Source: Cherax quadricarinatus (lineage: Eukaryota; Arthropoda; Malacostraca; Decapoda; Parastacidae). Taken from it: 64,000 bases of DNA. Positions 1-64,000 of this stretch are shown piece by piece. Within the stretch, counting starts at the first letter, position 1. Every line of letters starts with the position of its first letter. The translations under genes and the position numbers were made by a program. The stretch lies in contig NC_091382.1 of assembly GCF_038502225.1 (NCBI RefSeq), forward strand, positions 11,232,243 through 11,296,242, written 5' to 3'. The notes under the pieces are model-generated. The model made no database searches. It was not told the origin of the DNA and saw only the letters and a list, made by a program, of their open reading frames with translations.

Positions 1-811
1 TCTGAGTACATTCACCTCCTCCATACTCTCTCCCTCCAATCTGATATCCAATCTTATGACACCTAATATTTTCGTTATCCTCATCATCTTACTTTTTCCT
101 ATATTCATTTTAATTTTCTTCTTTAACATACCCTACCAAATTCATCCACCAACCTCTGCAACTTCTCTTCAGAATCTCCCAAAAGCACAGTGTCATCAGC
201 AAAGAGCAACTGTGACAGCTCCCACTTTGTGTTTGATTCTTTACCTCTTGCCAAGACCCTCGCATTCACTTCTCTTACAATCCCATCTATAAATATATTG
301 AACAGCCATGGTGACATCACACATCCTTGTCTAAGGCCTACTTTTACTGGGAAACAATCTCCTTTTCTCCTACATACTCTAACCTGCACCTCACTATCCT
401 CATAAAAACTCTTCACAGCTTTCAGTAACCTACCTCCTATACCATACACCTGCAACATCTACCACATTGCCCCCCTATCCACCCTGTCAAATGCCTTTTC
501 CAAATCCATAAATGCCACAAAAACCTCTTTAGCCTTATCTAAATACTGTTCGTCTATATTTTTCACTGTAAACACTTGGTCTACACACCCCCTTCCTTTC
601 CTAAAACTTCCTTGTTCATCTGCTATCCTACTCTCTGTTATAACTCTGTAATAACTCAATAATAACTCTACCATACACTTTTCCAGGTATACTCAGCAGA
701 CTTATTCCCTTATAATTTTTGAACTCTCTTTTATCCCCTTTGCCTTTATACAAAGGAACTATGCATGCTCTCTGCCAATCCCTAGGTACTTTACCCTCTT
801 CCATACATTTA
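1..811 (-). mobile_element. Non-LTR retrotransposon N, reverse transcriptase part (degenerate)
   Basis: Minus-strand reading contains reverse transcriptase blocks: 'FMDLEKAFDRVD' (about 500), 'LRQGCVMSPWLFNIF' (about 340) and the catalytic 'LLFADDTVLL' (about 205). In-frame stops interrupt it at 459-461 (MW-stop-MLQVYG) and just after RVC near 123, so this copy is dead. The frame is still open at base 1, so the 3' end lies outside the window. It continues the same element at 1891-3400; the interruption is the MITE at 816-1886. The clade (RTE-like or other) cannot be settled by eye. Confidence 0.85.
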
Positions 812-815
812 TTAA

Positions 816-1886
816 CCCCTTGACTGTTGCGACCCCCAATCCTGAGGTGTCTCCTGGTGTCGCAAAACTTAAAAAAAAAAAATTATTTTCTCTTATGAAA
901 TGATAGAGAATCCTTTCCCGATTGTAATGACACCAACAGAACAAAATTTGATGGAAAACTGACGGAATTACGCTCTTGCGAAGTTAGCGACCTCGGCGAT
1001 ATTTACAAATCGGCGATTTCGCCCACTTTGAGCCCTATTTTCGGCTAATTTCATTGTTCCAGCCGACCAAACTCATAGCTATTTCTTTAGAACTCCATTC
1101 TTTTTTCTATCGATTGAGTACAAGAAACTGCCCATTTACCGATTTCAACTACCCAGTAACGTGGTCAGAAATTTGCAATTTGGCCAATTTCACGAAATTT
1201 AAAAAATATGACAATTTGAAAATAAGGTCCAGAATGAACAATGCAGACATTCCTGGCTCTAAAATAACATTTTCTTTTTCATCAGTCATGTCTCCAGGCC
1301 CCTCTGATATTACTCTTGCTTTCTATTTTGAATTTTTATTCAAACAAAAAATAGAAGATTTACTGTTATGCAGACTACTGCAATACTGTAATAATTGTAC
1401 AAATAATGTCAACCCATTCATGACTGCATATTAGAATGGCTAGTTGGACATTTATTGGACAATGACATCATTTGTTTACTTTTGAACATCGGCAAAAATC
1501 AAACATTTCCCCTACTTTGAGCTCCATTTCCAGGTTCTTTTTATAGCAAAACCAATCAAAATGACCTCTATTTCTATAATATGTTTTCCATTCTATCAAA
1601 TGAGACCAAGAAAACGAGAATACAATCATCAATACTATACGAAAATAGACCACAAAGTCTGCATTTTAATTAAAAAAAAAAAGGTTGGAGTTTTTTTTTC
1701 TCATTATGCACTGCATGCTCCAGGATTTTTTTATATGGTGCACACTGACCATACAGACCCATTCTCTCTCATGTGGGCCTACCAGCTTTCTCCTGCTTGA
1801 TTTGAAGCCGCTAGAATTTATGAGAATATATACGTCAAACACGGTGGCTCGTAAGATGTATATATACGACCGAAACAGTCAAAGGG
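816..1886. mobile_element. piggyBac-type non-autonomous element (MITE) with TTAA target duplication
   Basis: Imperfect terminal inverted repeats begin CCCCTTGACTGTTGCG on the left and, on the opposite strand, CCCTTTGACTGTTTCGG on the right. TTAA flanks both ends (812-815 and 1887-1890). Removing the element and one TTAA restores the host LINE frame exactly across 'EWLVLLFNKCMEEGKV'. No transposase ORF is present in 1,071 bp, so it is non-autonomous. TTAA plus CCC(T/C)TTG ends are the known hallmark of the piggyBac superfamily. Confidence 0.85.
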
Positions 1887-1890
1887 TTAA

Positions 1891-3400
1891 ATAATAGCAC
1901 CAACCACTCCAAAACTATATCCCCACCTGCTTTCAACATTTCTATCTTTATCCCATCAATCCCAGCTGCCTTACCCCCTTTCATTCTTCCAACTGCTTCA
2001 CGAACTTCCCCCACACTCACAACTGGCTCTTCCTCACTCCTGCAAGATGTTATTCCTCCTTGCTCTATACACGAAATCACAGCTTCCCTATCTTCATCAA
2101 CATTTAACAATTCCTCAAAATATTCCTTTCATCTTCCCGATACCCCTAACTCTCCATTTAATAACTCTCCTCTCCTATTTTTAACTGTCAAATCCATTTG
2201 TTCTCTAGGCTTCCTCAGCTTATTAATCTCACTCCAAAACTTTTTCTTATTTTCAACAAAATTTGTTGATAACATCTCGCCCACTCTCTCATCTGCTCTC
2301 TTTTTACATTGCTTCACCACTCTCTTAACCTCTTTTTCTCTACGTATACTCTTCCCTCCTTGCATCACTTCTACCTTGTAAAAATCTCTCATATGCTAAC
2401 TTTTTCTCCCTTACAACTCTCTTTACATCATCATTCTACCAATCGCTCTTCTTCCCTCCCGCACCTACTTTCCTGTAACCACAAACTTCTGCTGAACACT
2501 CTAATACTACATTCTTAAACCTACCCCATATGTCTTCAACCCCATTATCTATATCTATATCCAATAGTTGTTTATATCTTACCCTAACTGCTTCCTCTTT
2601 TAGTTTATACGCCTTCAACTCTCTCTTACTTGCTGCTTCTATTTTCCTTGTATCCCATCTACCTTTTACTCTCACTGTAGCTACAACTAAAAAATTATCT
2701 GATATATCTGTGGCCCCTCTACTCAACAGTCTTTTATCTACCAATACATAGTCCAACAAACTGTCATTTTGCCCTACATCATATCTTGTATACTTATTTA
2801 TCCTTTTTTTTCTTGAAATATGTATTACCTATAATTAAACCCCTTTCTATACAAAGTTCAATCAAAGGGCTCCCATTATCATTTACACCTGGCACCCCAA
2901 ACTTACCTACCACACCCTCTCTAAATGCTTCTCCTACTTTAGCATTTAGGTCCCCTTCCACAATTACTATCTCACTTGGTTCAAAGGTTCCTATACATTT
3001 GCTTAACATCTCCCAAAACTCTCTCTCTCCTCTACACTCCTCTCTTCTCCTGGTGCATACACACTTATTATGACCCACTTTTCACATCTGATCCTTTTTT
3101 TAATCCACATAATCCTTGAATTTAAACATTTATATTCCCTCTTCTCCTTCCATAACTGATCTTTCAACATTATTGCTACCCCTTCCATTGCTCTAACTCT
3201 TTCAGATACTCCTGACTTAATCCCATTTATTTCTCCCTACCCCTTTCAGCTTTGTTTCTCTTAGGGCCAGACATCCAATTTCTTTTCATTCATAACATCA
3301 GCAATCATCGGTTTCTTATCATCTGCACTACGTCCACACACATTCAAGCTTCCCAGTTTTATAAAGTTTTTCTTCTTCTCATTTTTAGTAAGTGTGTACA
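1891..3400 (-). mobile_element. Non-LTR retrotransposon N, endonuclease and RT N-terminus (degenerate)
   Basis: From high to low coordinates the minus strand encodes an apurinic-type endonuclease: 'LNVCGRSADDKKPMIADVMN' near 3340, 'VISVYAPGEE' near 3070, 'GDLNAKVGEAF' near 2950, 'NDNGSPLIELCIERGLIIGN' near 2870 and 'DYVLVDKRLL' near 2750. The usual SDH catalytic triplet reads SDN. A basic linker and the start of RT ('GKAAGIDGIKIEML', about 1960) follow. Several frameshifts separate the pieces. It joins in frame with 1-811 once the MITE is removed. Confidence 0.85.
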
Positions 3401-3509
3401 GAAGAAGGGGTTACTATTATTATTATATTCATGGCTTCTCTTAGCCTTTGAAGATGTTCCACCATCACTACTTTTGCACTTTGAGGCAAAATTAAGGATT
3501 ATTTTTGGG

Positions 3510-3578
3510 CCACAGTAAACCGCAGGTAACTTAAACCGCGTATACTGGACTGGTGAATATGGGGGTCCTACTGTACTA
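3510..3578. repeat. Possible pogo/Tigger-like transposon end
   Basis: Read on the minus strand this starts after a TA with CAGTAGGACCCCCATATTC and continues with a GCGGTTTAAG segment. This resembles pogo/Tigger terminal sequence. The other end was not found, so this may be a truncated remnant. Confidence 0.3.
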
Positions 3579-4169
3579 GTAAAGTCTGATTAGATACCAT
3601 CTCATGTTAACATTGCACAGAATGAAAGTTAATGAGTTACCAAAAATAAAAGCATGTAGAGCAACAAAATGTAGACTACAATACTAAAATTTACTACACT
3701 TGAAAATACAGATTAAAAATCTATAGGAGAGTTCATTGAGATTAGTGTTTTAGATAACGAAACCATACAGCAATACAATATGGTTGCATTAGACAAAACA
3801 TGTTTAAGAAGGTGGTAATAGAAGAGTAAAGACAGCAGTGGTCATGATTTGTATAATTTACCTGAGTAAGTAGCAGACTGGTGTAGAAATTCATGTGAGG
3901 AAAGATAATGCAAAGTATATAGAGGAGGATAACCAAGCTGTCACTATATCTAAGAATATAACACAGTAGAGGTGTACAGAATTAATATCACAATGGTGAT
4001 AATATATGATAATGTATGTTTGGTACATATATGGTATGTCTGGTCACAAGGTGAGTGCTGGTGCATTATACACTGACCTCTGGAAGAAATATATGACAGA
4101 TAAAGCATTGCTTGAACCAAAGTTACCCCACAGTTAATCATTCTTTTAAGTAAACTTTAAAAGTCTTAC
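3579..4169 (-). other. Unique-looking DNA, probable kindlin intron
   Basis: No repeat family or coding segment is recognised. It lies immediately 3' of the kindlin exon in the sense direction, after a canonical donor, so it is inferred to be intron. The next kindlin exon was not found here. Confidence 0.4.
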
Positions 4170-4403
4170 CAATTTCTTTACAGAGCTGAACAACAGCATT
4201 AAATGTCTTCTTTGAGAAATCCACTCTGAAGTCCATGTAACGGAGATCAGGAAGCTGGACTCGGAGAGGCTTGTGCATGGGTGTGAACTCCAGTTGTGCT
4301 GCAGCTCCCACTCCATACTGATCCAGAGTGGAGCGTGTGTGTGTCAGCCACATGTTCTTCTTGGGCCACCATAGTGCATGATCTGACCAATCGATGGCAA
4401 TAT
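4170..4403 (-). CDS. FERMT: Kindlin / fermitin family internal exon (F0 end to F1 start)
   Basis: The translated exon contains '[15 protein letters not shown]', '[13 protein letters not shown]', '[19 protein letters not shown]' and '[20 protein letters not shown]', a very close match to the N-terminal part of kindlins (human FERMT1-3, fly Fit1/Fit2, worm UNC-112). Kindlins are cytoplasmic FERM proteins that bind integrin beta tails and co-activate integrins with talin; this exon covers the end of the ubiquitin-like F0 lobe and the start of F1. The acceptor is ...ttaacattgcag before 4403 and the donor is ...ATTG|gtaag after 4170. Both flanking introns are phase 1 and the 234-bp exon is a multiple of three. 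There are no stops. The surrounding ORF extends into intron, so the ATG upstream is not a true start. Other exons were not found in the window. Confidence 0.93.
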
Positions 4404-4518
4404 CTGCAATGTTAAGATTTTGGTTAACATAACTATGTACTGAGTATAAAAATAAATTAATTATGAAAAGCATGAGAAAATATTGTAACAAACAAGACTT
4501 CACAAAAAATACAAAATA

Positions 4519-4831
4519 CACCTACCATCCGACTTACGACCTGCTCGACATACGACCACTCGACTTACGACCGTGTTTTTTATGCCAAATTTCTGAGAAA
4601 TAAACAACTATTTGTGTTGTATACAGTGATTATCCTAAACCTTACAGTACAAAATACAGTACAAACAGCATAAAAAGTAAAGCAAAACATGAAATACCAA
4701 AATAAAACAATAAAATAAAGTCATTACAAAAATGTGATGTTGATATTCAGTAGTAAAGTTTGACTTGCGTCCATTTTGACTTACGACCGGTTTCTCGGAA
4801 CCGAACTCGGTCGTAAGTCGGATGGTAGGTG
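4519..4831. mobile_element. MITE with 22-bp inverted repeats and TA target duplication
   Basis: Ends are CACCTACCATCCGACTTACG and its exact inverse complement (4810-4831), each flanked by TA (4517-4518, 4832-4833). The 313-bp interior is AT-rich with no ORF. TA duplication points to the Tc1/mariner/pogo group. It lies 115 bp upstream of the kindlin exon acceptor, inside the intron. Confidence 0.85.
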
Positions 4832-5040
4832 TATTCAGTCACATAGCAATATACACTGCCATTTCCCTAGTTGTACACCTTTCCTAAAACACAATCAATT
4901 TCAAAGACAAATGACTCAAAACTAACAATTAGATTAAAAATACACAATTGTAGAGAAGAGAAACTTTGTCGAGATATGTCACCTGTGAAACAGGCTTTTT
5001 CAATCAAGTAGAAGCCTCTTCCAAAATTGTGCTCTAGCTC

Positions 5041-7634
5041 AATATAAGAACATAAGAACATAAGAACATAAGAACGAAGGAACACTGCAGAAGGCCTACT
5101 GGCCCATGCGAGGCAGGTCCAAGTCCCTACCGGCTTAAGCCAATGCACCCAACCTAGTCAGGTCAGGTCACATTGACTTAAGGGAGGAACACGGCAACCG
5201 ACCTGTTAGCACAAGCTATCAGGTCTAACTCACACCCACCCACATCTACTCATGTATTTATCCAACCTATTTTTAAAGCTACACAACGTTCTGGCCTCTA
5301 TAACGGTACTTGGGAGTTTGTTCCACTCATCCACAACTCTATTACCAAACCAGTACTTTCCTATATCCCTCCTGAATCTGAATTTTTCCAACTTAAAACC
5401 ATTGCTGCGAGTCCTGTCTAGGCTAGATATTTTCAGCACACTATTTACATCCCCTTTATTTATTCCTGTCTTCCACTTATAAACCTCAATCATATCCCCC
5501 CTAATTCTACGTCTTTCTAGAGAGTGCAGTTTCAGGGCCCTTAGTCTATCCTCATAGGGAAGGTTTCTGATACATGGGATCATCTTTGTCATCCTCCTTT
5601 GTACATTTTCCAGAGAATTTATATCCATTCTGTAATACGGTGACCAAAACTGTGCAGCATAATCTAAATGAGGCCTAACCAAGGATGTATAGAGTTGAAG
5701 AACAACCTGAGGACTCCTATTATTTATGCTTCTTGATATGAAGCCAAGGATTCTATTAGCTTTATTGCGAACACTTATGCACTGTTGTCTTGGTTTCAGA
5801 TTACTGCTAACCAGAACTCCTAAATCTTTTTCGCAATCCGTAATATTAAGATCTACATTATTTAGTTTATATGTGGCATGGTTATTGTCCTGTCCAACAT
5901 TTAGAACTTTGCATTTGTCTATATTAAACTGCATCTGCCACTTCTCCGACCACTGCATCAGTCTATTCAAATCTTCCTGGAGTGCTCGAATGTCCTCGTC
6001 AGAATGAATTCGACGGCCTATTTTGGTGTCATCGGCAAACTTGCCGATGTCGCTCTTTATGCCCTCATCTATGTCGTTTATGTAGATTGTGAACAGCAGG
6101 GGGCCCAACACTGACCCCTGTGGAACACCGCTCGTGACGCTTCCCCACTCTGATTTCTCCCCATTTATGCAAACTCTCTGCTGCCTATTTGTCAACCATG
6201 CCTCTATCCAGGAAAAAATTTCTCCTCCTATTCCATGTGCTTTAATTTTCCTCAATAGTCTCTGATGTGGGACCCTGTCAAAAGCCTTACTGAAGTCCAT
6301 ATACACAATATCATATTCATTACCATGATCTACCTCCTCAAATACCTTAGTGAAAAAAGTTAATAAATTCGTAAGGCAGGAACGCCCCTTTGTAAAACCA
6401 TGCTGAGATTCGTTGATTAATTTATGCTTTTCAAGGTGGCTACGAACTGCCTCGGCAATTATTGATTCCATAAATTTTCCCACTATGGAGGTTAGGCTTA
6501 TTGGTCTATAGTTCGAAGCTAAGGACCTGTCACCTGTTTTGAAAATAGGTATCACATTTGCCATTTTCCACTTATCTGGCACCATGCCAGTTTGTAGTGA
6601 TATGTTGAAAAGATTAGCCAAAGGTGTGCTAAGCTCCTCTTTACATTCCTTTAGAACCCTTGCATACAGTTCATCAGGGCCTGGGGATTTGTTAGGTTTT
6701 AATTTATCTATTTGCCTAAGGACCATGTCACTTGTGACCCTAATAGTGCACAGTTTATTATCGTCCTGTTCTACATAATTTATCATTACTGGAATATCGC
6801 TGGTATCCTCCTGTGTAAAAACTGAGAGGAAGTATGTGTTAAAAATTCTACACATTTCCTTATCACTGTCAGTGAGCTGACCCGAGGAACTTTTGAGTGG
6901 GCCTATCTTGTCCCTGATCTTACTTCTGTATACCTGAAAGAATCCTTTTGGGTTAGTCTTCGATTCTCTTGCAACTTTAACCTCATAATCTCTTTTTGCT
7001 TTTCTAATTCCCTTTTTTATTTCTCTCTTTAACTGAATATATCGATTTCTTAATTGCCCCTCTCCTCTTTTGATTTGCCTATATATGCCTCTCTTTTGAC
7101 CAATCAGATATTTTAATCTATTGTTCATCCATTTAGGATCATTTTTGTTTGATCTGATTTCCCTATTTGGAACATAATTTGACTGAGCAGCTAGAACTAT
7201 GCCCTGGAAAGCATCATATCGGCAACCATCACCACCTACCTGACCCCTAGTCAGGTCATTCCAGTTCAGCCCACCTAAGTAATTTTTCAGTCCTATGAAA
7301 TCAGCCAAGCGAAAGTCAGGGACGGAGACTTGATTGCCATTATTAGGGGAATTCCATGATATGTTAAAACTGAGTGATTTGTGATCACTCTCCCCAAGCT
7401 CATCATTAACCTCAAGATTATTAATTAGTGTTTCCCTACTGGCAAGAACCAAGTCAAGGAGGTTATTTCCCCTAGTTGGCTCTGTCACAAACTGTTTTAA
7501 AAAACAATCCTGGATCGTATCAAGAAAGTCACCCGACTCTAAATTTCCTGTCAAATTGCTCCAGTCAATCTGTCTATAGTTGAAATCTCCCATTAGCACA
7601 ACATTTTCGTATGTAGATGCCTTACGAATTTCGT
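5041..7634 (-). mobile_element. LINE A copy 1 (CR1/L2-type), 5'-truncated
   Basis: Minus-strand non-LTR element. The 3' end is a short tandem tail, seen on the plus strand as repeated 'ataagaacat' (5044-5075). Its 3' UTR carries the family signature 'catgcgaggcaggtcc'. The 5' end is truncated inside the endonuclease domain at about 7634, where a short foldback begins. Family copy 2 is at 19378-25228. Confidence 0.92.
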
Positions 7635-7641
7635 AAGGCAT
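5230..7641 (-). CDS. LINE A ORF2: endonuclease (partial) plus reverse transcriptase, 803 codons
   Basis: One uninterrupted frame. Residues 1-100 are the C-terminal half of an EEP endonuclease with GDFNYRQIDW (18-27) and the SDH triplet (85-87). The reverse transcriptase follows: KSPGPDE (318-324), NYRPISLTS (377-385), QHGF (413-416), DFSKAFD (449-455), GVPQGSVLGP (505-514) and catalytic FADD (535-538). The C-terminal region has the CR1/L2-type 'RRRIRGDMIEVYKW'. It would nick target DNA and reverse transcribe its own RNA. The apparent ATG lies in the foldback at the truncation, so it is not the native start. Lack of stops suggests a young copy. Confidence 0.92.
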   Translation of the reverse strand: MPYEIRKASTYENVVLMGDFNYRQIDWSNLTGNLESGDFLDTIQDCFLKQFVTEPTRGNNLLDLVLASRETLINNLEVNDELGESDHKSLSFNISWNSPNNGNQVSVPDFRLADFIGLKNYLGGLNWNDLTRGQVGGDGCRYDAFQGIVLAAQSNYVPNREIRSNKNDPKWMNNRLKYLIGQKRGIYRQIKRGEGQLRNRYIQLKREIKKGIRKAKRDYEVKVARESKTNPKGFFQVYRSKIRDKIGPLKSSSGQLTDSDKEMCRIFNTYFLSVFTQEDTSDIPVMINYVEQDDNKLCTIRVTSDMVLRQIDKLKPNKSPGPDELYARVLKECKEELSTPLANLFNISLQTGMVPDKWKMANVIPIFKTGDRSLASNYRPISLTSIVGKFMESIIAEAVRSHLEKHKLINESQHGFTKGRSCLTNLLTFFTKVFEEVDHGNEYDIVYMDFSKAFDRVPHQRLLRKIKAHGIGGEIFSWIEAWLTNRQQRVCINGEKSEWGSVTSGVPQGSVLGPLLFTIYINDIDEGIKSDIGKFADDTKIGRRIHSDEDIRALQEDLNRLMQWSEKWQMQFNIDKCKVLNVGQDNNHATYKLNNVDLNITDCEKDLGVLVSSNLKPRQQCISVRNKANRILGFISRSINNRSPQVVLQLYTSLVRPHLDYAAQFWSPYYRMDINSLENVQRRMTKMIPCIRNLPYEDRLRALKLHSLERRRIRGDMIEVYKWKTGINKGDVNSVLKISSLDRTRSNGFKLEKFRFRRDIGKYWFGNRVVDEWNKLPSTVIEARTLCSFKNRLDKYMSRCGWV

Positions 7642-7648
7642 CTATGAG
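7620..7648. repeat. 14-bp perfect foldback at LINE truncation point
   Basis: AGATGCCTTACGAA is followed directly by its inverse complement. The left arm is LINE A sequence, also present in copy 2 near 24180. The right arm is not LINE sequence at that position and looks like snap-back synthesis at the 5' junction. Confidence 0.7.
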
Positions 7649-8113
7649 AGCCAAGGCTATGATGCAAACTAATTTGCTTTATACACAAAGGAAACGAGAC
7701 ATCAGCCAAATGATTGCCAAATTGAATGTGGAACTGTGACCGTGCAGTCAGCACAGATGTAATTGGTGAAACAAGCAGAAAAGAAGGGCAAGAAATCCAT
7801 TATGGCTGCCTCCAGTAGCCAAAATGGATCAAAACAGTCAGTAACAGTCTCTCCAGAGCCACAGATATTATGACCAGCACAAAGCCTCCCAGCACAGCAA
7901 CTAACAACATAACATCTTTCATGTTTACATGCATACAAGGTCTTCATCCTAGTAAAACAAACAACCGTTTATCAGTAGTCTCACCGAGTCAAATGTGATG
8001 TTCGGAGCTTTTAGGGAGACCCATGTGAAAGACTAATTTGACAGTGAAATATGGATCAGTGAATACAAACTACTAAATTTAGACATCTGGTAAGGCACGG
8101 ATAGCATGGCCAT
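7642..8113. other. No recognisable gene
   Basis: Both strands were read; only short uninformative ORFs and no known repeat signature were found. Confidence 0.4.
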
Positions 8114-8485
8114 GCATTCTTCTCCAGGCCCAGACTCCTGAACTCCATATTCACCAAAAATTACAAGAAACTAGTTTCATGCCTTTAACATTCTATGGAG
8201 AAGGAGCCTGGAAACAGTTGTTATCCCAGTCATTAAAAATCACCGATACTGTCCCAATCCACTAAGGTGGCAGTAAAGTAACTACAAAAAACTATTGACC
8301 AAAAGCACTAATGTCATGCATTATCAAAAATCATTCAAAGGGTTTTAAGAAGCAAGACTGCCAATCATATAAAATTACATCAGTTGCATAATCTGGAGCC
8401 CTATGGGTTTAGAGCATGTCATTCCTGTTTATCACAATTGCTAGACCATTACAACATGGTCTTGGATGCACCGAAGTATTTGCTC
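8114..8485 (+). mobile_element. LINE B fragment (RT, degenerate)
   Basis: Nucleotide-level match to 20745-21090 of LINE B, including 'ctaaggtggcag', 'aactattgacc' and the 'GFRA.HSCLSQLLDHYNM' block. Many indels and stops. It may be the 5' half of the fragment at 9597-10595, with about 240 bp of RT missing between. Confidence 0.75.
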
Positions 8486-9112
8486 ATTCCTGTGTACTTG
8501 ACAAGGCCCAGTCTTGGGCAAAACATTGTATTAAAAGGATCCTCTCCAATAAGTGTCTATATTCCCACTTGTCAGCAACTGCCATGATCTATCTACCCTT
8601 CACAACTTAACCTTCATAGTTATTCACATAATCAGGTCAATTACACCTCCTATGTTCCTCACTCTGCCTATATATTCTTATGTTTACCATGTACTCCAAG
8701 AATATGTACTTGAAAAAACTTGGTCTCCAAGCAAAACTGTGTTAATATAACATTCATCCTACCTTGATATCTAAATTCTGCACTGTTGATAAAAGTGAAG
8801 GGCTATATTCAATGTACCGAAACTGCTGTCCTCAGCATTATCATTCATTCCTCAGATACTGTATAACCCTATAATGCCTTCCCTTGAATATAATAATGGT
8901 TAATATTGAGTTTAGCTACAGTTCTGAATTAAGCAATATACATATTTCTTAAAATACAAGAAGGTTATCTATTCCCAAGCAAAAATAGTTATTTCTTATG
9001 CATACTTTTATGAGGAAGATTTTGTGGCAAAAAATGTGCACCACATCTAATCAGCTGCTAGCATTCAGTCATACAGCCCCTGTAATATACCTACTGCAAA
9101 AGTAAAATACGT
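8486..9112. other. No recognisable gene
   Basis: AT-rich sequence without coding or repeat signatures I can identify. Confidence 0.4.
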
Positions 9113-9187
9113 ATTTATAATCTTGTGTGTGATAAATGGTTTAGAAAACCGACAGCTTGAAGAATCGAGACACTTATGCAACATATG

Positions 9188-9245
9188 GGAATCCTTACTG
9201 AAGAAGTGTTTCACCACACAGTGGCTTCATCAGTCCAATACAAAG
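9188..9245 (-). ncRNA. Hammerhead-like motif, H1, decayed
   Basis: CTGATGA core is intact, but the stem II closing pair and GAAAC surroundings are altered (GTGAAACACTTC). Confidence 0.5.
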
Positions 9246-9490
9246 CAGGAGAGTATAAGGAGAGGAGGAGTTGAGGTAATCAGTCCCTTAGCCTGGAATC
9301 GATGTGTTCAGTCCATCACTCTTGTATATAATAAGTATATAGGAAGTGGCTTATATACTGAAGTCAGATGAGTCGAAGCAGGAGGAGGCGGGATCACAGT
9401 GGGACCATCCACTAGTGTAAGTACATCTTCGTCCAAAGATTGGACAAGTGTTGAAGAATTCTTTGTATCAAGATCTCATGATGTTGCAGT

Positions 9491-9545
9491 GTATTAGACT
9501 GATGAAGCCACTGTGTGGCAAAACATTTCTTCAATAAAGATTCCC
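9491..9545 (+). ncRNA. Hammerhead-like motif, H1, decayed
   Basis: CTGATGA and stem II GCCAC/GTGG are present; G12 is lost (GGCAAAAC). Confidence 0.5.
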
Positions 9546-9596
9546 ATATGTTGCATAAGTGTCTCAATTCTCCATTTATAATTTTGTTTCGGTTAG

Positions 9597-10595
9597 GTTA
9601 CCAGAAGCTTATCTCCCATCCTGTTCCTCATCCTCATAACAAACACAGACAGATATGTAAACCATAGTACCATGTCATCCTTTGCAGACAATACAAGGAT
9701 CTGCATGAGACTATCATCCATTGAGGACACGGCAAATCTCCAATAAGATATAAACCAAGATTTCCAATAAGCAACGGAAAACAATATGATGTTCAATGAG
9801 GACAAATTCCAATGACTCCATTATAGAAAACTGGAGGAAATAATAGCCAGCACTGAGTGTACTACAAACTCTAACCACATAATAGAGCAGAAAAGTAATG
9901 TGAAAGACCTGGGAGTGATAATGTCTGAGGATCTCACCTTCAAGGATCACAATAATGCACCTATCACATCTGCGAGGAAAATGACAGGATTGAGATGATC
10001 CTTTTTAAATCACTTGTCCTCTCTAGGCTGGAATACTGCTATACTTTAACATCCCCATTCAAGGCAAGTGAAATCACAGATCTAGAGAATGTACAGAGAA
10101 CCTTTACTGCATATACAAATTCTGTAAAACACCTTAACTACTGGGAATGCTTGAAGCACTTAACTTGTACTGGAGCACAGGTGAGATGTATCATAATCTA
10201 CACCTGGAAACTCCTAAAGGAACTGGTCCTTAATCTACACACAAATCACTCTCTACAAAAGCAAAAGACTTGGCAGACAATGCAACATGCCCCCAATAAA
10301 AAGTAAGGGTGTCATCAGTACACTAAGAGTAAACACAATAAGTGCCTTGGCCCCAAGACTGTTCAACAGCCTCCCACCAGGCATAAGGGAAATTATCAAT
10401 AGACCCCTGGTTACCTTTAATTAAGAGGAAGATGGACAGATACCTAGAGTCAGTGCTGGATCAACCAGGCTGTGGTTTGTACGTTGCACTACATGTGGCC
10501 AACAGTAACTGCCAAGTTGATCAGGCCCCGATCCACTGGGAAGCCTGGTCATGGACCGGGCCACGAAAGCGTTGATCCCCGGAATACCCTCCAGA
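9597..10595 (+). mobile_element. LINE B 3' half, degenerate
   Basis: Aligns with 21310-22350: 'tcatcctttgcagac' catalytic region (FADD reads FADN), the 'ENVQRTFTAY..VKHLNYWECL' block, and the 3' end 'gttgatccccggaata..ctccag'. Multiple indels. It meets LINE F tail-to-tail at about 10596. Confidence 0.85.
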
Positions 10596-11200
10596 TAGGT
10601 AGGGGTTAATGCCCGGGCAGCCCAGTCCCAGACTAGGCCTGCTGGTGGACAAAGGCCTGATCAGCCAGGTTGTTTATGCAGCCAGCATGAACAACCTGGC
10701 TAGGCTGGTCAGGCACTGACTTCAAGAATTTATCAAGCTCCCTTTTGAAGATAGGCAGAGGTTTGTTGGCAGTTTCCCTTATGCATGGTGGAATAGCGCT
10801 GAAGAGCTGGGGACCTCTGACACTCATCGAGTTCTTAGTGTACTCATCACGCCCCTGTCTTGTAGTGGAAGTATTTTGCAGGTTAGCTTAGGTTTCGTAA
10901 GGTTTGTCAGGAAACTGTTCAGCTGTTTTCTAACACGGGTCTTAGTCATATGATGGCCCCCAGATGGAGCTTTTGGTTATCTGACCGAAGCCTTCCACTA
11001 GCTTATCGTTCCACCCCTTTAAAAATTATGGTCATAACTGTAACTATTAGATTTCCAGTAGTAGAATTTTGCACCCTGTGTCAATTCTCTTGCCATATGA
11101 AGTGATTTTGGTGTTCAGGTAGGGGACCAATCCCTCCAGGATTTTTCGTGTGTACATTAATATGCATGTACCTTTTTCGCCTACCTTCCAAGGTTAGGTT
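10596..11200 (-). mobile_element. LINE F 3' end, interrupted
   Basis: Minus frame 10633-10827 reads 'MSVRGPQLFSAIPPCIRETANKPLPIFKRELDKFL' in short blocks, the C-terminus of a CR1/L2-type ORF2. LINE F similarity stops near 10905 and resumes near 11093 ('gaccaatccctccagg'). The 190 bp between looks like another interspersed repeat that I cannot name. Confidence 0.65.
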
Positions 11201-11388
11201 AAATTATGGCACCCAATTTAACATATTAAATCTTTCTCTAATAAAAGTAAAGTATTTATAGGGCCAACATATCCCCCCCCCCTAAAAATATGCACAAGAA
11301 ATAACTTTTTGTCTAGGTATAGTTAGCTTGCTTGTATCTTAATACTATATAAAATGATGAGCTCACATCAGTTTAACTCAATATTGAC

Positions 11389-11418
<30 letters not shown>
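11389..11418. repeat. (AAT)n microsatellite
   Basis: Ten uninterrupted trinucleotide units. Confidence 0.95.
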
Positions 11419-11419
<1 letters not shown>

Positions 11420-11590
11420 GCCGATCAGGGGGACATACACCCTCCTCATTTAAAGATATATGTCTGTAGGCCGATAAATGGTAGCCGAGTAAAAAACATT
11501 TTTATGCCAGTGACCGATCAGCCACGCTTATGCTGAACACCATACAGCTAGCACGAACAGCCGGAATGGTCAGGTCATCCACCCGGATGG

Positions 11591-11660
11591 TTTAGAGACA
11601 CGTAAGCAAACACTATAACATATTTATGTTATAGTGTTTGCTTACGTGTCTTTCTAAACC
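11591..11660. repeat. Palindromic end of an H5 ribozyme element
   Basis: Arms 'cacgtaagcaaacactataa' and its inverse complement flank a 10-bp spacer. The same sequence follows the H5 ribozyme at 44740-44770, but no ribozyme core is present here. Confidence 0.7.
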
Positions 11661-11850
11661 AACTTTCGCTCTATTGTGTGGTTAAAATTTGTTTTATACT
11701 TCATATTGTTTTCTGCCGCCCATTTAAAGATTTGGCTGATGTCCACCTGGAGTCTTGCAGTGTCTTCAATGGAGGACACTGTCATGCAAATTCGGGTGTC
11801 ACCTGCAAAGGAAGACACGGTGCTGTGGCTTACATCCCTGTCTGTCAGAT
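11661..11850 (-). mobile_element. LINE B RT fragment
   Basis: Minus frame gives 'SSFAGDTRICM' (FADD mutated to FAGD) and 'LQVDISQIFKWAAENNM', matching LINE B. It abuts the H5-derived palindrome. Confidence 0.75.
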
Positions 11851-12480
11851 ATGAGGAACAAGATATATACACAGCATATATATACACGGACATATACATT
11901 TCTTGGTGTATATATACACGAGTTTCCACTTAGCTAACAAGCATTGTGATACGACTGGTTCTCATACTGTCACCACCATATCCATCAAGCAGCTTCTACT
12001 GTACACTCCTTGGTTGGGCTGCTCTCCTTGCTACACACGCCTCCACACGCTCGCTAACACACCTGTACACAATCACCTTGACCACATGTAAATATTGAGT
12101 GGCTACACCTATGTCATACCAAATGTGGTAGTTATCGTAAGGTGATGTCCAGATGTTCGTAAGAAACGTGATTGTAGCCGGGAGATGACGTCGGCACCTG
12201 AGGTGTGCGGGTAGCCATGATTTCAAGTTTTTATTTAGGCTTTATACACAATTTTCATCTTTTACTATTATTTTATATAGTAAATTATGCAGAATTTAGC
12301 CTAAAGTAACACAACAAAGTCAAGTAATGTGATTTATTTTCACTTTATGTACTGTCCACAACTAGACAGTACAGGTTGCTTCTAACCTCTGCCTTCCAAC
12401 AAGCGTCAAGTTCACTGACGCTCACGTGCCACAACTGAAACAATCTCACAAAGGCCTGAGAACTTGAGTGTTTCTATACC
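11851..12480. other. No recognisable gene
   Basis: Short AT-rich 'tatata cacg' stretches and unique-looking DNA. The right part probably belongs to the H6 element whose ribozyme starts at 12484. Confidence 0.4.
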
Positions 12481-12483
12481 TTT

Positions 12484-12534
12484 AACGGCTTGACGAAGTT
12501 CCTGGAGAACGAAATGTTGCCACAATAAAATGTC
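12484..12534 (+). ncRNA. Hammerhead-like ribozyme, H6, with U3-G8 wobble
   Basis: GGC | TTGACGA | A | GTTC-CTGGA-GAAC | GAAATGTT | GCC. Stem I pairs GGC with GCC, stem II is 4 bp, position 17 is U. Positions 3 and 8 are U and G. A terminal hairpin 'ggtaattctacc' follows at about 12571. Confidence 0.65.
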
Positions 12535-12756
12535 GCATAAGTTGCACTCGTGTCCTTTTATTTAACATGTCGGTAATTCTACCAATGAGTATTATCCATG
12601 TTAAGATTCGTGATCATGTGAACGAACAGTGCACATGGAAAAGCTATGCAGCAGGCATCATGTCAAGCAGGTCCTGCTCAAAGACAACCAGTCTTGAACA
12701 TTAAAATGGTATAAAATACCGACAGATTGTCAGGTAAGACACATATGCAACAGTTA

Positions 12757-12813
12757 GGTATCTTTATTTCGAAACGTTTCGCCTACACAGTAGGCTTCTT
12801 CAGTCGAGTACAG
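12757..12813 (-). ncRNA. Hammerhead-like ribozyme, H2
   Basis: CGA | CTGAAGA | A | GCCTA-CTGTG-TAGGC | GAAACGTT | TCG; all core positions canonical plus the extra A. Confidence 0.8.
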
Positions 12814-13155
12814 AAAAGTTGATAGAAGCAGAAGATACTTGAAGACGATGTAATCAGTCCATCACCCTTAAAGTTTTGAGGTGGTCAGTCCCTCAGTCTG
12901 GAGAAGAGCATTGTTCCGTTGTCTGAAACAATATGAAGTTGAAGTGACAGGATGGAGCGTTTATATAGTGCCAGGAGGTGAGACGTAGGTTGCTTTGGGA
13001 GGGCAGGTCCCTCTCAAACTCAGCCGTTCTCACTAGTAGAGGTCGAAGTTGATGGTCTGTACCAAGATACCCTTGTGTTGCAGTGTCTGACAGAATGAAC
13101 ATTAAAATGGTATAAAATACCGACAGATTGTCAGGTAAGACACATGCAACAGTTA

Positions 13156-13212
13156 GGTATCTTTATTTCGAAACGTTTCGCCTACACAGTAGGCTTCTTC
13201 AGTCGAGTACAG
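13156..13212 (-). ncRNA. Hammerhead-like ribozyme, H2
   Basis: Identical to the preceding copy, about 400 bp downstream in a direct tandem. Confidence 0.8.
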
Positions 13213-13558
13213 AAAAGTTGATAGAAGCAGAAGATACTTGAAGACGATGTAATCAGTCCATCACCCTTAAAGTTTTGAGGTGGTCAGTCCCTCAGTCTGG
13301 AGAAGAGCATTGTTCCGTTGTCTGAAACAATATGAAGTTGAAGTGACAGGATGGAGCGTTTATATAGTGCCAGGAGGTGAGACGTAGGTTGCTTTGGGAG
13401 GGCAGGTCCCTCTCAAACTCAGCCGTTCTCACTAGTAGAGGTCGAAGTTGATGGTCTGTACCAAGATACCCTTGTGTTGCAGTGTCTGACAGAATGAACA
13501 TTAAAATGGTATAAAATACCGACAGATTGTCAGGTATCTTCTGCTTCTATCAACTTTT

Positions 13559-13615
13559 CTGTACTCGACTGAAGAAGCCTACTGTGTAGGCGAAACGTTT
13601 CGAAATAAAGATACC
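13559..13615 (+). ncRNA. Hammerhead-like ribozyme, H2 (reference copy)
   Basis: Stem I strand CGA at 13566-13568; C3-A9 at 13569-13575; extra A 13576; stem II GCCTA/TAGGC around loop CTGTG; G12 at 13592; ACGT (15.1-16.1) at 13595-13598; U17 at 13599, the predicted cleavage position; TCG at 13600-13602 closes stem I. AATAAA follows at 13604. Confidence 0.82.
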
Positions 13616-13805
13616 TAACTGTTGCATATGTGTCTTACCTGACAATCTGTCGGTATTTTATACCATTTTAATGTTCATTCTGTCAGACACTGCAACACAA
13701 GGGTATCTTGGTACAGACCATCAACTTCGACCTCTACTAGTGAGAACGGCTGAGTTTGAGAGGGACCTGCCCTCCCAAAGCAACCTACGTCTCACCTCCT
13801 GGCAC

Positions 13806-13813
13806 TATATAAA
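13806..13813 (+). promoter_or_regulatory. TATA box of H2 element
   Basis: TATATAAA about 160 bp upstream of the ribozyme at 13960. The same arrangement recurs in the other units. Confidence 0.6.
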
Positions 13814-13959
13814 CGCTCCATCCTGTCACTTCAACTTCATATTGTTTCAGACAACGGAACAATGCTCTTCTCCAGACTGAGGGACTGACCACCTCAAAAC
13901 TTTAAGGGTGATGGACTGATTACATCGTCTTCAAGTATCTTCTGCTTCTATCAACTTTT

Positions 13960-14016
13960 CTGTACTCGACTGAAGAAGCCTACTGTGTAGGCGAAACGTT
14001 TCGAAATAAAGATACC
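13960..14016 (+). ncRNA. Hammerhead-like ribozyme, H2
   Basis: Same sequence as 13559-13615, in the last, partial unit of the element. Confidence 0.8.
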
Positions 14017-14524
14017 TAACTGTTGCATATGTGTCTTACCTGACACACAACCAGTCTTATCCCTGAATAACAACACTATCAACTCAAGAGCTACACCCGT
14101 AAGGGTCATACAGCGCTCCGGGAAGGAATGTGCGAGAGTTCAGAGTGAATGTGGGGTAGGGATGTGCGAACTAAGGGTTAGTGGCGGTGGGGAATTAGTG
14201 CAAGAGTAAAATTTAAATCAAAGTTGGTGCAATAGGTTAGTTTCCATTAAAATATCAAAGAGAGAGTACTCTGAAGTTAGGATTTTCAACAAAGTTAGTG
14301 AGCATGTTAGGGCGGTGTAAACATCAATTCTTGGGCACAACCTACTTCCACACTGAACAAATGTAACACCACCTATGACTGCTGCACCTCTCCTGCCATA
14401 CGGTTTATAAGCTCCTTCTCCGCTCATCTGCCGTATTCTACTCAAGATTGATGGACTGAACACATCGACTCAAGGTTGAGGGACTGATTACCTCATTCTC
14501 CTCCTGTTCTTCAAGTTTCTCCTA

Positions 14525-14580
14525 TGTATGGACTGATGAAGCCACTGTGTGGCGAAACAGTTTCCTCAATAAAGATACCC
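14525..14580 (+). ncRNA. Hammerhead-like ribozyme, H1
   Basis: GGA | CTGATGA | A | GCCA-CTGTG-TGGC | GAAACAGTT | TCC. One inserted A separates AC from GT in stem III. GTAT upstream pairs with ATAC downstream across the AATAAA bulge. Confidence 0.7.
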
Positions 14581-14726
14581 AAGAGTTGCACATGTGTCTA
14601 ATTTACAATAATCTTGAAAGTAATATACTGTGTTTGCTATTTTGCTTCAAACCCCTTCCCTTATAAATATAGTACTTAAATTAACGCTTTCCATAGCAGC
14701 CGCACGTCAATTTTCTATGTAGGACG

Positions 14727-14860
14727 AACCATACCCCGGCTGGGATTGAACCCGCGGTCAGAGAGTCTCAAAACTCCAGCTCTCTGACCGCGGGTTCAAT
14801 CCCAGCCATGGTATGGTTTGTTTGCAATCGTGTCATTACGATTTCGTGAGTCATGTAGGA
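14727..14860 (+). repeat. tRNA-derived SINE-2, palindromic copy
   Basis: Arms at 14727-14767 and 14780-14820 are near-perfect inverse complements centred on 'tctcaaaactcc'. The right arm carries a pol III B-box-like GGGTTCAATCCC. The SINE-2 3' end 'cattacgatttcgtg' follows at 14834. Confidence 0.7.
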
Positions 14861-15870
14861 CGACCCACTAACTAGCCACTGGCGACAAAAAATTAATTTC
14901 AACTTTTTTATACCTTTGATATGCTTCGAGTATGTTCCTACTAGCCCATCCCTGGGCCAGGCTTGTAAATCCTAAAGATATCCGCTAAAACGAAAACGTT
15001 GGCGAAATGGAACAAGACTTTTAGTTATATACCAAGAGCGCTCTATGTCCAATTCAACCTGTTTATCTTATTTACGAGATGCTTAATTACAGTAGGCTCT
15101 GTTTATAACATTATTAAATTTACATTATCGCTACCTAATTACTGCTGTCATCCATAGCGACTAATTCACTCTCAAATTACATATTCACAATCACAAAGCA
15201 AGTAAAATGATTCAACGTTTATTTTTTTTTTTAACCTTCCACAATCCATATCTATATTTCGTTTAGTATCATCAGCTGTATTACTAAATTTAGACAGAAA
15301 GGGAAATATCCCTACCATTTATGCAGGATCAGATGTTGGGTTCTGGATTTCTCACATACCATTTTTCGGTATTTCTCGATGTACGTTCTTTAGGTTAGGT
15401 TATGCTAGGCTAAGTTAGGTTAGGCTAGACTGGGTTAAGTTAGGCTAACTTGCGTTAGAATATATTAGGCTGAATTATCGTCTATTAATAAAAATGAACC
15501 AAGTATAACATACCACAAGCTTAATAAATAAAAAAATGAAACTGAGACCCATCAGCATAATGTACAATATAGAAGACGTTGCCATGGAAGAAACAAGCCT
15601 CACCACGGCCAAAATTTGGCTTAGGATTTTGGATTCTTTTGTTTTGTGTTTGTGGTAATGTGTAGTGTCTCCTGTATCTGCAAGTCTGGCTCAGAGCCCC
15701 ATAACAAAATAGGGTAACTTAAGCTCTATAGATCCGATTCCCTCATTTTCTGCCGCGTCCCTTTGATGTCTGTATACTGGGACTGAAGAAACCACTCATT
15801 GCAAAAGTTTTATTTAATATATATCATAATTGTCTTCTCTCTCTTCTAGTTAGTATCACCACACCCTGTA
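14861..15870. other. Mostly unrecognised DNA
   Basis: No coding sequence found. Contains only the TTAGG-like tract and short AT runs. Confidence 0.4.
15391..15441. repeat. Degenerate TTAGG-like tract
   Basis: Repeated 'ttaggttaggctag' words resemble decayed arthropod telomere repeat (TTAGG)n. Confidence 0.45.
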
Positions 15871-16570
15871 ATGTAGTTCAACTGGGCTTGGTAGGTCCCT
15901 AAGGGAGACCTAATTTAACCAATTATATGGTCACACCTTGCCTTGGCAAACAGCTGTCAGACATGCCTTTCAGCTTAAGTCTGAGATCTTTTGACCTTAC
16001 GCCGAGATCTGACGCCGTCCAGAACAAAAGACCTCAGACTTAAGCCGAAAGGCATGTCTGATAGCTATTTGCCAAGGCAAGGTGTGACCATATAATTGGT
16101 TAAGTTGGAGCGCAGGCGAGAGATTTCATAATCTACACCTGGAAGACTCTGGAGGGACTGGTCCCTAATATGCACACAGTAATCACTCCATACGAAAGCA
16201 GAGGACTTAGCAGGCGATGCAACATACCCCCTAGTGAAAGTAGGGGTCTCACTGGTACGCTGCAAGAAAACGCAATAAGTGCCCGGGGCCCAAGACTGTT
16301 CAACAGCCTCCCACCAGCAATAAGGGGCATTACGGGAAGACCCCTGGTTGTCTTCAAGAGGGAGCTGGACAGATACCTAAAGACGGTGCCGGATCAGCCG
16401 GACTGTGGTTCGTACGTTGGATTGCGTGCGGCCAGCAGCAACAGCCTCGTTGATCAGGCCCTGATCCACCGGGAGGCCTGGTCGTGGACAGGGCCGCGGG
16501 GGCGTTGATCCCCGGAATGCCCTCCAGGTAGGTCTCCCTTAGCGACCTACCAAGCCCAGTTGAACTACAT
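15871..16570. mobile_element. Foldback element with long inverted arms, split by LINE B
   Basis: Left arm begins ATGTAGTTCAACTGGGCTTG and runs to about 15990. The right arm is its inverse complement at 16025-16102 plus 16530-16570. LINE B sequence at 16103-16529 interrupts the right arm. No transposase ORF; no clear target duplication. Confidence 0.75.
16103..16529 (+). mobile_element. LINE B 3' fragment inserted in foldback element
   Basis: Open frame 16170-16508 encodes the ORF2 C-terminus ('GPRLFNSLPPAIRGITG', 'VFKRELDRYLKTVPDQPDC', 'HREAWSWTGPRGR') followed by 'gttgatccccggaatgccctccaggta', given here as the known LINE B 3' end in short form. 5'-truncated. Confidence 0.85.
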
Positions 16571-17010
16571 CACAACCCAGTATAACTGAAATACAGTCAG
16601 ATAATCATTTTAAGGTTCGTGAACAGCCACCCCACTTGACTGTCTTAGAGACAGTGAAATACTGAATGTTATTAAGAGAATGAGAGGTATTCAGATAATG
16701 CACCACATGGCACCCTTTCCAGAGCAGTGGCCTCCACTACGCACCAACCACTCAACCACTACGTGACCCAGCGTCCTGGGAGGGGCATAGGAAAATTCGA
16801 CCTTGGGTGCGTGAGAGAATTTCCTACTGCACCAGCATCATGCATATCTCACTCAACTATGACACACTCACACCTGCCCCTTCTCTCAAGCTGGTACTCC
16901 CGGAGCCTAATAGTATTATTAATAAAACATTCATCAAAATAAAAAAAAATATTATTTAATGACATATCTTTTAGACTACATATTATCTTTACTTTTAGTA
17001 GAGGGGGCTC
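16571..17010. other. No recognisable gene
   Basis: No motif or repeat identified except an A-rich stretch near 16940. Confidence 0.4.
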
Positions 17011-17017
17011 CAAGATG

Positions 17018-17077
17018 GTACTCACCTAATTGTGGTTGCAGGGATCGAGACTCAGCTCCTGGCCCCGCCTCTTCACT

Positions 17078-17155
<78 letters not shown>
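17018..17155 (-). mobile_element. LINE E 3' tail with (GT)n
   Basis: Minus strand carries 'aagaggcggggccaggagct' and the terminal 'ggtgagtacc' signature (17018-17086), followed by an uninterrupted (GT)n of about 75 bp. Confidence 0.7.
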
Positions 17156-17161
<6 letters not shown>

Positions 17162-17446
17162 CGACTTTAATCTCCCACATATTTATTTATCCAAGGAAGG
17201 TTTATTATGTGCTTAAGAAGCTTGTTTAAATCTTTATATAAACAACTTAAGCAAGCGAAGTTTCAATTGGTGATTAAAATTCCTGGATGAGCCATGCTTA
17301 CGCAATGACTGCAAAACACTTAGACTGCGGGCTACTGCGACTTCTTCCCCCCCCCCTCCCCCCCCCCCCACACTCACATCATAGAATTGTCAGGAATATC
17401 AGGAAAGTGATGTAAGTTGAGGCAGGATCCATTCATATTTTAATCC

Positions 17447-17510
17447 TAGTAGCGACTAGAGAAGAGGCGGGACCAGGAACTGTGAACTAACCCTTGCAAC
17501 CACAAATATG

Positions 17511-17550
<40 letters not shown>

Positions 17551-17658
17551 GAGAGTGATCTAATAGCGATCAGTGAAGAGGCGGGGCCAGGAGTTCGGAC
17601 TCGACCCCTGCAACCTCAACTAGGTGAGTACTAGGTGAGTACACACACACACACACAC
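17447..17658 (+). mobile_element. Two LINE E 3' tails, each ending in (AC)n
   Basis: Plus-strand tails at 17447-17516 and 17555-17640 ('gaggcggggccagga', 'gtgagtac') run into (AC)n at 17517-17546 and 17641-17658. Confidence 0.7.
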
Positions 17659-18000
17659 GTTGGCAGAACCATCTACCAGCATAACACTGCTCGACTACAG
17701 TATTACTATCACTAATCCTCAGTTTTACTAAGACAATATTAAAAATTAATTACAATCTAGAAGATTAGGCAGCTTTAAATTAATGCTGTTTAACGAGAAG
17801 TTCCCCAATTTTGGTGGGAAAATTAAAATTTATTAAAAATGTTAGATCCTATTTTCATTTTACGTTAGGCTAACAATTTGCATTGTTAAATTAGGTTGCA
17901 CATAACCTAATCTAACTAATTTTAAAACGGTTGCTATGCGTCAAGAAATATAAGCTAACATAAGGTATCACTGGTGTTGCGAGAATAAGATGAATACCAA
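17659..18000. other. No recognisable gene
   Basis: AT-rich sequence, no coding or repeat signature recognised. Confidence 0.4.
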
Positions 18001-18026
18001 CACAACACTGATACCAAAATTGTGAT

Positions 18027-18364
18027 AGTTAGGCAACTTTATTCCGAAACGTTTCGCCTACACAGTAGGCTTTTTCAGTCGAATACACAAAGTAGGCAGG
18101 AACAGTAGAGATGTGAAGACGATGTAATCAGTCCATCACCCTTGAAGTCGAAGAACTTGAGGTTGTCAGTCCCTCAGCCTGGAGAAGTTCAGTTCCATAG
18201 TCAGGAACTATCTGAAGATCAAGCGACAGTGCAGAGACTTAAATACTGTCGGAAGGAGAGGTGCAGAGTAGTAGTAGTAGTGAGAATGTAGCCACTGAGA
18301 GTCCATGTCCCTCTCAGATCTAACATACATACAACCTGTCGGTATTGTATACCATTTTGATGTT
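18027..18364 (-). mobile_element. H2 ribozyme element with 12-bp target duplication
   Basis: CAAAATTGTGAT flanks it at 18015-18026 and 18365-18376. Minus-oriented single unit ending in the terminal hairpin 'ggtattgtatacc' at 18340. Confidence 0.8.
18032..18088 (-). ncRNA. Hammerhead-like motif, H2, G8 mutated
   Basis: CGA | CTGAAAA | A | GCCTA-CTGTG-TAGGC | GAAACGTT | TCG. G8 is A while C3 is kept, so this copy is predicted inactive. Confidence 0.6.
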
Positions 18365-18551
18365 CAAAATTGTGATGGTTGAATTTGTACTCTCAAATTC
18401 ATACAGGGCTGTAGATGAATGGTGCAGCAGCAGTGTACAGTAAGTGCAACACTAACGCTGTGATTTGTAAGGAATTGAATTACTTTAACACTTCGTCTCG
18501 CACCTGCACCAACACACACTTGGAGGATAACTGAAGGATATTTCCGTGGTT

Positions 18552-18860
18552 CAACGCCCTGCCTGCCAGGTCTCACACCAGGCAGGGGTGCGGGGGGAAC
18601 AATCAGAGAACACCGTATCAACACTCGTGGCCTCAGACTATTCAACACTTTACCAGAATATATAAGAAACACTGCTGGAACAAATGTACAAGTCTTCAAG
18701 AGAAAACTGGACAAGTATCTTCACCAGGTGCCAGATCAACCATGCTGTGATGGATATGTGGGGCAGGGGGCCTCCAGCAGCAACAGCCTGGTTGACCAGG
18801 CTAGCACCAAACGAGCCTGGAGAGTAGTAAGATTCGAAACTCGTCAAATGTAAATGTATA
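18552..18860 (+). mobile_element. LINE D 3' fragment
   Basis: Encodes a CR1/L2-type ORF2 tail ('NTRGLRLFNTLPEYIRNT', 'VFKRKLDKYLHQVPDQP') and ends 'cgaaactcgtcaaatg'. 5'-truncated, frameshifted. Confidence 0.7.
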
Positions 18861-18865
18861 TCAAT

Positions 18866-19190
18866 GGCAGCCTGGTGGAGCAACGTCTGATCAACCAGGC
18901 TGTTACTACTGGGCGCACGCACTGCAACATACAACCCACAGCCCAGCTGATCAGGCACTGACGACAACAAAGAGTTTGCTGATAATTCCCCCTCATGCAC
19001 GAAGGAATGGCGTTGAAGAATCGGGGACCCCTGACACTAGTCGACTTCTCTCGTAGAGACAGTTCTTTAACACATCTTGGTAAGAACCCACGTCGACACA
19101 TCACTGACAGTTCAACACATCCTCCATTCATTTTCCCTGGTGGGAAAGAACCTAGCCGCCGTCCCTCACTCTTCTTTTGGGTTGCCCTAC
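18866..19190 (-). mobile_element. LINE F 3' fragment
   Basis: Minus frame 18844-19131 includes 'STSVRGPRFFNAIPSCMRG', matching the LINE F tail at 10633-10827. Tail-to-tail with LINE D. Confidence 0.65.
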
Positions 19191-19377
19191 ACTGACGTCT
19201 GTGCGTGGATCAGGAATAGCTTTATCGCATACCTCACCATGTTCTAATTAAAACCTTTCTCATGTCACGGCTATTCCTAACCTGTGAAAGAATTCCCTAT
19301 ATTTCTATATTATTATTATTTTATTAATTTGTAGTGTGTATTTGTTACTATATTTTGTATTGTTGATTATTAGATAC

Positions 19378-20059
19378 TTAAGAGCATAAGAAAGAAAACT
19401 GCAGCAGGCCTACTGGCCCATGCGAGGCAGGTCCAAGTCTCCTACCGGCTTAAGCCAATGCCCCAACCTAGTCAGGTCAGGTCACATTCACTTAAGGAAG
19501 GAACACGGCAACTGATCTAGTAGCACAAGCTAGTCAGGTCCAACTCACATCCACCCACACCCACTCATGTATTTATCTAACCTATTTTTGAAACTACACA
19601 ACGTTTTAGCCTCTATAACTGTACTTGGGAGTTTGTTCCACTCATCCACAACTCTATTACCAAACCAGTGCTTTCCTATATCCTTCCTGAATCTGAATTT
19701 TTCCAACTTAAAACCACTGCTACGAGTCCTGTCTAGGCTAGATATTTTCAGCACGTTATTTACATCCCCCTTATTCCTGTCTTTCATTTATACACCTCAA
19801 TCATACCCCTCCTGATTCTACGCCTTTCTAGAGAGTGCAGATTCAGGGCCTCAGTCTATCCTCATAGGGAAGATTTCTGATACATGGGATCAACTTTGTC
19901 ATCCTCCTTCGTAAGTTTTCCAGAGCATTTATATCCATTCTGTAATACGGTGACTAAAACTGTGCAGCATAATCTAAATGAGGTCTAACCAAGGATATAC
20001 AGAGTTGAAGAACAACCTGAGGACTCCTATTATTTATGCTTCTTGATATGAAGCCAAGG
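19378..20059 (-). mobile_element. LINE A copy 2, 3' part
   Basis: Same 3' UTR and ORF2 C-terminus as 5041-5740 with scattered substitutions; frame 19545-19787 reads 'NNVLKISSLDRTRSSGFKL' and 'FRKDIGKHWFGNRVVDEWN'. Broken at 20059 by LINE B; AAGG at 20056-20059 is repeated at 22352-22355. Confidence 0.9.
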
Positions 20060-22351
20060 TGTCTTCACAAAATACAACTTCAACAACAAGAACATCAACT
20101 GGGACCAGGTAAACCATGTCCTAAACGAAACATGTTGGGAAGATGTCTTAAATGACATGGATCCAAACCAGTACCTTGAAAGGATCAACTTCCTGGTAGC
20201 CGAAGCATGTTCTAGGAACATTTCCCTAAGAAAGAAGAAGAGCAGGAGTAAACTGGAGAGAGAGAAAAACGCTCCCTCTACAGAAGACGATGAAGAGTCA
20301 CTGAGCTCCTCAGGAGTGCTAGAATATCTGATACACGAAAGGAGGCGCTGACCAGGGAAGTGGAAACTATCGAACTTAAGTTAAATGACTCTTACAGGAA
20401 CCAGGAGAGGCAGGAGGAGCTTAAAGCTATTAGTGAAATTGAAAGAAATTCAAAATATTTCTTCTCATATGCCAAAAACAAGGCAAATACCACATCTAGT
20501 ATCGGGCCCTTACTCAGACAGGATGGGACTTACACAGATGACAACAAGGAAATGAGTGAAATATTGAAATCCCAGTATGACTCTGTGTTTAGTGAACCAC
20601 TAATCGGTCTGAGGATCGACGACCCAAATGATTTCATGAAAGAGCCTCAAAACTCCATAAATGTATGCCAGATTTCCGACATTACCCTAACTCCGATAGA
20701 TTTCGAAAAAGCCATTGACAACATGCCTATGCACTCAGCCCCGGGCCCAGACTCGTGGAACTCTGTTTTCATTAAGAACTGCAAGAAACCCCTCTCGCGT
20801 GCCCTAAGTACACTATGGAGGAGGAGCTTGGACATGGGTGAAATTCCACAGTCACTTAAAACAACGGATATAGCCCCACTCCATAAAGGTGGCAGCAAAG
20901 CATTAGCTAAGAACTATAGACCAATAGCTCTGACGTCCCACATCATAAAAATCTTTGAAAGAGTGCTAAGAAGCAGGATTGCAAATCACCTGGATTCCCA
21001 AAATCTGCACAATCCAGGGCAACATGGGTTCAGGGCAGGTCGCTCCTGCCTCTCACAACTACTGGATCACTATGACATGGCCTTGGATGCACTGGAAGAA
21101 AATCAGAATGCAGATGTAATATACACAGACTTTGCAAAAGCATTTGACAAATGCAATCATGGCGTAATAGCCCATAAAATACGTGCTAAAGGAATAACTG
21201 GAAAAGTAGGGAGATGGATCTTCAACTTCCTAACAAATCGAACACAAAGAGTAGTGGTCAACAGAGTTAAATCGGAGGCTGCCATAGTGAAGAGCTCTGT
21301 TCCACAAGGCACAGTACTCGCCCCCATCTTATTCCTTATCCTCATATCAGACATAGACAGAGATATACACCACAGCACCGTATCATCCTTTGCGGATGAT
21401 ACTAGGATCTGCATGAGGCTGTCATCTGCTGAGGACGCGGTTAACCTCCAAGAAGATATAAACAAAGTTTTCCAGTGGGCAACGGTAAACAATATGATGT
21501 TCAATGTGGACAAAAATTCCAACTACTCCGTTATGGAAAACTGGAGGAGATAATAACTAGAACAGAGTATACTACTGACTCCGGCCATACAATAGAGTGG
21601 AAAAATAATGTAAGGGACCTGGGAGTAGTAATGTCTAAGGATCTCACTTTCAAGGATCACAACAGTGCCACGATGGCACGTGCAAAGAAAATGATAAGAT
21701 GGATAATGAGAACTTTCAAAACGAGAGATGTCAAGCCAATGATGATCCTTTTTCAAATCACTTGTTCTCTCTAGGCTGGAATACTGCTGTACATTAACAT
21801 CTCCATTCAAAGCAGGTGAAATCGCAGATCTAGAGAGTGTACAGAGATCCTTTACTGAACGTATAAGTTCTGCCAAGCACCTTAACTACTGGGAACGCTT
21901 GGAAGCACTTGACTTGTACTCGTTGGAACGCAGGAGGGAGAGAGATATCATAATCTACACTTGGAAAATCTTGGAAGGAATGGTCCCAAATCTGCACACA
22001 GAAATCACTCCCTACGAAAGTAAAAGACTGGGCAGGCGATGCAAAATGCCCCCAATAAAAAGTAGGGGCGCCATTGGTACACTAAGGGAAAACACCATAA
22101 GTTTCCAGGGCCCAAAACTGTTCAACAGCCTCCCATCAAGCATTAGGGGAATTGCCAATAAGCCCCTGGCTGCCTTCAAGAGAGAGCTGGACAGATACCT
22201 AAAGTCAGTGCCGGATCAGCCGGGCTGTGGCTCGTACGTTGGACTGCGTACTGCCAGCAGTAACAGCCTAGTTGATCAGGCCCTGATCCATCGGGAAGCC
22301 TGGTCATGGACCGGGCCGCGGGGGCGTTGATCCCCGGAATAACCTCCAGGT
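20060..22351 (+). mobile_element. LINE B copy, 5'-truncated, inserted into LINE A
   Basis: Opposite orientation to its LINE A host. Ends with the family 3' terminus 'cggaataacctccaggta'. The 4-bp duplication AAGG flanks it. 5' truncation lies in the linker between endonuclease and RT. Confidence 0.9.
20157..22330 (+). pseudogene. LINE B ORF2 (RT), near-intact
   Basis: Main frame 20360-21553 carries RT blocks: 'SAPGPDSWN', 'NYRPIALTSHIIKIFERVL', 'GQHGFRAGRSCLSQLL', 'YTDFAKAFDKCNHGVIA', 'SVPQGTVLAPILFLILISDI' and catalytic 'SSFADDTRICM'. Single-base insertions in A and T runs near 21520 and 21752 throw the C-terminal third out of frame; 21899-22330 is again open ('VFNSLP'-type tail, 'HREAWSWTGPRGR'). 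CR1/L2-type. Probably inactive but recent. Confidence 0.88.
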
Positions 22352-22355
22352 AAGG

Positions 22356-24450
22356 ATTCTGTTAGCTTTATTGCAAACACTTATGCACTGTCTTGGTTTC
22401 AGGTTACTGCTAACCAGAACTCCTAAATCTTTTTCATAATCCGTAATATTAAGATGTACATTATTTAGTTTATATGTGGCATGGTTTTCCTGTCCAACAT
22501 TTATAACTTTGCATTTGTCTATATTGAACTGCATCTTCCACTTCTCCGACCACTGCATCAGTCTATTCAAATCTTCCTGGAGTGCTCTAATGTCCTCGTC
22601 AGAATGAATTCGACGGCCTATTTTGGTGTCATCGGCAAACTTGCTTATGCCGCTCTTTATGCCCTCATCAATGTCGTTTATGTAGATTGTGAACAACAGG
22701 AGGCCCAACACTGACCCCTGTGGAACACCGCTTGTGACGCTTCCCCACTGATTTCTCCCCATTTATACAAACTCTCTGCTGCCTATTTGTCAACCATGCC
22801 TCTACCCAGGAAAAAATTTCTCCTCCTATTCCATGTGCCTTAATTTTCTTCAATAGTCTCTGATGTGGGACCCTGTCAAAAGCCTTAAGTCCATATACAC
22901 AATATCATATTCATTACCATGATCTACCTCCTCAAATACCTTAGTGAAAAAAGTTAATAAATTCATAAGGCAGGAACACCCCTTTGTAAAACCATGCTGA
23001 GATTCGTTGATTAATTTATGCTTTTCAAGGTGGCTACGAACTGCCTCGGCAATTATTGATTCCATAAATTTTCCCACTATGGAGGTTAGGCTTATTGGTC
23101 TATAGTTCGAAGCTAAGGACCTGTCACCTGCTTTGAAAATAGGTATCACATTTGCCATTTTCCACTTATCAGGCACTATGCCAGTTTGTAGTGATATGTT
23201 AAAAAGATTAGCCAAAGGTTTGCTAAGCTCCTCTTTACATTCCTTTAGAACCCTTGCAAACAGCTCATCAGGGCCTGGGGATTTGTTAGGTTTTAATTTA
23301 TCTATTTGCCTAAGGACCATGTCACTTGTGACCCTAATCGTACATAGTTTATCATCATCCTGTGCTACATAATTTATTATTTCTGGAATATCGCTAGTGT
23401 CTTCCTGTGTAAAAACTGAGAGGAAGCACGTGTTAAAAATTCTACACATTTCCTTATCACTGTCCGTGAGCTGACCTGAGTAACTTTTGAGTGGGCCTAT
23501 CTTGTCCCTGATCTTACTTCGGCTTCGATTCTCATGCAACTTTAACCTAATAATCTCTTTTTGCTTTTCTTATTCCCTTTTTTATTTCTCCCTTTAACTG
23601 AATATATTGATTTCTTAATTGCACCTCTCCTCTTCTGATTTGCCTATATATGCCTCTCTTTTGACCAATGAGATGTTTTAATCTATTGTTCATCCATTTA
23701 GGATCATTTTTGCTTAATCTGATTTCCCTATTTGGAACATAAGTTGTCTGAGCAGCTAGAACTATGCTCTGGAAAACGTCATATCGGCAATCACCACCAC
23801 CTACCTGACCCATAGTCAGGTCATTCCAGTTCAGCCCACCCAAGTAATTTTTCAGTCCTATGAAATCAGCCAAGCGGAAGTCAGGGACAGAGACTTGATT
23901 GTCATTATTAGGGGAATTCCATGATATATTAAAACCGAGTGATTTGTGATCACTTTCCCCGAGCTCACCATTAACCTCAAGATTATTAATTAGCATTTCC
24001 CTGCTGGCAAGAACCAAGTCAAGCAGGTTATTTCCTCTAGTTGCTCTGTCACAAACTGTTTTAAAAACAAACCTGAATCGTATCAAGAAAGTCACTTGAC
24101 TTTAAATTTCCTGTCAAATTGCTCCAGTCAATCTGTCTATAGTTGAAATCTCCCATTATCACAACATTTTCGTATGTAGATGCCTTACGAATTTTATCCC
24201 ACAGAAGTTTACAGCACTCCCTATCAAGATTTGGGGCCCTGTAAATCACACCCAAAATTAGTTTTTCATGGCCCTCGAAAAGCTGTAACCAAACAGATTC
24301 AGTGGCTGACGCTTCTAATTTTATATCTTGTCCATCACAACAATTTAAATTGTCTCTGATGTACATCGTTACTCCACCACCCTTCCTGTTGACACTGTCA
24401 GTGTGGAATAATTTGTAGCCTTGTATGCGACATTCAGAAGGCATCTCTCT
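22356..24450 (-). pseudogene. LINE A ORF2 (copy 2), broken
   Basis: Endonuclease start 'ECRIQGYKLFHTDSVNRKG', 'GGVTMYIRDNLNC', 'VVIMGDFNYRQIDW' and 'GELGESDHKSL', then RT blocks through 'KFADDTKIGRRIHSDED'. Compared with copy 1 it has small deletions near 22750 (2 bp), 22885 (4 bp) and 23520 (about 29 bp), plus frameshifts near 24050. Confidence 0.9.
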
Positions 24451-24728
24451 CTTTCAGATTGAGCCAGGTCTCTGTTACAGCAATGATATCTATGTTTCCT
24501 GCACTTGTAATTAGTCTTAGCTCATCTATCTTATTTCTTACACTCCTGCTATTAGTATAGACCTTAAGGGAGCTAGTCCCTTGCTGCCCTCTGTTGTCTC
24601 CCTTTGTTTGCTGACCTGATCTATTGTCTTTATAACTTCATGATGAATGTCTTTTATACATTTACTGTCTTCAACCCTAGTGTTGCAACCTGACTGTTTC
24701 CCACACACACCCATACCTCTATCTTCTA

Positions 24729-25228
24729 TCAGTTTAAAGTCCTAGGCATTTCAGCAATGGCCCTCTCGATTGAGTTTGCAAGAGCTACCACCCCTGCCCC
24801 AGAGAGATGTACCCCATCCCTTGCATACTTATCATGTTTGCCATAAAAGTTGCCCCAGTTGTCAATGAATGAGATTGCAAGTTCCTTGCAGTATCTGTCT
24901 AGCCAGCAATTTACACCAATTGCCCTAGACAACCATTCATTGCCCACTCCCCTTCTAGGCAAGATGATACATATGATTGGGACCCCTCCCTTAGACTTAA
25001 TTAAATCTATAGCTGACCTGTACTTACCTAGCAGCTCTTCTCTCCTACCCTTCCCAATATCATTTCCACCAGCACTGAAACAGATAATAGGTTTGTTCCC
25101 ATTACCTGGCATGATATTACCCAACCTGTTGACTATGTCACTAACACCAGCTCCAGGGAAGCACACACACTATCTCTTACCTTCTTATTCCTATTACAGA
25201 AAGCACAGTCCATATATCTTACCTGGGA
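24729..25228 (-). CDS. LINE A ORF1: SGNH-type esterase domain (partial)
   Basis: Frame 24729-25166 (145 codons) has the SGNH block III 'AGGNDIG' (residues 32-38) and the catalytic Asp/His block V 'DGVHLSGAG' (117-125). Upstream in the same frame lies 'RDSQVRYMD', block I with the Ser, missing its Gly because of truncation. Esterase domains are known in ORF1 of some CR1/L2-group LINEs and may help lipid or RNP interactions. No ATG at the true start is present. Confidence 0.8.
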
Positions 25229-25925
25229 ATCCCTAGACTCATAGATGGGAATGGGAGGCAATCAGGTTAAATGTAAAGAAGAGGAGGGTAGATCCAAATC
25301 CTTGGACGAAGAGCCCTTCAGCATCAAGCCACCCATATTGAACGTGTGGAAATAATGGGCTGTCACCCAGTGAACCCTGATTCAACCCCAAATCAAGCAG
25401 TGATCAAAAGAAAATTCAACTACATAATGAAAAGCTGACTGAAGAAAGGAAAAACTACAAACAGGTAACTGAACAATTTTCGTGTTATAATGCTGACTCT
25501 GTGTACCATGCATACAGGACACTAACAGCTGGGTAGGTTGCTTTTACATGGTGTCTATGTTTGGCTGCGTATGGTTATCAACCAGGGAGCTGGTCTGAGA
25601 CTAGGCTGCAGGGGCAGAGGCGGTGACACCCATATTTCAACAAGTGACAACTAACCTAACAGTCGAAGACGAAACTAAATGGGAGTTTCGGTCTGTCACA
25701 GTCAGCTCATTAATCTTCAAGATTTGATAATGGGTCCAGGATGGAGCGAAATATCATGTAAAGTTTCCTCTACAAACCGTGGGTCAATTGTGAATTCAAG
25801 ACAATATAAAGCAGAGATTCTTAACCCGGGGTATGGGACTCGATCTCTGAACAGTTGTTCAGAGATACAGTGTGTAGAGATGATAAACAGTCCAGCGCCT
25901 ATCTTAGACAATAGCTGGATGAGTA
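25229..25925. other. No recognisable gene
   Basis: No coding or repeat signature I can name. Confidence 0.4.
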
Positions 25926-25929
25926 TGAA

Positions 25930-26320
25930 ACATGCAACGCTTTGATATCTTTGTTGACGGGACATTTCCCCTACTCAACAGGCTTCTTCAGTGGAAATAC
26001 ATAGGAGACAGCAGAAGTCGTGAAGATGTAGATACGAGGCGTTCAGTCCCTCAGCCTTGGTGTCTGTTACGCTACGGAGCATAAACCTCCCCAAGGCTGA
26101 GGCACTGAACACCACATACTTCTCCTGGCTAAGGCATTGACCACCTGGCTGAGGCACTGGTCATCTTGTAAGTACAGTATACCTTCATGACTTCTGCTAT
26201 CTCCTGTATATTTATGATAAAGTAGCCTACTAAGCAGGTGAAATATCTGGTCAATACAGATACCAAACTGTACCGTACCCGTCTTACCTATGTACTTGTC
26301 GGTATTGTACACCATTAAAA
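25930..26320. mobile_element. Decayed ribozyme element, palindromic
   Basis: Minus unit then plus unit: 'ggcttcttcagtgg' near 25981 and 'agcctactaagcaggtgaaat' near 26222 are eroded ribozyme cores. It ends in 'gtcggtattgtacacc', the terminal hairpin. Confidence 0.55.
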
Positions 26321-27592
26321 TAATCCTGTTTACAGAGTTAGGGGATTAATACCACAAATGTTTATGAACAATCTTAACTTATAACAAAAGTTTCGAACAT
26401 TTTTTTAAATAATGTGCATGTCTTGTTGAAATTATTGAAAATTTATACGCTGAGTAACAGAGGAATGTTGCAACAGCCAAGGACAGAGTTGAAAGCGCCA
26501 ACGGTAGATCAACTAGTGTGACTGTAGGTTGTGTGTTTACTCACGGCTCCTCAAGGGAAAAAATCTAAAAATCTTGATTGACTTAAAAGGAAATTGTGAA
26601 AAATACCTTTTTTTTTTTTTACGTGAGCAAGAATGATGGTAAGTTTGTGTCAGAAAACTGCTCATATTATGTCATTGTTGATATATTATGTAGTGAATAT
26701 CATTGTTGATATTATGTAGTGAATATCATCGTTAATATTATATACTGTCTTTACTCTCAACACTCCCTTAATATTACTACCATATGTATACCTTTATTAC
26801 CTCAAATTATTAGTCCTAAAATACAGTTAAAAGGTCGAAGACAGACGAAAATGAAGACGCGGTAGCAACACTACCAGTAATAGTAATAGTAGTAGTGGTA
26901 GTAATAGTATAACAATGCTAGTAGAATAGTAAAATTTATAATAGCAGTAGCAGTAGTTTCTCCCAGTGTAATTCATGCATAATTTTGTACAAGACCTACA
27001 CTGCCGATTTTTGTTGTTGTTGTTGCTAATAAGAATCTTACAAGAATATTTTTCCTGTTACAGAAGCGTCCACGTGATGGTAAAGGCTGTATGCTAGCAG
27101 AGTGTATCACAACGGGGCCATTCTTTAGCCTACACAAGACACGCTGAACATATCCTCGCCTCAGTACGTTAATTTTTTTTTTTACTAAATACCCAACGTC
27201 AATTTATTAATGCTTCCTGTAAATTTGGTAGTAGGTTCTTTAAGTCTGGTTGTTAGATTAGGCCGAGTGAGGTTAAGAGAAATATAAACAAGAGTTTATT
27301 TAATCATAACAAGCCTAGCGAAACACGACCGTTGAAGTCTAGCAACTAGGTGGTCGGAGGTAACCAGGAAACGTTCATATGTGAACATATCTTTACCTTT
27401 ATACTTCACCTCTGATGAGTTTCGAATCTCTCTACTCCCGGAGCCTCGCAGTATGAGAGTAAGTGGGAATGATGCGGTTCAGAGGGTCACCTGAAGTATG
27501 ATGGCGCACCTCTGGCAAGGCAGCTACTGAATGGGCGATGGGGAATGAGTTTCATTCACCGTAAGTTTAGCCCAGGGCCGGGTCGAGGGTGT
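26321..27592. other. No recognisable gene; AT-rich with imperfect TAG repeats
   Basis: Imperfect 'agtagtagtaatag' repeats at 26870-26960 and A/T homopolymers. No coding evidence on either strand. Confidence 0.4.
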
Positions 27593-27614
27593 TACCTGGA
27601 GGTTATTCCGGGGA

Positions 27615-30600
27615 TCAACGCCCCCGCGGCCCGGTCCATGACCAGGCCTCCCGATGGATCAGGGCCTGATCAACTAGGCTGTTACTGCTGGCCGCACGCA
27701 GTCCAACGTACGAGCCACAGCCCGGCTGATCCGGCACTGACTTTAGGTATCTGTCCAGCTCTCTCTTGAAGGCAGCCAGGGGTTTATTGGCAATTCCCCT
27801 AATGCTTAATGGGAGGCTGTTGAACAGTTTTGGGCCCCGGACACTTATGGTGTTTTCCCTTAGTGTACCAATGGCGCCCCTACTTTTTATTGGGGGCATT
27901 TTGCATCGCCTGCCCAGTCTTTTACTTTCGTAGGGAGTGATTTCTGTGTGCAGATTTGGGACCATTCCTTCCAGGATTTTCCAAGTGTAGATTATGATAT
28001 ATCTCTCCCTCCTGCGTTCCAACGAGTACAAGTCAAGTGCTTCCAAGCGTTCCCAGTAGTTAAGGTGCTTGACAGAACTTATACGCGCAGTAAAGGATCT
28101 CTGTACACTCTCTAGATCTGCGATTTCACCTGCTTTGAATGGAGATGTTAATGTACAGCAGTATTCCAGCCTAGAGAGAACAAGTGATTTGAAAAGGATC
28201 ATCATGGGCTTGGCATCTCTCGTTTTGAAAGTTCTCATTATCCATCCTATCATTTTCTTTGCACGTGCAATCGTGGCACTGTTGTGATCCTTGAAAGTGA
28301 GATCCTCAGACATTACTACTCCCAGGTCCCTTACATTATTTTTTCGCTCTATTGTATGGCCGGAGTCAGTAGTATACTCTGTTCTAGTTATTATCTCCTC
28401 CAGTTTTCCATAACGGAGTAGTTGGAATTTGTCCTCATTGAACATCATATTGTTTACCGTTGCCCACTGGAAAACTTAGTTTATATCTTCTTGGAGGTTA
28501 ACCGCGTCCTCAGCAGATGACAGCCTCATGCAGATCCTAGTATCATCCGCAAAGGATGATACGGTGCTGTGGTGTATATCTCTATTTATGTCTGATATGA
28601 GGATAAGGAATAAGATGGGGGCGAGTACTGTGCCTTGTGGAACAGAGCTCTTCACTATGGCAGCCTCCGATTTAACTCTGTTGACCACTACTCTTTGTGT
28701 TCGATTTGTTAGGAAGTTGAAGATCCATCTCCCCACTTTCCCAGTTATTCCTTTAGCACGTATTTTATGGGCTATTACGCCATGATCGCATTTGTCAAAT
28801 GCTTTTGCAAAGTCTGTGTATATTACATCTGCATTCTGATTTTCTTCGTTCATCCAAGGCCATGCCATAGTGATCCAGTAGTTGTGAGAGGCAGGAGCGA
28901 CCTGCCCTGAACCCATGTTGCCCAGGATTGTGCAGATTTTGGGAATCCAGGTGATTTGCAATCCTGCTTCTTAGCACTCTTTCAAAGATTTTTATGATGT
29001 GGGACGTCAGAGCTATTGGTCTATAGTTCTTGGCTAATGCTTTGCTGCCACCTTTATGGAGTGGGGCTATATCCGTTGTTTTAAGTGACTGTGGAATTTC
29101 ACCCATGTCCAAGCTCCTCCTCCATAGTGTACTTAGGGCACACGAGAGGGGTCTTGCAGTTCTTAATGAAAACAGAGTTCCACGAGTCTGGGCCCGGGGC
29201 TGAGTGCATAGGCATGTTGTCAATGGCTTTTTCGAAATCTATCGGAGTTAGGGTAATGTCGGAAATCTGGCATACATTTATGGAGTTTTGAGGCTCATTC
29301 ATGAAGAAATCATTTGGGTCGTCGATCCTCAGACCGATTAGTGGTTCACTAAACAACAGAGTCGTACTGGGATTTCAATATTTCACTCATTTCCTTGTTG
29401 TCATCTGTGTAAGTCCCATCCTGTCTGAGTAAGGGCCCGATACTATATGTGGTATTTGCCTTGTTTTTGGCATATGAAAAGAAATATTTTGAATTTCTTT
29501 CAATTTCACTAATAGCTTTAAGCTCCTCCTGCCTCTCCTGGTTCCTGTAAGAGTCATTTAGCTTAAGTTCGATAGTTTCCACTTCCCTGGTCAGCGCCTC
29601 CTTTCGTGTATCAGATATTCTAGCACTCCTGAGGAGCTCAGTGACTCTTCGTCGTCTTCTGTAGAGGGAGCATCTTTTTCTCTCCAGTTTACTCCTGCTC
29701 TTCTTCTTTCTTAGGGGAATATGCCTAGAACATGCTTCGGCTGCCAGGAAGTTGATCCTTTCAAGGCACTGGTTTGGATCCATGTAATTTAAGACATCTT
29801 CCCAACATGTTTCGTTTAGGACATGGTTTACCTGGTCCCAGTTGATGTTCTTGTTGTTGAAATTGTATTTTGTGAAGACACCTTCACAGGTACATGCATT
29901 GTGCTGTTCAGGACCCCTATGCATGTACGTCTGGACTTCGATTAGATTGTGATCGGAATTAGTTGTTTTTTATATTCTTATGTCTCTTATCAGGTCCTCA
30001 TTATTTGTGAAGATAAGGTCAAGTGTGTTTTCTAGTCTTGTTGGCTCCACTATCTGCTGGCTTAAGGTGTGTTTTTCGCAGAGACTTAGTAGCTCATGTG
30101 TGTGTGACCTTTCATCTGCGCTACCTCCGGGGATTATTTCAGCTATGACATTATTTGCTACATTCTTCCATTTTGTATGCCTTAGGTTGAAATCAAGCAG
30201 TAAGATGTTTGGGGATGGAGCTGGAAGGTTTTCCAAACAGTAATCGATTTTCAGTAGCTGTTCCTTGAACTGTTGTGAGGTTGCATCTGGTGGCTTGTAT
30301 ACAACCACAATGACTAGGTTTTGGTTCTCGATCTTTATTGATAGAACTTCAAGTACCTCATTTGTGGTGTTCAGCAACTCCATGCAGATAAGGGACTCTT
30401 TGACATACAGGCCAACCCCCCCTTGTTGCCTGTTTTTTCTGTCATCTAAAAAGGTTGTAACCACTTATCCATATTTCACTGTCAAAGTGATCTTTTGTGC
30501 GAGTCTCTGTGAAGGCTGCAAACATTGCATTAGACTCCACTAGAAGTCCACTGATAAAAGGTATTTTGTTGTTGGTGGATGGCTTAAGGCCCTGTATATT

Positions 30601-30693
30601 AGCAAATATGAACGAGGTTGTATTCTGTGTTTGTTGGGGGGATTTTGTTATTGGCATCAGTAGTTGTAATTCTGGAGGGCCATGGGTGGCCAC
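27615..30693 (-). pseudogene. LINE B ORF2: endonuclease plus reverse transcriptase, frameshifted
   Basis: The start ATG at 30693 lies 37 bp inside the end of ORF1 in another frame. Endonuclease: 'SFIFANIQGLKP', 'FTETRTKDHFDSEIW', 'GGVGLYVKESL', 'VVVYKPPDA' and 'IVEPTRLENTLDLIF'. RT: 'HSAPGPDSWNSVF', 'NYRPIALTSHI', 'GQHGFRAGRSC', 'SVPQGTVLAP' and catalytic 'FADDTRICM'. C-terminus open from 28448 to 27615. Frameshifts near 30460, 29350, 29130, 28855 and a stop near 28476 inactivate it. Confidence 0.9.
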
Positions 30694-31250
30694 TGGCTGT
30701 GCCTCCAGTCCAACAAGGCTCCAAGGTGGACTATTTTAGTTATTTCCTTCCATTTTCTTTTTTCGTTTCCCGCCACTAAAAAATCACCTGGAGTTGGGTT
30801 GTCGTAGCTACTATTGTTTGTCTTGTGGGGTCTGTGCATCCTGGTCCCTTTTAGATGGTATGTAGGGCACTCGATGTTGTAACACTGCTTCTGGAGGACC
30901 GAGGAGTGGCACATTTTTGGGTGAAAGAAAGTACAGGAAGAAGAACGACACACTCCTTTAGACAGGAGGTCGCTACACTTTTTGGGATGGTCAAAGTTGC
31001 ATGTCCCATTTTTTTCCCCTGTTATTCCATGCTTACAGATGCCCCAAGCATAATATTTGCACAAATTCACCTTTGGTTGAGAATTGTTGGGAGGTGTGTT
31101 GTCAATTTCTGCAGGTTCTGGGACTGCACTATAATCCTCAGTATCCAAGCCAGGGCCACCCCGTCCTGGATTCCATCTACTTTCCCCAGTAGAGGAAGGA
31201 GGAGACTCCTCTCCAACGAAACTCTTCAAAGGTATACTTCCCTGAGTCAC
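30657..31250 (-). CDS. LINE B ORF1: triple CCCH zinc-finger protein, 197 codons
   Basis: Three consecutive CCCH fingers: C64-x7-C72-x11-C84-x3-H88, C92-x8-C101-x4-C106-x3-H110 and C114-x8-C123-x4-C128-x3-H132. They follow a low-complexity Pro/Gly/Glu-rich N-terminus and precede a basic 'RMHRPHKTNN' tail. CCCH fingers typically bind RNA, so this is a plausible RNA-packaging ORF1 protein. The frame is uninterrupted and overlaps the ORF2 start. The ATG at 31250 is the first in frame. Confidence 0.85.
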   Translation of the reverse strand: MTQGSIPLKSFVGEESPPSSTGESRWNPGRGGPGLDTEDYSAVPEPAEIDNTPPNNSQPKVNLCKYYAWGICKHGITGEKNGTCNFDHPKKCSDLLSKGVCRSSSCTFFHPKMCHSSVLQKQCYNIECPTYHLKGTRMHRPHKTNNSSYDNPTPGDFLVAGNEKRKWKEITKIVHLGALLDWRHSQWPPMALQNYNY

Positions 31251-31295
31251 CCTACCTTAGTGAAAACGGCTGACATACCTTTTTGTGTGTGCCAG

Positions 31296-31620
31296 GGTAA
31301 AAAAAAAATCATTAAGTAAAACTTTGAGGATATACTTGTGCTGATCCAGGAAATATTCCAAGTGTGAAAAAATTGAATATTGTAATCTTACCAAGCCACG
31401 ATTTAGGGAGGGAACTTTATACAAAGTTTGGGTAGGTAGTGGTCGTTGTAATATTCGTCAGGAAAGAGTCCTGACATGGGTTTTAAATCTTTCGACGACC
31501 CGTTGGTACAAATTTTGGGTAGGAATCAAACCATTATCAAGTCAATGACGAAGAACAGAGAATCTAGCCTCTACCAGTCCTTGTGCTGAATAACCCATAT
31601 GAGTTTATCGCTTCATGATA
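31296..31620. other. No recognisable gene
   Basis: Nothing identified between the LINE B 5' end and the ribozyme element. Confidence 0.4.
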
Positions 31621-31659
31621 TACAATAGAGTGATAAATTAAACACTTGTGCAACACTTG

Positions 31660-31715
31660 GGTCTCTCAATTGTGGAAACGTCTCGCCAACTAGTGGCTTC
31701 CTCAGTCCAATACAG
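31660..31715 (-). ncRNA. Hammerhead-like motif, H1, decayed
   Basis: GGA | CTGAGGA | A | GCCA-CTAGT-TGGC | GAGACGTT | TCC. A13 is G; otherwise pairing is kept. Confidence 0.6.
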
Positions 31716-31878
31716 AGAAGAATGGCTGAAGATCAGAAGTTTGAGGTAATCTGTCCCTCAGCCTGGAGTTCATGTGATCAGTCCCCCGATCTTATCAAGA
31801 TTGATGGACTGAACACATCAACTCAGGCTGAGGGACTGATTACCTCATACTCCTCCTGATCTTCAACCATTCTTCTCT

Positions 31879-31932
31879 GTACTGGACTGATGAAGCCAAT
31901 GTGTGGCGAAAAGTTTCCACAATAAAGATACC
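31879..31932 (+). ncRNA. Hammerhead-like motif, H1
   Basis: GGA | CTGATGA | A | GCCA-ATGTG-TGGC | GAAAAGTT | TCC; C15.2 is changed to A. Confidence 0.6.
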
Positions 31933-32004
31933 GAAGTGTTGCACAAGTATCTAATTCGTCATCCTGTTGGTTCTCTGAATCATTTATCTAGACACAATAG
32001 GGTG

Positions 32005-32750
32005 CTGGAGGAAGCGGTGTAGAACGCTTGCCACTCCTCACCGCTTGACGTCTACAAAGAATGGTTTGTGGTCCATGATGGGCCAAAACATCGTCTTAAG
32101 TTACCTCTCCCTATTGCAGGTTAGCTATGAAATGATGAACACTGGGGGATCTTTATCGCGCAGCAACCGTCTTCAGTCTAATATAATACTAGAGACAACT
32201 GAAGCAATGGAAGAAGGACACACATATAGAGTAAAATGAGATCCCCTGTTGATAACATTTCACCAACACAGTGAGCTCGATGAAGTCACAATCTGACTGG
32301 CATGATTAGCCCACTTTGTGGACGAGAAGTTGTAAATATAATGGATCACATTATACTGCACTTTTATCCCTTTTTTCCATCACGTCAGTATTTTATACCA
32401 TTTCTCTCCACAGTAGTAGTGGTAGTTGCCTGGTATTGTCTTGGCTGTGTGTGTGAGAGAGAGAGGAGGGGGTCTTAACCTGCTGTTGGAGATAATTTCT
32501 GAACAGTGGTAGTAGTACTAGTAGTAGTAGTAGTATTGAGATACCCAAGTGTTGTACATGTATCTTAATCGTCAGCTTGTCAGTATTACATACCATCAAT
32601 GAGATGATAGTTATGAAATGATGTACGGAACCCTAACTTTCATTCTTGCAAGCATGCTATAATTCGTTTAGCGTTACAACTGCACACTACCAGATATTCC
32701 AGATATTCATCTCTGGGATGTGTGTTTTCCCTGTGCGTGCGTGTGTGTGT
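32005..32750. other. No recognisable gene; eroded H4-like ribozyme remnant
   Basis: 'agcccactttgtggacgag' and 'ggatcacattatactgc' at 32311-32360 match the H4 element at 58645-58694 but with broken cores. Short (AGT)n at 32515-32535. Confidence 0.4.
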
Positions 32751-32756
32751 GTGGGG

Positions 32757-32847
32757 GGGGTGTACTCGCCTAACTGTACTCGCCTAATTGTGGTTGCAGG
32801 GGTCGAGACTCAGCTCCTGGCTCCGCCTCTTCACTGATCGCTACTAG

Positions 32848-32922
<75 letters not shown>

Positions 32923-33112
32923 TTCTTGAGCTTTGGCATACTTCGTCTTAAAACTATGTATGGTTCCTGCCTCCACTACATCACTTGCTAGACTATTTCA
33001 CTTGACAACTCTATGATTGGAGAAATACTTCCTAACATCCCTGTGACTCGTCTGAGTCTTCAGCTTCCAATTGTGACCCCTTGTTTCAGTGTCCCCTCTC
33101 TGGAACAACCTG

Positions 33113-33113
<1 letters not shown>
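32757..33113 (-). mobile_element. LINE E 3' fragment carrying an internal (TC)n
   Basis: Matches 47405-47690 of LINE E ('ggggtcgagactcagctcct', 'actatgtatggttcctgcct', 'aaatacttcctaacatccct'). A (TC)n of about 70 bp (32851-32920) is expanded from a short CT run in the family. Confidence 0.8.

Positions 33114-33182
<69 letters not shown>
33114..33182. repeat. (GT)n microsatellite
   Basis: About 33 dinucleotide units abutting the truncated LINE E. Confidence 0.95.
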
Positions 33183-33186
<4 letters not shown>

Positions 33187-33394
33187 TTACAAGTGGCAAG
33201 ATTTATACAAGTGGATGAAGCTCACGATGTGAGAGCTGGTAGTATCTTACACAGTTCAGTGTCTGTGTGCGCAACCCCCCCCCCCTCCCTCTTACTCACC
33301 ACCTCTCAACCCATTCTCGTTTTAAAACCTAAGATTCTGATGTTTTCCTCAACGTCAATTTTAAAGCATTATCTATTTTTGGCTAAATCTTATT

Positions 33395-33775
33395 TCCCAA
33401 ATCTGCACACTGCCATAACAACATACTGGAGCGAGAGATATGGGAGGACGTGCAAAATAAACCCTGTGAAAAGCAGGGGTGCGGTGGACATAAAAGAGAA
33501 AACTGTATCAACATCCGTTGTCCCTCAGATTATTCAACATCTTACCAGAAGATATCAGAAACAATGGTGGAACAAGTGTAGAAATCGGCAAGAGGAAACT
33601 GGACAAGTATCTCTCTCTCCTGTCTCCAGGTGCCAGATCAACCAGACAGTGGTAGATATATGGGTCAGTGGGCCTTCAGCAGCAACAGCCTGGTTAACCA
33701 GGCTAGCCCCAGACGAGCCTGGTCCATGGCCGGGCTCCGGGATTAAAAGACTAGCAACTCATCAAAGGTATTGCG
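33395..33775 (+). mobile_element. LINE D 3' fragment, degenerate
   Basis: Matches 40886-41245 in inverse: 'taacaacatactggagcgag', 'aagaggaaactggacaagta', 'aactcatcaaaggta' at the 3' end. Frameshifted. Confidence 0.75.
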
Positions 33776-33860
33776 TTAGGTTAGGTTAGGTTTCCTAAAG
33801 CTAGGTTAGGTTAGATTTGCCTAAGTTAGGTCAGGTTAGTCTGGTCTAAGTCGGTTAACG
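33776..33860. repeat. TTAGG-like tract
   Basis: 'ttaggttaggttagg' followed by variants with AAG and CTA. Resembles interstitial arthropod telomere repeat. Confidence 0.5.
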
Positions 33861-34440
33861 TTATTTAAACGTATATATTTAACCATGAATATGTATATAG
33901 GAAAAACAGGTGACTCAGGAATAATAGGAAACGTTGGATTTAGGTGCGAGAATGGTGCATTTCACCCTTAAATTCTCTCTCATTGTCCCGTTCAACGGTG
34001 TATAGTAGCTATGTTAAGATGGAAATGGGAGAAGCTTACACTGCAACGGTTCTTAATTTTTCTACGATTAAATACCCCCACAATATATCCCCATACCCCC
34101 TTCACCAGACTGGAAATCACCACCATCAGTCCTATTAGGTACCAGTATGACTTCAAAAGATGTCAATAGCTTGCTTCACATATGGATAGCTAGCAACAGA
34201 ACAGCTAAAAGAAAGGGAGCCAAGGCCGGGCCACCATTTGGAAAAGGCCCGGGCCGGGAGAATACCGGTGAATCTTAAAAAAAAAAAAAAAAATCACAGG
34301 ATTTTATCATATTTATCAATCCGTATTGATAACTGTGATAGTTTATTCTAACAACTTTTTTTAAATTGTTCACAGATCGAGTTCCATACATCATTTGGCT
34401 CCCATACCCCCGGTCAGAGCCCCGTGGCTTACAGCACGAG
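33861..34440. other. No recognisable gene
   Basis: Includes a GC-rich 'ggcccgggccgggag' segment and an A17 run at 34278 that may be the end of an unknown repeat. Confidence 0.4.
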
Positions 34441-34586
34441 CACACAGCTACTCAGCTTATGATCCTTTACAGGAGGGAAAATGATGGACTGAACTCTTTC
34501 TAGCAAGGCTGAGGGACTGAACACCAAAAACTAATACTTCAGGTCTGATTACCTCGTTCTCCTCCTGTTCTTCAAGATTCTCCTTT

Positions 34587-34640
34587 GTATGGACTGATGA
34601 AGCCACTGTGTGGCGAAACGTTTCCTCAGTAAAGATACCC
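34587..34640 (+). ncRNA. Hammerhead-like ribozyme, H1
   Basis: GGA | CTGATGA | A | GCCA-CTGTG-TGGC | GAAACGTT | TCC, GTAT/ATAC distal pairing. All core positions are canonical apart from the extra A. Confidence 0.8.
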
Positions 34641-34707
34641 AAGAGTTGCACATGTGTCTAATTTATCAACTTCAGGTCTTACACTGTCTGGAAAATTATT
34701 GTGTTGG

Positions 34708-34756
34708 AGTGACAAAGCCAATGAATGGCGAAACGTCTTTACAATATAGATACTCA
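34708..34756 (+). ncRNA. Hammerhead-like motif, decayed
   Basis: GTGACAA | A | GCCA-ATGAA-TGGC | GAAACGTC. Stem II and GAAACGTC are kept, but positions 3 and 8 (G, A) do not pair. Confidence 0.5.
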
Positions 34757-35126
34757 AGTGTTGTACCCGTGTCATCCATCATTTACGTTATATTCGTTAC
34801 ATTCCTTTTCTTCTTTTTTACCAGAACTGGATACAGCAACAACATTGCATTGCTACCGTATTCTACCCGAGTTACATATCCTTGTCATATTGCATCACGC
34901 AGGATGGGAACACTCAAGGTGTTGAAATTTGTCAGCCTGACCTGGGAGACTTCAGTAGGGTAATGAGGATATATTCATATAGTTTATTTAGACATGATAC
35001 ATAGTTGTACAATGGATTATAGTAGTTGGGTGTCAATTCCAAAAGCCCCTTGTATGTAGAGCATTATGGGCAGGCTTAAAGATTCATCAGCTACGAGGAA
35101 CCTTACTGAGCTCCGTGTCAGGGGAT
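34757..35126. other. No recognisable gene
   Basis: Nothing identified. Confidence 0.4.
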
Positions 35127-35132
35127 CATTTG

Positions 35133-35210
<78 letters not shown>
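35127..35210. repeat. (TC)n microsatellite
   Basis: About 42 uninterrupted dinucleotides. Confidence 0.95.
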
Positions 35211-35216
<6 letters not shown>

Positions 35217-35574
35217 AAAGTTAAAACAGAAGACAAACTATGGTAATGGTGGTAAGTTAGAACGTAGACTCTTCAACTCAGTCTGCTCAAAGATGGAGGG
35301 AGATAGAGAGAGATGTAGGTAACAGCTCTTAGCTTGTAAGTTAGGAACCCTAACCTAACCCTATAAAACCCTGTGTAGAGAGAGAGAAATGGCTCCAACT
35401 TCATCCTGTTCCCTACTGGTATATCTCATAACAATAAAAATGTTTTCAAATGAGCTGATGTAGGTAACAGCTTTTAGTTTGTCAATAAAGTTACGAATCC
35501 TTAACTTGTAAATAAGTTGTCAATTAAGCTAGGGATACTTAATGTAACCTTGTCAAACCCTGTTGAGAGAGAGA
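35211..35574. repeat. Two diverged copies of a ~190-bp unit
   Basis: 'gatgtaggtaacagct' with following 'ttag.ttgt' and 'aaccctgt' recurs at 35312 and 35458, each ending in a short GA run. Confidence 0.45.
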
Positions 35575-35875
35575 GAGAGATAAGATAAGATAAGATTTTG
35601 TTCGGATTTTTAACCCCGGAGGGTTAGCCACCCAGGATAACCCAAGAAAGTCAGTGCGTCATCGAGGACTGTCTAACTTATTTCCATTGGGGTCCTTAAT
35701 CTTGTCCCCCAGGATGCGACCCACACCAGTCGACTAACACCCAGGTACCTATTTGCTGCTAGGTGAACAGGACAATAGGTGTAAGGAAACGTGTCGGAAA
35801 TTCCACCCGCCGGGAATCGAACCCGGGCACTCCGTGTGTGAAGCGGGAGCTTTAGCCACCAGACCACCGGGCCAC
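35575..35875 (-). repeat. tRNA-derived SINE-1
   Basis: Minus-strand head is tRNA-like: A-box region 'ggtctggtggctaaagct' (about 35849-35866) and perfect B box GGGTTCGATTCCC (35812-35824). A conserved central 'tgggtcgcatcctggggg' follows, and the tail is (ATCTT)n at 35580. Confidence 0.85.

Positions 35876-35876
<1 letters not shown>

Positions 35877-35962
<86 letters not shown>
35877..35962. repeat. (GA)n then (CAGA)n microsatellite
   Basis: Compound simple repeat at the SINE-1 5' boundary. Confidence 0.95.
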
Positions 35963-35963
<1 letters not shown>

Positions 35964-36133
35964 GACAGAGAATGGATGAATGAATCCATTAGAAGCTATA
36001 AGTTGCTGGTAATACCAAACTTGACTCGTATATGAATGGCATTCTAACACTCAAAACATTCCACGCAACCCCCCCCCCCACCCGGACCACCCACTTTCCC
36101 TACCACCACCTCCCCTCTCACTGTAGTTATTAC

Positions 36134-36333
36134 TTATTCACTAATCACACGAAGTGCTGTAACATTCTTATTCACCAATCACAAGCGGTGGTATAAACAT
36201 CTTATTAGCCAATGACAAAAGGTGTTTTAAACTTCTTCACCAATCACAAGAGGTGTTATAAACACCTCATTAGCCAATCACAAGAGGTATATTAAACATC
36301 ATATTCAACAATCACAAGATATATTTTAAACGC
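36134..36333 (+). repeat. 34-bp tandem repeat, six units, with CCAAT motifs
   Basis: Unit begins TTATTCACCAATCACAAG and ends 'tataaacatc'. Four units carry a CCAAT(C/G)A word; units differ by 10-25%. Confidence 0.75.
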
Positions 36334-37010
36334 CTCAAGTGAACTACCTGAAGTGCATCCTACGGTGTATTTCCACTGCACTTGACGCTAGTGAAGGACT
36401 CTTGATCCAAAGAATCGGTGCTATCCTCCACTTTCTGGAATCAAACCTATGGACCAGAATGGAAATAAGTCACTTTGACTTTTTTGGGTTATCCCAGGTT
36501 GTCTACACATATGCTATGTACGATAATCTATGTAACTGTATTCGTGTATACCTGAAAAAACTTACTTTGTGGAGAAAATTTTTCCAGAAAAGAGTATTTC
36601 AGCCCCCTGAGGGGCTCTCTTGCTTCCTGATCAACAGTTTAATTTTTAACACGTTTGTATGCTAGTGTCGTCCCAAGTGACGCCACCTCTGCGTAGTAGT
36701 GTTCGTGAAATATGACTGACAGAAATGATAAAAAGGACTCTCTTTACCTTAGCAAGAAAAATACAGAAAAACCCTGCATCACTTTCTTTATACTGTGGAA
36801 CAATAATGAACTATTGTCTATGTCCAGACAACAAGAAATCGACCATCTTGTATTAACTACTGTTGCAGTGTTCAGTAAGGGAAATAATGCTGAGTGCAGC
36901 AAATGTTTTGTAAGGAGGGCGCGCCCATGGCGAAGCCTGCTGCAGGGGTCAGATTGGCTTCAGAAGACGTACGGGAAGCATGTGTTGCGCGAGCACTGAC
37001 CTTAATAAAG
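36334..37010 (+). other. Unrecognised repeat-like segment with short ORFs
   Basis: Frames 36339-36665 (108 aa) and 36712-36999 (95 aa) have no family I can recognise. 36455-36500 shares 'aatggaaataagt' and 'ttgggttatcc' with the SINE-1 body, and the segment ends with 'tgtatacctgaaaaaactta', which looks like a repeat 3' end. Confidence 0.4.
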
Positions 37011-37875
37011 GGACTATAGTGTAATGCGTTCTTAACCTTTTAATTGACAGTCTCAACAATTCACGGTAGAACTATGACACAGTGAAGTGGGACAGGTCTT
37101 CCTATCGTGAAACACCGTAAAACAAAAACGAATCTTGATCATGGTGTAGTGTAATAATGTGTGTTGCGAACAATCTTCAGTGAGAGACAGTACAACCGTG
37201 AGACACTACCACTTCAATCAAGACATTGGATACCGGGGTGATATTTTCCCTACCACAAGCCAGGGAAAACTTAGGGTCAGAAACAAATACCCAGGTAAGT
37301 CTAGACAGTCATGCACCTAGTTGGGTCGGCTGTGCAGCAGATAGTTAAGTTATATCATGTCTAGATTTGCCAACACACCCTGTTATCCGCGGGCCATTGA
37401 GCCCAATAAAGTAAGTTTCCATCTATTCAACATTACCAGTGAAATGCTGTAATATATGCTCCTTCGGAGAAATTATATACTTATGCTTACTTGAATTCCC
37501 ACAGTCCAAAGGATTGGAGCATCACGGTTTCTCAAGACAACGACCCGGGGGTGGCTGTGGAGACATTGAGCTGTCACAGCTAAGTACCTTTCTACAGTCC
37601 TATAACTTGCTTGTCTTAGCATGCATACTTATTACTCACCCCACCTCTCATTCCCCAGACGCTGCATGACGATTCAAGTTCACCATTTCCCAATGTAATA
37701 ATAATAATATCAGTAAAGTCACCACTGGTATACAACAAAATAAATGTGGTCAATACTGAAGGGACTTGTTCCAAATATACACACTGACAACAGTGTTGCA
37801 TGACGAAGTAAATCAGAATGTGAAAAAAAACTATGAAAAGAGATATTTAACAAATACTCCTGCTTAACCTTACAG
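37011..37875. other. No recognisable gene
   Basis: Nothing identified on either strand. Confidence 0.4.
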
Positions 37876-37901
37876 TAATTAAGACACATATGTAACAGTA
37901 G

Positions 37902-37959
37902 GGCATTTTTATTGTTAAAATATTTCGTCTACACAGTAGGCTTCTTCAGTAAAATACAG
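37902..37959 (-). ncRNA. Hammerhead-like motif, H2, decayed
   Basis: CTGAAGA | A | GCCTA-CTGTG-TAGAC | GAAATATT. The stem II closing region and stem III are eroded. Confidence 0.5.
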
Positions 37960-37999
37960 AGGCATAAGGTGTAGTAATTTTACAATGGAGGCACAAAAA

Positions 38000-38795
38000 A
38001 CATGATGTTCAATAAGGACAAATTTCAGTTATTCCGTTATGGAAAACTTGAGGGAATAGCTCGAACGGAATATACAATATATTCTATCCAGTAAAAATTA
38101 GTGAGAAGGATTTGGGAGTATTAATGTCAGAGGATCACAACAGTTTCACTATCACATTTGCAAGGAAATGATAGGATGGATAATGAGAACTTTCAAAACA
38201 AGGAATGCCATACCAATGTGGATCCCCTTTAAGTCACTTGTTATCTCTAGGCTGGAATGCTGCTGCAAACATCCCCATTCAAGGCAGGTGAATATTCAGA
38301 GAAATTGCACTGCACACATAAGCTCCGTCAAGCACCTTAATTACCGAGAACGCTTGAAGTCCTTTAACCTGTACTCCTTGAATAAAGGCAAGAGAGATGC
38401 ATCTTAATCTACGCCTGGAAAATCCTATAAGGACTGGTCCCAAATCTGCACCCAGAAATTACTCCCTAAGAAAGCAAAAGACTTTGTAGATAGTGCAACA
38501 TACTCCCAATGAAATGCAGTACACTAGGATAATGCAGTACGCTAGGATAAAATAGTGTCAGTGGCCCAAGACTGTTCAACAGCTTCCCATTATACATAGG
38601 GGAATTACCAAGAGACCCACTAGCTGTCTTCAAGAGGGAACTTGATGGATATTTAAAGGCAGTGCCCGATCAGCCGGGCTATGGTTCATACGTCGGTTTG
38701 CGTGCGACCAGCAGTAACAGCCTGGCTGATCAGGCCTTGATCTACTGGGGGTCTGATAGAGGACCGGACCGCAGAGGCATTGACCGAACACTCTC
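38000..38795 (+). mobile_element. LINE B 3' half, degenerate
   Basis: Corresponds to 21490-22330: 'atgatgttcaataaggac', 'gataggatggataatgagaa', and the tail 'gatcagccgggctatggttc'. Many indels; the 3' end is altered ('attgaccgaacactctccag'). Confidence 0.8.
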
Positions 38796-39238
38796 CAGAG
38801 ACTTGTTCCAGTTCAATACTGATGTTATACACTGGAGAGAGTGAACAATGATGAGGTAATCAGTCCTCTGCTTCGATCAATCTGACTGATGAAGGTTAAG
38901 ATCTCCAGTATATAATCTCAGTACTGAATTGGAAAGTCACTGACTGGCAATACGTCCTCAGGTGTTACACGTGTCTCATTCATCAACCCTCGCTACTGTA
39001 TACCATTAATGTTAGGTTACAAAACCTCAGCAAATATCTCCTTTCACTGTTGTTTTTCCTGCACACTTAATGCCACTGGTCCTAGTGATTACTACGGATG
39101 CTACCACAACGTAAGGTAGACACACTATCCCGACACAGCATCACCAAGACGAAAGATATAAAGGTTTTGCTGGGATTAACACGGAGCGTAAATAATTCAA
39201 GATAATCCAGTAAAGTCTGTAGGTTATCAGACCGTCTG
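38796..39238. other. Eroded ribozyme-element flank, no gene
   Basis: 'gaggtaatcagtcctctg' and 'ttacacgtgtctcattcatc' are flanks of the ribozyme elements; the core near 38925 is unrecognisable. Confidence 0.4.
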
Positions 39239-39411
39239 TTTTATTTGTACTGGGGTCCTTTAATCATCTCCCCCCAGGATGCGACCCACACCAGTCGTTT
39301 AAGATTAGTGTGGGTTTAAGTAAACAAAGCTAACGTTTATACTCGTAACTGAGATCGCACCCTAATCCTAGGGTGTGCGAGCTGAGGCTGCTACCAACCA
39401 AGCCACGAAAC
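39239..39411 (-). repeat. SINE-1, decayed copy
   Basis: 'tggggtcctttaatcatctc' and 'aggatgcgacccacaccagt' match 35690-35740; the tRNA-like head at the right is eroded. Confidence 0.6.
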
Positions 39412-39639
39412 AATTTAAGTAGAATGAAACATTTCGCTTGGACACTTGGCTTTTTCTTACTTGGTGTGTAAGTGGATCATCGGCTTAAATCAAATTTTCA
39501 TAATCCTCTTGGTGTTTTTATTCCATTTTGTCGATATTTTATACTTCGGCTTTATTAACTTCGTAATCACACAATTAAAACCTCACCTCCAGGTCCCACT
39601 TGACCACTTTTTCAGAATCAACGTTTAGCTCGTCTTCCA

Positions 39640-40103
39640 GATCATCCAGGACTGCAACATAATGATGTAGCAATTGTGAAAGGCTGGAGCGACTTGTCCT
39701 AAACTTATGCTGTCCGGGATTGTATAACTCTTATAATTTCACACGATTAGCAATCTTGCTTCTTAGGACCCGTTCAAAGATTTTGATAGTATGTCAAGTT
39801 AGTTGGCTTATAATTTTTTTTTTTTTTGCAATTGATTTACTGTTTTGTCTGTGGGGCAATATCAGTGGTTTTCAATGACTGTGGAATGGCACCTGTGTCA
39901 AAGTTCCTTCTTCATAAAATACTGAAGGCCCGAGATAGTGGTTTCTTACAACTTTTGATGATTTTGGAATCCTAGTCTGAGGTTGGAGCAGAATGCATGG
40001 GGATGCTGTCGATGGCTTCTTCGAAGTCGACTCTGAAGAGGGCTACACCGGGAATGGTGCTGTTGGCAAGATTTTTGACTCTCACTTATGAAAAACTTCT
40101 TGA
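39640..40103 (-). mobile_element. LINE B-like RT fragment, part 1
   Basis: Minus strand parallels LINE B from 'SCLSQLLHHY' to 'FEEAIDSIPMHSAP'. Broken at 40103 by a SINE insertion with AACTTCTTGA duplicated (40094-40103, 40454-40463). Contains a T15 run at 39815. Confidence 0.75.
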
Positions 40104-40453
40104 AGAACAAAAAGGCATAATACCGTAACTGGAATACACAAATAACCCGCACGAAGGTTAAATGTAAAGACTTTTTGACTCACGAAATCGTAATGACACG
40201 ATTGCTAACAAACCATACCACGGGCGGTGATAGAACCCACGATCATAGAGTCTCAAAACTCCAGACCGTCGCGTTAGTCACTGGACCAGCTAGCCACAAT
40301 AAGATTCGTCCAACTAGGAATATTTCTACACCATAGGAAGGTTAGCATAGGCACCACTGTGACCACAAATGCAAGATATTACAGGTGAATCTCCAGCTAG
40401 CGTGGCCGTGACGAACTCTAGTTCAAGTCCCCTCAAACGTGGTATGGTTTAAG
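40104..40453. mobile_element. SINE-2 insertion (inverted pair) with 10-bp target duplication
   Basis: Minus-strand SINE-2 copy ('cacgaaatcgtaatgacacg' at 40180; A-box-like 'ggtccagtgactaacgcg') is followed by a plus-strand tRNA-like copy ('agttcaagtcccctc', 40422). AACTTCTTGA flanks. Confidence 0.7.
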
Positions 40454-40660
40454 AACTTCTTGATTTATACACTGGTGAGTGGTTCACTGAATACAGAGTT
40501 GTATTGCTACCTCGATATTTCATTCATTCTTTAATGTCATCAGTGTATGTTCCATTCCCTTTAAATAAAGGTCCTATGCTGGATCTGGTTGTCGCTCTGA
40601 ATTCTGCATGGGAGAAAAAATATTTGGGATTCCTTCTAATTTTATTTACAGCTCTTTGTT
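40454..40660 (-). mobile_element. LINE B-like fragment, part 2
   Basis: Continues the element of 39640-40103 ('gtggttcactgaatacagag', 'atgtcatcagtgtatgttcc'). Confidence 0.75.
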
Positions 40661-40720
40661 GTGATGTAAGTGGTTTAGAAAACCACAAGTTGAAAGTTAA
40701 GACACATGTGCAACATCTCT

Positions 40721-40772
40721 ATACCTTTATTGTAGACGTTTCACCATCCAGTGGCTTTATCTATACAGATTC
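40721..40772 (-). ncRNA. Hammerhead-like motif, H3, decayed
   Basis: Core reads TAGATAA instead of TTGATAA; stem II GCCA-CTGGA-TGGT; GAAACGTC kept. Confidence 0.5.
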
Positions 40773-40885
40773 TAGGACATAATTAGAAGACAGTAGAACT
40801 ATATACAAAAGATGAGGTAATCAGTCCCTCAGCCTGGAGTCAATATGTTCAGTCTATACCTTTGAACCTTTGAGGAGTTTCGAGA

Positions 40886-41246
40886 GTTTATCTATTCTCT
40901 GAGCCCGGCCATGGGCCAGGCTCGTCTGGTGCTTGCCTGGTCAGCCAGGCTGTTGCTGCTGGAGGCCCGCTGCCCCACATATCCATCATAGCCTGGTTGA
41001 TCTGGCACCTGGTGATGATACTTGTCCAGTTTCCTCTTGAAGGCTTCTACACTTGTTCCAGCAGTGTTTCTGATATCTTCTGGTAAGATGTTGAATAGTC
41101 TGGGACCCCGGATGTTGATACAGTGTTCCCTTATTGTCCCCACTGCACCCCTGCTCCTCACTGGGTTTATTTTACACTTCCTCCCATATCTTTCACTCCA
41201 GTATGTTGTTATGGCAGGGTGCAGATTTGGGACCAAGCCCTCGATG
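40886..41246 (-). mobile_element. LINE D 3' fragment
   Basis: Frame 40892-41236 (114 codons) encodes 'HPAITTYWSERYGRKCKIN', 'NIRGPRLFNILPEDIRNT' and 'AFKRKLDKYHHQVPDQP', the C-terminus of a CR1/L2-type ORF2. Its 5' side is cut by the H2 ribozyme element at 41247. Confidence 0.8.
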
Positions 41247-41313
41247 GAACAATGCTCTTCTCCAGACTGAGGGACTGACCACCTGGTTTAGAAAGACACG
41301 TAAGCAAACACTA

Positions 41314-41370
41314 ACATATTTATTAGAAAACGTTTCGGTCCTGGGACCTTGATCACTTCTAACATACAGA
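41314..41370 (-). ncRNA. Hammerhead-like ribozyme, H5 (G3-C8)
   Basis: TTAGAA | GTGATCA | A | GGTCC-CA-GGACC | GAAACGTT | TTCTAA; identical to the plus copy at 44684. Confidence 0.78.
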
Positions 41371-43263
41371 GGTAGAAAGACATTATATATATAGGCGGAG
41401 AGTGAGATGTGACGCACGTGACCTGAGGAATGTCATAAGAACATAAGAATGGAGGAACACTGTAGAAGGCCTACTGGCCCATGCGAGGCAGGTCCATTCT
41501 TATGTTCTTATGACATTCCTCAGGTCACGTGCGTCACATCTCACTCTCCGCCTATATATATAATGTCTTTCTACCTCTGTATGTGCGTTGAGAGGCATGA
41601 GAGGCATGATAGGCTATTGCATGCCTTGAGTGAATGTATCCGTGTAAACGAAGAAGGTAGTCAAGATTAACGCCAAGGACAGTGACAGATTGTGTGATAG
41701 GGAAGTAAGTGCGGGTGTCAGCTGTTCTGAGTTCGATAGGTAATGGAGGATCACGTTTCCTGTAGTTAAAATACGTAATGCTGGATTTTGCTGCATTGGT
41801 TTTGATCCTCCATTTTTGTTCCCAGATGGCTATCCTGTCAACCTCATTTTGTGTGTGAGTGTATCTATATTGGCATGAGTGATAAGTTGTGTAATGTCGT
41901 CTGCATAGGCTAGTGTTATGGAGTTGTGGTATACAGGTGTTGGAATGTCGTTAGTGTATAAAATGTAGAGGGTAGGGGAAAGGACAGATCCCTGGGGATC
42001 CCAGCATTTAGTGTGAAGTAGTCAGAGTAACAGCCTTGGAATTTGATTCTCATGGTACGGCCGTCTAGGAAGTTGCAGAGGAGTTTACGAGTATTGAGAG
42101 GCAGGTTGAAGTTGGTGCAGAATTTGTACTTGAGCCCCTCGTGCCACACAGTGTCAAAAGCTTTTTCAACGTCTTTTGCAACCAGGGCTGTCCTGTTTCT
42201 TTGTTTTGTGTTATGTGGATGTAGTTGAGAATGATGTTAATGGCATCCTGTGTGGATCTGTGTGTTCTGAAGCCAAACTGGCCATCTGAAAGTAGAGAAT
42301 TATGTTCCAGGTATCTGTGAAGGCGATGATTAATGAGTTTTTCAAAGAGTTTTCCTAAAGTTTCGAGGAGGCTGATAGGGCGATAGTTTCTAGGGTCAGA
42401 GTGGTCTTTATTGGGTTTAGGAAGGAGGATAGCAGTAGCAGCTTTGAAGAGGGAAGGGAAGTATCCAGAGGCAAGGGAGGCATTGAGGAGGTTTGTGTAG
42501 GCAGTAATGATAGTCAGGAAGGTGTTTCAGGATAATATGGTTTAGGCCAGAGGCACCAGGAGCCTTTGGAGGAAGGTGTTTGAGGAGAGTTTTAATGTCT
42601 GTGTTGGTGAAAGGAGTGTCGAGTTCTTGGGAGGAGGTAAGAGTGTCTAGATGTATGTGGCTGTCTGGTGTTGTTTCTTGTGTGTGTGCAGTGTTCCAGT
42701 GTTCTATGTTCTGAATGTGTTGAATAAAGTTAGGGCGAGGTGGGTGAGGGTGGAAGATGTTCTCCCAGATGTGTTTGAAGATGTTGGTAGCAGCCTGTGG
42801 GTCTGAGATGTGTGTGTGTTGTTGTGGGTGATGTGTTTGAATTTGTTGGTGGGAGTAGTGCCTCTGATTTTTTTGATAAAGTTCCAGAAGGCTTTAGTGT
42901 TTTTAACACGCTGCCTGTCCGCTTGTTGTATTAGTCGTGACCAGTGATTGTTGTGGTCTTGGTCTAGGCTGTGTAAAATGTTGTTTCTAAGGTAAGTGAG
43001 ATCTAATCGGACTTGATTAAATCTGTGTGTGTTGTAGAGGAAGCGGTTGTGGTAGCAGATAATTAGTCTTCTTGTTCTGAGTGACGGTTTGAAGGAATAA
43101 CGAGTGGTGTGAGTTTTCTTTGGTATTGCGATGTTGGCTGCTTGTGTAATGGTGTCCTGGATGAGATCAAGTTGAGTATCGATGTCAGAGATAGGTTTGT
43201 TGTTGTGCAAGAAAGGTATAAAATACCGACAATATGAAAGTTAAGACACATGTGCAACATCTG

Positions 43264-43315
43264 GATATCTTTATTGTAGACGTTTCGCCATCCAGTGGCT
43301 TTATCAATACAGATT
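43264..43315 (-). ncRNA. Hammerhead-like ribozyme, H3 (U3-A8)
   Basis: TGTA | TTGATAA | A | GCCA-CTGGA-TGGC | GAAACGTC | TACA. Stem I is 4 bp, position 17 is C. Confidence 0.72.
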
Positions 43316-43442
43316 CTAGGACATAATAGGAAGACAGAAGAACTATATACAAAAGATGAGGTAATCAGTCCCTCGGCCTTGGAGTTAGTGTTCACAGCAT
43401 CGTGGTGGAGGAGAGTCTGGAGCAAAGGCAAGAAGACTGGCG

Positions 43443-43450
43443 TTTATATA
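43443..43450 (-). promoter_or_regulatory. TATA box of H3 element
   Basis: TATATAAA on the minus strand, about 145 bp upstream of the ribozyme at 43264-43315. Confidence 0.55.
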
Positions 43451-43679
43451 CGCGTCAGTGGAAGGGACGGGCAGCAGACGAGGGCAGTCACTGGTAGGCG
43501 GGATTCCCCAGTGGAAGTAGGTCCTTCCCAAAGAGATGGGTTAGTTGCAGCAGCCGTGAAGAAGGTCTTGTAGATGTCCTCTGAACCAAGATTCCATGAT
43601 GTTGCAGTGTCTGACAAGTTGTGCAAGAAAGGTATAAAATACCGACAATATGAAAGTTAAGACACATGTGCAACATCTG

Positions 43680-43733
43680 GATATCTTTATTGTAGACGTT
43701 TCGCCATCCAGTGGCTTTATCAATACAGATTCT
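43680..43733 (-). ncRNA. Hammerhead-like ribozyme, H3 (U3-A8)
   Basis: Same as 43264-43315, in the second tandem unit. Confidence 0.72.
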
Positions 43734-43885
43734 AGGACATAATAGGAAGACAGAAGAACTATATACAAAAGATGAGGTAATCAGTCCCTCGGCCTTGGAG
43801 TTAGTGTTCACAGCATCGTGGTGGAGGAGGGACTGATTACCTCATCTTTTGTATATAGTTCTTCTGTCTTCCTATTATGTCCTAG

Positions 43886-43938
43886 AATCTGTATTGATAA
43901 AGCCACTGGATGGCGAAACGTCTACAATAAAGATATCC
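43886..43938 (+). ncRNA. Hammerhead-like ribozyme, H3 (U3-A8), reference copy
   Basis: U3 at 43894, A8 at 43899; TGTA at 43890-43893 pairs with TACA after C17; distal ATC/GAT pairing spans the AATAAA bulge. Confidence 0.74.
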
Positions 43939-44683
43939 AGATGTTGCACATGTGTCTTAACTTTCATAGGTTTGTTGTTGTAGTCATAACACCTCTACAA
44001 ATCCCTAATACGTCCTCTGATAACTTACTCTCCTCTAGCCCTCTCTCTTGCAGCAAAAACAAACTTACTTAAACTGCAGCGTGTCCAGAACAAGGCGCTG
44101 CGCTGGGTGCTTGATGTCAGATGGGAGGACTTCGCCACAAGCGAGTCTCTCCATGCCCAGTTAGACGTTCCTGCGCTGAATCTGTACTGGAAGAGGCTCA
44201 GTGACAGACAGATAGACAAACTTGAGACACGACATGACTACTGGACCTCTCTCCTTGACGAAGACATTCGCAGACCCACAACCTTTTCTACTCCTTGCAT
44301 GATCCTGCTCCTAACCCTACTTACAAATAACCTTGGATCCGCTGACAGGTACCTTCTAAGACAGGTACCTTCTAAGACAGGTACCATTCTCTGACCCACG
44401 TTCGCCTTAGCATTTTTGGGTTAAGACATGACTCAGTTCTGCACTCCTCTCTAGCTCTAAACGTCGCAAGTCCCTTACTCCCAGCTCACCCCACCGGAGT
44501 CCCAACAGAAGAACCTGAATTTCTCTTCTCAATATCTGTCCCACGATCGCCTTTGCTGCTGGGTTAAGCCCTGGCTCTATTTCTACGACTAAGAACACTC
44601 CTCTCCAGCACTATTCTTCGTCTGTCCCGTCTTCCCCGCTCATCCCATTTGGGATCTTACCTGAACTTTCGTTCGTTCGTTCC

Positions 44684-44740
44684 TCTGTATGTTAGAAGTG
44701 ATCAAGGTCCCAGGACCGAAACGTTTTCTAATAAATATGT
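44684..44740 (+). ncRNA. Hammerhead-like ribozyme, H5 (G3-C8), reference copy
   Basis: TTAGAA (44692-44697) pairs perfectly with TTCTAA (44726-44731). Core GTGATCA is 44698-44704 (G3, C8), extra A 44705, stem II GGTCC/GGACC 44706-44717, G12 44718, ACGT 44721-44724, U17 44725. Confidence 0.8.
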
Positions 44741-44880
44741 TATAGTGTTTGCTTACGTGTCTTTCTAAACCAACTTGTCGGTATTTATTACCAAGGTTTA
44801 TACCACTGACCACCTCAAAACTTTAAGGGTGATGGACTGATTACATCGTCTTCAAGTCTCTTCTGCTTCTATCAACTTTT

Positions 44881-44937
44881 CTGTACTCGACTGAAGAAGC
44901 CTACCGTGTAGGCGAAACGTTTCGAAATAACGATACC
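44881..44937 (+). ncRNA. Hammerhead-like ribozyme, H2
   Basis: CGA | CTGAAGA | A | GCCTA-CCGTG-TAGGC | GAAACGTT | TCG. Confidence 0.78.
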
Positions 44938-44965
44938 TAACTGTTGCATGTGTGTCTTGCCTAAC

Positions 44966-45180
44966 GGACTGAACACATTGACTTCAAGCTGAGGGACTTA
45001 TTATCTCAAATACTACTTCTCTAAGGTTGATGGACTAATTACATCTTTACTGTGCTACTACACCGGCTGCCTCTGTGTTTGACTGAAGAAGGTGAAACGT
45101 TTCAACAACAAAGATACCCAACTGTTGTACATGTCTTAATCGTCAACCTGTCGGTATTTTACATCATTTTCAACACAGGT
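44966..45180 (+). repeat. Ribozyme-element unit lacking stem II
   Basis: TTGA | CTGAAGA | AGG | TGAAACGTT | TCAA near 45078-45102: the stem II hairpin is deleted but stem I still pairs. Ends with 'gtcggtattttacatc'. Confidence 0.6.
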
Positions 45181-45306
45181 ATAATATTGCCCCAGATGTC
45201 AGGAACCAATAACGCCAATCATGTGAAACTTAGTAGGGAGGAGGAGGAGGGATGGAGTCTAACAGACTCGAACCTTAGAAACACACCTTGGCGTGTACAC
45301 ACCCTT

Positions 45307-45446
45307 CATGGTATAAACCTTGGTAATAAATACCGACAAGTTGGTTTAGAAAGACACGTAAGTAAACACTATGACATATTAGAAAACGTTTCTAAACCAA
45401 CTTGTCGGTATTTATTACCAAGGTTTATACCAACGTGTCTTTCTAA
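45307..45446. mobile_element. H5-derived palindromic insertion, 10-bp target duplication
   Basis: ACACACCCTT at 45297-45306 and 45447-45456. 43-bp inverse arms begin 'ggtataaaccttggtaataa'. The spacer has 'attagaaaacgtttctaaacc', a truncated ribozyme without stem II. Confidence 0.75.
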
Positions 45447-45456
45447 ACACACCCTT

Positions 45457-45767
45457 TATAATCAAGGAGACTTTTACATTTGAAAGGTAATTGAGAACAG
45501 CGATGAATGGAAAAAATGCCATTGATTGGAAATGTTACTGAGTCGTACGAAAATCAAGACTTACTCATTGCTTTAAATTTCTTTATAGGATTTGCCAAGA
45601 GAAATAACGCCGTGAATATTTTTTTGCAGGTAATTAAACAAAAAAAAACAATGGAAAATAAGATATAACATTTACTGAAATTACTTAGAATAACTGGTCT
45701 ACAGTAAGATCACCCGAGCAAGAATGAGTGAGCAGTCAATGATGAAACTGAACGACTTGTCATATTG
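45457..45767. other. No recognisable gene
   Basis: AT-rich, nothing identified. Confidence 0.4.
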
Positions 45768-45882
45768 TTTCACACTATGGAACAATGCTCTTCTCCAGAC
45801 TGAGGGACTGACCACCTCAAAACTTTAAGGGTGATGGACTGATTACATCGTCTTCAAGTATCTTCTGCTTCTATCAACTTTT

Positions 45883-45939
45883 CTGTACTTGACTGAAGAA
45901 GCCTACTGTGTAGGCGAAACGTTTCATAATAAAGATACC
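45883..45939 (+). ncRNA. Hammerhead-like ribozyme, H2 variant
   Basis: TGA | CTGAAGA | A | GCCTA-CTGTG-TAGGC | GAAACGTT | TCA; stem I differs from other H2 copies by a compensated pair. Confidence 0.8.
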
Positions 45940-46158
45940 TAACTGTTGCATATGTGTCTTACCTAACAACCTGTCGGTATTTTATACCATTTTAATGTTC
46001 AATCTGTCAGACACTGCAACACAAGGGTATCTCGGTACAGACCTGCAATCAACTTCGACAACTTCCACTAGTGAGAGCGGCTGGATTTGAGAAGGACCTG
46101 ACGTCTCAACATCTGAGTTCTTACCTCTCCTAGTGGCCTACGTCTCACCTCTTGGCGC

Positions 46159-46166
46159 TATATAAG
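46159..46166 (+). promoter_or_regulatory. TATA box of H2 element
   Basis: TATATAAG about 160 bp upstream of the ribozyme at 46311. Confidence 0.55.
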
Positions 46167-46310
46167 CTCCATCCTGTCACTTCATCTCCATATTGTTTCA
46201 TACTATGGAACAATGCTCTTCTCCAGACTGAGGGACTGACCACCTCAAAACTTTAAGGGTGATGGACTGATTACATCGTCTTCAAGTATCTTCTGCTTCT
46301 ATCAACTTTT

Positions 46311-46367
46311 CTGTACTTGACTGAAGAAGCCTACTGTGTAGGCGAAACGTTTCATAATAAAGATACC
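46311..46367 (+). ncRNA. Hammerhead-like ribozyme, H2 variant
   Basis: Identical to 45883-45939 (TGA/TCA stem I). Confidence 0.8.
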
Positions 46368-46511
46368 TAACTGTTGCATATGTGTCTTACCTAACAACAC
46401 GTAATAGAAAGATGAGACAGTGAAAGCAGAAACTAAGATTTTCTTTTTCGACCCATGGTGCTTGACAGGTATGTGATTTTTGATAGTTTAATCTCTGGAA
46501 ACTCATTAAAG

Positions 46512-46650
46512 GTAAGTTGCCAGATAAACCAGGCTGTGATGGATATATGGGTCATCGGGCCTCCAGCAGTAACAGCCTGGTCGACCAGGCTAGCACCAGA
46601 CGAGTCTGACACATAGTTCCGTGAGTAGACTCTCAAACCTCATTAAAGGT
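46512..46650 (+). mobile_element. LINE D 3' end fragment
   Basis: 'gccagataaaccaggctgtg', 'tccagcagtaacagcctggt' and 'aaacctcattaaaggtat' match the LINE D tail. Confidence 0.65.
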
Positions 46651-46742
46651 ATATCAAAAGTATACCAGACACTAGTCTTTGTCGTCAGATGAAGTGTTCA
46701 GTGGTAGCTCCGTATGACGGGACTCCGGTACTACCACTGATA

Positions 46743-46776
46743 TGACGAAATCGTAATGACACGATTGCAAACCAGA
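46743..46776 (-). repeat. SINE-2 3' end fragment
   Basis: 'acgaaatcgtaatgacacg' is the inverse SINE-2 terminus. Confidence 0.55.
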
Positions 46777-46929
46777 CTGCAATTAATGGAAGTTTATCAG
46801 TGTGATGAAGCTGCTGTGAAGGTCAGGGTTTGATGATGATAGTTACCAGCTTCGCTTAGGTATAGCTCTTGGCCCTTGGAGTAAGTGTGGTAGTGGGGTG
46901 GGGCTGCTGTTGTGGCGTACGGCGACGGA

Positions 46930-47150
46930 ATGCAATGTTTGGGTGTGGTCGTGTGAGGTGTCTGGTGTGATGTGTGTGTGGTGTCTGGTGTGATGTGCTT
47001 CCAGTGTGATGTGTTTATAATGTGGGATGTGTGTGCAATGTGGTGTATGTGTGTGTGTGTAGTGTGGTGTGTGTGTGTGTGTGTGTGTAGTGTGTGTGTG
47101 TGTAGTGTGGTGTGTGTATGTGTAGTGTGGTGTGTGTAGTGTGGTGTGTG
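46930..47150. repeat. GT-rich simple repeat
   Basis: Interrupted (GT)n with 'gtgtagtgtggt' words, abutting the LINE E tail. Confidence 0.85.
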
Positions 47151-47366
47151 TGTGTACTCACCTAATTGTACTCACCTAATTGTGGTTGCAGGGGTCGAGA
47201 CTCAGCTCCTGGCCCCGCCTCTTCACTGATCGCTACTGGATCCTCTCTCTCTCTGCTTCCTGAGCTTTGTCATACCTCTTCTTAAAACTATGTATGGTTC
47301 CTGCCTCCACTACTTCACTTGCTAGGCTATTCCACTTGCTGACAACTCTATGACTATGACTATGAC

Positions 47367-47404
<38 letters not shown>
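47151..47404 (-). mobile_element. LINE E 3' fragment followed by (GT)n
   Basis: Minus-strand tail like 47405-47600; broken at about 47366 by 'ctatgactatgactat' and a (GT)n (47369-47404) that abuts the next LINE E copy. Confidence 0.8.
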
Positions 47405-47408
<4 letters not shown>

Positions 47409-49330
47409 CACCTAGTTGTACTCACCTAGTTGAGGTTGCGGGGGTCGAGTCCGAGCTCCTGGCCCCGCCTCTTCACTGATCGCTACTAGGTCACTCTCCC
47501 TGAGCCGTGAGCTTTATCATACCTCTGCTTAAAGCTATGTATGGATCCTGCCTCCACTACATCGCTTCCCAAACTATTCCACTTACTGACTACTCTGTGG
47601 CTGAAGAAATACTTCCTAACATCCCTGTGATTCATCTGTGTCTTTAGCTTCCAACTGTGTCCCCTTGTTACTGTGTCCAATCTCTGGAACATCCTGTCTT
47701 TGTCCACCTTGTCAATTCCTCTCAGTATTTTGTATGTTGTTATCATGTCCCCCCTATCTCTCCTGTCCTCCAGTGTCGTCAGGTTGATTTCCCTTAACCT
47801 CTCCTCGTAGGACATACCTCTTAGCTCTGGGACTAGTCTTGTTGCAAACCTTTGCACTTTCTCTAGTTTCTTTACGTGCTTGGCTAGGTGTGGGTTCCAA
47901 ACTGGTGCCGCATACTCCAATATGGGCCTAACGTATACGGTGTACAGGGTCCTGAACGATTCCTTATTAAGATGTCGGAATGCTGTTCTGAGGTTTGCTA
48001 GGCGCCCATATGCTGCAGCAGTTATTTGGTTGATGTGCGCTTCAGGAGATGTGCCTGGTGTTATACTCACCCCAAGATCTTTTTCCTTGAGTGAGGTTTG
48101 TAGTCTCTGACCCCCTAGACTGTACTCCGTCTGCGGCCTTCTTTGCCCTTCCCCAATCTTCATGACTTTGCACTTGGTGGGATTGAACTCCAGGAGCCAA
48201 TTGCTGGACCAGTTCTGCAGCCTGTCCAGATCCCTTTGTAGTTCTGCCTGGTCTTCGATCGAGTGTATTCTTCTCATCAACTTCACGTCATCTGCAAACA
48301 GGGACACCTCAGAGTCTATTCCTTCCGTCATGTCGTTCACAAATACCAGAAACAGCACTGGTCCTAGGACTGACCCCTGCGGGACCCCGCTGGTCACAGG
48401 TGCCCACTCTGACACCTCGCCACGTACCATGACTCGCTGCTGTCTTCCTGACAAGTATTCCCTGATCCATTGTAGTGCCTTCCCTGTTATCCCTGCTTGG
48501 TCCTCCAGTTTTTGCACCAATCTCTTGTGTGGAACTGTGTCAAACGCCTTCTTGCAGTCCAAGAAAATGCAATCCACCCACCCCTCTCTCTCTTGTCTTA
48601 CTGCTGTCACCATGTCATAGAACTCCAGTAGGTTTGTGACACAGGATTTCCCGTCCCTGAAACCATGCTGGCTGCTGTTGATGAGATCATTCCTTTCTAG
48701 GTGTTCCACCACTCTTCTCCTGATAATCTTCTCCATGATTTTGCATACTATACATGTCAGTGACACTGGTCTGTAGTTTAATGCTTCATGTCTGTCTCCT
48801 TTTTTAAAGATTGGGACTACATTTGCTGTCTTCCATGCCTCAGGCAATCTCCCTGTTTCGATAGATGTATTGAATATTGTTGTTAGGGGTACACATAGCG
48901 CCTCTGCTCCCTCTCTCAATACCCATGGGGAGATGTTATCTGGCCCCATTGCCTTTGAGGTATCTAGCTCACTCAGAAGCCTCTTCACTTCTTCCTCGGT
49001 TGTGTGCACTGTGTCCAGCACTTGGTGGTGTGCCCCACCTCTCCGTCTTTCTGGAGTCCCTTCTGTCTCCTCTGTGAACACTTCTTTGAATCTCTTGTTG
49101 AGTTCTTCACATACTTCCCGGTCATTTCCTGTTGTCTCTCCTCCTTCCTTCCTTAGCCTGATTACCTGGTCCTTGACTGTTGTTTTCCTCCTGATGTGGC
49201 TGTACAACAGTTTCGGGTCAGATTTGGCTTTCGCTGCTATGTCATTTTCATATTGTCTTTGGGCCTCCCTTCTTATCTGTGCATATTCATTTCTGGCTCT
49301 ACGACTGTTCTCCTTATTCTCCTGGGTCCT
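47405..49330 (-). mobile_element. LINE E (CR1-type), 5'-truncated
   Basis: 3' end on the minus strand is 'caactaggtgagtaca' followed by (CA)n; 5' end is cut at about 49330 where TG-rich minisatellite begins. Carries an intact RT frame. Confidence 0.92.
47486..49325 (-). CDS. LINE E ORF2 reverse transcriptase, about 610 codons, intact
   Basis: Starts, after truncation, at 'QENKENSRRARNEYAQIRRE' and runs unbroken to a stop. RT blocks: 'SKAMGPDNISPWVL', 'NYRPVSLTCIVCKIMEKII', 'SQHGFRDGKSCVTNLLEF', 'FLDCKKAFDTVPHKRL', 'SGVPQGSVLGPVLFLVFVND' and catalytic 'SLFADDVKLMRRIHS'. The C-terminal 'RRDRGDMITTYKILRGID' is typical of the CR1 group. The endonuclease is missing. The frame continues upstream into His/Thr/Asn codons from CA repeats, which I exclude as artefact. 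Confidence 0.92.
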
Positions 49331-49652
49331 TTGTGTGTGTGTGTGTGTGTGTGTAGTGTGGTGTGTGTGTGTGTGTGTAGTGTGGTGTGTGTTTGTGTAG
49401 TGTGGTGTGTGTTTGTGTAGTGTGTGTTTGTGTAGTGTGGTGTTTGTGTAGTGTGGTGTTTGTGTAGTGTGGTGTTTGTGTAGTGTGGTGTTTGTGTAGT
49501 GTGGTGTTTGTGTAGTGTGGTGTGTGTGTAGTGTGGTGTGTGTGTAGTGTGGTGTTTGTGTAGTGTGGTGTGTGTTTGTGTAGTGTGGTGTGTGTTTGTG
49601 TAGTGTGGTGTGTGTTTGTGTAGTGTGGTGTGGTGTGTGTTTGTGTAGTGTG

Positions 49653-49685
<33 letters not shown>

Positions 49686-50023
49686 GTGTTGTGTTGTGTT
49701 GTGTTGTGTTGTGTTGTGTGTTGTGTTGTGTGTTGTTGTGTGTTGTTGTGTGTTGTGTTGTGTGTTGTTGTGTGTTGTGTTGTGTGTTGTGTGTGTTGTG
49801 TGTGTTGTGTGTGTGTTGTGTGTGTTGTGTGTGTGTTGTGTGTGTGTTGTGTGTGTGTTGTGTGTGTGTTGTGTGTGTTGTGTGTGTGTTGTGTGTGTGT
49901 TGTGTGTGTTGTGTGTGTGTTGTGTGTGTTGTGTGTGTGTTGTGTGTGTGTTGTGTGTGTGTTGTGTGTGTGTTGTGTGTGTGTTGTGTGTGTGTTGTGT
50001 GTGTGTGTGTTGTGTGTAGTGTG
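49331..50023. repeat. TG-rich minisatellite array
   Basis: First part repeats GTGTAGTGTGGTGTTT variants (49331-49655), then (GT)n (49656-49684), then TGTTG and TGTGTGTTG units (49682-50019). All frames are open through it, giving spurious Cys/Val or His/Thr ORFs. Confidence 0.95.
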
Positions 50024-50109
50024 GAAATTGAAAATTGTTATTACGTTATTTGCCTTGTCATAAGACAAGACGTTGAGTGCTGGTGGAACTGGTAGGAGAG
50101 CTAGTGAAG

Positions 50110-50345
50110 GTGTGGTAGTTGATGTTCTAGTGACTGATCAGTCAAGATTGATGGACTAATTACATCGACTCCAGGTTGAGGGACTGATGACCTCAGTCTC
50201 CTGATCGTCACTATTCCTCTTTGTATTGGACTGATGAAGCCACTGTGGCGAAACGTTTCCTCCATATAGATACCCAAGTGTTGTACATGTGTCTCCTTCA
50301 TGAACTTGTAGGTTCTCTGAACCATTTATCTACACATATTATAAT
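50110..50345 (+). mobile_element. H1 ribozyme element, single unit
   Basis: 'gattgatggactaattacat', ribozyme at 50222, then terminal hairpin 'ggttctctgaacc' (50312-50324). Confidence 0.7.
50222..50275 (+). ncRNA. Hammerhead-like ribozyme, H1, short loop II
   Basis: GGA | CTGATGA | A | GCCACTGTGGC | GAAACGTT | TCC; loop II shortened by two bases. Confidence 0.7.
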
Positions 50346-50877
50346 ACGTATTTAGAGCTTGAAGAGAAGTATCAGGTGTAAGGAGACTTGTATGGAGATG
50401 TTATGGAGACTTGTATGAAGATGTAAGCTGTGTGTTGTGATGATTGTCTGCTTGTAGATAATTGGAACAAACTGCCAAGTAGCGTCAGTGAAGCTGTTAC
50501 TCTGAGAAGATTTAAAAGGAATTATAGGCAAATATGTTTGTTAAGAAGTGTCCAGCATGGGCCAGTAGGACTACTGCCATGCATCTCTGGTCTTAGTTCT
50601 TACCACAGTGTTGGTGGCACCGCTACTGAGTGTCAGGGTGGAGCTAGAGCAACTGGTCGCGCCAACGCTCAATCATACTTCATTTCGTGGCTATCATCCC
50701 ACGCCCTCCGGCCATGTAGTGCCAGGTGCCCACTGGTGCCATAGGTGCCGCCGACGCCTGTTAATTACTTTCCATCATTCTGTTATGTTGGGTTAAGTGG
50801 ATCTCTTCTATTAGTGAAGTGAAGAGAAAGGTGACCGTCTAGCTTCGGCTAGGCGGCAGTACTTATGTCTGTGATCT

Positions 50878-50945
50878 GGCGGGGTGGCTAAAGTACTATA
50901 TACATTGATACATTGTGTACAGATTCCAATCCTGCTGTGGACTGA
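50878..50945 (+). repeat. tRNA-like SINE head, weak
   Basis: 'gggtggctaaagta' resembles the SINE-1 A-box region and 'gattccaatcctgc' an eroded B box, at similar spacing. Present in both duplication arms. Confidence 0.4.
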
Positions 50946-51192
50946 GGTATATGTATGTACAAAACCACGAGGAGAGTTCAATGATAGTTCTAGGCCTTTC
51001 ATGTTGCAATCAATGCATTAGGAGCTTGCAATGTTGCAGAAAAGAGGTCGAAGCAAATACGGTCACAGAGAACGTCTTTGCTGGAGTGAGAGAGGCGATA
51101 GGCAGAAGGCAGGAAGTGCCCCAGGCATACCAATACCCATAGCCAGAAAGGTTGAATATTATAGCATTAGAAAAACAGCCAGCCCACAAGCA

Positions 51193-51292
51193 CTAATATT
51201 GTGTAAAGTAAAAGGACACAAGTGCAACTAATGTGACATTTATTGTGGTAACGTTTCGCTCTCCAGGAGCTTTATCAAGCCATTACAAACAG
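51193..51292 (-). mobile_element. H6 ribozyme segment present only in left arm
   Basis: Between 'actaatattgt' and 'cagactacgctatg' the left arm has this ~95-bp segment, while the right arm has an unrelated ~45 bp (60254-60298). Confidence 0.65.
51232..51290 (-). ncRNA. Hammerhead-like ribozyme, H6 (U3-A8)
   Basis: TGGC | TTGATAA | A | GCTC-CTGGA-GAGC | GAAACGTT | ACCA. One mismatch at the base of stem I, then TGG/CCA. Confidence 0.65.
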
Positions 51293-51329
51293 ACTACGCT
51301 ATGATAAAAATAACTTTACCTGACCTAGA

Positions 51330-51415
51330 GAGTTTTACGACTCACTTGCCGCGAGTTCAGTCCCAACCCGTACCGTGGTTTGTTTGCAGGCGTGTCATTA
51401 CGATTTCGTGTCATA
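51330..51415 (+). repeat. SINE-2 3' half
   Basis: 'gagttcagtcccaacccg' (B-box region) and 'gtgtcattacgatttcgtg' terminus. Confidence 0.65.
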
Positions 51416-51429
51416 AGGAACGAAGTCAT

Positions 51430-51760
51430 CAGGTAGTCCACCACTCTTCAGTTTGCTACTAGCAGATATAAGAAATATTGGTTTGGAAATAGGGTAGTTG
51501 ATGAGTGGAACAGTCTGCTTAGTAGGGTTATTGAAGCTAAAACGTTCGGTAGTTTCAAATTTAGGTTAGATAAATACATGAGTGAGAGGGGTTGGATTTG
51601 AGCGAGACTTGCATAATTAGTAAATAGAATCATCAAAACTTATTTCTTGGATAGCATTAAAAATTGGGTTGGGCAAATATTTTGTTAGGATTGTAAAGGA
51701 CCTGCCTAGTGTGGGCCAACAGGCCTGCTGCAGTGTTCCTCCTTTCTTATGCTCTTATGT
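51430..51760 (+). mobile_element. LINE A-related 3' tail (A2)
   Basis: ORF2 end ('YWFGNRVVDEWNSLLSRVI'-like) then 'gtgggccaacaggcctgctg' and the terminal 'ttcttatgctcttatgttc'. Mirrored at 59785-60110. Confidence 0.8.
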
Positions 51761-51763
51761 TCA

Positions 51764-51850
51764 TACCACGGGCGGGGTTAGAACCCGCGATCAGAGTCTT
51801 GAGAGAGACTGATCGCGGGTTCTAACCCCGCTCGTGGTATGGTTTGTTTA
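51764..51850. repeat. SINE-2, palindromic copy
   Basis: 'accacgggcggggttagaac' and its inverse 'gttctaaccccgctcgtggt' flank 'gagtcttgagagagac'. Parallels the palindrome at 14727. Confidence 0.65.
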
Positions 51851-51905
51851 ACCACTGATAGGGTGAATATATAAAATACCCATATGTAACACACGTGTAA
51901 CAGTT

Positions 51906-51964
51906 GGGTATCTTTATTGATGAAACGTTTCGTCTACATAGTAGGCTTCTTCAGTTAAATACAG
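51906..51964 (-). ncRNA. Hammerhead-like ribozyme, H2
   Basis: TAA | CTGAAGA | A | GCCTA-CTATG-TAGAC | GAAACGTT | TCA; one mismatch in each stem. Confidence 0.6.
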
Positions 51965-52266
51965 AGTTAGCAGGTGTAATAGTGAAGTAAAGATGTAATT
52001 AGTTCATCAGCCTTAGAGAAACAGTACTTGAGGCAATCAGTCCCTCAGCTTGGAGTCAATGTGTTCAGTCCATCTATGGACTGAAGGTGTAGTAGTTAAG
52101 TAAAGTTGATGTAATCAGTCCATCAACACTGGAGAAATAGTATTTGAGGTGCTCAGTCCCTCAGCCTGGAAATTAACTCTTCTCGAAGCTGATTACCTCA
52201 AATACTATTTTTCCAAGGTTGATGGACTAATTACATCATCTTTACTTCACTACTACACCTGCTGCC

Positions 52267-52323
52267 TCTGTATGACTGAAGAAGCCTACTGTGTAGGCGA
52301 AACATTTCAAAAATAAAGATACC
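52267..52323 (+). ncRNA. Hammerhead-like ribozyme, H2 variant
   Basis: TGA | CTGAAGA | A | GCCTA-CTGTG-TAGGC | GAAACATT | TCA. Confidence 0.72.
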
Positions 52324-52436
52324 TAACTGTTACAAATGTCTTACAGCGACTGATTACTCACTGTTACTCAATTGATCTCAAACTGTTTTTCAAGTATTTT
52401 CTGTTTAAGGACACCAGCAAAGATTGCAGTGTCGAG

Positions 52437-52525
52437 CCTCTTGTATGCATGGACCACGGTTCGAATCCCCGTCCATTCCTATGTTTATTCACTGACAGTC
52501 GTTCATTACGATTTACTGTATCCTG
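52437..52525 (+). repeat. SINE-2-like tRNA-derived copy
   Basis: B box GGTTCGAATCCCC (52457-52469) is perfect; 'cattacgattt' terminus at 52504. Confidence 0.6.
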
Positions 52526-52557
52526 GGTTTACAAACTCTCTTGCCTTGAGGAGTATG

Positions 52558-52606
<49 letters not shown>
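52558..52606. repeat. (AAT)n microsatellite
   Basis: About 16 uninterrupted units. Confidence 0.95.
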
Positions 52607-52721
52607 CTATTTCTACAAGTACATAATACAACTTGTATATACCATAGCTGACATCAGTGAACTACTATACAGAAAGCCCCTGGCTATGCAAAGCATTTCT
52701 GGAAAATTTGGTTAATTTTGT

Positions 52722-52892
52722 CCACTGGATGCAACCCACACCAGTCGACTAACACCCAGATACCTACTTACTGCTAGGTGAACAGGGACAGCAGGTGTCT
52801 TAAGGAAACACGCCCAATGTTTCCACCCGTACCGGGGATCGAACCACGGACCTCAATGTGTGAGCTGAGTGAGCTACCAACCGAGGCAATCA
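52722..52892 (-). repeat. tRNA-derived SINE-1
   Basis: Head 'ttggtagctcactcagctca' and B box GGTTCGATCCCC on the minus strand, then 'gtcgactggtgtgggttgca'. Lacks the distal tail of the 35575 copy. Confidence 0.78.
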
Positions 52893-53132
52893 TTAATTCA
52901 TTAGTGACTGTTGGGTGACCCTGTGATGGACTTAAGCGGTGTGAATCACTACAGTGAACCTCTGCCACAGTAACCATGGACTGAGTGGTGCTGCGCCCAC
53001 TGGCTCCCCTGTCATGTTATATCCCAACATTTTCTGTAATATTTTCTTAGCGCTGATTACGTCATGTGTTGGGAATCCCGTTTTCCCGTCACGTCTCCAG
53101 GAGGCGAGATGGTAAGCCTCGTGAACACTGTG

Positions 53133-54668
53133 TACGCTCCAGAAGACAAGACAACCCCAGAATATTTTAATATTTCTATGTACGCTCCAGTAGACAAGAC
53201 AACCCCAGAATATTTTAATATTTCTATGTACGCTCCAGTAGACAAGACAACCCCAGAATATTTTAATATTTCTATGTACGCTCCAGTAGACAAGGCAACC
53301 CCAGAATATTTTAATATTTCTATGTATGCTCCAGTAGACAAGACAACCCCAGAATATTTTAATATTTCTATGTACGCTCCAGTAGACAAGGCAACCCCAG
53401 AATATTTTAATATTTCTATGTACGCTCCAGTAGACAAGACAGCGCCAGAATATTTTAATATTTCTATGTACGCTCCAGTAGACAAGACAACCCCAGAATA
53501 TTTTAATATTTCTATGTACGCTCCAGTAGACAAGGCAACCCCAGAATATTTTAATATTTCTATGTACGCTCCAGTAGACAAGACAACCCCAGAATATTTT
53601 AATATTTCTATGTACGCTCCAGTAGACAAGACAACCCCAGAATATTTTAATATTTCTATGTACGCTCCAGTAGACAAGACAACCCCAGAATATTTTAATA
53701 TTTCTATGTACGCTCCAGTAGACAAGACAAGCCCAGAATATTTTAATATTTCTATGTACGCTCCAGTAGACAAGACAACCCCAGAATATTTTAATATTTC
53801 TATGTACGCTCCAGTAGACAAGACAACCCCAGAATATTTTAATATTTCTATGTACGCTCCAGAAGACAAGACAACCCCAGAATATTTTAATATTTCTATG
53901 TACGCTCCAGAAGACAAGACAACCCCAGAATATTTTAATATTTCTATGTACGCTCCAGTAGACAAGACAAGCCCAGAATATTTTAATATTTCTATGTACG
54001 CTCCAGTAGACAAGACAACCCCAGAATATTTTAATATTTCTATGTACGCTCCAGTAGACAAGACAACCCCAGAATATTTTAATATTTCTATGTACGCTCC
54101 AGTAGACAAGACAGCGCCAGAATATTTTAATATTTCTATGTACGCTCCAGTAGACAAGACAACCCCAGAATATTTTAATATTTCTATGTACGCTCCAGTA
54201 GACAAGACAGCGCCAGAATATTTTAATATTTCTATGTACGCTCCAGTAGACAAGACAACCCCAGAATATTTTAATATTTCTATGTACGCTCCAGTAGACA
54301 AGACAGCGCCAGAATATTTTAATATTTCTATGTACGCTCCAGTAGACAAGGCAACCCCAGAATATTTTAATATTTCTATGTACGCTCCAGTAGACAAGAC
54401 AGCGCCAGAATATTTTAATATTTCTATGTACGCTCCAGTAGACAAGACAACCCCAGAATATTTTAATATTTCTATGTACGCTCCAGTAGACAAGGCAACC
54501 CCAGAATATTTTAATATTTCTATGTACGCTCCAGTAGACAAGACAGCGCCAGAATATTTTAATATTTCTATGTACGCTCCAGTAGACAAGACAACCCCAG
54601 AATATTTTAATATTTCTATGTACGCTCCAGTAGACAAAACAGCGCCAGAATATTTTATAATTTCTAAG
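53133..54668. repeat. 48-bp minisatellite, 32 units
   Basis: Unit reads TACGCTCCAGTAGACAAGAC then 'aaccccagaatattttaat' and 'atttctatg'. Variants are confined almost wholly to two sites: GTA/GAA (units 1, 16, 17) and ACAACC / GCAACC / ACAGCG / ACAAGC. Three frames stay open throughout because 48 is a multiple of three; plus frame 53064-54674 would give a 16-residue repeat 'YAPVDKTTPEYFNISM'. Variant order is not random (alternating TT/TA types in units 20-32). I treat it as non-coding. Confidence 0.93.
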
Positions 54669-54778
54669 TTTTAATTTTGGGCTACTTAACCCAAGAAACA
54701 AAAGAAGTGCGATGGCAAACATGTGATGAAAATATTTTTGAAAACGACCAGTTGAAGAATGAGACACGTGCAACATTT

Positions 54779-54835
54779 GGGAATCTTTACCGAGGAAACG
54801 TTTCGCCAGCCAGTGACTTCTTCAGTCCAATACAG
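54779..54835 (-). ncRNA. Hammerhead-like ribozyme, H1
   Basis: GGA | CTGAAGA | A | GTCA-CTGGC-TGGC | GAAACGTT | TCC. Confidence 0.68.
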
Positions 54836-54882
54836 AGAATAAGAGAGGAAGATGATTAGGTAAGACACATATGCAACAGTTA

Positions 54883-54939
54883 GGTATCTTTATTTCGAAA
54901 CGTTTCGCCTACACAGTAGGCTTCTTCAGTCAAGTACAG
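54883..54939 (-). ncRNA. Hammerhead-like ribozyme, H2, stem I U-G intermediate
   Basis: TGA | CTGAAGA | A | GCCTA-CTGTG-TAGGC | GAAACGTT | TCG; the third stem I pair is a U-G wobble between the CGA/TCG and TGA/TCA forms. Confidence 0.75.
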
Positions 54940-55085
54940 AAAAGTTGATAGAAGCAGAAGATACTTGAAGACGATGTAATCAGTCCATCACCCTTAAAGT
55001 TTTGAGGTGGTCAGTCCCTCAGTCTGGAGAAGAGCATTGTTCCATAGTATGAAACAATATGGAGATGAAGTGACAGAATGGATTA

Positions 55086-55394
55086 TAGGTCACTGATAAT
55101 GAATATGATGGTTAAAATTGTTTGTTAACTCTACTTTTCAATATACACCTACGTGTCACAACAGGTTCCAACAGTGTGTTTCTTACCATACTCACAGTCT
55201 GACTGACCTTCATTACTGTTCCAGCAGTCATAGAAGGTGGTTGTGATGTCCAAGTTTATATTCTGACACTTTTAAAACTTACAATAAATATTCACTGAGC
55301 AAGTTATTGATATGCATGTGAGGCCAGAGGCATGAGGTGGGTAGTCTCAGGAGAGACTGGCCACCTCGTCAATCATTGGAGTCTGGGATGAAAA
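55086..55394. other. No recognisable gene
   Basis: Nothing identified. Confidence 0.4.
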
Positions 55395-55966
55395 ATGTTC
55401 AACATCCACCTCTCATTGAACCAAACAAAATTTTGCTACCACCACTACACATAAAACTGAGGCTCATGTAAAAGTTATGGACAAATCCGGTCAGGGATTC
55501 AAGTATTTAACATCAAAATTCCCATCACTGAGCGACGCTAAGAGAGGGAGTCTTCAATGGTCCTCAGATTCGAGAGCTTCTTAAAGATGGTAACTTTGAA
55601 TCAGACCTTCATGGGGAGGAGAAAACTGCTTGGGAAGTATTTAAGTTAATGGCGAAGGGATTTCTCGAAAACAGAAGGGAAGGCAACAATGAAGAATTGG
55701 TGGAAAACCTCATCAAGCCTTACAAGAACATGGGATGTAACATGTCACTTAAAATCCACTTTTTGAACTCGCATTTAGACTTTTTTTTTTCTCCAGCGAA
55801 GTGTGGGGCAGTTAGTGACGAACATGGTGAAACGTTTCACCAAGATATTTCAACCATGGAAAAATGGTACCAGGGCAAATGGAGCACAAGAATGCTTGCA
55901 GAATATTGCTGGACGTTGGCAAGAGATGATTCTTTAGCCCACTATAAGCGTCAAGCAAAAAGATAG
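55395..55966 (+). pseudogene. Degenerate coding fragment, unnamed conserved arthropod protein
   Basis: Plus frames contain 'LIEPNKILLPPLHIKL', 'GPQIRELLKDGNFESDL', 'GCNMSLKIHFLNSHLDFF', 'GAVSDEHGETFHQDISTMEK' and 'MLAEYCWTLARDDS'. I recall this as a recurrent intronless, probably transposon-associated family in arthropod genomes, but I cannot name it. Stops and frameshifts near 55460-55540 and a T/C-rich insertion at 55790 ('FFFSPAKCG') show it is broken. The open part is 55649-55966. Confidence 0.55.
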
Positions 55967-56204
55967 AGAGTAGGTACGGATTAGAGTTTAAAACATACTG
56001 ACATATTGTACGTTATAATAAAATAATTAAATATTATATGTTTCGTATCTTTAAAATTATAGCCAATAAGCATTTTTCAAGGCGATATTTGTATTCAGGA
56101 CATGAAAATACAAAAGAATTAACTTCTCATTTAAGAAGCATATAACCTTTCAAAAATTGTTGAGCAGTGTTACTTCGTACTTATCTTCCTCTGTTATTCT
56201 CTGT
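55967..56204. other. AT-rich, no gene
   Basis: Nothing identified. Confidence 0.4.
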
Positions 56205-56986
56205 ATTTTACCTTTATTCTCTGTATTGGACTGTTATTCTCTGTATTGGAATGTTATTCTCTATTGGACTGTCATTCTCTGTATTGGACTGTTATTCTCT
56301 GTATTGGACTGTTATTCTCTGTATTGGACTGTTATTCTCTGTATTGGACTGTTATTCTCTGTATTGGACTGTTATTCTCTGTATTGGACTGTTATTCTCT
56401 GTATTGGACTGTTATTCTCTGTATTGGACTGTTATTCTCTGTATTGGACTGTTATTCTCTGTACTGGACTGTTATTCTCTGTATTGGACTGTTATTCCCT
56501 GTACTGGACTGTTATTCTCTATATTGGACTGTTATTCTCTGTATCGGACTGTTATTCTCCGTACTGGACTGTTATTCTCTGTACTGGACTGTTATTCTCT
56601 ACTGGACTGTCATTCCCTGTACTGGACCGTTATTCTATATATTGGACTGTTATTCTCTATATTGGACTGTTATTCTCTATATTGGACTGTTATTCTCTAT
56701 ATTGGACTGTTATTCTCTATATTGGACTGTTATTCTCTATATTGGACTGTTATTCTCTATATTGGACTGTTATTCTCTATACTGGACTGTTATTCCCTAT
56801 ATTGGACTGTTATTCCCTATAATGGGCTGTTATTCCCTGCATTGGACTGTTATTCCCTGTAATGGACTGTTATTCTCTATATTGGACTGTTATTCTCTAT
56901 ATTGGACTGTTATTCCCTATAATGGACTGTTATTCCCTGTAATGGACTGTTATTCCCTGTAATGGACTGTTATTCCCTGTAATGGA
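56205..56986. repeat. 20-bp minisatellite, about 39 units, derived from ribozyme stem I
   Basis: Unit CTGTATTGGACTGTTATTCT with CTATA, CTGTAC and CCCTG variants grouped in blocks. The unit 'ctctgtattggactg' is the normal H1 sequence just 5' of and into the CTGATGA core. The array runs directly into 'gcgaaacgtttcttcaataa' (56991), the 3' half of an H1 ribozyme. Confidence 0.9.
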
Positions 56987-57229
56987 CTAGCGAAACGTTT
57001 CTTCAATAAAGATTCCCAAATGCTACACAAGCGCCTCATGGCAAATATGTCTTTGAATTTACGTTTGTAGGTGGAGAAGAGGTTGTAACACTGACACACT
57101 GATAAAACACACTAGACAAACTCTTCATTAAATAAAGAATATATGGTAAACACATGAAACGTTACATGAAAAACAAGTGTACCAAATTGTGGAAAAAGAC
57201 ACTTATGTACAGTTCAGGACATTTATTAT

Positions 57230-57450
57230 ATGTCCTGAACTGTACATAAGTTTGAGGTAATCAGTCCCTCAACCTGGTTGATGGACCGATTACCTCAAAA
57301 CTTCTACTCTCCTTACCCATTTCTACTTTGTATTGGACTGATGAAGCCACTGTGTGGCGAAACGTTTCTTCAATAAAGATTCCCATGTGTTGCATAAGTG
57401 TCTCAATTCTTCAACTTGTCGGTTTTCAAAACCATTCATCACATGATAGT
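57230..57450 (+). mobile_element. H1 ribozyme element, single unit
   Basis: 'gttgatggaccgattacctc', ribozyme 57330, 'ttgcataagtgtctcaattc', terminal hairpin 'ggttttcaaaacc' (57421-57433). A short inverse 'gaggtaatcagtccctcaac' precedes it. Confidence 0.7.
57330..57384 (+). ncRNA. Hammerhead-like ribozyme, H1
   Basis: GGA | CTGATGA | A | GCCA-CTGTG-TGGC | GAAACGTT | TCT (one G-U pair). Confidence 0.76.
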
Positions 57451-57626
57451 AATTACAGATAAGGTAGATTATAGTGGAAAAATGAATATGTTATTAGAAG
57501 ACGGAGGAACTTACGTGCCTCTTAACCCAGTAGCTAGCTTGGGAATCTGTGGACGAACTCACCAGTCGTAGATCAATGGTTCAAAGAACCGACATGTTGT
57601 TAAATTAGACACATGTGCAACTCTTG

Positions 57627-57681
57627 GGTATCTTCATTGAGGAAACGTTTCGCCACACAGTGGCTTCATCAGTCCATACAA
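57627..57681 (-). ncRNA. Hammerhead-like ribozyme, H1
   Basis: GGA | CTGATGA | A | GCCA-CTGTG-TGGC | GAAACGTT | TCC. Confidence 0.8.
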
Positions 57682-57761
57682 AGGAGAATCTTGAAGAACA
57701 GGAGGAGAATGAGTTAATCAGTCCCTCAACCTTGAGTCGATGTGGTCAGTCCATCAATCTT

Positions 57762-57815
57762 GAATAGACTGATGAAGCCACTGTGTGGCGAAACGTTTCC
57801 TCAATGAAGATACCC
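57762..57815 (+). ncRNA. Hammerhead-like ribozyme, H1
   Basis: AGA | CTGATGA | A | GCCA-CTGTG-TGGC | GAAACGTT | TCC; the third stem I pair is lost. Confidence 0.72.
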
Positions 57816-58083
57816 AAGAGTTGCACATGTGTCTAATTTAACAACTCACCAGTCACTCACCTCTGGTCTCCTTAATTTTCTATATAAAAAAAAATTGCAT
57901 TTCAACTGTCACACCTACTAAGAAGGTTGTGATAGCTATTTAAACTGGCAGAACAGTCTGGTTGATCAGAAGGTCAACAAGTTTGACTTCATATCAAGTT
58001 TCCAGAGTTGAACTCTCAAAACTGATCACAGATCCGGCAGTACACCACCACCTTCATGAAAATTAGACACGGGTGCAACATCT

Positions 58084-58137
58084 GGGTATCTTTATTGCAA
58101 ATGTTTCGCCATCCAGTGGCTTTATCTATACAAATTC
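58084..58137 (-). ncRNA. Hammerhead-like motif, H3, decayed
   Basis: Core TAGATAA, stem II GCCA-CTGGA-TGGC, GAAACATT, TGC. Confidence 0.5.
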
Positions 58138-58260
58138 AAGGACATATATGGAAGACAGTAAAACTATATACGAAAGCTGAGGTAATCAGTCCCTCAGCCT
58201 AAGAGACTGATTACCTCATCTTTTGTATACGCTTCTACTGTTTTCCCATTATGTCCTTGA

Positions 58261-58312
58261 ATTTGTATTGATAAAGCCACTGGATGGCGAAACATTTGCA
58301 ATAAAGATACCC
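58261..58312 (+). ncRNA. Hammerhead-like ribozyme, H3 (U3-A8)
   Basis: TGTA | TTGATAA | A | GCCA-CTGGA-TGGC | GAAACATT | TGCA; a G-U wobble keeps stem I. Confidence 0.65.
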
Positions 58313-58368
58313 AGATGTTGCACCCGTGTCTTATTTTCATGAATCTAGTGGGTACTGTATACCGTTGT

Positions 58369-58530
58369 GCAAGACAGGTATACAATACCGACAAGATGAA
58401 AGTTAAGACACATGTGCAACATCTGGTTATCTTTTTTGTAGACGTTTCGCCATCCAATAAAGATAACCAGATGTTGCACAAGTGTCTTAACTTTCATCTT
58501 GTCGGTATTGTATACCTGTCTTGCACAACT
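58369..58530. repeat. H3 terminal palindrome with truncated ribozyme
   Basis: 'ttgtgcaagacaggtataca' and its inverse flank a centre where 'gtagacgtttcgccatcc' switches strand to 'aataaagataaccagatg'. Stem II is cut. Confidence 0.65.
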
Positions 58531-58589
58531 TGTCAGGCACCGCAACATCATGGTATGGAAATATAAACACAAATGCAGTATAATGCGAT

Positions 58590-58640
58590 CCTTTATTGAC
58601 TACGTTTCGCCCACACAGTGGGCTTTTCCAAGTGACTTGA
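58590..58640 (-). ncRNA. Hammerhead-like motif, H4, A6 changed
   Basis: CAC | TTGGAAA | A | GCCCA-CTGTG-TGGGC | GAAACGTA | GTC; A6 is G and stem I is mismatched, unlike the plus copy. Confidence 0.5.
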
Positions 58641-58683
58641 AAAAGCCCACTGTGTGGGCGAAACGTAGTCAATAAAGGATCAC
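58627..58683 (+). ncRNA. Hammerhead-like ribozyme, H4 (U3-A8), reference copy
   Basis: GAC (58634-58636) pairs with GTC (58668-58670). Core TTGAAAA 58637-58643 with U3 and A8, extra A 58644, stem II GCCCA/TGGGC, G12 58660, ACGT 58663-58666, A17 58667. Confidence 0.75.
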
Positions 58684-58898
58684 ATCATACTGCATTTGTG
58701 TTTATATTTCCATTGTGTCGGTATTTTATACCATTTATTTCCAACATCATGGTATCTTGATTCAGAGGACATCTACAAGACCTTCTTCACGGCTACTGCA
58801 ACTAACCCATCTCTTTGGGAAGGACCTACTTCCACTGGGGAATCCCGCCTACCAGTGACTTTGCCCTCGTCTGCTGCCCGTCCCTAGCCACTGACGCC

Positions 58899-58906
58899 TA
58901 TATAAC
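58899..58906 (+). promoter_or_regulatory. TATA box of H3 element
   Basis: TATATAAC about 144 bp upstream of the ribozyme core at 59043. Confidence 0.5.
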
Positions 58907-59033
58907 CGCCAGTCTTCTTGTCTTTACTCCAGATTCTCCTCCACCACGATGCTGTGAACACTAACTCCAAGGCCGAGGGACTGATTACCTCATCTTTTGT
59001 ATATAGTTCTACTGTCTTCCTATTATGTCCTAG

Positions 59034-59086
59034 AATCTGTATTGATAAAGCCACTGGATGGCGAAACGTCTACAATAAAGATATCC
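59034..59086 (+). ncRNA. Hammerhead-like ribozyme, H3 (U3-A8)
   Basis: TGTA | TTGATAA | A | GCCA-CTGGA-TGGC | GAAACGTC | TACA. Confidence 0.74.
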
Positions 59087-59200
59087 AGATGTTGCACATG
59101 TGTCTTAACTTTCAATTTGGGTAGGACCTACTTCCACTGGGGAATCCCGCCTACCAGTGACTATGCCCTCGTCTGCTACACGTCTCTCTTCACTGACGCC

Positions 59201-59208
59201 TATATAAG
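59201..59208 (+). promoter_or_regulatory. TATA box of H3 element
   Basis: TATATAAG about 143 bp upstream of the interrupted ribozyme core at 59344. Confidence 0.5.
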
Positions 59209-59333
59209 CGCCAGTCTCCTTACCTGTGCTTCAGAATCTCTACAACCACGGTGCTCTAAACACCACCTCCAAGGCTGAGGGACTGATTACCTCATCTTTT
59301 GTATATAGTTCTTCCGTTTTCTAATTATGTCCA

Positions 59334-59474
59334 AGAATTTGTATTGATAAAGCCACTGGAGGCCAGGAGGCCTGGTCACAGACCGGGCCGCGGGGGCGTT
59401 GACCCCCGAAACTCTCTCCAGGTAAACTCCAGGCTCTCCAGGATGGCGAAACGTCTACAATAAAGATAACCAGA
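59334..59474 (+). ncRNA. H3 hammerhead-like ribozyme, insertion-interrupted
   Basis: TGTA | TTGATAA | A | GCCA-CTGGA before 59361 and TGGC | GAAACGTC | TACA after 59443. Confidence 0.65.
59361..59443 (+). mobile_element. LINE B/D-type 3' tail inserted in ribozyme loop
   Basis: 'ggcctggtcacagaccgggc', 'gggggcgttgacccccgaaa', 'ctctctccaggtaa' match the 3' ends of the B/D LINE group. GGA occurs at both junctions. Confidence 0.7.
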
Positions 59475-59505
59475 TGTTGCACAAGTGTCTTAACTTTCAA
59501 CTGTA

Positions 59506-59784
59506 TACCGTGCGTGTAGACCACCATGACGCAGGTGTCCTCTCTCACCCACAACAAACCACACCCAACCTTCCAATTACACTAATTATACAGATGCTTT
59601 TCCAAAAAATCATCATTAATGTAAAAATTCACAAACCTAAAGTTTTACTCTTTGTAATTATCGTAAAATGTTGCATCAGCATCAGCATAACAACATAAGT
59701 GTTCACGTTGTTTCAAAGGAAAAATGTCCACTAATGACATACTGTTTACAAACAACGAACAATAAAAATTCAACTTTTGTTAAA
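59506..59784. other. No recognisable gene
   Basis: Nothing identified. Confidence 0.4.
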
Positions 59785-60424
59785 AACATAAGAAAGGAGG
59801 AACACTGCAGCAGGCCTGTTGGCCCACACTAGGCAAGTCCTTTACAATCCTTCCCACTAACAAAATATTTAACCAACCCAATTTTTAATGCTATCCAAGA
59901 AATAAGTTTTGATGATTCTATTTACTCATTATGCAAGTCTCGCTCAAATCCAACCCCTCTCACTCATGTATTTATCTAACCTAAATTTGAAACTACCGAA
60001 CGTTTTAGCTTCAATAACCCTACTAAGCAGACTGTTCCACTCATCAACTACCCTATTTCCAAACCAATATTTCTTATATCTGCTAGTAGCAAACTGAATA
60101 GTGGTGGACTACCTGATGACTTCGTTCCTTATGACACGAAATCGTAATGACACGCCTGCAAACAAACCACGGTACGGGTTGGGACTGAACTCGCGGCAAG
60201 TGAGTCGTAAAACTCTCTAGGCCAGGTAAAGTTATTTTTATCATAGCGTAGTCTGACCGAGTTTTTGATAATTGCCATAACACGCTCGTTAGGCCACTAT
60301 TACAATATTAGTGCTTGTGGGCTGGCTGTTTTTCTAATGCTATAATATTCAACCTTTCTGGCTATGGGTATTGGTATGCCTGGGGCACTTCCTGCCTTCT
60401 GCCTATCGCCTCTCTCACTCCAGC

Positions 60425-60522
60425 GATACATAAGAACATAAGAACATAAGAAATGAGGAACACTGCAGCAGGCCTGTTGGCCCATACTAGGCAGGTCCTT
60501 TACAATTCATCCCACTAACAAA
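60425..60522 (-). mobile_element. LINE A2 3' tail attached to LINE C
   Basis: 'gtatgggccaacaggcctgc' and repeated 'ttcttatg' lie between the LINE C 3' end and the target duplication CACTCCAGC (60416-60424). Confidence 0.8.
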
Positions 60523-63341
60523 CGATACGATACGATAGATTCTAGGTAAGACTCCAAGAAGGGGTGAGTGGGGAAGTGAGGATAGAGGAAGAATAGGTTG
60601 GTTAGAGGAAGGGTTAATTGTAAGAGGGAAAGAACCAGGGCTTAACCCAGTAGCTGAGCTGAAAGCGATTCATGAGTTTGCGCAACTAAGTGACTGGTCG
60701 AGGGGAAGGGGGGGGAGGGAACGACAAAGCGCTCATCGCATGGTACAAGGGCTTTATTAAAGGTCCATACCTGTGAGTTACAGGTTAGTGAGTCAAGATT
60801 TAAGCACGGGTATTTGTATACAGGAATTGGGTCAGGAGCTAGTAATGAGTAGAAGAGGTTGTGTGTGTTTGCTGGTCTGCGTATTTCGTCGTCTAGGTAT
60901 GAGGTCCAGTAGTCATGTCTGGTCTCTAGTCTGTCTATTTGTTTATCGCTAAGCTGTTTCTGGCTATGTTTCCAGTACACGTTTAGAGCAGGGATGTTCG
61001 CACGGGTGTGGATGGACTCACTTGTGATGAATTCATCCCATCGCGTGTTGAACACCCAGCGTAAGGCTTTGTTCTGGATGCGTTGTAGTTTACGTCTGTT
61101 TGTCACAGCTGCTAGGGAGAGGGCTAGTGGGCAGTAAGTTATTAGTGGACGGATGAGGGCTTTGTATAGATGTAGTTTCGTTTTTTGGGAGGCTTGCCAT
61201 AGCTTGGATAGCCCCGACAGGGCCTTGGATGCAATGGCTTGCTTCTGGTTGATGTGTTTGTGTATTCGCAAGTTGTAGTCTAGATTGACTCCTAATACGT
61301 TGGTTGACTGTGAGACAGGGATGTTTTGGTGGGTATCTGCTATCCTGAGTGTTACTGGAGGAGGCACGCGTTTCTTGTGGTGGAAGTAGGTGATTTTTGT
61401 TCCCAGTGTGTGATCTGGTCTACTTCGACTTGTGTTCTGCGGGCTAGAGTGGTTATTTGATTGTGTGTGGTGAGTTGGGTGATGTCGTCTGCATATGCAA
61501 GTGTGATGGTGGAGTCAAAGGCAGGTGTTGGGATGTCGTTGGTGTAAAGGATGTAGAGGGTGGGTGAGAGGACTGAACCCTGAGGAACTCCAGCATGTAG
61601 TGGGAAGTACTGTGAGAAGCAATCCTGGAACTTTATCCTCATGGTCCTACCATCCAGGAAGTTACATAGTAGTTTGCTGATAGTCCTAGGGAGGTCGAAG
61701 TTGGTACAAAGTTTAAACTTTAGACCATTGTGCCACTGTGTCAAAGGCTTTTTCTACATCTTTAGCTACTAGAGCTCTTTTTTCTTTGGTGTTGGTTTAT
61801 GTGGATGTAGTTTAGAATTAGGTTGAGTGCGTCTTGGGTGGAGCGGTTTGATCTGAAGCCAAATTGGCCATTATATAAGAGGGAGTTTGTTTCGAGATGT
61901 CTACGTAGTCGTGAGTTTATGATTTTTTCATAAATCTTTCCCAGTACTTCAAGCAGGCTGATGGGGAGGTAGTTTTTGGGGTCAGAGTGGTTTTTATTAG
62001 GTTTTGGGATGAGGATAGCAGTGGCTGCTTTGAAGAGAGTGGGGAAGTATCCTGATGCTAGTGATGCATTGAGGAGGTTGGTGAACGCTGAGATGATGGA
62101 GTCAGGGAGGTGTTTTAGGATAATGTGGTTGATGCCAGAGGCTCCTGGGGCTTTTGGGGAAGGCGCTGAATGAGAGTTTTTGTCATAGGCTGTGATGGGG
62201 GTGTCCAGTTCCTGAGTGGCTGTGAGTGAGTTAAGTTGTATATGCCTATCAGGTGTTGTTAAGTGTACGTGGTCCATGTTCCATTGGTCTATTTGTTGTG
62301 TATGTGGCAGAGTGTCTGGTAGTGGAGGGTGTGGGTGGAAAATGTTCTCCCATATTTCTTTCAAGATGTTTGTTGCTGTTTGTGGGTCGGTAATGTTTCT
62401 GTTGTCGTGGGTGATGTGTTCGATTTTTTTGTTGTTCTTGTTACCTCGGATTTTGTTGATGAAGTTCCAGAAAGTTTTGGGGTCTTTTATGCGTTGCTCA
62501 TTTGCCTGGTGTACGAGTCCAGCCCAGTGGTTGTTGTGGTCCTGCTCTAGGCTATGAAGTATGTCATTCCTGAGGTATGTGAGGTCCTGTCTTACCTGGT
62601 TGAATCTGTGTGTGTTGAGGCAGAAGCGGTTGTGGTAGCATATGAGGAGTCTTTTCGTTCTGGTTGAGGGAGTGAATGAGTATCTCATGGTGTGTGTTTT
62701 AGTGGGTATCGCAGAGTTGGTTGCATGTTTTATTGTCTCAAGGATGGTGTCGAGCTGTGTGTCAATGTCTGTGATTTGTTTGTTGTTGAAGTCGTAGTTT
62801 AGGTTAGTGTTGTTGATGGTGTTTTGGAAGGATTCCCAGTTTGCCTTCTTGTATGCTGGTGTTGGTGGTGTAGGAATGCAGATTGGGTTAGTCGAGATAT
62901 GTAGGATGATGGGAATATGGTCAGATCCAGTGATGGGACCAGGAGCTATGTAGTGTTGTAAGAGAGTGCTGGCTCTATTTGCGAGTATTATGTCAGGGTT
63001 TCCTTGTCCTTGGTGTCCATAGAATGTGTTGAAGTGTGGACCCAGGTACCGAAGATGTTTGTGGTTTGAAAAATTATGTAATTGTGTGCCTAGTTGGTTG
63101 GTGGAGTTGTGGTTGAAGGCTGGGTGTTTTGTATTCATGTCTGCCAGCAGGAATGAGGGAGTGTTGGTGTAGTTGAAGACGAGAGATAGGTCGTGTGCAT
63201 TGAGAGTTGTGTTGGGCCTAGCATATGTGGTGAAGAATATGAGGGGTCCTAGGTGAGTGTGTAGCCTGACAGCTAGGGAGTGTTGGTGTGTGAAGTGTAG
63301 AGGTAGGAATTCGTGTCTAATGGTGGAGTTGACCAGGATGG
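60523..63341 (-). mobile_element. LINE C (Jockey-like), 5'-truncated
   Basis: Ends in (ATCGT)n at 60523-60537. 5' truncation at 63341 within the endonuclease, abutting the other duplicate CACTCCAGC (63342-63350). The left duplication arm provides the empty site. Confidence 0.9.
60642..63341 (-). pseudogene. LINE C endonuclease plus RT, two frameshifts
   Basis: Frame to 61762: endonuclease end 'FLLADMNTKHPAFNH', 'QGNPDIILANRAS', 'GPITGSDHIPIILHIS'; RT start 'KAPGASGINHIILKHL', 'KNYLPISLLEVLGKIYEKII' and 'GQFGFRSNRSTQDALNLI'. Frame 61352-61744: 'HNGLKFKLCTNFDLP', 'GVPQGSVLSPTLYILYTNDI' and catalytic 'LAYADDITQL'. Frame 60642-61367: 'LGVNLDYNLRIHKHI', 'KLQRIQNKALRWVFNTRWDE' and 'QIDRLETRHDYW'. 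The 'DVEKAFDTVWH' region bridges the first frameshift. Motif style fits the Jockey group. Only the frameshifts near 61755 and 61360 break it. Confidence 0.88.
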
Positions 63342-64000
63342 CACTCCAGCAAAGGCGTTCTCTGTGACCGCATTTGCTTCGACCTCTTTTCTGCAACATT
63401 GCAAGCTTCTAATGCATTGATTGCAACATGAAAGGCCTAGAACTATCATTGAACTCTCCTCGTGGTTTTGTATATATATATACCTCAGTCCACAGCAGGA
63501 TTGGAATCTGTACACACTGTATCAATGTATATAGTACTTTAGCCACCCCGCCAGATCACAGACATAAGTACTGCCGCCTAGCCGAAGCTAGACGGTCACC
63601 TTTCTCTTCACTTCACTAATAGAAGAGATCAACTTAACCCAACATAACAGAATGATGGAAAGTAATTAACAGGCGTCGGCGGCACCTATGGCACCAGTGG
63701 GCACCTGGCACTACATGGCCGGAGGGCGTGGGATGATAGCCACGAAATGAAGTATGATTGAGCGTTGGCGCGACCAGTTGCTCTAGCTCCACCCTGACAC
63801 TCAGTAGCGGTGCCAACAACACTGTGGTAAGAACTAAGACCAGAGATGCATGGCAGTAGTCCTACTGGCCCATGCTGGACACTTCTTAACAAACATATTT
63901 GCCTATAATTCCTTTTAAATCTTCTCAGAGTAACAGCTTCACTGACGCTACTTGGCAGTTTGTTCCAATTATCTACAAGCAGACAATCATCACAACACAC

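Follow-up and report, generated by a model that had tools for sequence, protein, structure and literature searches.

Hammerhead-bearing repeats of Penelope-like type and their palindromic insertions in Cherax quadricarinatus

Introduction

A 64-kb stretch of the Cherax quadricarinatus genome (contig NC_091382.1; hereafter the window, i.e., the whole stretch of DNA that was analysed) contains many copies of a short motif with the order of a hammerhead ribozyme core. This raises the question of whether the hammerhead fold is maintained, which kind of mobile element carries it and how the copies were inserted. Cervera and De la Pena in 2014, and Lunse, Weinberg and Breaker in 2017, are said to have described minimal type I hammerheads of Penelope-like elements (PLEs). 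Three further papers (PMC6155905, PMC7761336, PMC7229834) place such hammerheads without helix III in the pseudo-LTRs (pLTRs) of PLEs, with thousands of dispersed copies in animal genomes. As far as they are described there, the window copies are alike: they are type I, lack helix III, are pLTR-borne and dispersed. Since minimal PLE hammerheads are already published, the kind is known.

Results

Hammerhead copies in the window

An iterated profile search from 17 seeds yields 43 matches in the window at E<1e-3, some of them partial or decayed. They span 9168 to 59490, which is somewhat wider than the range given by the sequence-only reading of this DNA. Two diverged copies missed by the profile (core residue 3 at 41356 on the minus and at 44698 on the plus strand) were picked up by a structure scan. 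A scan that demands complete pairing of stem II, GAAA and a minimum of three stem I pairs reports 23 motifs in the window versus 0 in the reversed window. Altogether, the window holds about 45 hammerhead copies (Table 1). The strict pattern CTGANGA-N6..30-GAAAC matches 18 times compared to 1.23 expected from shuffles. The dispersed superfamily of about forty copies that the sequence-only reading proposed is confirmed and enlarged by these searches, together with covariation far above controls (see below).

When searched with Rfam covariance models, the window shows no family at gathering score and no hammerhead family even at E<=10. Matches to MIR821 at 43658-43959 and 58364-58534 were rejected; they are below gathering score and lie on inverted repeats of the insertions described here. 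The H1/H2 pattern has 0 matches in viral contigs.

Table 1. Hammerhead copies and insertions in the window, in window coordinates.
Feature	Position	Hammerheads or strand	Source and remarks
H1 palindromic insertion	9131..9569	9168-9235 -, 9497-9564 +	ends B/A; 9-bp flank match ATTTATAAT
H6 hammerhead + tail	12490..12554	+	profile; core U3.G8, stem I GGC/GCC, stem II GUUC/GAAC
H2 palindromic tandem array	12695..14045	four, - - + +, ~400 nt spacing per strand	ends B/A; 12-bp flank match
H2 hammerhead + tail	12737..12805	-	profile
H2 hammerhead + tail	13138..13204	-	profile
H2 hammerhead + tail	13567..13635	+	profile; core C3-G8
Covarying stem-loop with end sites A and B, H2 copy	13606..13713	+	
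H2 hammerhead + tail	13968..14036	+	profile
H1 hammerhead + tail	14531..14599	+	profile
H2-like hammerhead	18021..18080	-	profile; core C3.A8 (unpaired)
Decayed hammerhead copy	25931..25992	-	profile
Decayed hammerhead copy	26220..26271	+	profile
H1-like hammerhead	31641..31707	-	profile; tail-out neighbour of 31885
H1-like hammerhead	31885..31952	+	profile
Tail fragment	32536..32564	+	profile, E 4.5e-4
H1 hammerhead + tail	34592..34659	+	profile
Decayed hammerhead copy	34707..34773	+	profile
H2-like hammerhead	37882..37950	-	profile
H3-like hammerhead	40700..40764	-	profile; core U3-A8
H5 palindromic insertion	41284..44805	residue 3 at 41356 -, 44698 +	ends A/B; 9-bp target duplication; sits in an H2 copy, contains nested H3 insertion
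H5 hammerhead	41323..41362	-	structure scan; stem I UUAGAA/UUCUAA, core G3-C8
H3 palindromic insertion	43202..43968	- - +	ends B/A; 16-bp flank match
H3 hammerhead + tail	43244..43309	-	profile; core U3-A8
H3 hammerhead + tail	43660..43725	-	profile; core U3-A8
H3 hammerhead + tail	43892..43957	+	profile; core U3-A8
H5 hammerhead	44692..44731	+	structure scan; stem I UUAGAA/UUCUAA, core G3-C8
H2 hammerhead + tail	44889..44957	+	profile
H2-like hammerhead, stem II deleted	45081..45136	+	profile
H2 hammerhead + tail, first of 428-nt tandem	45891..45959	+	profile
H2 hammerhead + tail, second of 428-nt tandem	46319..46387	+	profile
H1 hammerhead + tail	50229..50294	+	profile
H6 hammerhead	51215..51278	-	profile; core U3-A8, closing stem I pair mismatched
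H2-like palindrome	51870..52344	51889-51955 -, 52274-52341 +	left end unclassed, no duplication found
H1-like hammerhead	54761..54827	-	profile
H2 hammerhead, U-G intermediate in stem I	54863..54931	-	profile
Partial copy (3' half)	56985..57035	+	profile
H1 hammerhead + tail	57336..57403	+	profile
H1 palindromic insertion	57568..57845	57607-57674 -, 57767-57834 +	ends B/A; 12-bp flank match AACTCACCAGTC
H3-like tail-out pair	58065..58331	58065-58129 -, 58266-58331 +	profile; core U3-A8
H3-like tail-out pair	58406..58487		profile; both arms truncated in/near hammerhead
H4 tail-out pair	58566..58702	58566-58627 - (truncated), 58638-58702 +	+ copy with core U3-A8; type flanking PLE ORF
H3 hammerhead + tail	59040..59105	+	profile
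H3 copy split by other sequence	59342..59490	+	5' part 59342-59360 below profile cut-off; 3' part 59441-59490

Covariation of stems and core

Within 37 aligned window copies (30 distinct), 89.1% of cells are paired versus 77.5% in shuffles, and 36 cells are changed on both sides versus 9.8. The covariation value of 0.345 compares to 0.144 in shuffles, is reached in 0/500 of them, and drops to 0.090 at most for slid partners. This supports the proposed hammerhead fold with compensated changes in stems I and II; the stem variants listed by the sequence-only reading are present, including the U-G intermediate (copy 54863-54931). The CTGANGA block it described does recur but is not universal, i.e., H3, H4 and one H6 copy read UUGANAA, the other H6 copy UUGACGA, and H5 GUGAUCA.

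Most aligned copies fit a core of CUGANGA...GAAA with open stem I, closed stem II, A15.1-U16.1 and H17, where GAAA and U16.1 are retained in nearly all copies. Helix III is shrunk to a self-complementary ACGU or less. That is, GAAACGU is in most rows directly followed by H17 and stem I, as expected for a minimal type I hammerhead with no real helix III. All 37 copies carry one additional A that separates A9 from stem II. The core pair 3-8 covaries as well. It occurs as C-G, as U-A and, in a single family, as G-C; complementarity is preserved in the U3-A8 and G3-C8 variants but lost in decayed copies. Neither the core-pair swaps nor the extra A, nor the palindromic architecture reported below, had been noted in the sequence-only reading. 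The alignment thus supports the repeats as minimal type I hammerheads, with self-cleavage predicted from their sequence.

A genome-wide check by covariance model had been suggested; we ran it as counts of exact patterns in the window's own 3.95-Gb genome. On one pattern, we find 115,087 copies with C3-G8, 38,004 with U3-A8, 3,177 with C.A and 1,629 with U.G, counts that contain family history and do not represent independent events. The G3-C8 family has 7,188 exact-pattern copies, next to 202 copies of this type with another base at position 8 (slightly different pattern). Reversed control patterns match 0 or 1 times in the genome.

Association with Penelope-like elements

Hammerhead type H4 (U3-A8) flanks an ORF of 757 codons with reverse transcriptase and GIY-YIG endonuclease. 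The unit of hammerhead, ORF and hammerhead measures 2,589 nt, and RVT_1 as well as GIY-YIG score above Pfam cut-offs (H4 elements L063, L023 and L064). Locus L063 comprises this unit plus a head-to-head partner, and inverted partners are present in L064-L067 and L071-L073; PLE loci therefore show the tandem or partial tandem plus inverted copies of pseudo-LTRs. Compared to PDB, the ORF has weak matches (telomerase reverse transcriptase only at E 0.26), and its named relatives are mostly uncharacterised crustacean proteins.

The genome holds 14,992 first-look GIY-YIG candidates, at least 150 of which are above cut-off among those scored. For 22 of 30 GIY-YIG loci, a U3-A8 hammerhead is located 231-382 nt downstream on the same strand; 8/30 have no hammerhead at the expected place, and a C3-G8 hammerhead within 450 nt is found in none of the 30. 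PLE membership, marked as inference by the sequence-only reading, is thereby supported.

H1 and H2 (C-G) as well as H3 (U-A) form short tandem units of about 370-430 nt (e.g., 372, 399 and 421 nt). Over two such units, the longest open frame covers 49-160 codons, which leaves no room for the PLE ORF, and we found no autonomous partner of H1-H3. Within arrays, identity among units amounts to 99.8-100% for L026 and L080 and to 95.8% for L036. What the short units have in common with the PLE is a second stem-loop with the end sites A and B, which are separated by about 31 nt. Its pairing (96.9% of cells versus 92.4%) and its doubly changed cells (17 versus 3.9) show covariation here too. The data thus support that the repeats belong to PLEs and to short relatives too small for the enzyme.

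Palindromic insertions with two different ends

Insertion ends concentrate near +76 and +107 in H1-H4 (183 copies; the limits of the end classes A and B were fixed after this clustering was seen) and at 73-75 and 108 in H5. The end clusters of H1-H5 thereby show the PLE-typical tail of 30-40 bp between two reverse transcription start sites. Strong likeness between the A and B sequences is confined to H4 and one H1 type; it is moderate in H2 and unclear elsewhere.

The insertions are tail-out palindromes with target duplications. We examined 54 palindromes, 6 of which were not classable for both ends; each of the remaining 48 has one A and one B end. The same applies to both palindromes of a further family, H5 (2/2). 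Earlier tables with poorer handling of arrays and duplicates gave 34/34 (52 pairs) and 28/28 (36 insertions, H4 cases missing). Flanks match over at least 7 bp in 45/48 classed palindromes versus 43/1,581 control pairings, in accordance with the short target duplications of PLEs; no duplication was found in 3/48. Duplications are most often 12-14 bp long, lengths that may contain bases common to the insert end. When comparing the H5 insertion with an empty site, the joined flanks match an H2 unit at 107/108 aligned positions.

The orientation bias is also visible among same-family neighbours from three lists of 100 places each, i.e., tail-out to tail-in ratios of 26:3, 20:0 and 16:0 within 1 kb and of 30:10, 27:4 and 24:1 within 6 kb. 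As many loci were fetched for a -,+ pair in match lists, the share of palindromes is not unbiased. Within the window only, the bias is weak (10 vs 5 pairs within 400-500 bp, permutation fraction 0.03-0.04).

Truncation points of the 108 arms are scattered over many positions, and the two arms of an insertion can be unequal, e.g., L026 carries four hammerheads in one arm and two in the opposite one. None of the 108 arms has its 5' end at the predicted cleavage site (3.2 expected by chance), and the data thus give no sign of cleaved linear RNA as the template. Mean arm identity is 0.905-0.969 within palindromes and 0.804-0.912 between insertions; short arms run into their partners, which makes the within-palindrome minima of 0.71-0.90 unusable and permits no conclusion on a shared template.

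Discussion

We consider it likely, with a probability of roughly 0.85, that the repeats represent pLTR pieces which derive from PLEs or their short relatives and each contain a minimal hammerhead predicted to self-cleave, and that reverse transcription starting at both ends of a staggered break in the DNA put them in place. Each palindrome readable at both ends starts at two different fixed sites; the element was thus likely copied simultaneously into the two sides of a DNA break. One A and one B end per insertion fits two-ended target-primed reverse transcription. In such a reaction, a PLE protein dimer would cut both strands and leave 3' overhangs of roughly 9-14 nt, each target 3' end would prime at start site A or B, and the resulting cDNAs would be joined head to head after 5' truncation. 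Short units likely rely on the PLE enzyme in trans. More speculatively, hammerheads might act as dimers via the self-complementary ACGU remnant of helix III, perhaps aided by protein, and cut tandem transcripts to unit length; ligated circles could then give several units per arm.

The new finding is that insertions are tail-out palindromes flanked by target duplications, with an A end opposite a B end. At the level of titles and abstract openings, the papers found by literature searches mention neither a one-A-one-B rule nor a natural G3-C8 hammerhead, which does not establish their absence from print. The closest systems differ in several respects. According to its description (PMC11167929), PAc, a Poseidon element of Anolis carolinensis, is organized as pLTR-ORF-pLTR with a hammerhead at the ORF start, whereas the L063 hammerhead is wholly upstream of the start codon. 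In vitro, the PAc protein is described to cleave and extend both DNA strands and to start reverse transcription internally at two sites whose interval equals the genomic tail. No difference in start site between the strands was seen there; here, each classed insertion has one start site per end. The account of Adineta vaga Penelope elements (PMC3846280) also includes inverted pLTRs, 8-10 bp target duplications and a 31-bp tail on one inverted pLTR, as well as a TATA box in the pLTR. The tail is called 'optional' there and palindromes are attributed to self-priming, whereas all classed palindromes here have the tail at exactly one end. The word 'hammerhead' is absent from the text of that paper. 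With regard to the core, Perreault et al. 2011 (PMC3088659) report a compensated swap of C3-G8 to U3-A8 in several natural hammerheads; here, U3-A8 is fixed in PLE families with copy numbers in the tens of thousands, alongside a G3-C8 family. Compared to the published minimal PLE hammerheads, as described by citing papers, these core families and the fixed extra A may be additional features seen here.

Other explanations account for parts of these data. The hammerhead fold could be a vestige or a protein-binding structure within RNA bound by the PLE protein, with cleavage playing no role. The missing helix III, the extra core A and the lack of arms ending at the cleavage site agree with this, as does the anole PLE, for which PMC11167929 reports that hammerhead mutants leave insertion unchanged and that RNA stays uncleaved without protein. 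Yet binding alone would hardly demand that 3-8 complementarity be kept through C-G, U-A and G-C along with GAAA and U16.1, and we regard this explanation as unlikely. Somewhat less plausible still is an assignment of the short units to metazoan non-LTR retrozymes instead of PLEs, a membership also raised by the sequence-only reading. Retrozymes, as far as described in PMC7229834, are likewise short tandem non-coding units with type I hammerheads, and near-identity among the four units of one array would suit them. Their hammerheads are canonical, with typical helix sizes and loop contacts, whereas those here are minimal and PLE-like: no aligned copy has a helix III. Together with the stem-loop, end sites and palindromic insertion common to short units and PLE, this makes the retrozyme assignment less apt.

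Self-priming by fold-back on an antisense template, as proposed for the rotifer elements, would also explain inverted pLTRs in head-to-head order of which one carries a tail, an arrangement published for Adineta vaga (PMC3846280). A copied arm would, however, repeat the end of the first arm, yet two different end sites are found throughout the classed insertions, and arms can differ in unit number (L026); we thus think this improbable. DNA-transposon miniatures with terminal inverted repeats, suggested by the inverted ends and the rather uniform length of the target duplications, are hardly credible given that the ends differ (A vs B), arms are truncated at many places and the associated ORF encodes reverse transcriptase and GIY-YIG.

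Beyond insertion from both ends of a break, a more specific proposal is tentative, with the balance slightly against it: PLE integration may be a paired-end reaction, in which one RNA stem-loop presents a start site on either strand of an internal loop and a protein dimer sets a target 3' end on each of these sites, and the core pair C3-G8 may have been naturally rebuilt as U3-A8 and G3-C8. The former would yield exactly one A and one B end per insertion; the latter would mean that a laboratory rescue mutant is present as a family of thousands of copies.

Given the A/B rule, Penelope integration becomes directly testable as a two-site, two-strand reaction, for which one genome provides a very large record of integration events. 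The natural U3-A8 and G3-C8 families amount to a set of hammerhead core mutants already at hand, and they are abundant enough for asking whether selection acts on the ribozyme of a mobile element.

Hammerhead copies and their core pair

The sequence-only reading had put the number of dispersed hammerhead-like motifs in the window at about forty. An iterated profile search gives 43 matches at E<1e-3, and two more copies, belonging to a further family (H5), came from a structure scan. A strict pattern matches 18 times compared to 1.23 expected, and a paired-stem scan reports 23 motifs in the window versus 0 in the reversed window. The Rfam search of the window identified no copy as a hammerhead. 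The covariation of the stems, proposed by the same reading, holds as well, i.e., an alignment of 37 copies, of which 30 are distinct and from which H5 and partial copies were left out, shows 36 doubly changed cells versus 9.8 in shuffles and a covariation score of 0.345 versus 0.144, with slid versions reaching at most 0.090.

Residues 3 and 8 of the hammerhead form a pair. Among the 30 distinct aligned rows, this pair is C-G in 19, U-A in 7 and U-G in 1; in the remaining 3 the two residues do not pair. Both H5 copies combine a G3-C8 core with seven contiguous stem I pairs. Within the whole genome (3.95 Gb), one pattern with fixed stem II matches 115,087 times for C-G, 38,004 for U-A, 3,177 for C.A and 1,629 for U.G (reversed controls: 1, 0, 0 and 1, respectively), counts that reflect large families and their decay rather than independent changes. 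The G3-C8 pattern yields 7,188 genome matches (controls 0), and a fixed 2-nt-loop pattern allowing any base at position 3 finds 202 genome copies with a non-C base at position 8. A single extra A follows A9, ahead of stem II, in each of the 37 aligned copies; a chrysanthemum viroid hammerhead has a similar extra A. With regard to earlier work, U3-A8 is already reported from natural hammerheads (PMC3088659), and G3-C8 appears as a laboratory double mutant cited in PMC11167929.

Association with Penelope-like elements

In three loci of the same genome (L021-L023), inverted pairs of H4 hammerheads at a spacing of 3.7-4.5 kb enclose frames with reverse transcriptase (RT) and GIY-YIG motifs, and both domains are confirmed by Pfam in L023, L063 and L064. 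In locus L063, a hammerhead stands on either side of an ORF of 757 codons, the period being 2,589 nt; here, TATAAATA starts 47 nt upstream of residue 3. Of 30 loci centred on the strongest GIY-YIG matches, 22 have a U3-A8 hammerhead downstream, on the same strand and at a distance of 231-382 nt; at that downstream place no hammerhead was found in the other 8, and a C3-G8 hammerhead within 450 nt was found in none of the 30. One H5 core follows, some 200 nt downstream, a frame whose GIY-YIG match falls short of the Pfam cut-off (E 0.00099; 19.8 vs 22.6 bits). Of 702 protein relatives, the top 120 include a few that bear an organism name, and these come from Cherax, Penaeus, Oratosquilla and Portunus, which points to a probable crustacean origin of the genome.

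The families H1, H2 and H3 occur in short tandem units of 372, 399 and 421 nt (variants 332 to 428), for which the longest open frame across two units on either strand comprises 54, 89 and 160 codons, respectively. The stop-free 160-codon frame of the H3 unit (reference from L026) spans the junction of two units. Unit identity within arrays is 99.8-100% for L026 and L080 and 95.8% for L036.

A second stem-loop and the end sites

Downstream of the hammerhead, the families carry AATAAA, and after it one strand of a stem; the other strand immediately precedes the start codon (or the corresponding position), and the stem bears an apical hairpin of the type GGTAT..ATACC. In the 18 sequences (16 distinct) from which this structure was drawn, 96.9% of cells are paired versus 92.4% in shuffles, and 8 pairs are changed on both sides versus 2.5.

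Insert ends, mapped for 183 copies of H1-H4 of which some end outside both clusters or continue into the next unit, cluster at two sites in the internal loop that flank the apical hairpin: site A at about +76 and site B at about +107, counted from residue 3. Ends of H2, H3 and H4 are nearer to these positions, those of H1 range more widely (66-79 and 102-111), and those of H5 are at 73-75 and 108. The A-B interval corresponds to the tail described in the Penelope-like element (PLE) literature.

Palindromic insertions

We compared the orientation of same-family neighbours for the first 100 places of each of three lists. Tail-out pairs relate to tail-in pairs as 26:3, 20:0 and 16:0 within 1 kb and as 30:10, 27:4 and 24:1 within 6 kb. 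For the window alone, with all families pooled, the ratio is 10:5.

From 249 measured copies of the window and the partly overlapping loci L001-L094, we obtained 54 palindromic insertions, each counted once by its flanks. In 48 of them the outer end on either side could be assigned to a class, and every one of these 48 combines an A end with a B end (29 B/A, 19 A/B), given class limits that were fixed after the end-cluster data had been seen. The flanks match over 7 bp or more in 45 of the 48 palindromes and over 10 bp or more in 44 (most commonly 12-14), compared to 43 and 3, respectively, of 1,581 shuffled flank pairings. H5 palindromes, examined later using end motifs from their own copies, are A/B discordant in 2 of 2 cases. 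One H5 insertion lies within an H2 copy and encloses an H3 palindrome. When its flanks are joined minus one 9-bp duplicate, 107 of 108 positions over the junction match an H2 unit (within the left flank, the outermost 32 nt are without match); the insertion was thus a single event. These insertions are listed below together with further repeats and open frames.

Positions of insertions, repeats and open frames
Feature	Sequence	Position	Remarks
H5 insertion	window	41284-44805	within H2 copy
H3 palindrome	window	43202-43968	nested in H5 insertion
Open frame	L095	1116-2702	529 codons, between H5 palindrome arms
Open frame	window	5230-7641 (-)	803 codons; endonuclease and RVT_1; LINE type, not PLE
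Inverted copies	window	20056-22353 / 27592-29884	97-98% identical; RT-like coding; ~5-9 kb apart
Inverted repeat	window	50430-51088 / 63342-64000	659 bp; 99% complementary; reaches window end
48-bp unit	window	53131-54666	thirty-two copies; several frames open on both strands
20-bp unit CTGTTATTCTCTGTATTGGA	window	56191-56988	forty copies; continues into partial hammerhead copy at 56985
MIR821 (Rfam)	window	43658-43959, 58364-58534	both strands; below gathering score

Discussion

Earlier publications already describe minimal PLE hammerheads, inverted terminal repeats (pLTRs), a tail carried by one pLTR, and target duplications. In the parts of them consulted, we found neither a tail at exactly one end per palindrome, a rule that is based here on 50 insertions of one genome, partly selected as pairs, nor short units sharing the PLE stem-loop, nor a G3-C8 hammerhead family.

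The tail-out arms, the target duplications and the A/B rule would all follow from two cDNAs, one per target strand, each initiated at its own start site. The duplications would then correspond to 3' overhangs of roughly 9-14 nt. Fold-back of a single cDNA would leave the two different fixed ends unaccounted for.

Arms end at many places, with 13 of 108 arms longer than one unit and none of the 108 ending at the predicted hammerhead cleavage site. Linear templates can only shorten copy by copy; the multi-unit arms therefore point to templates that are circular, to template jumping or to unequal exchange. A role of the hammerhead in making unit circles via its predicted cleavage would fit in here, but these data do not show it. 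In one PLE, the ribozyme is described as protein-assisted and dispensable for insertion in vitro.

Finally, we rejected the MIR821 matches, whose source is the long inverted repeats of insertions. That is, the inverted repeats of these insertions are a possible origin of false microRNA calls.
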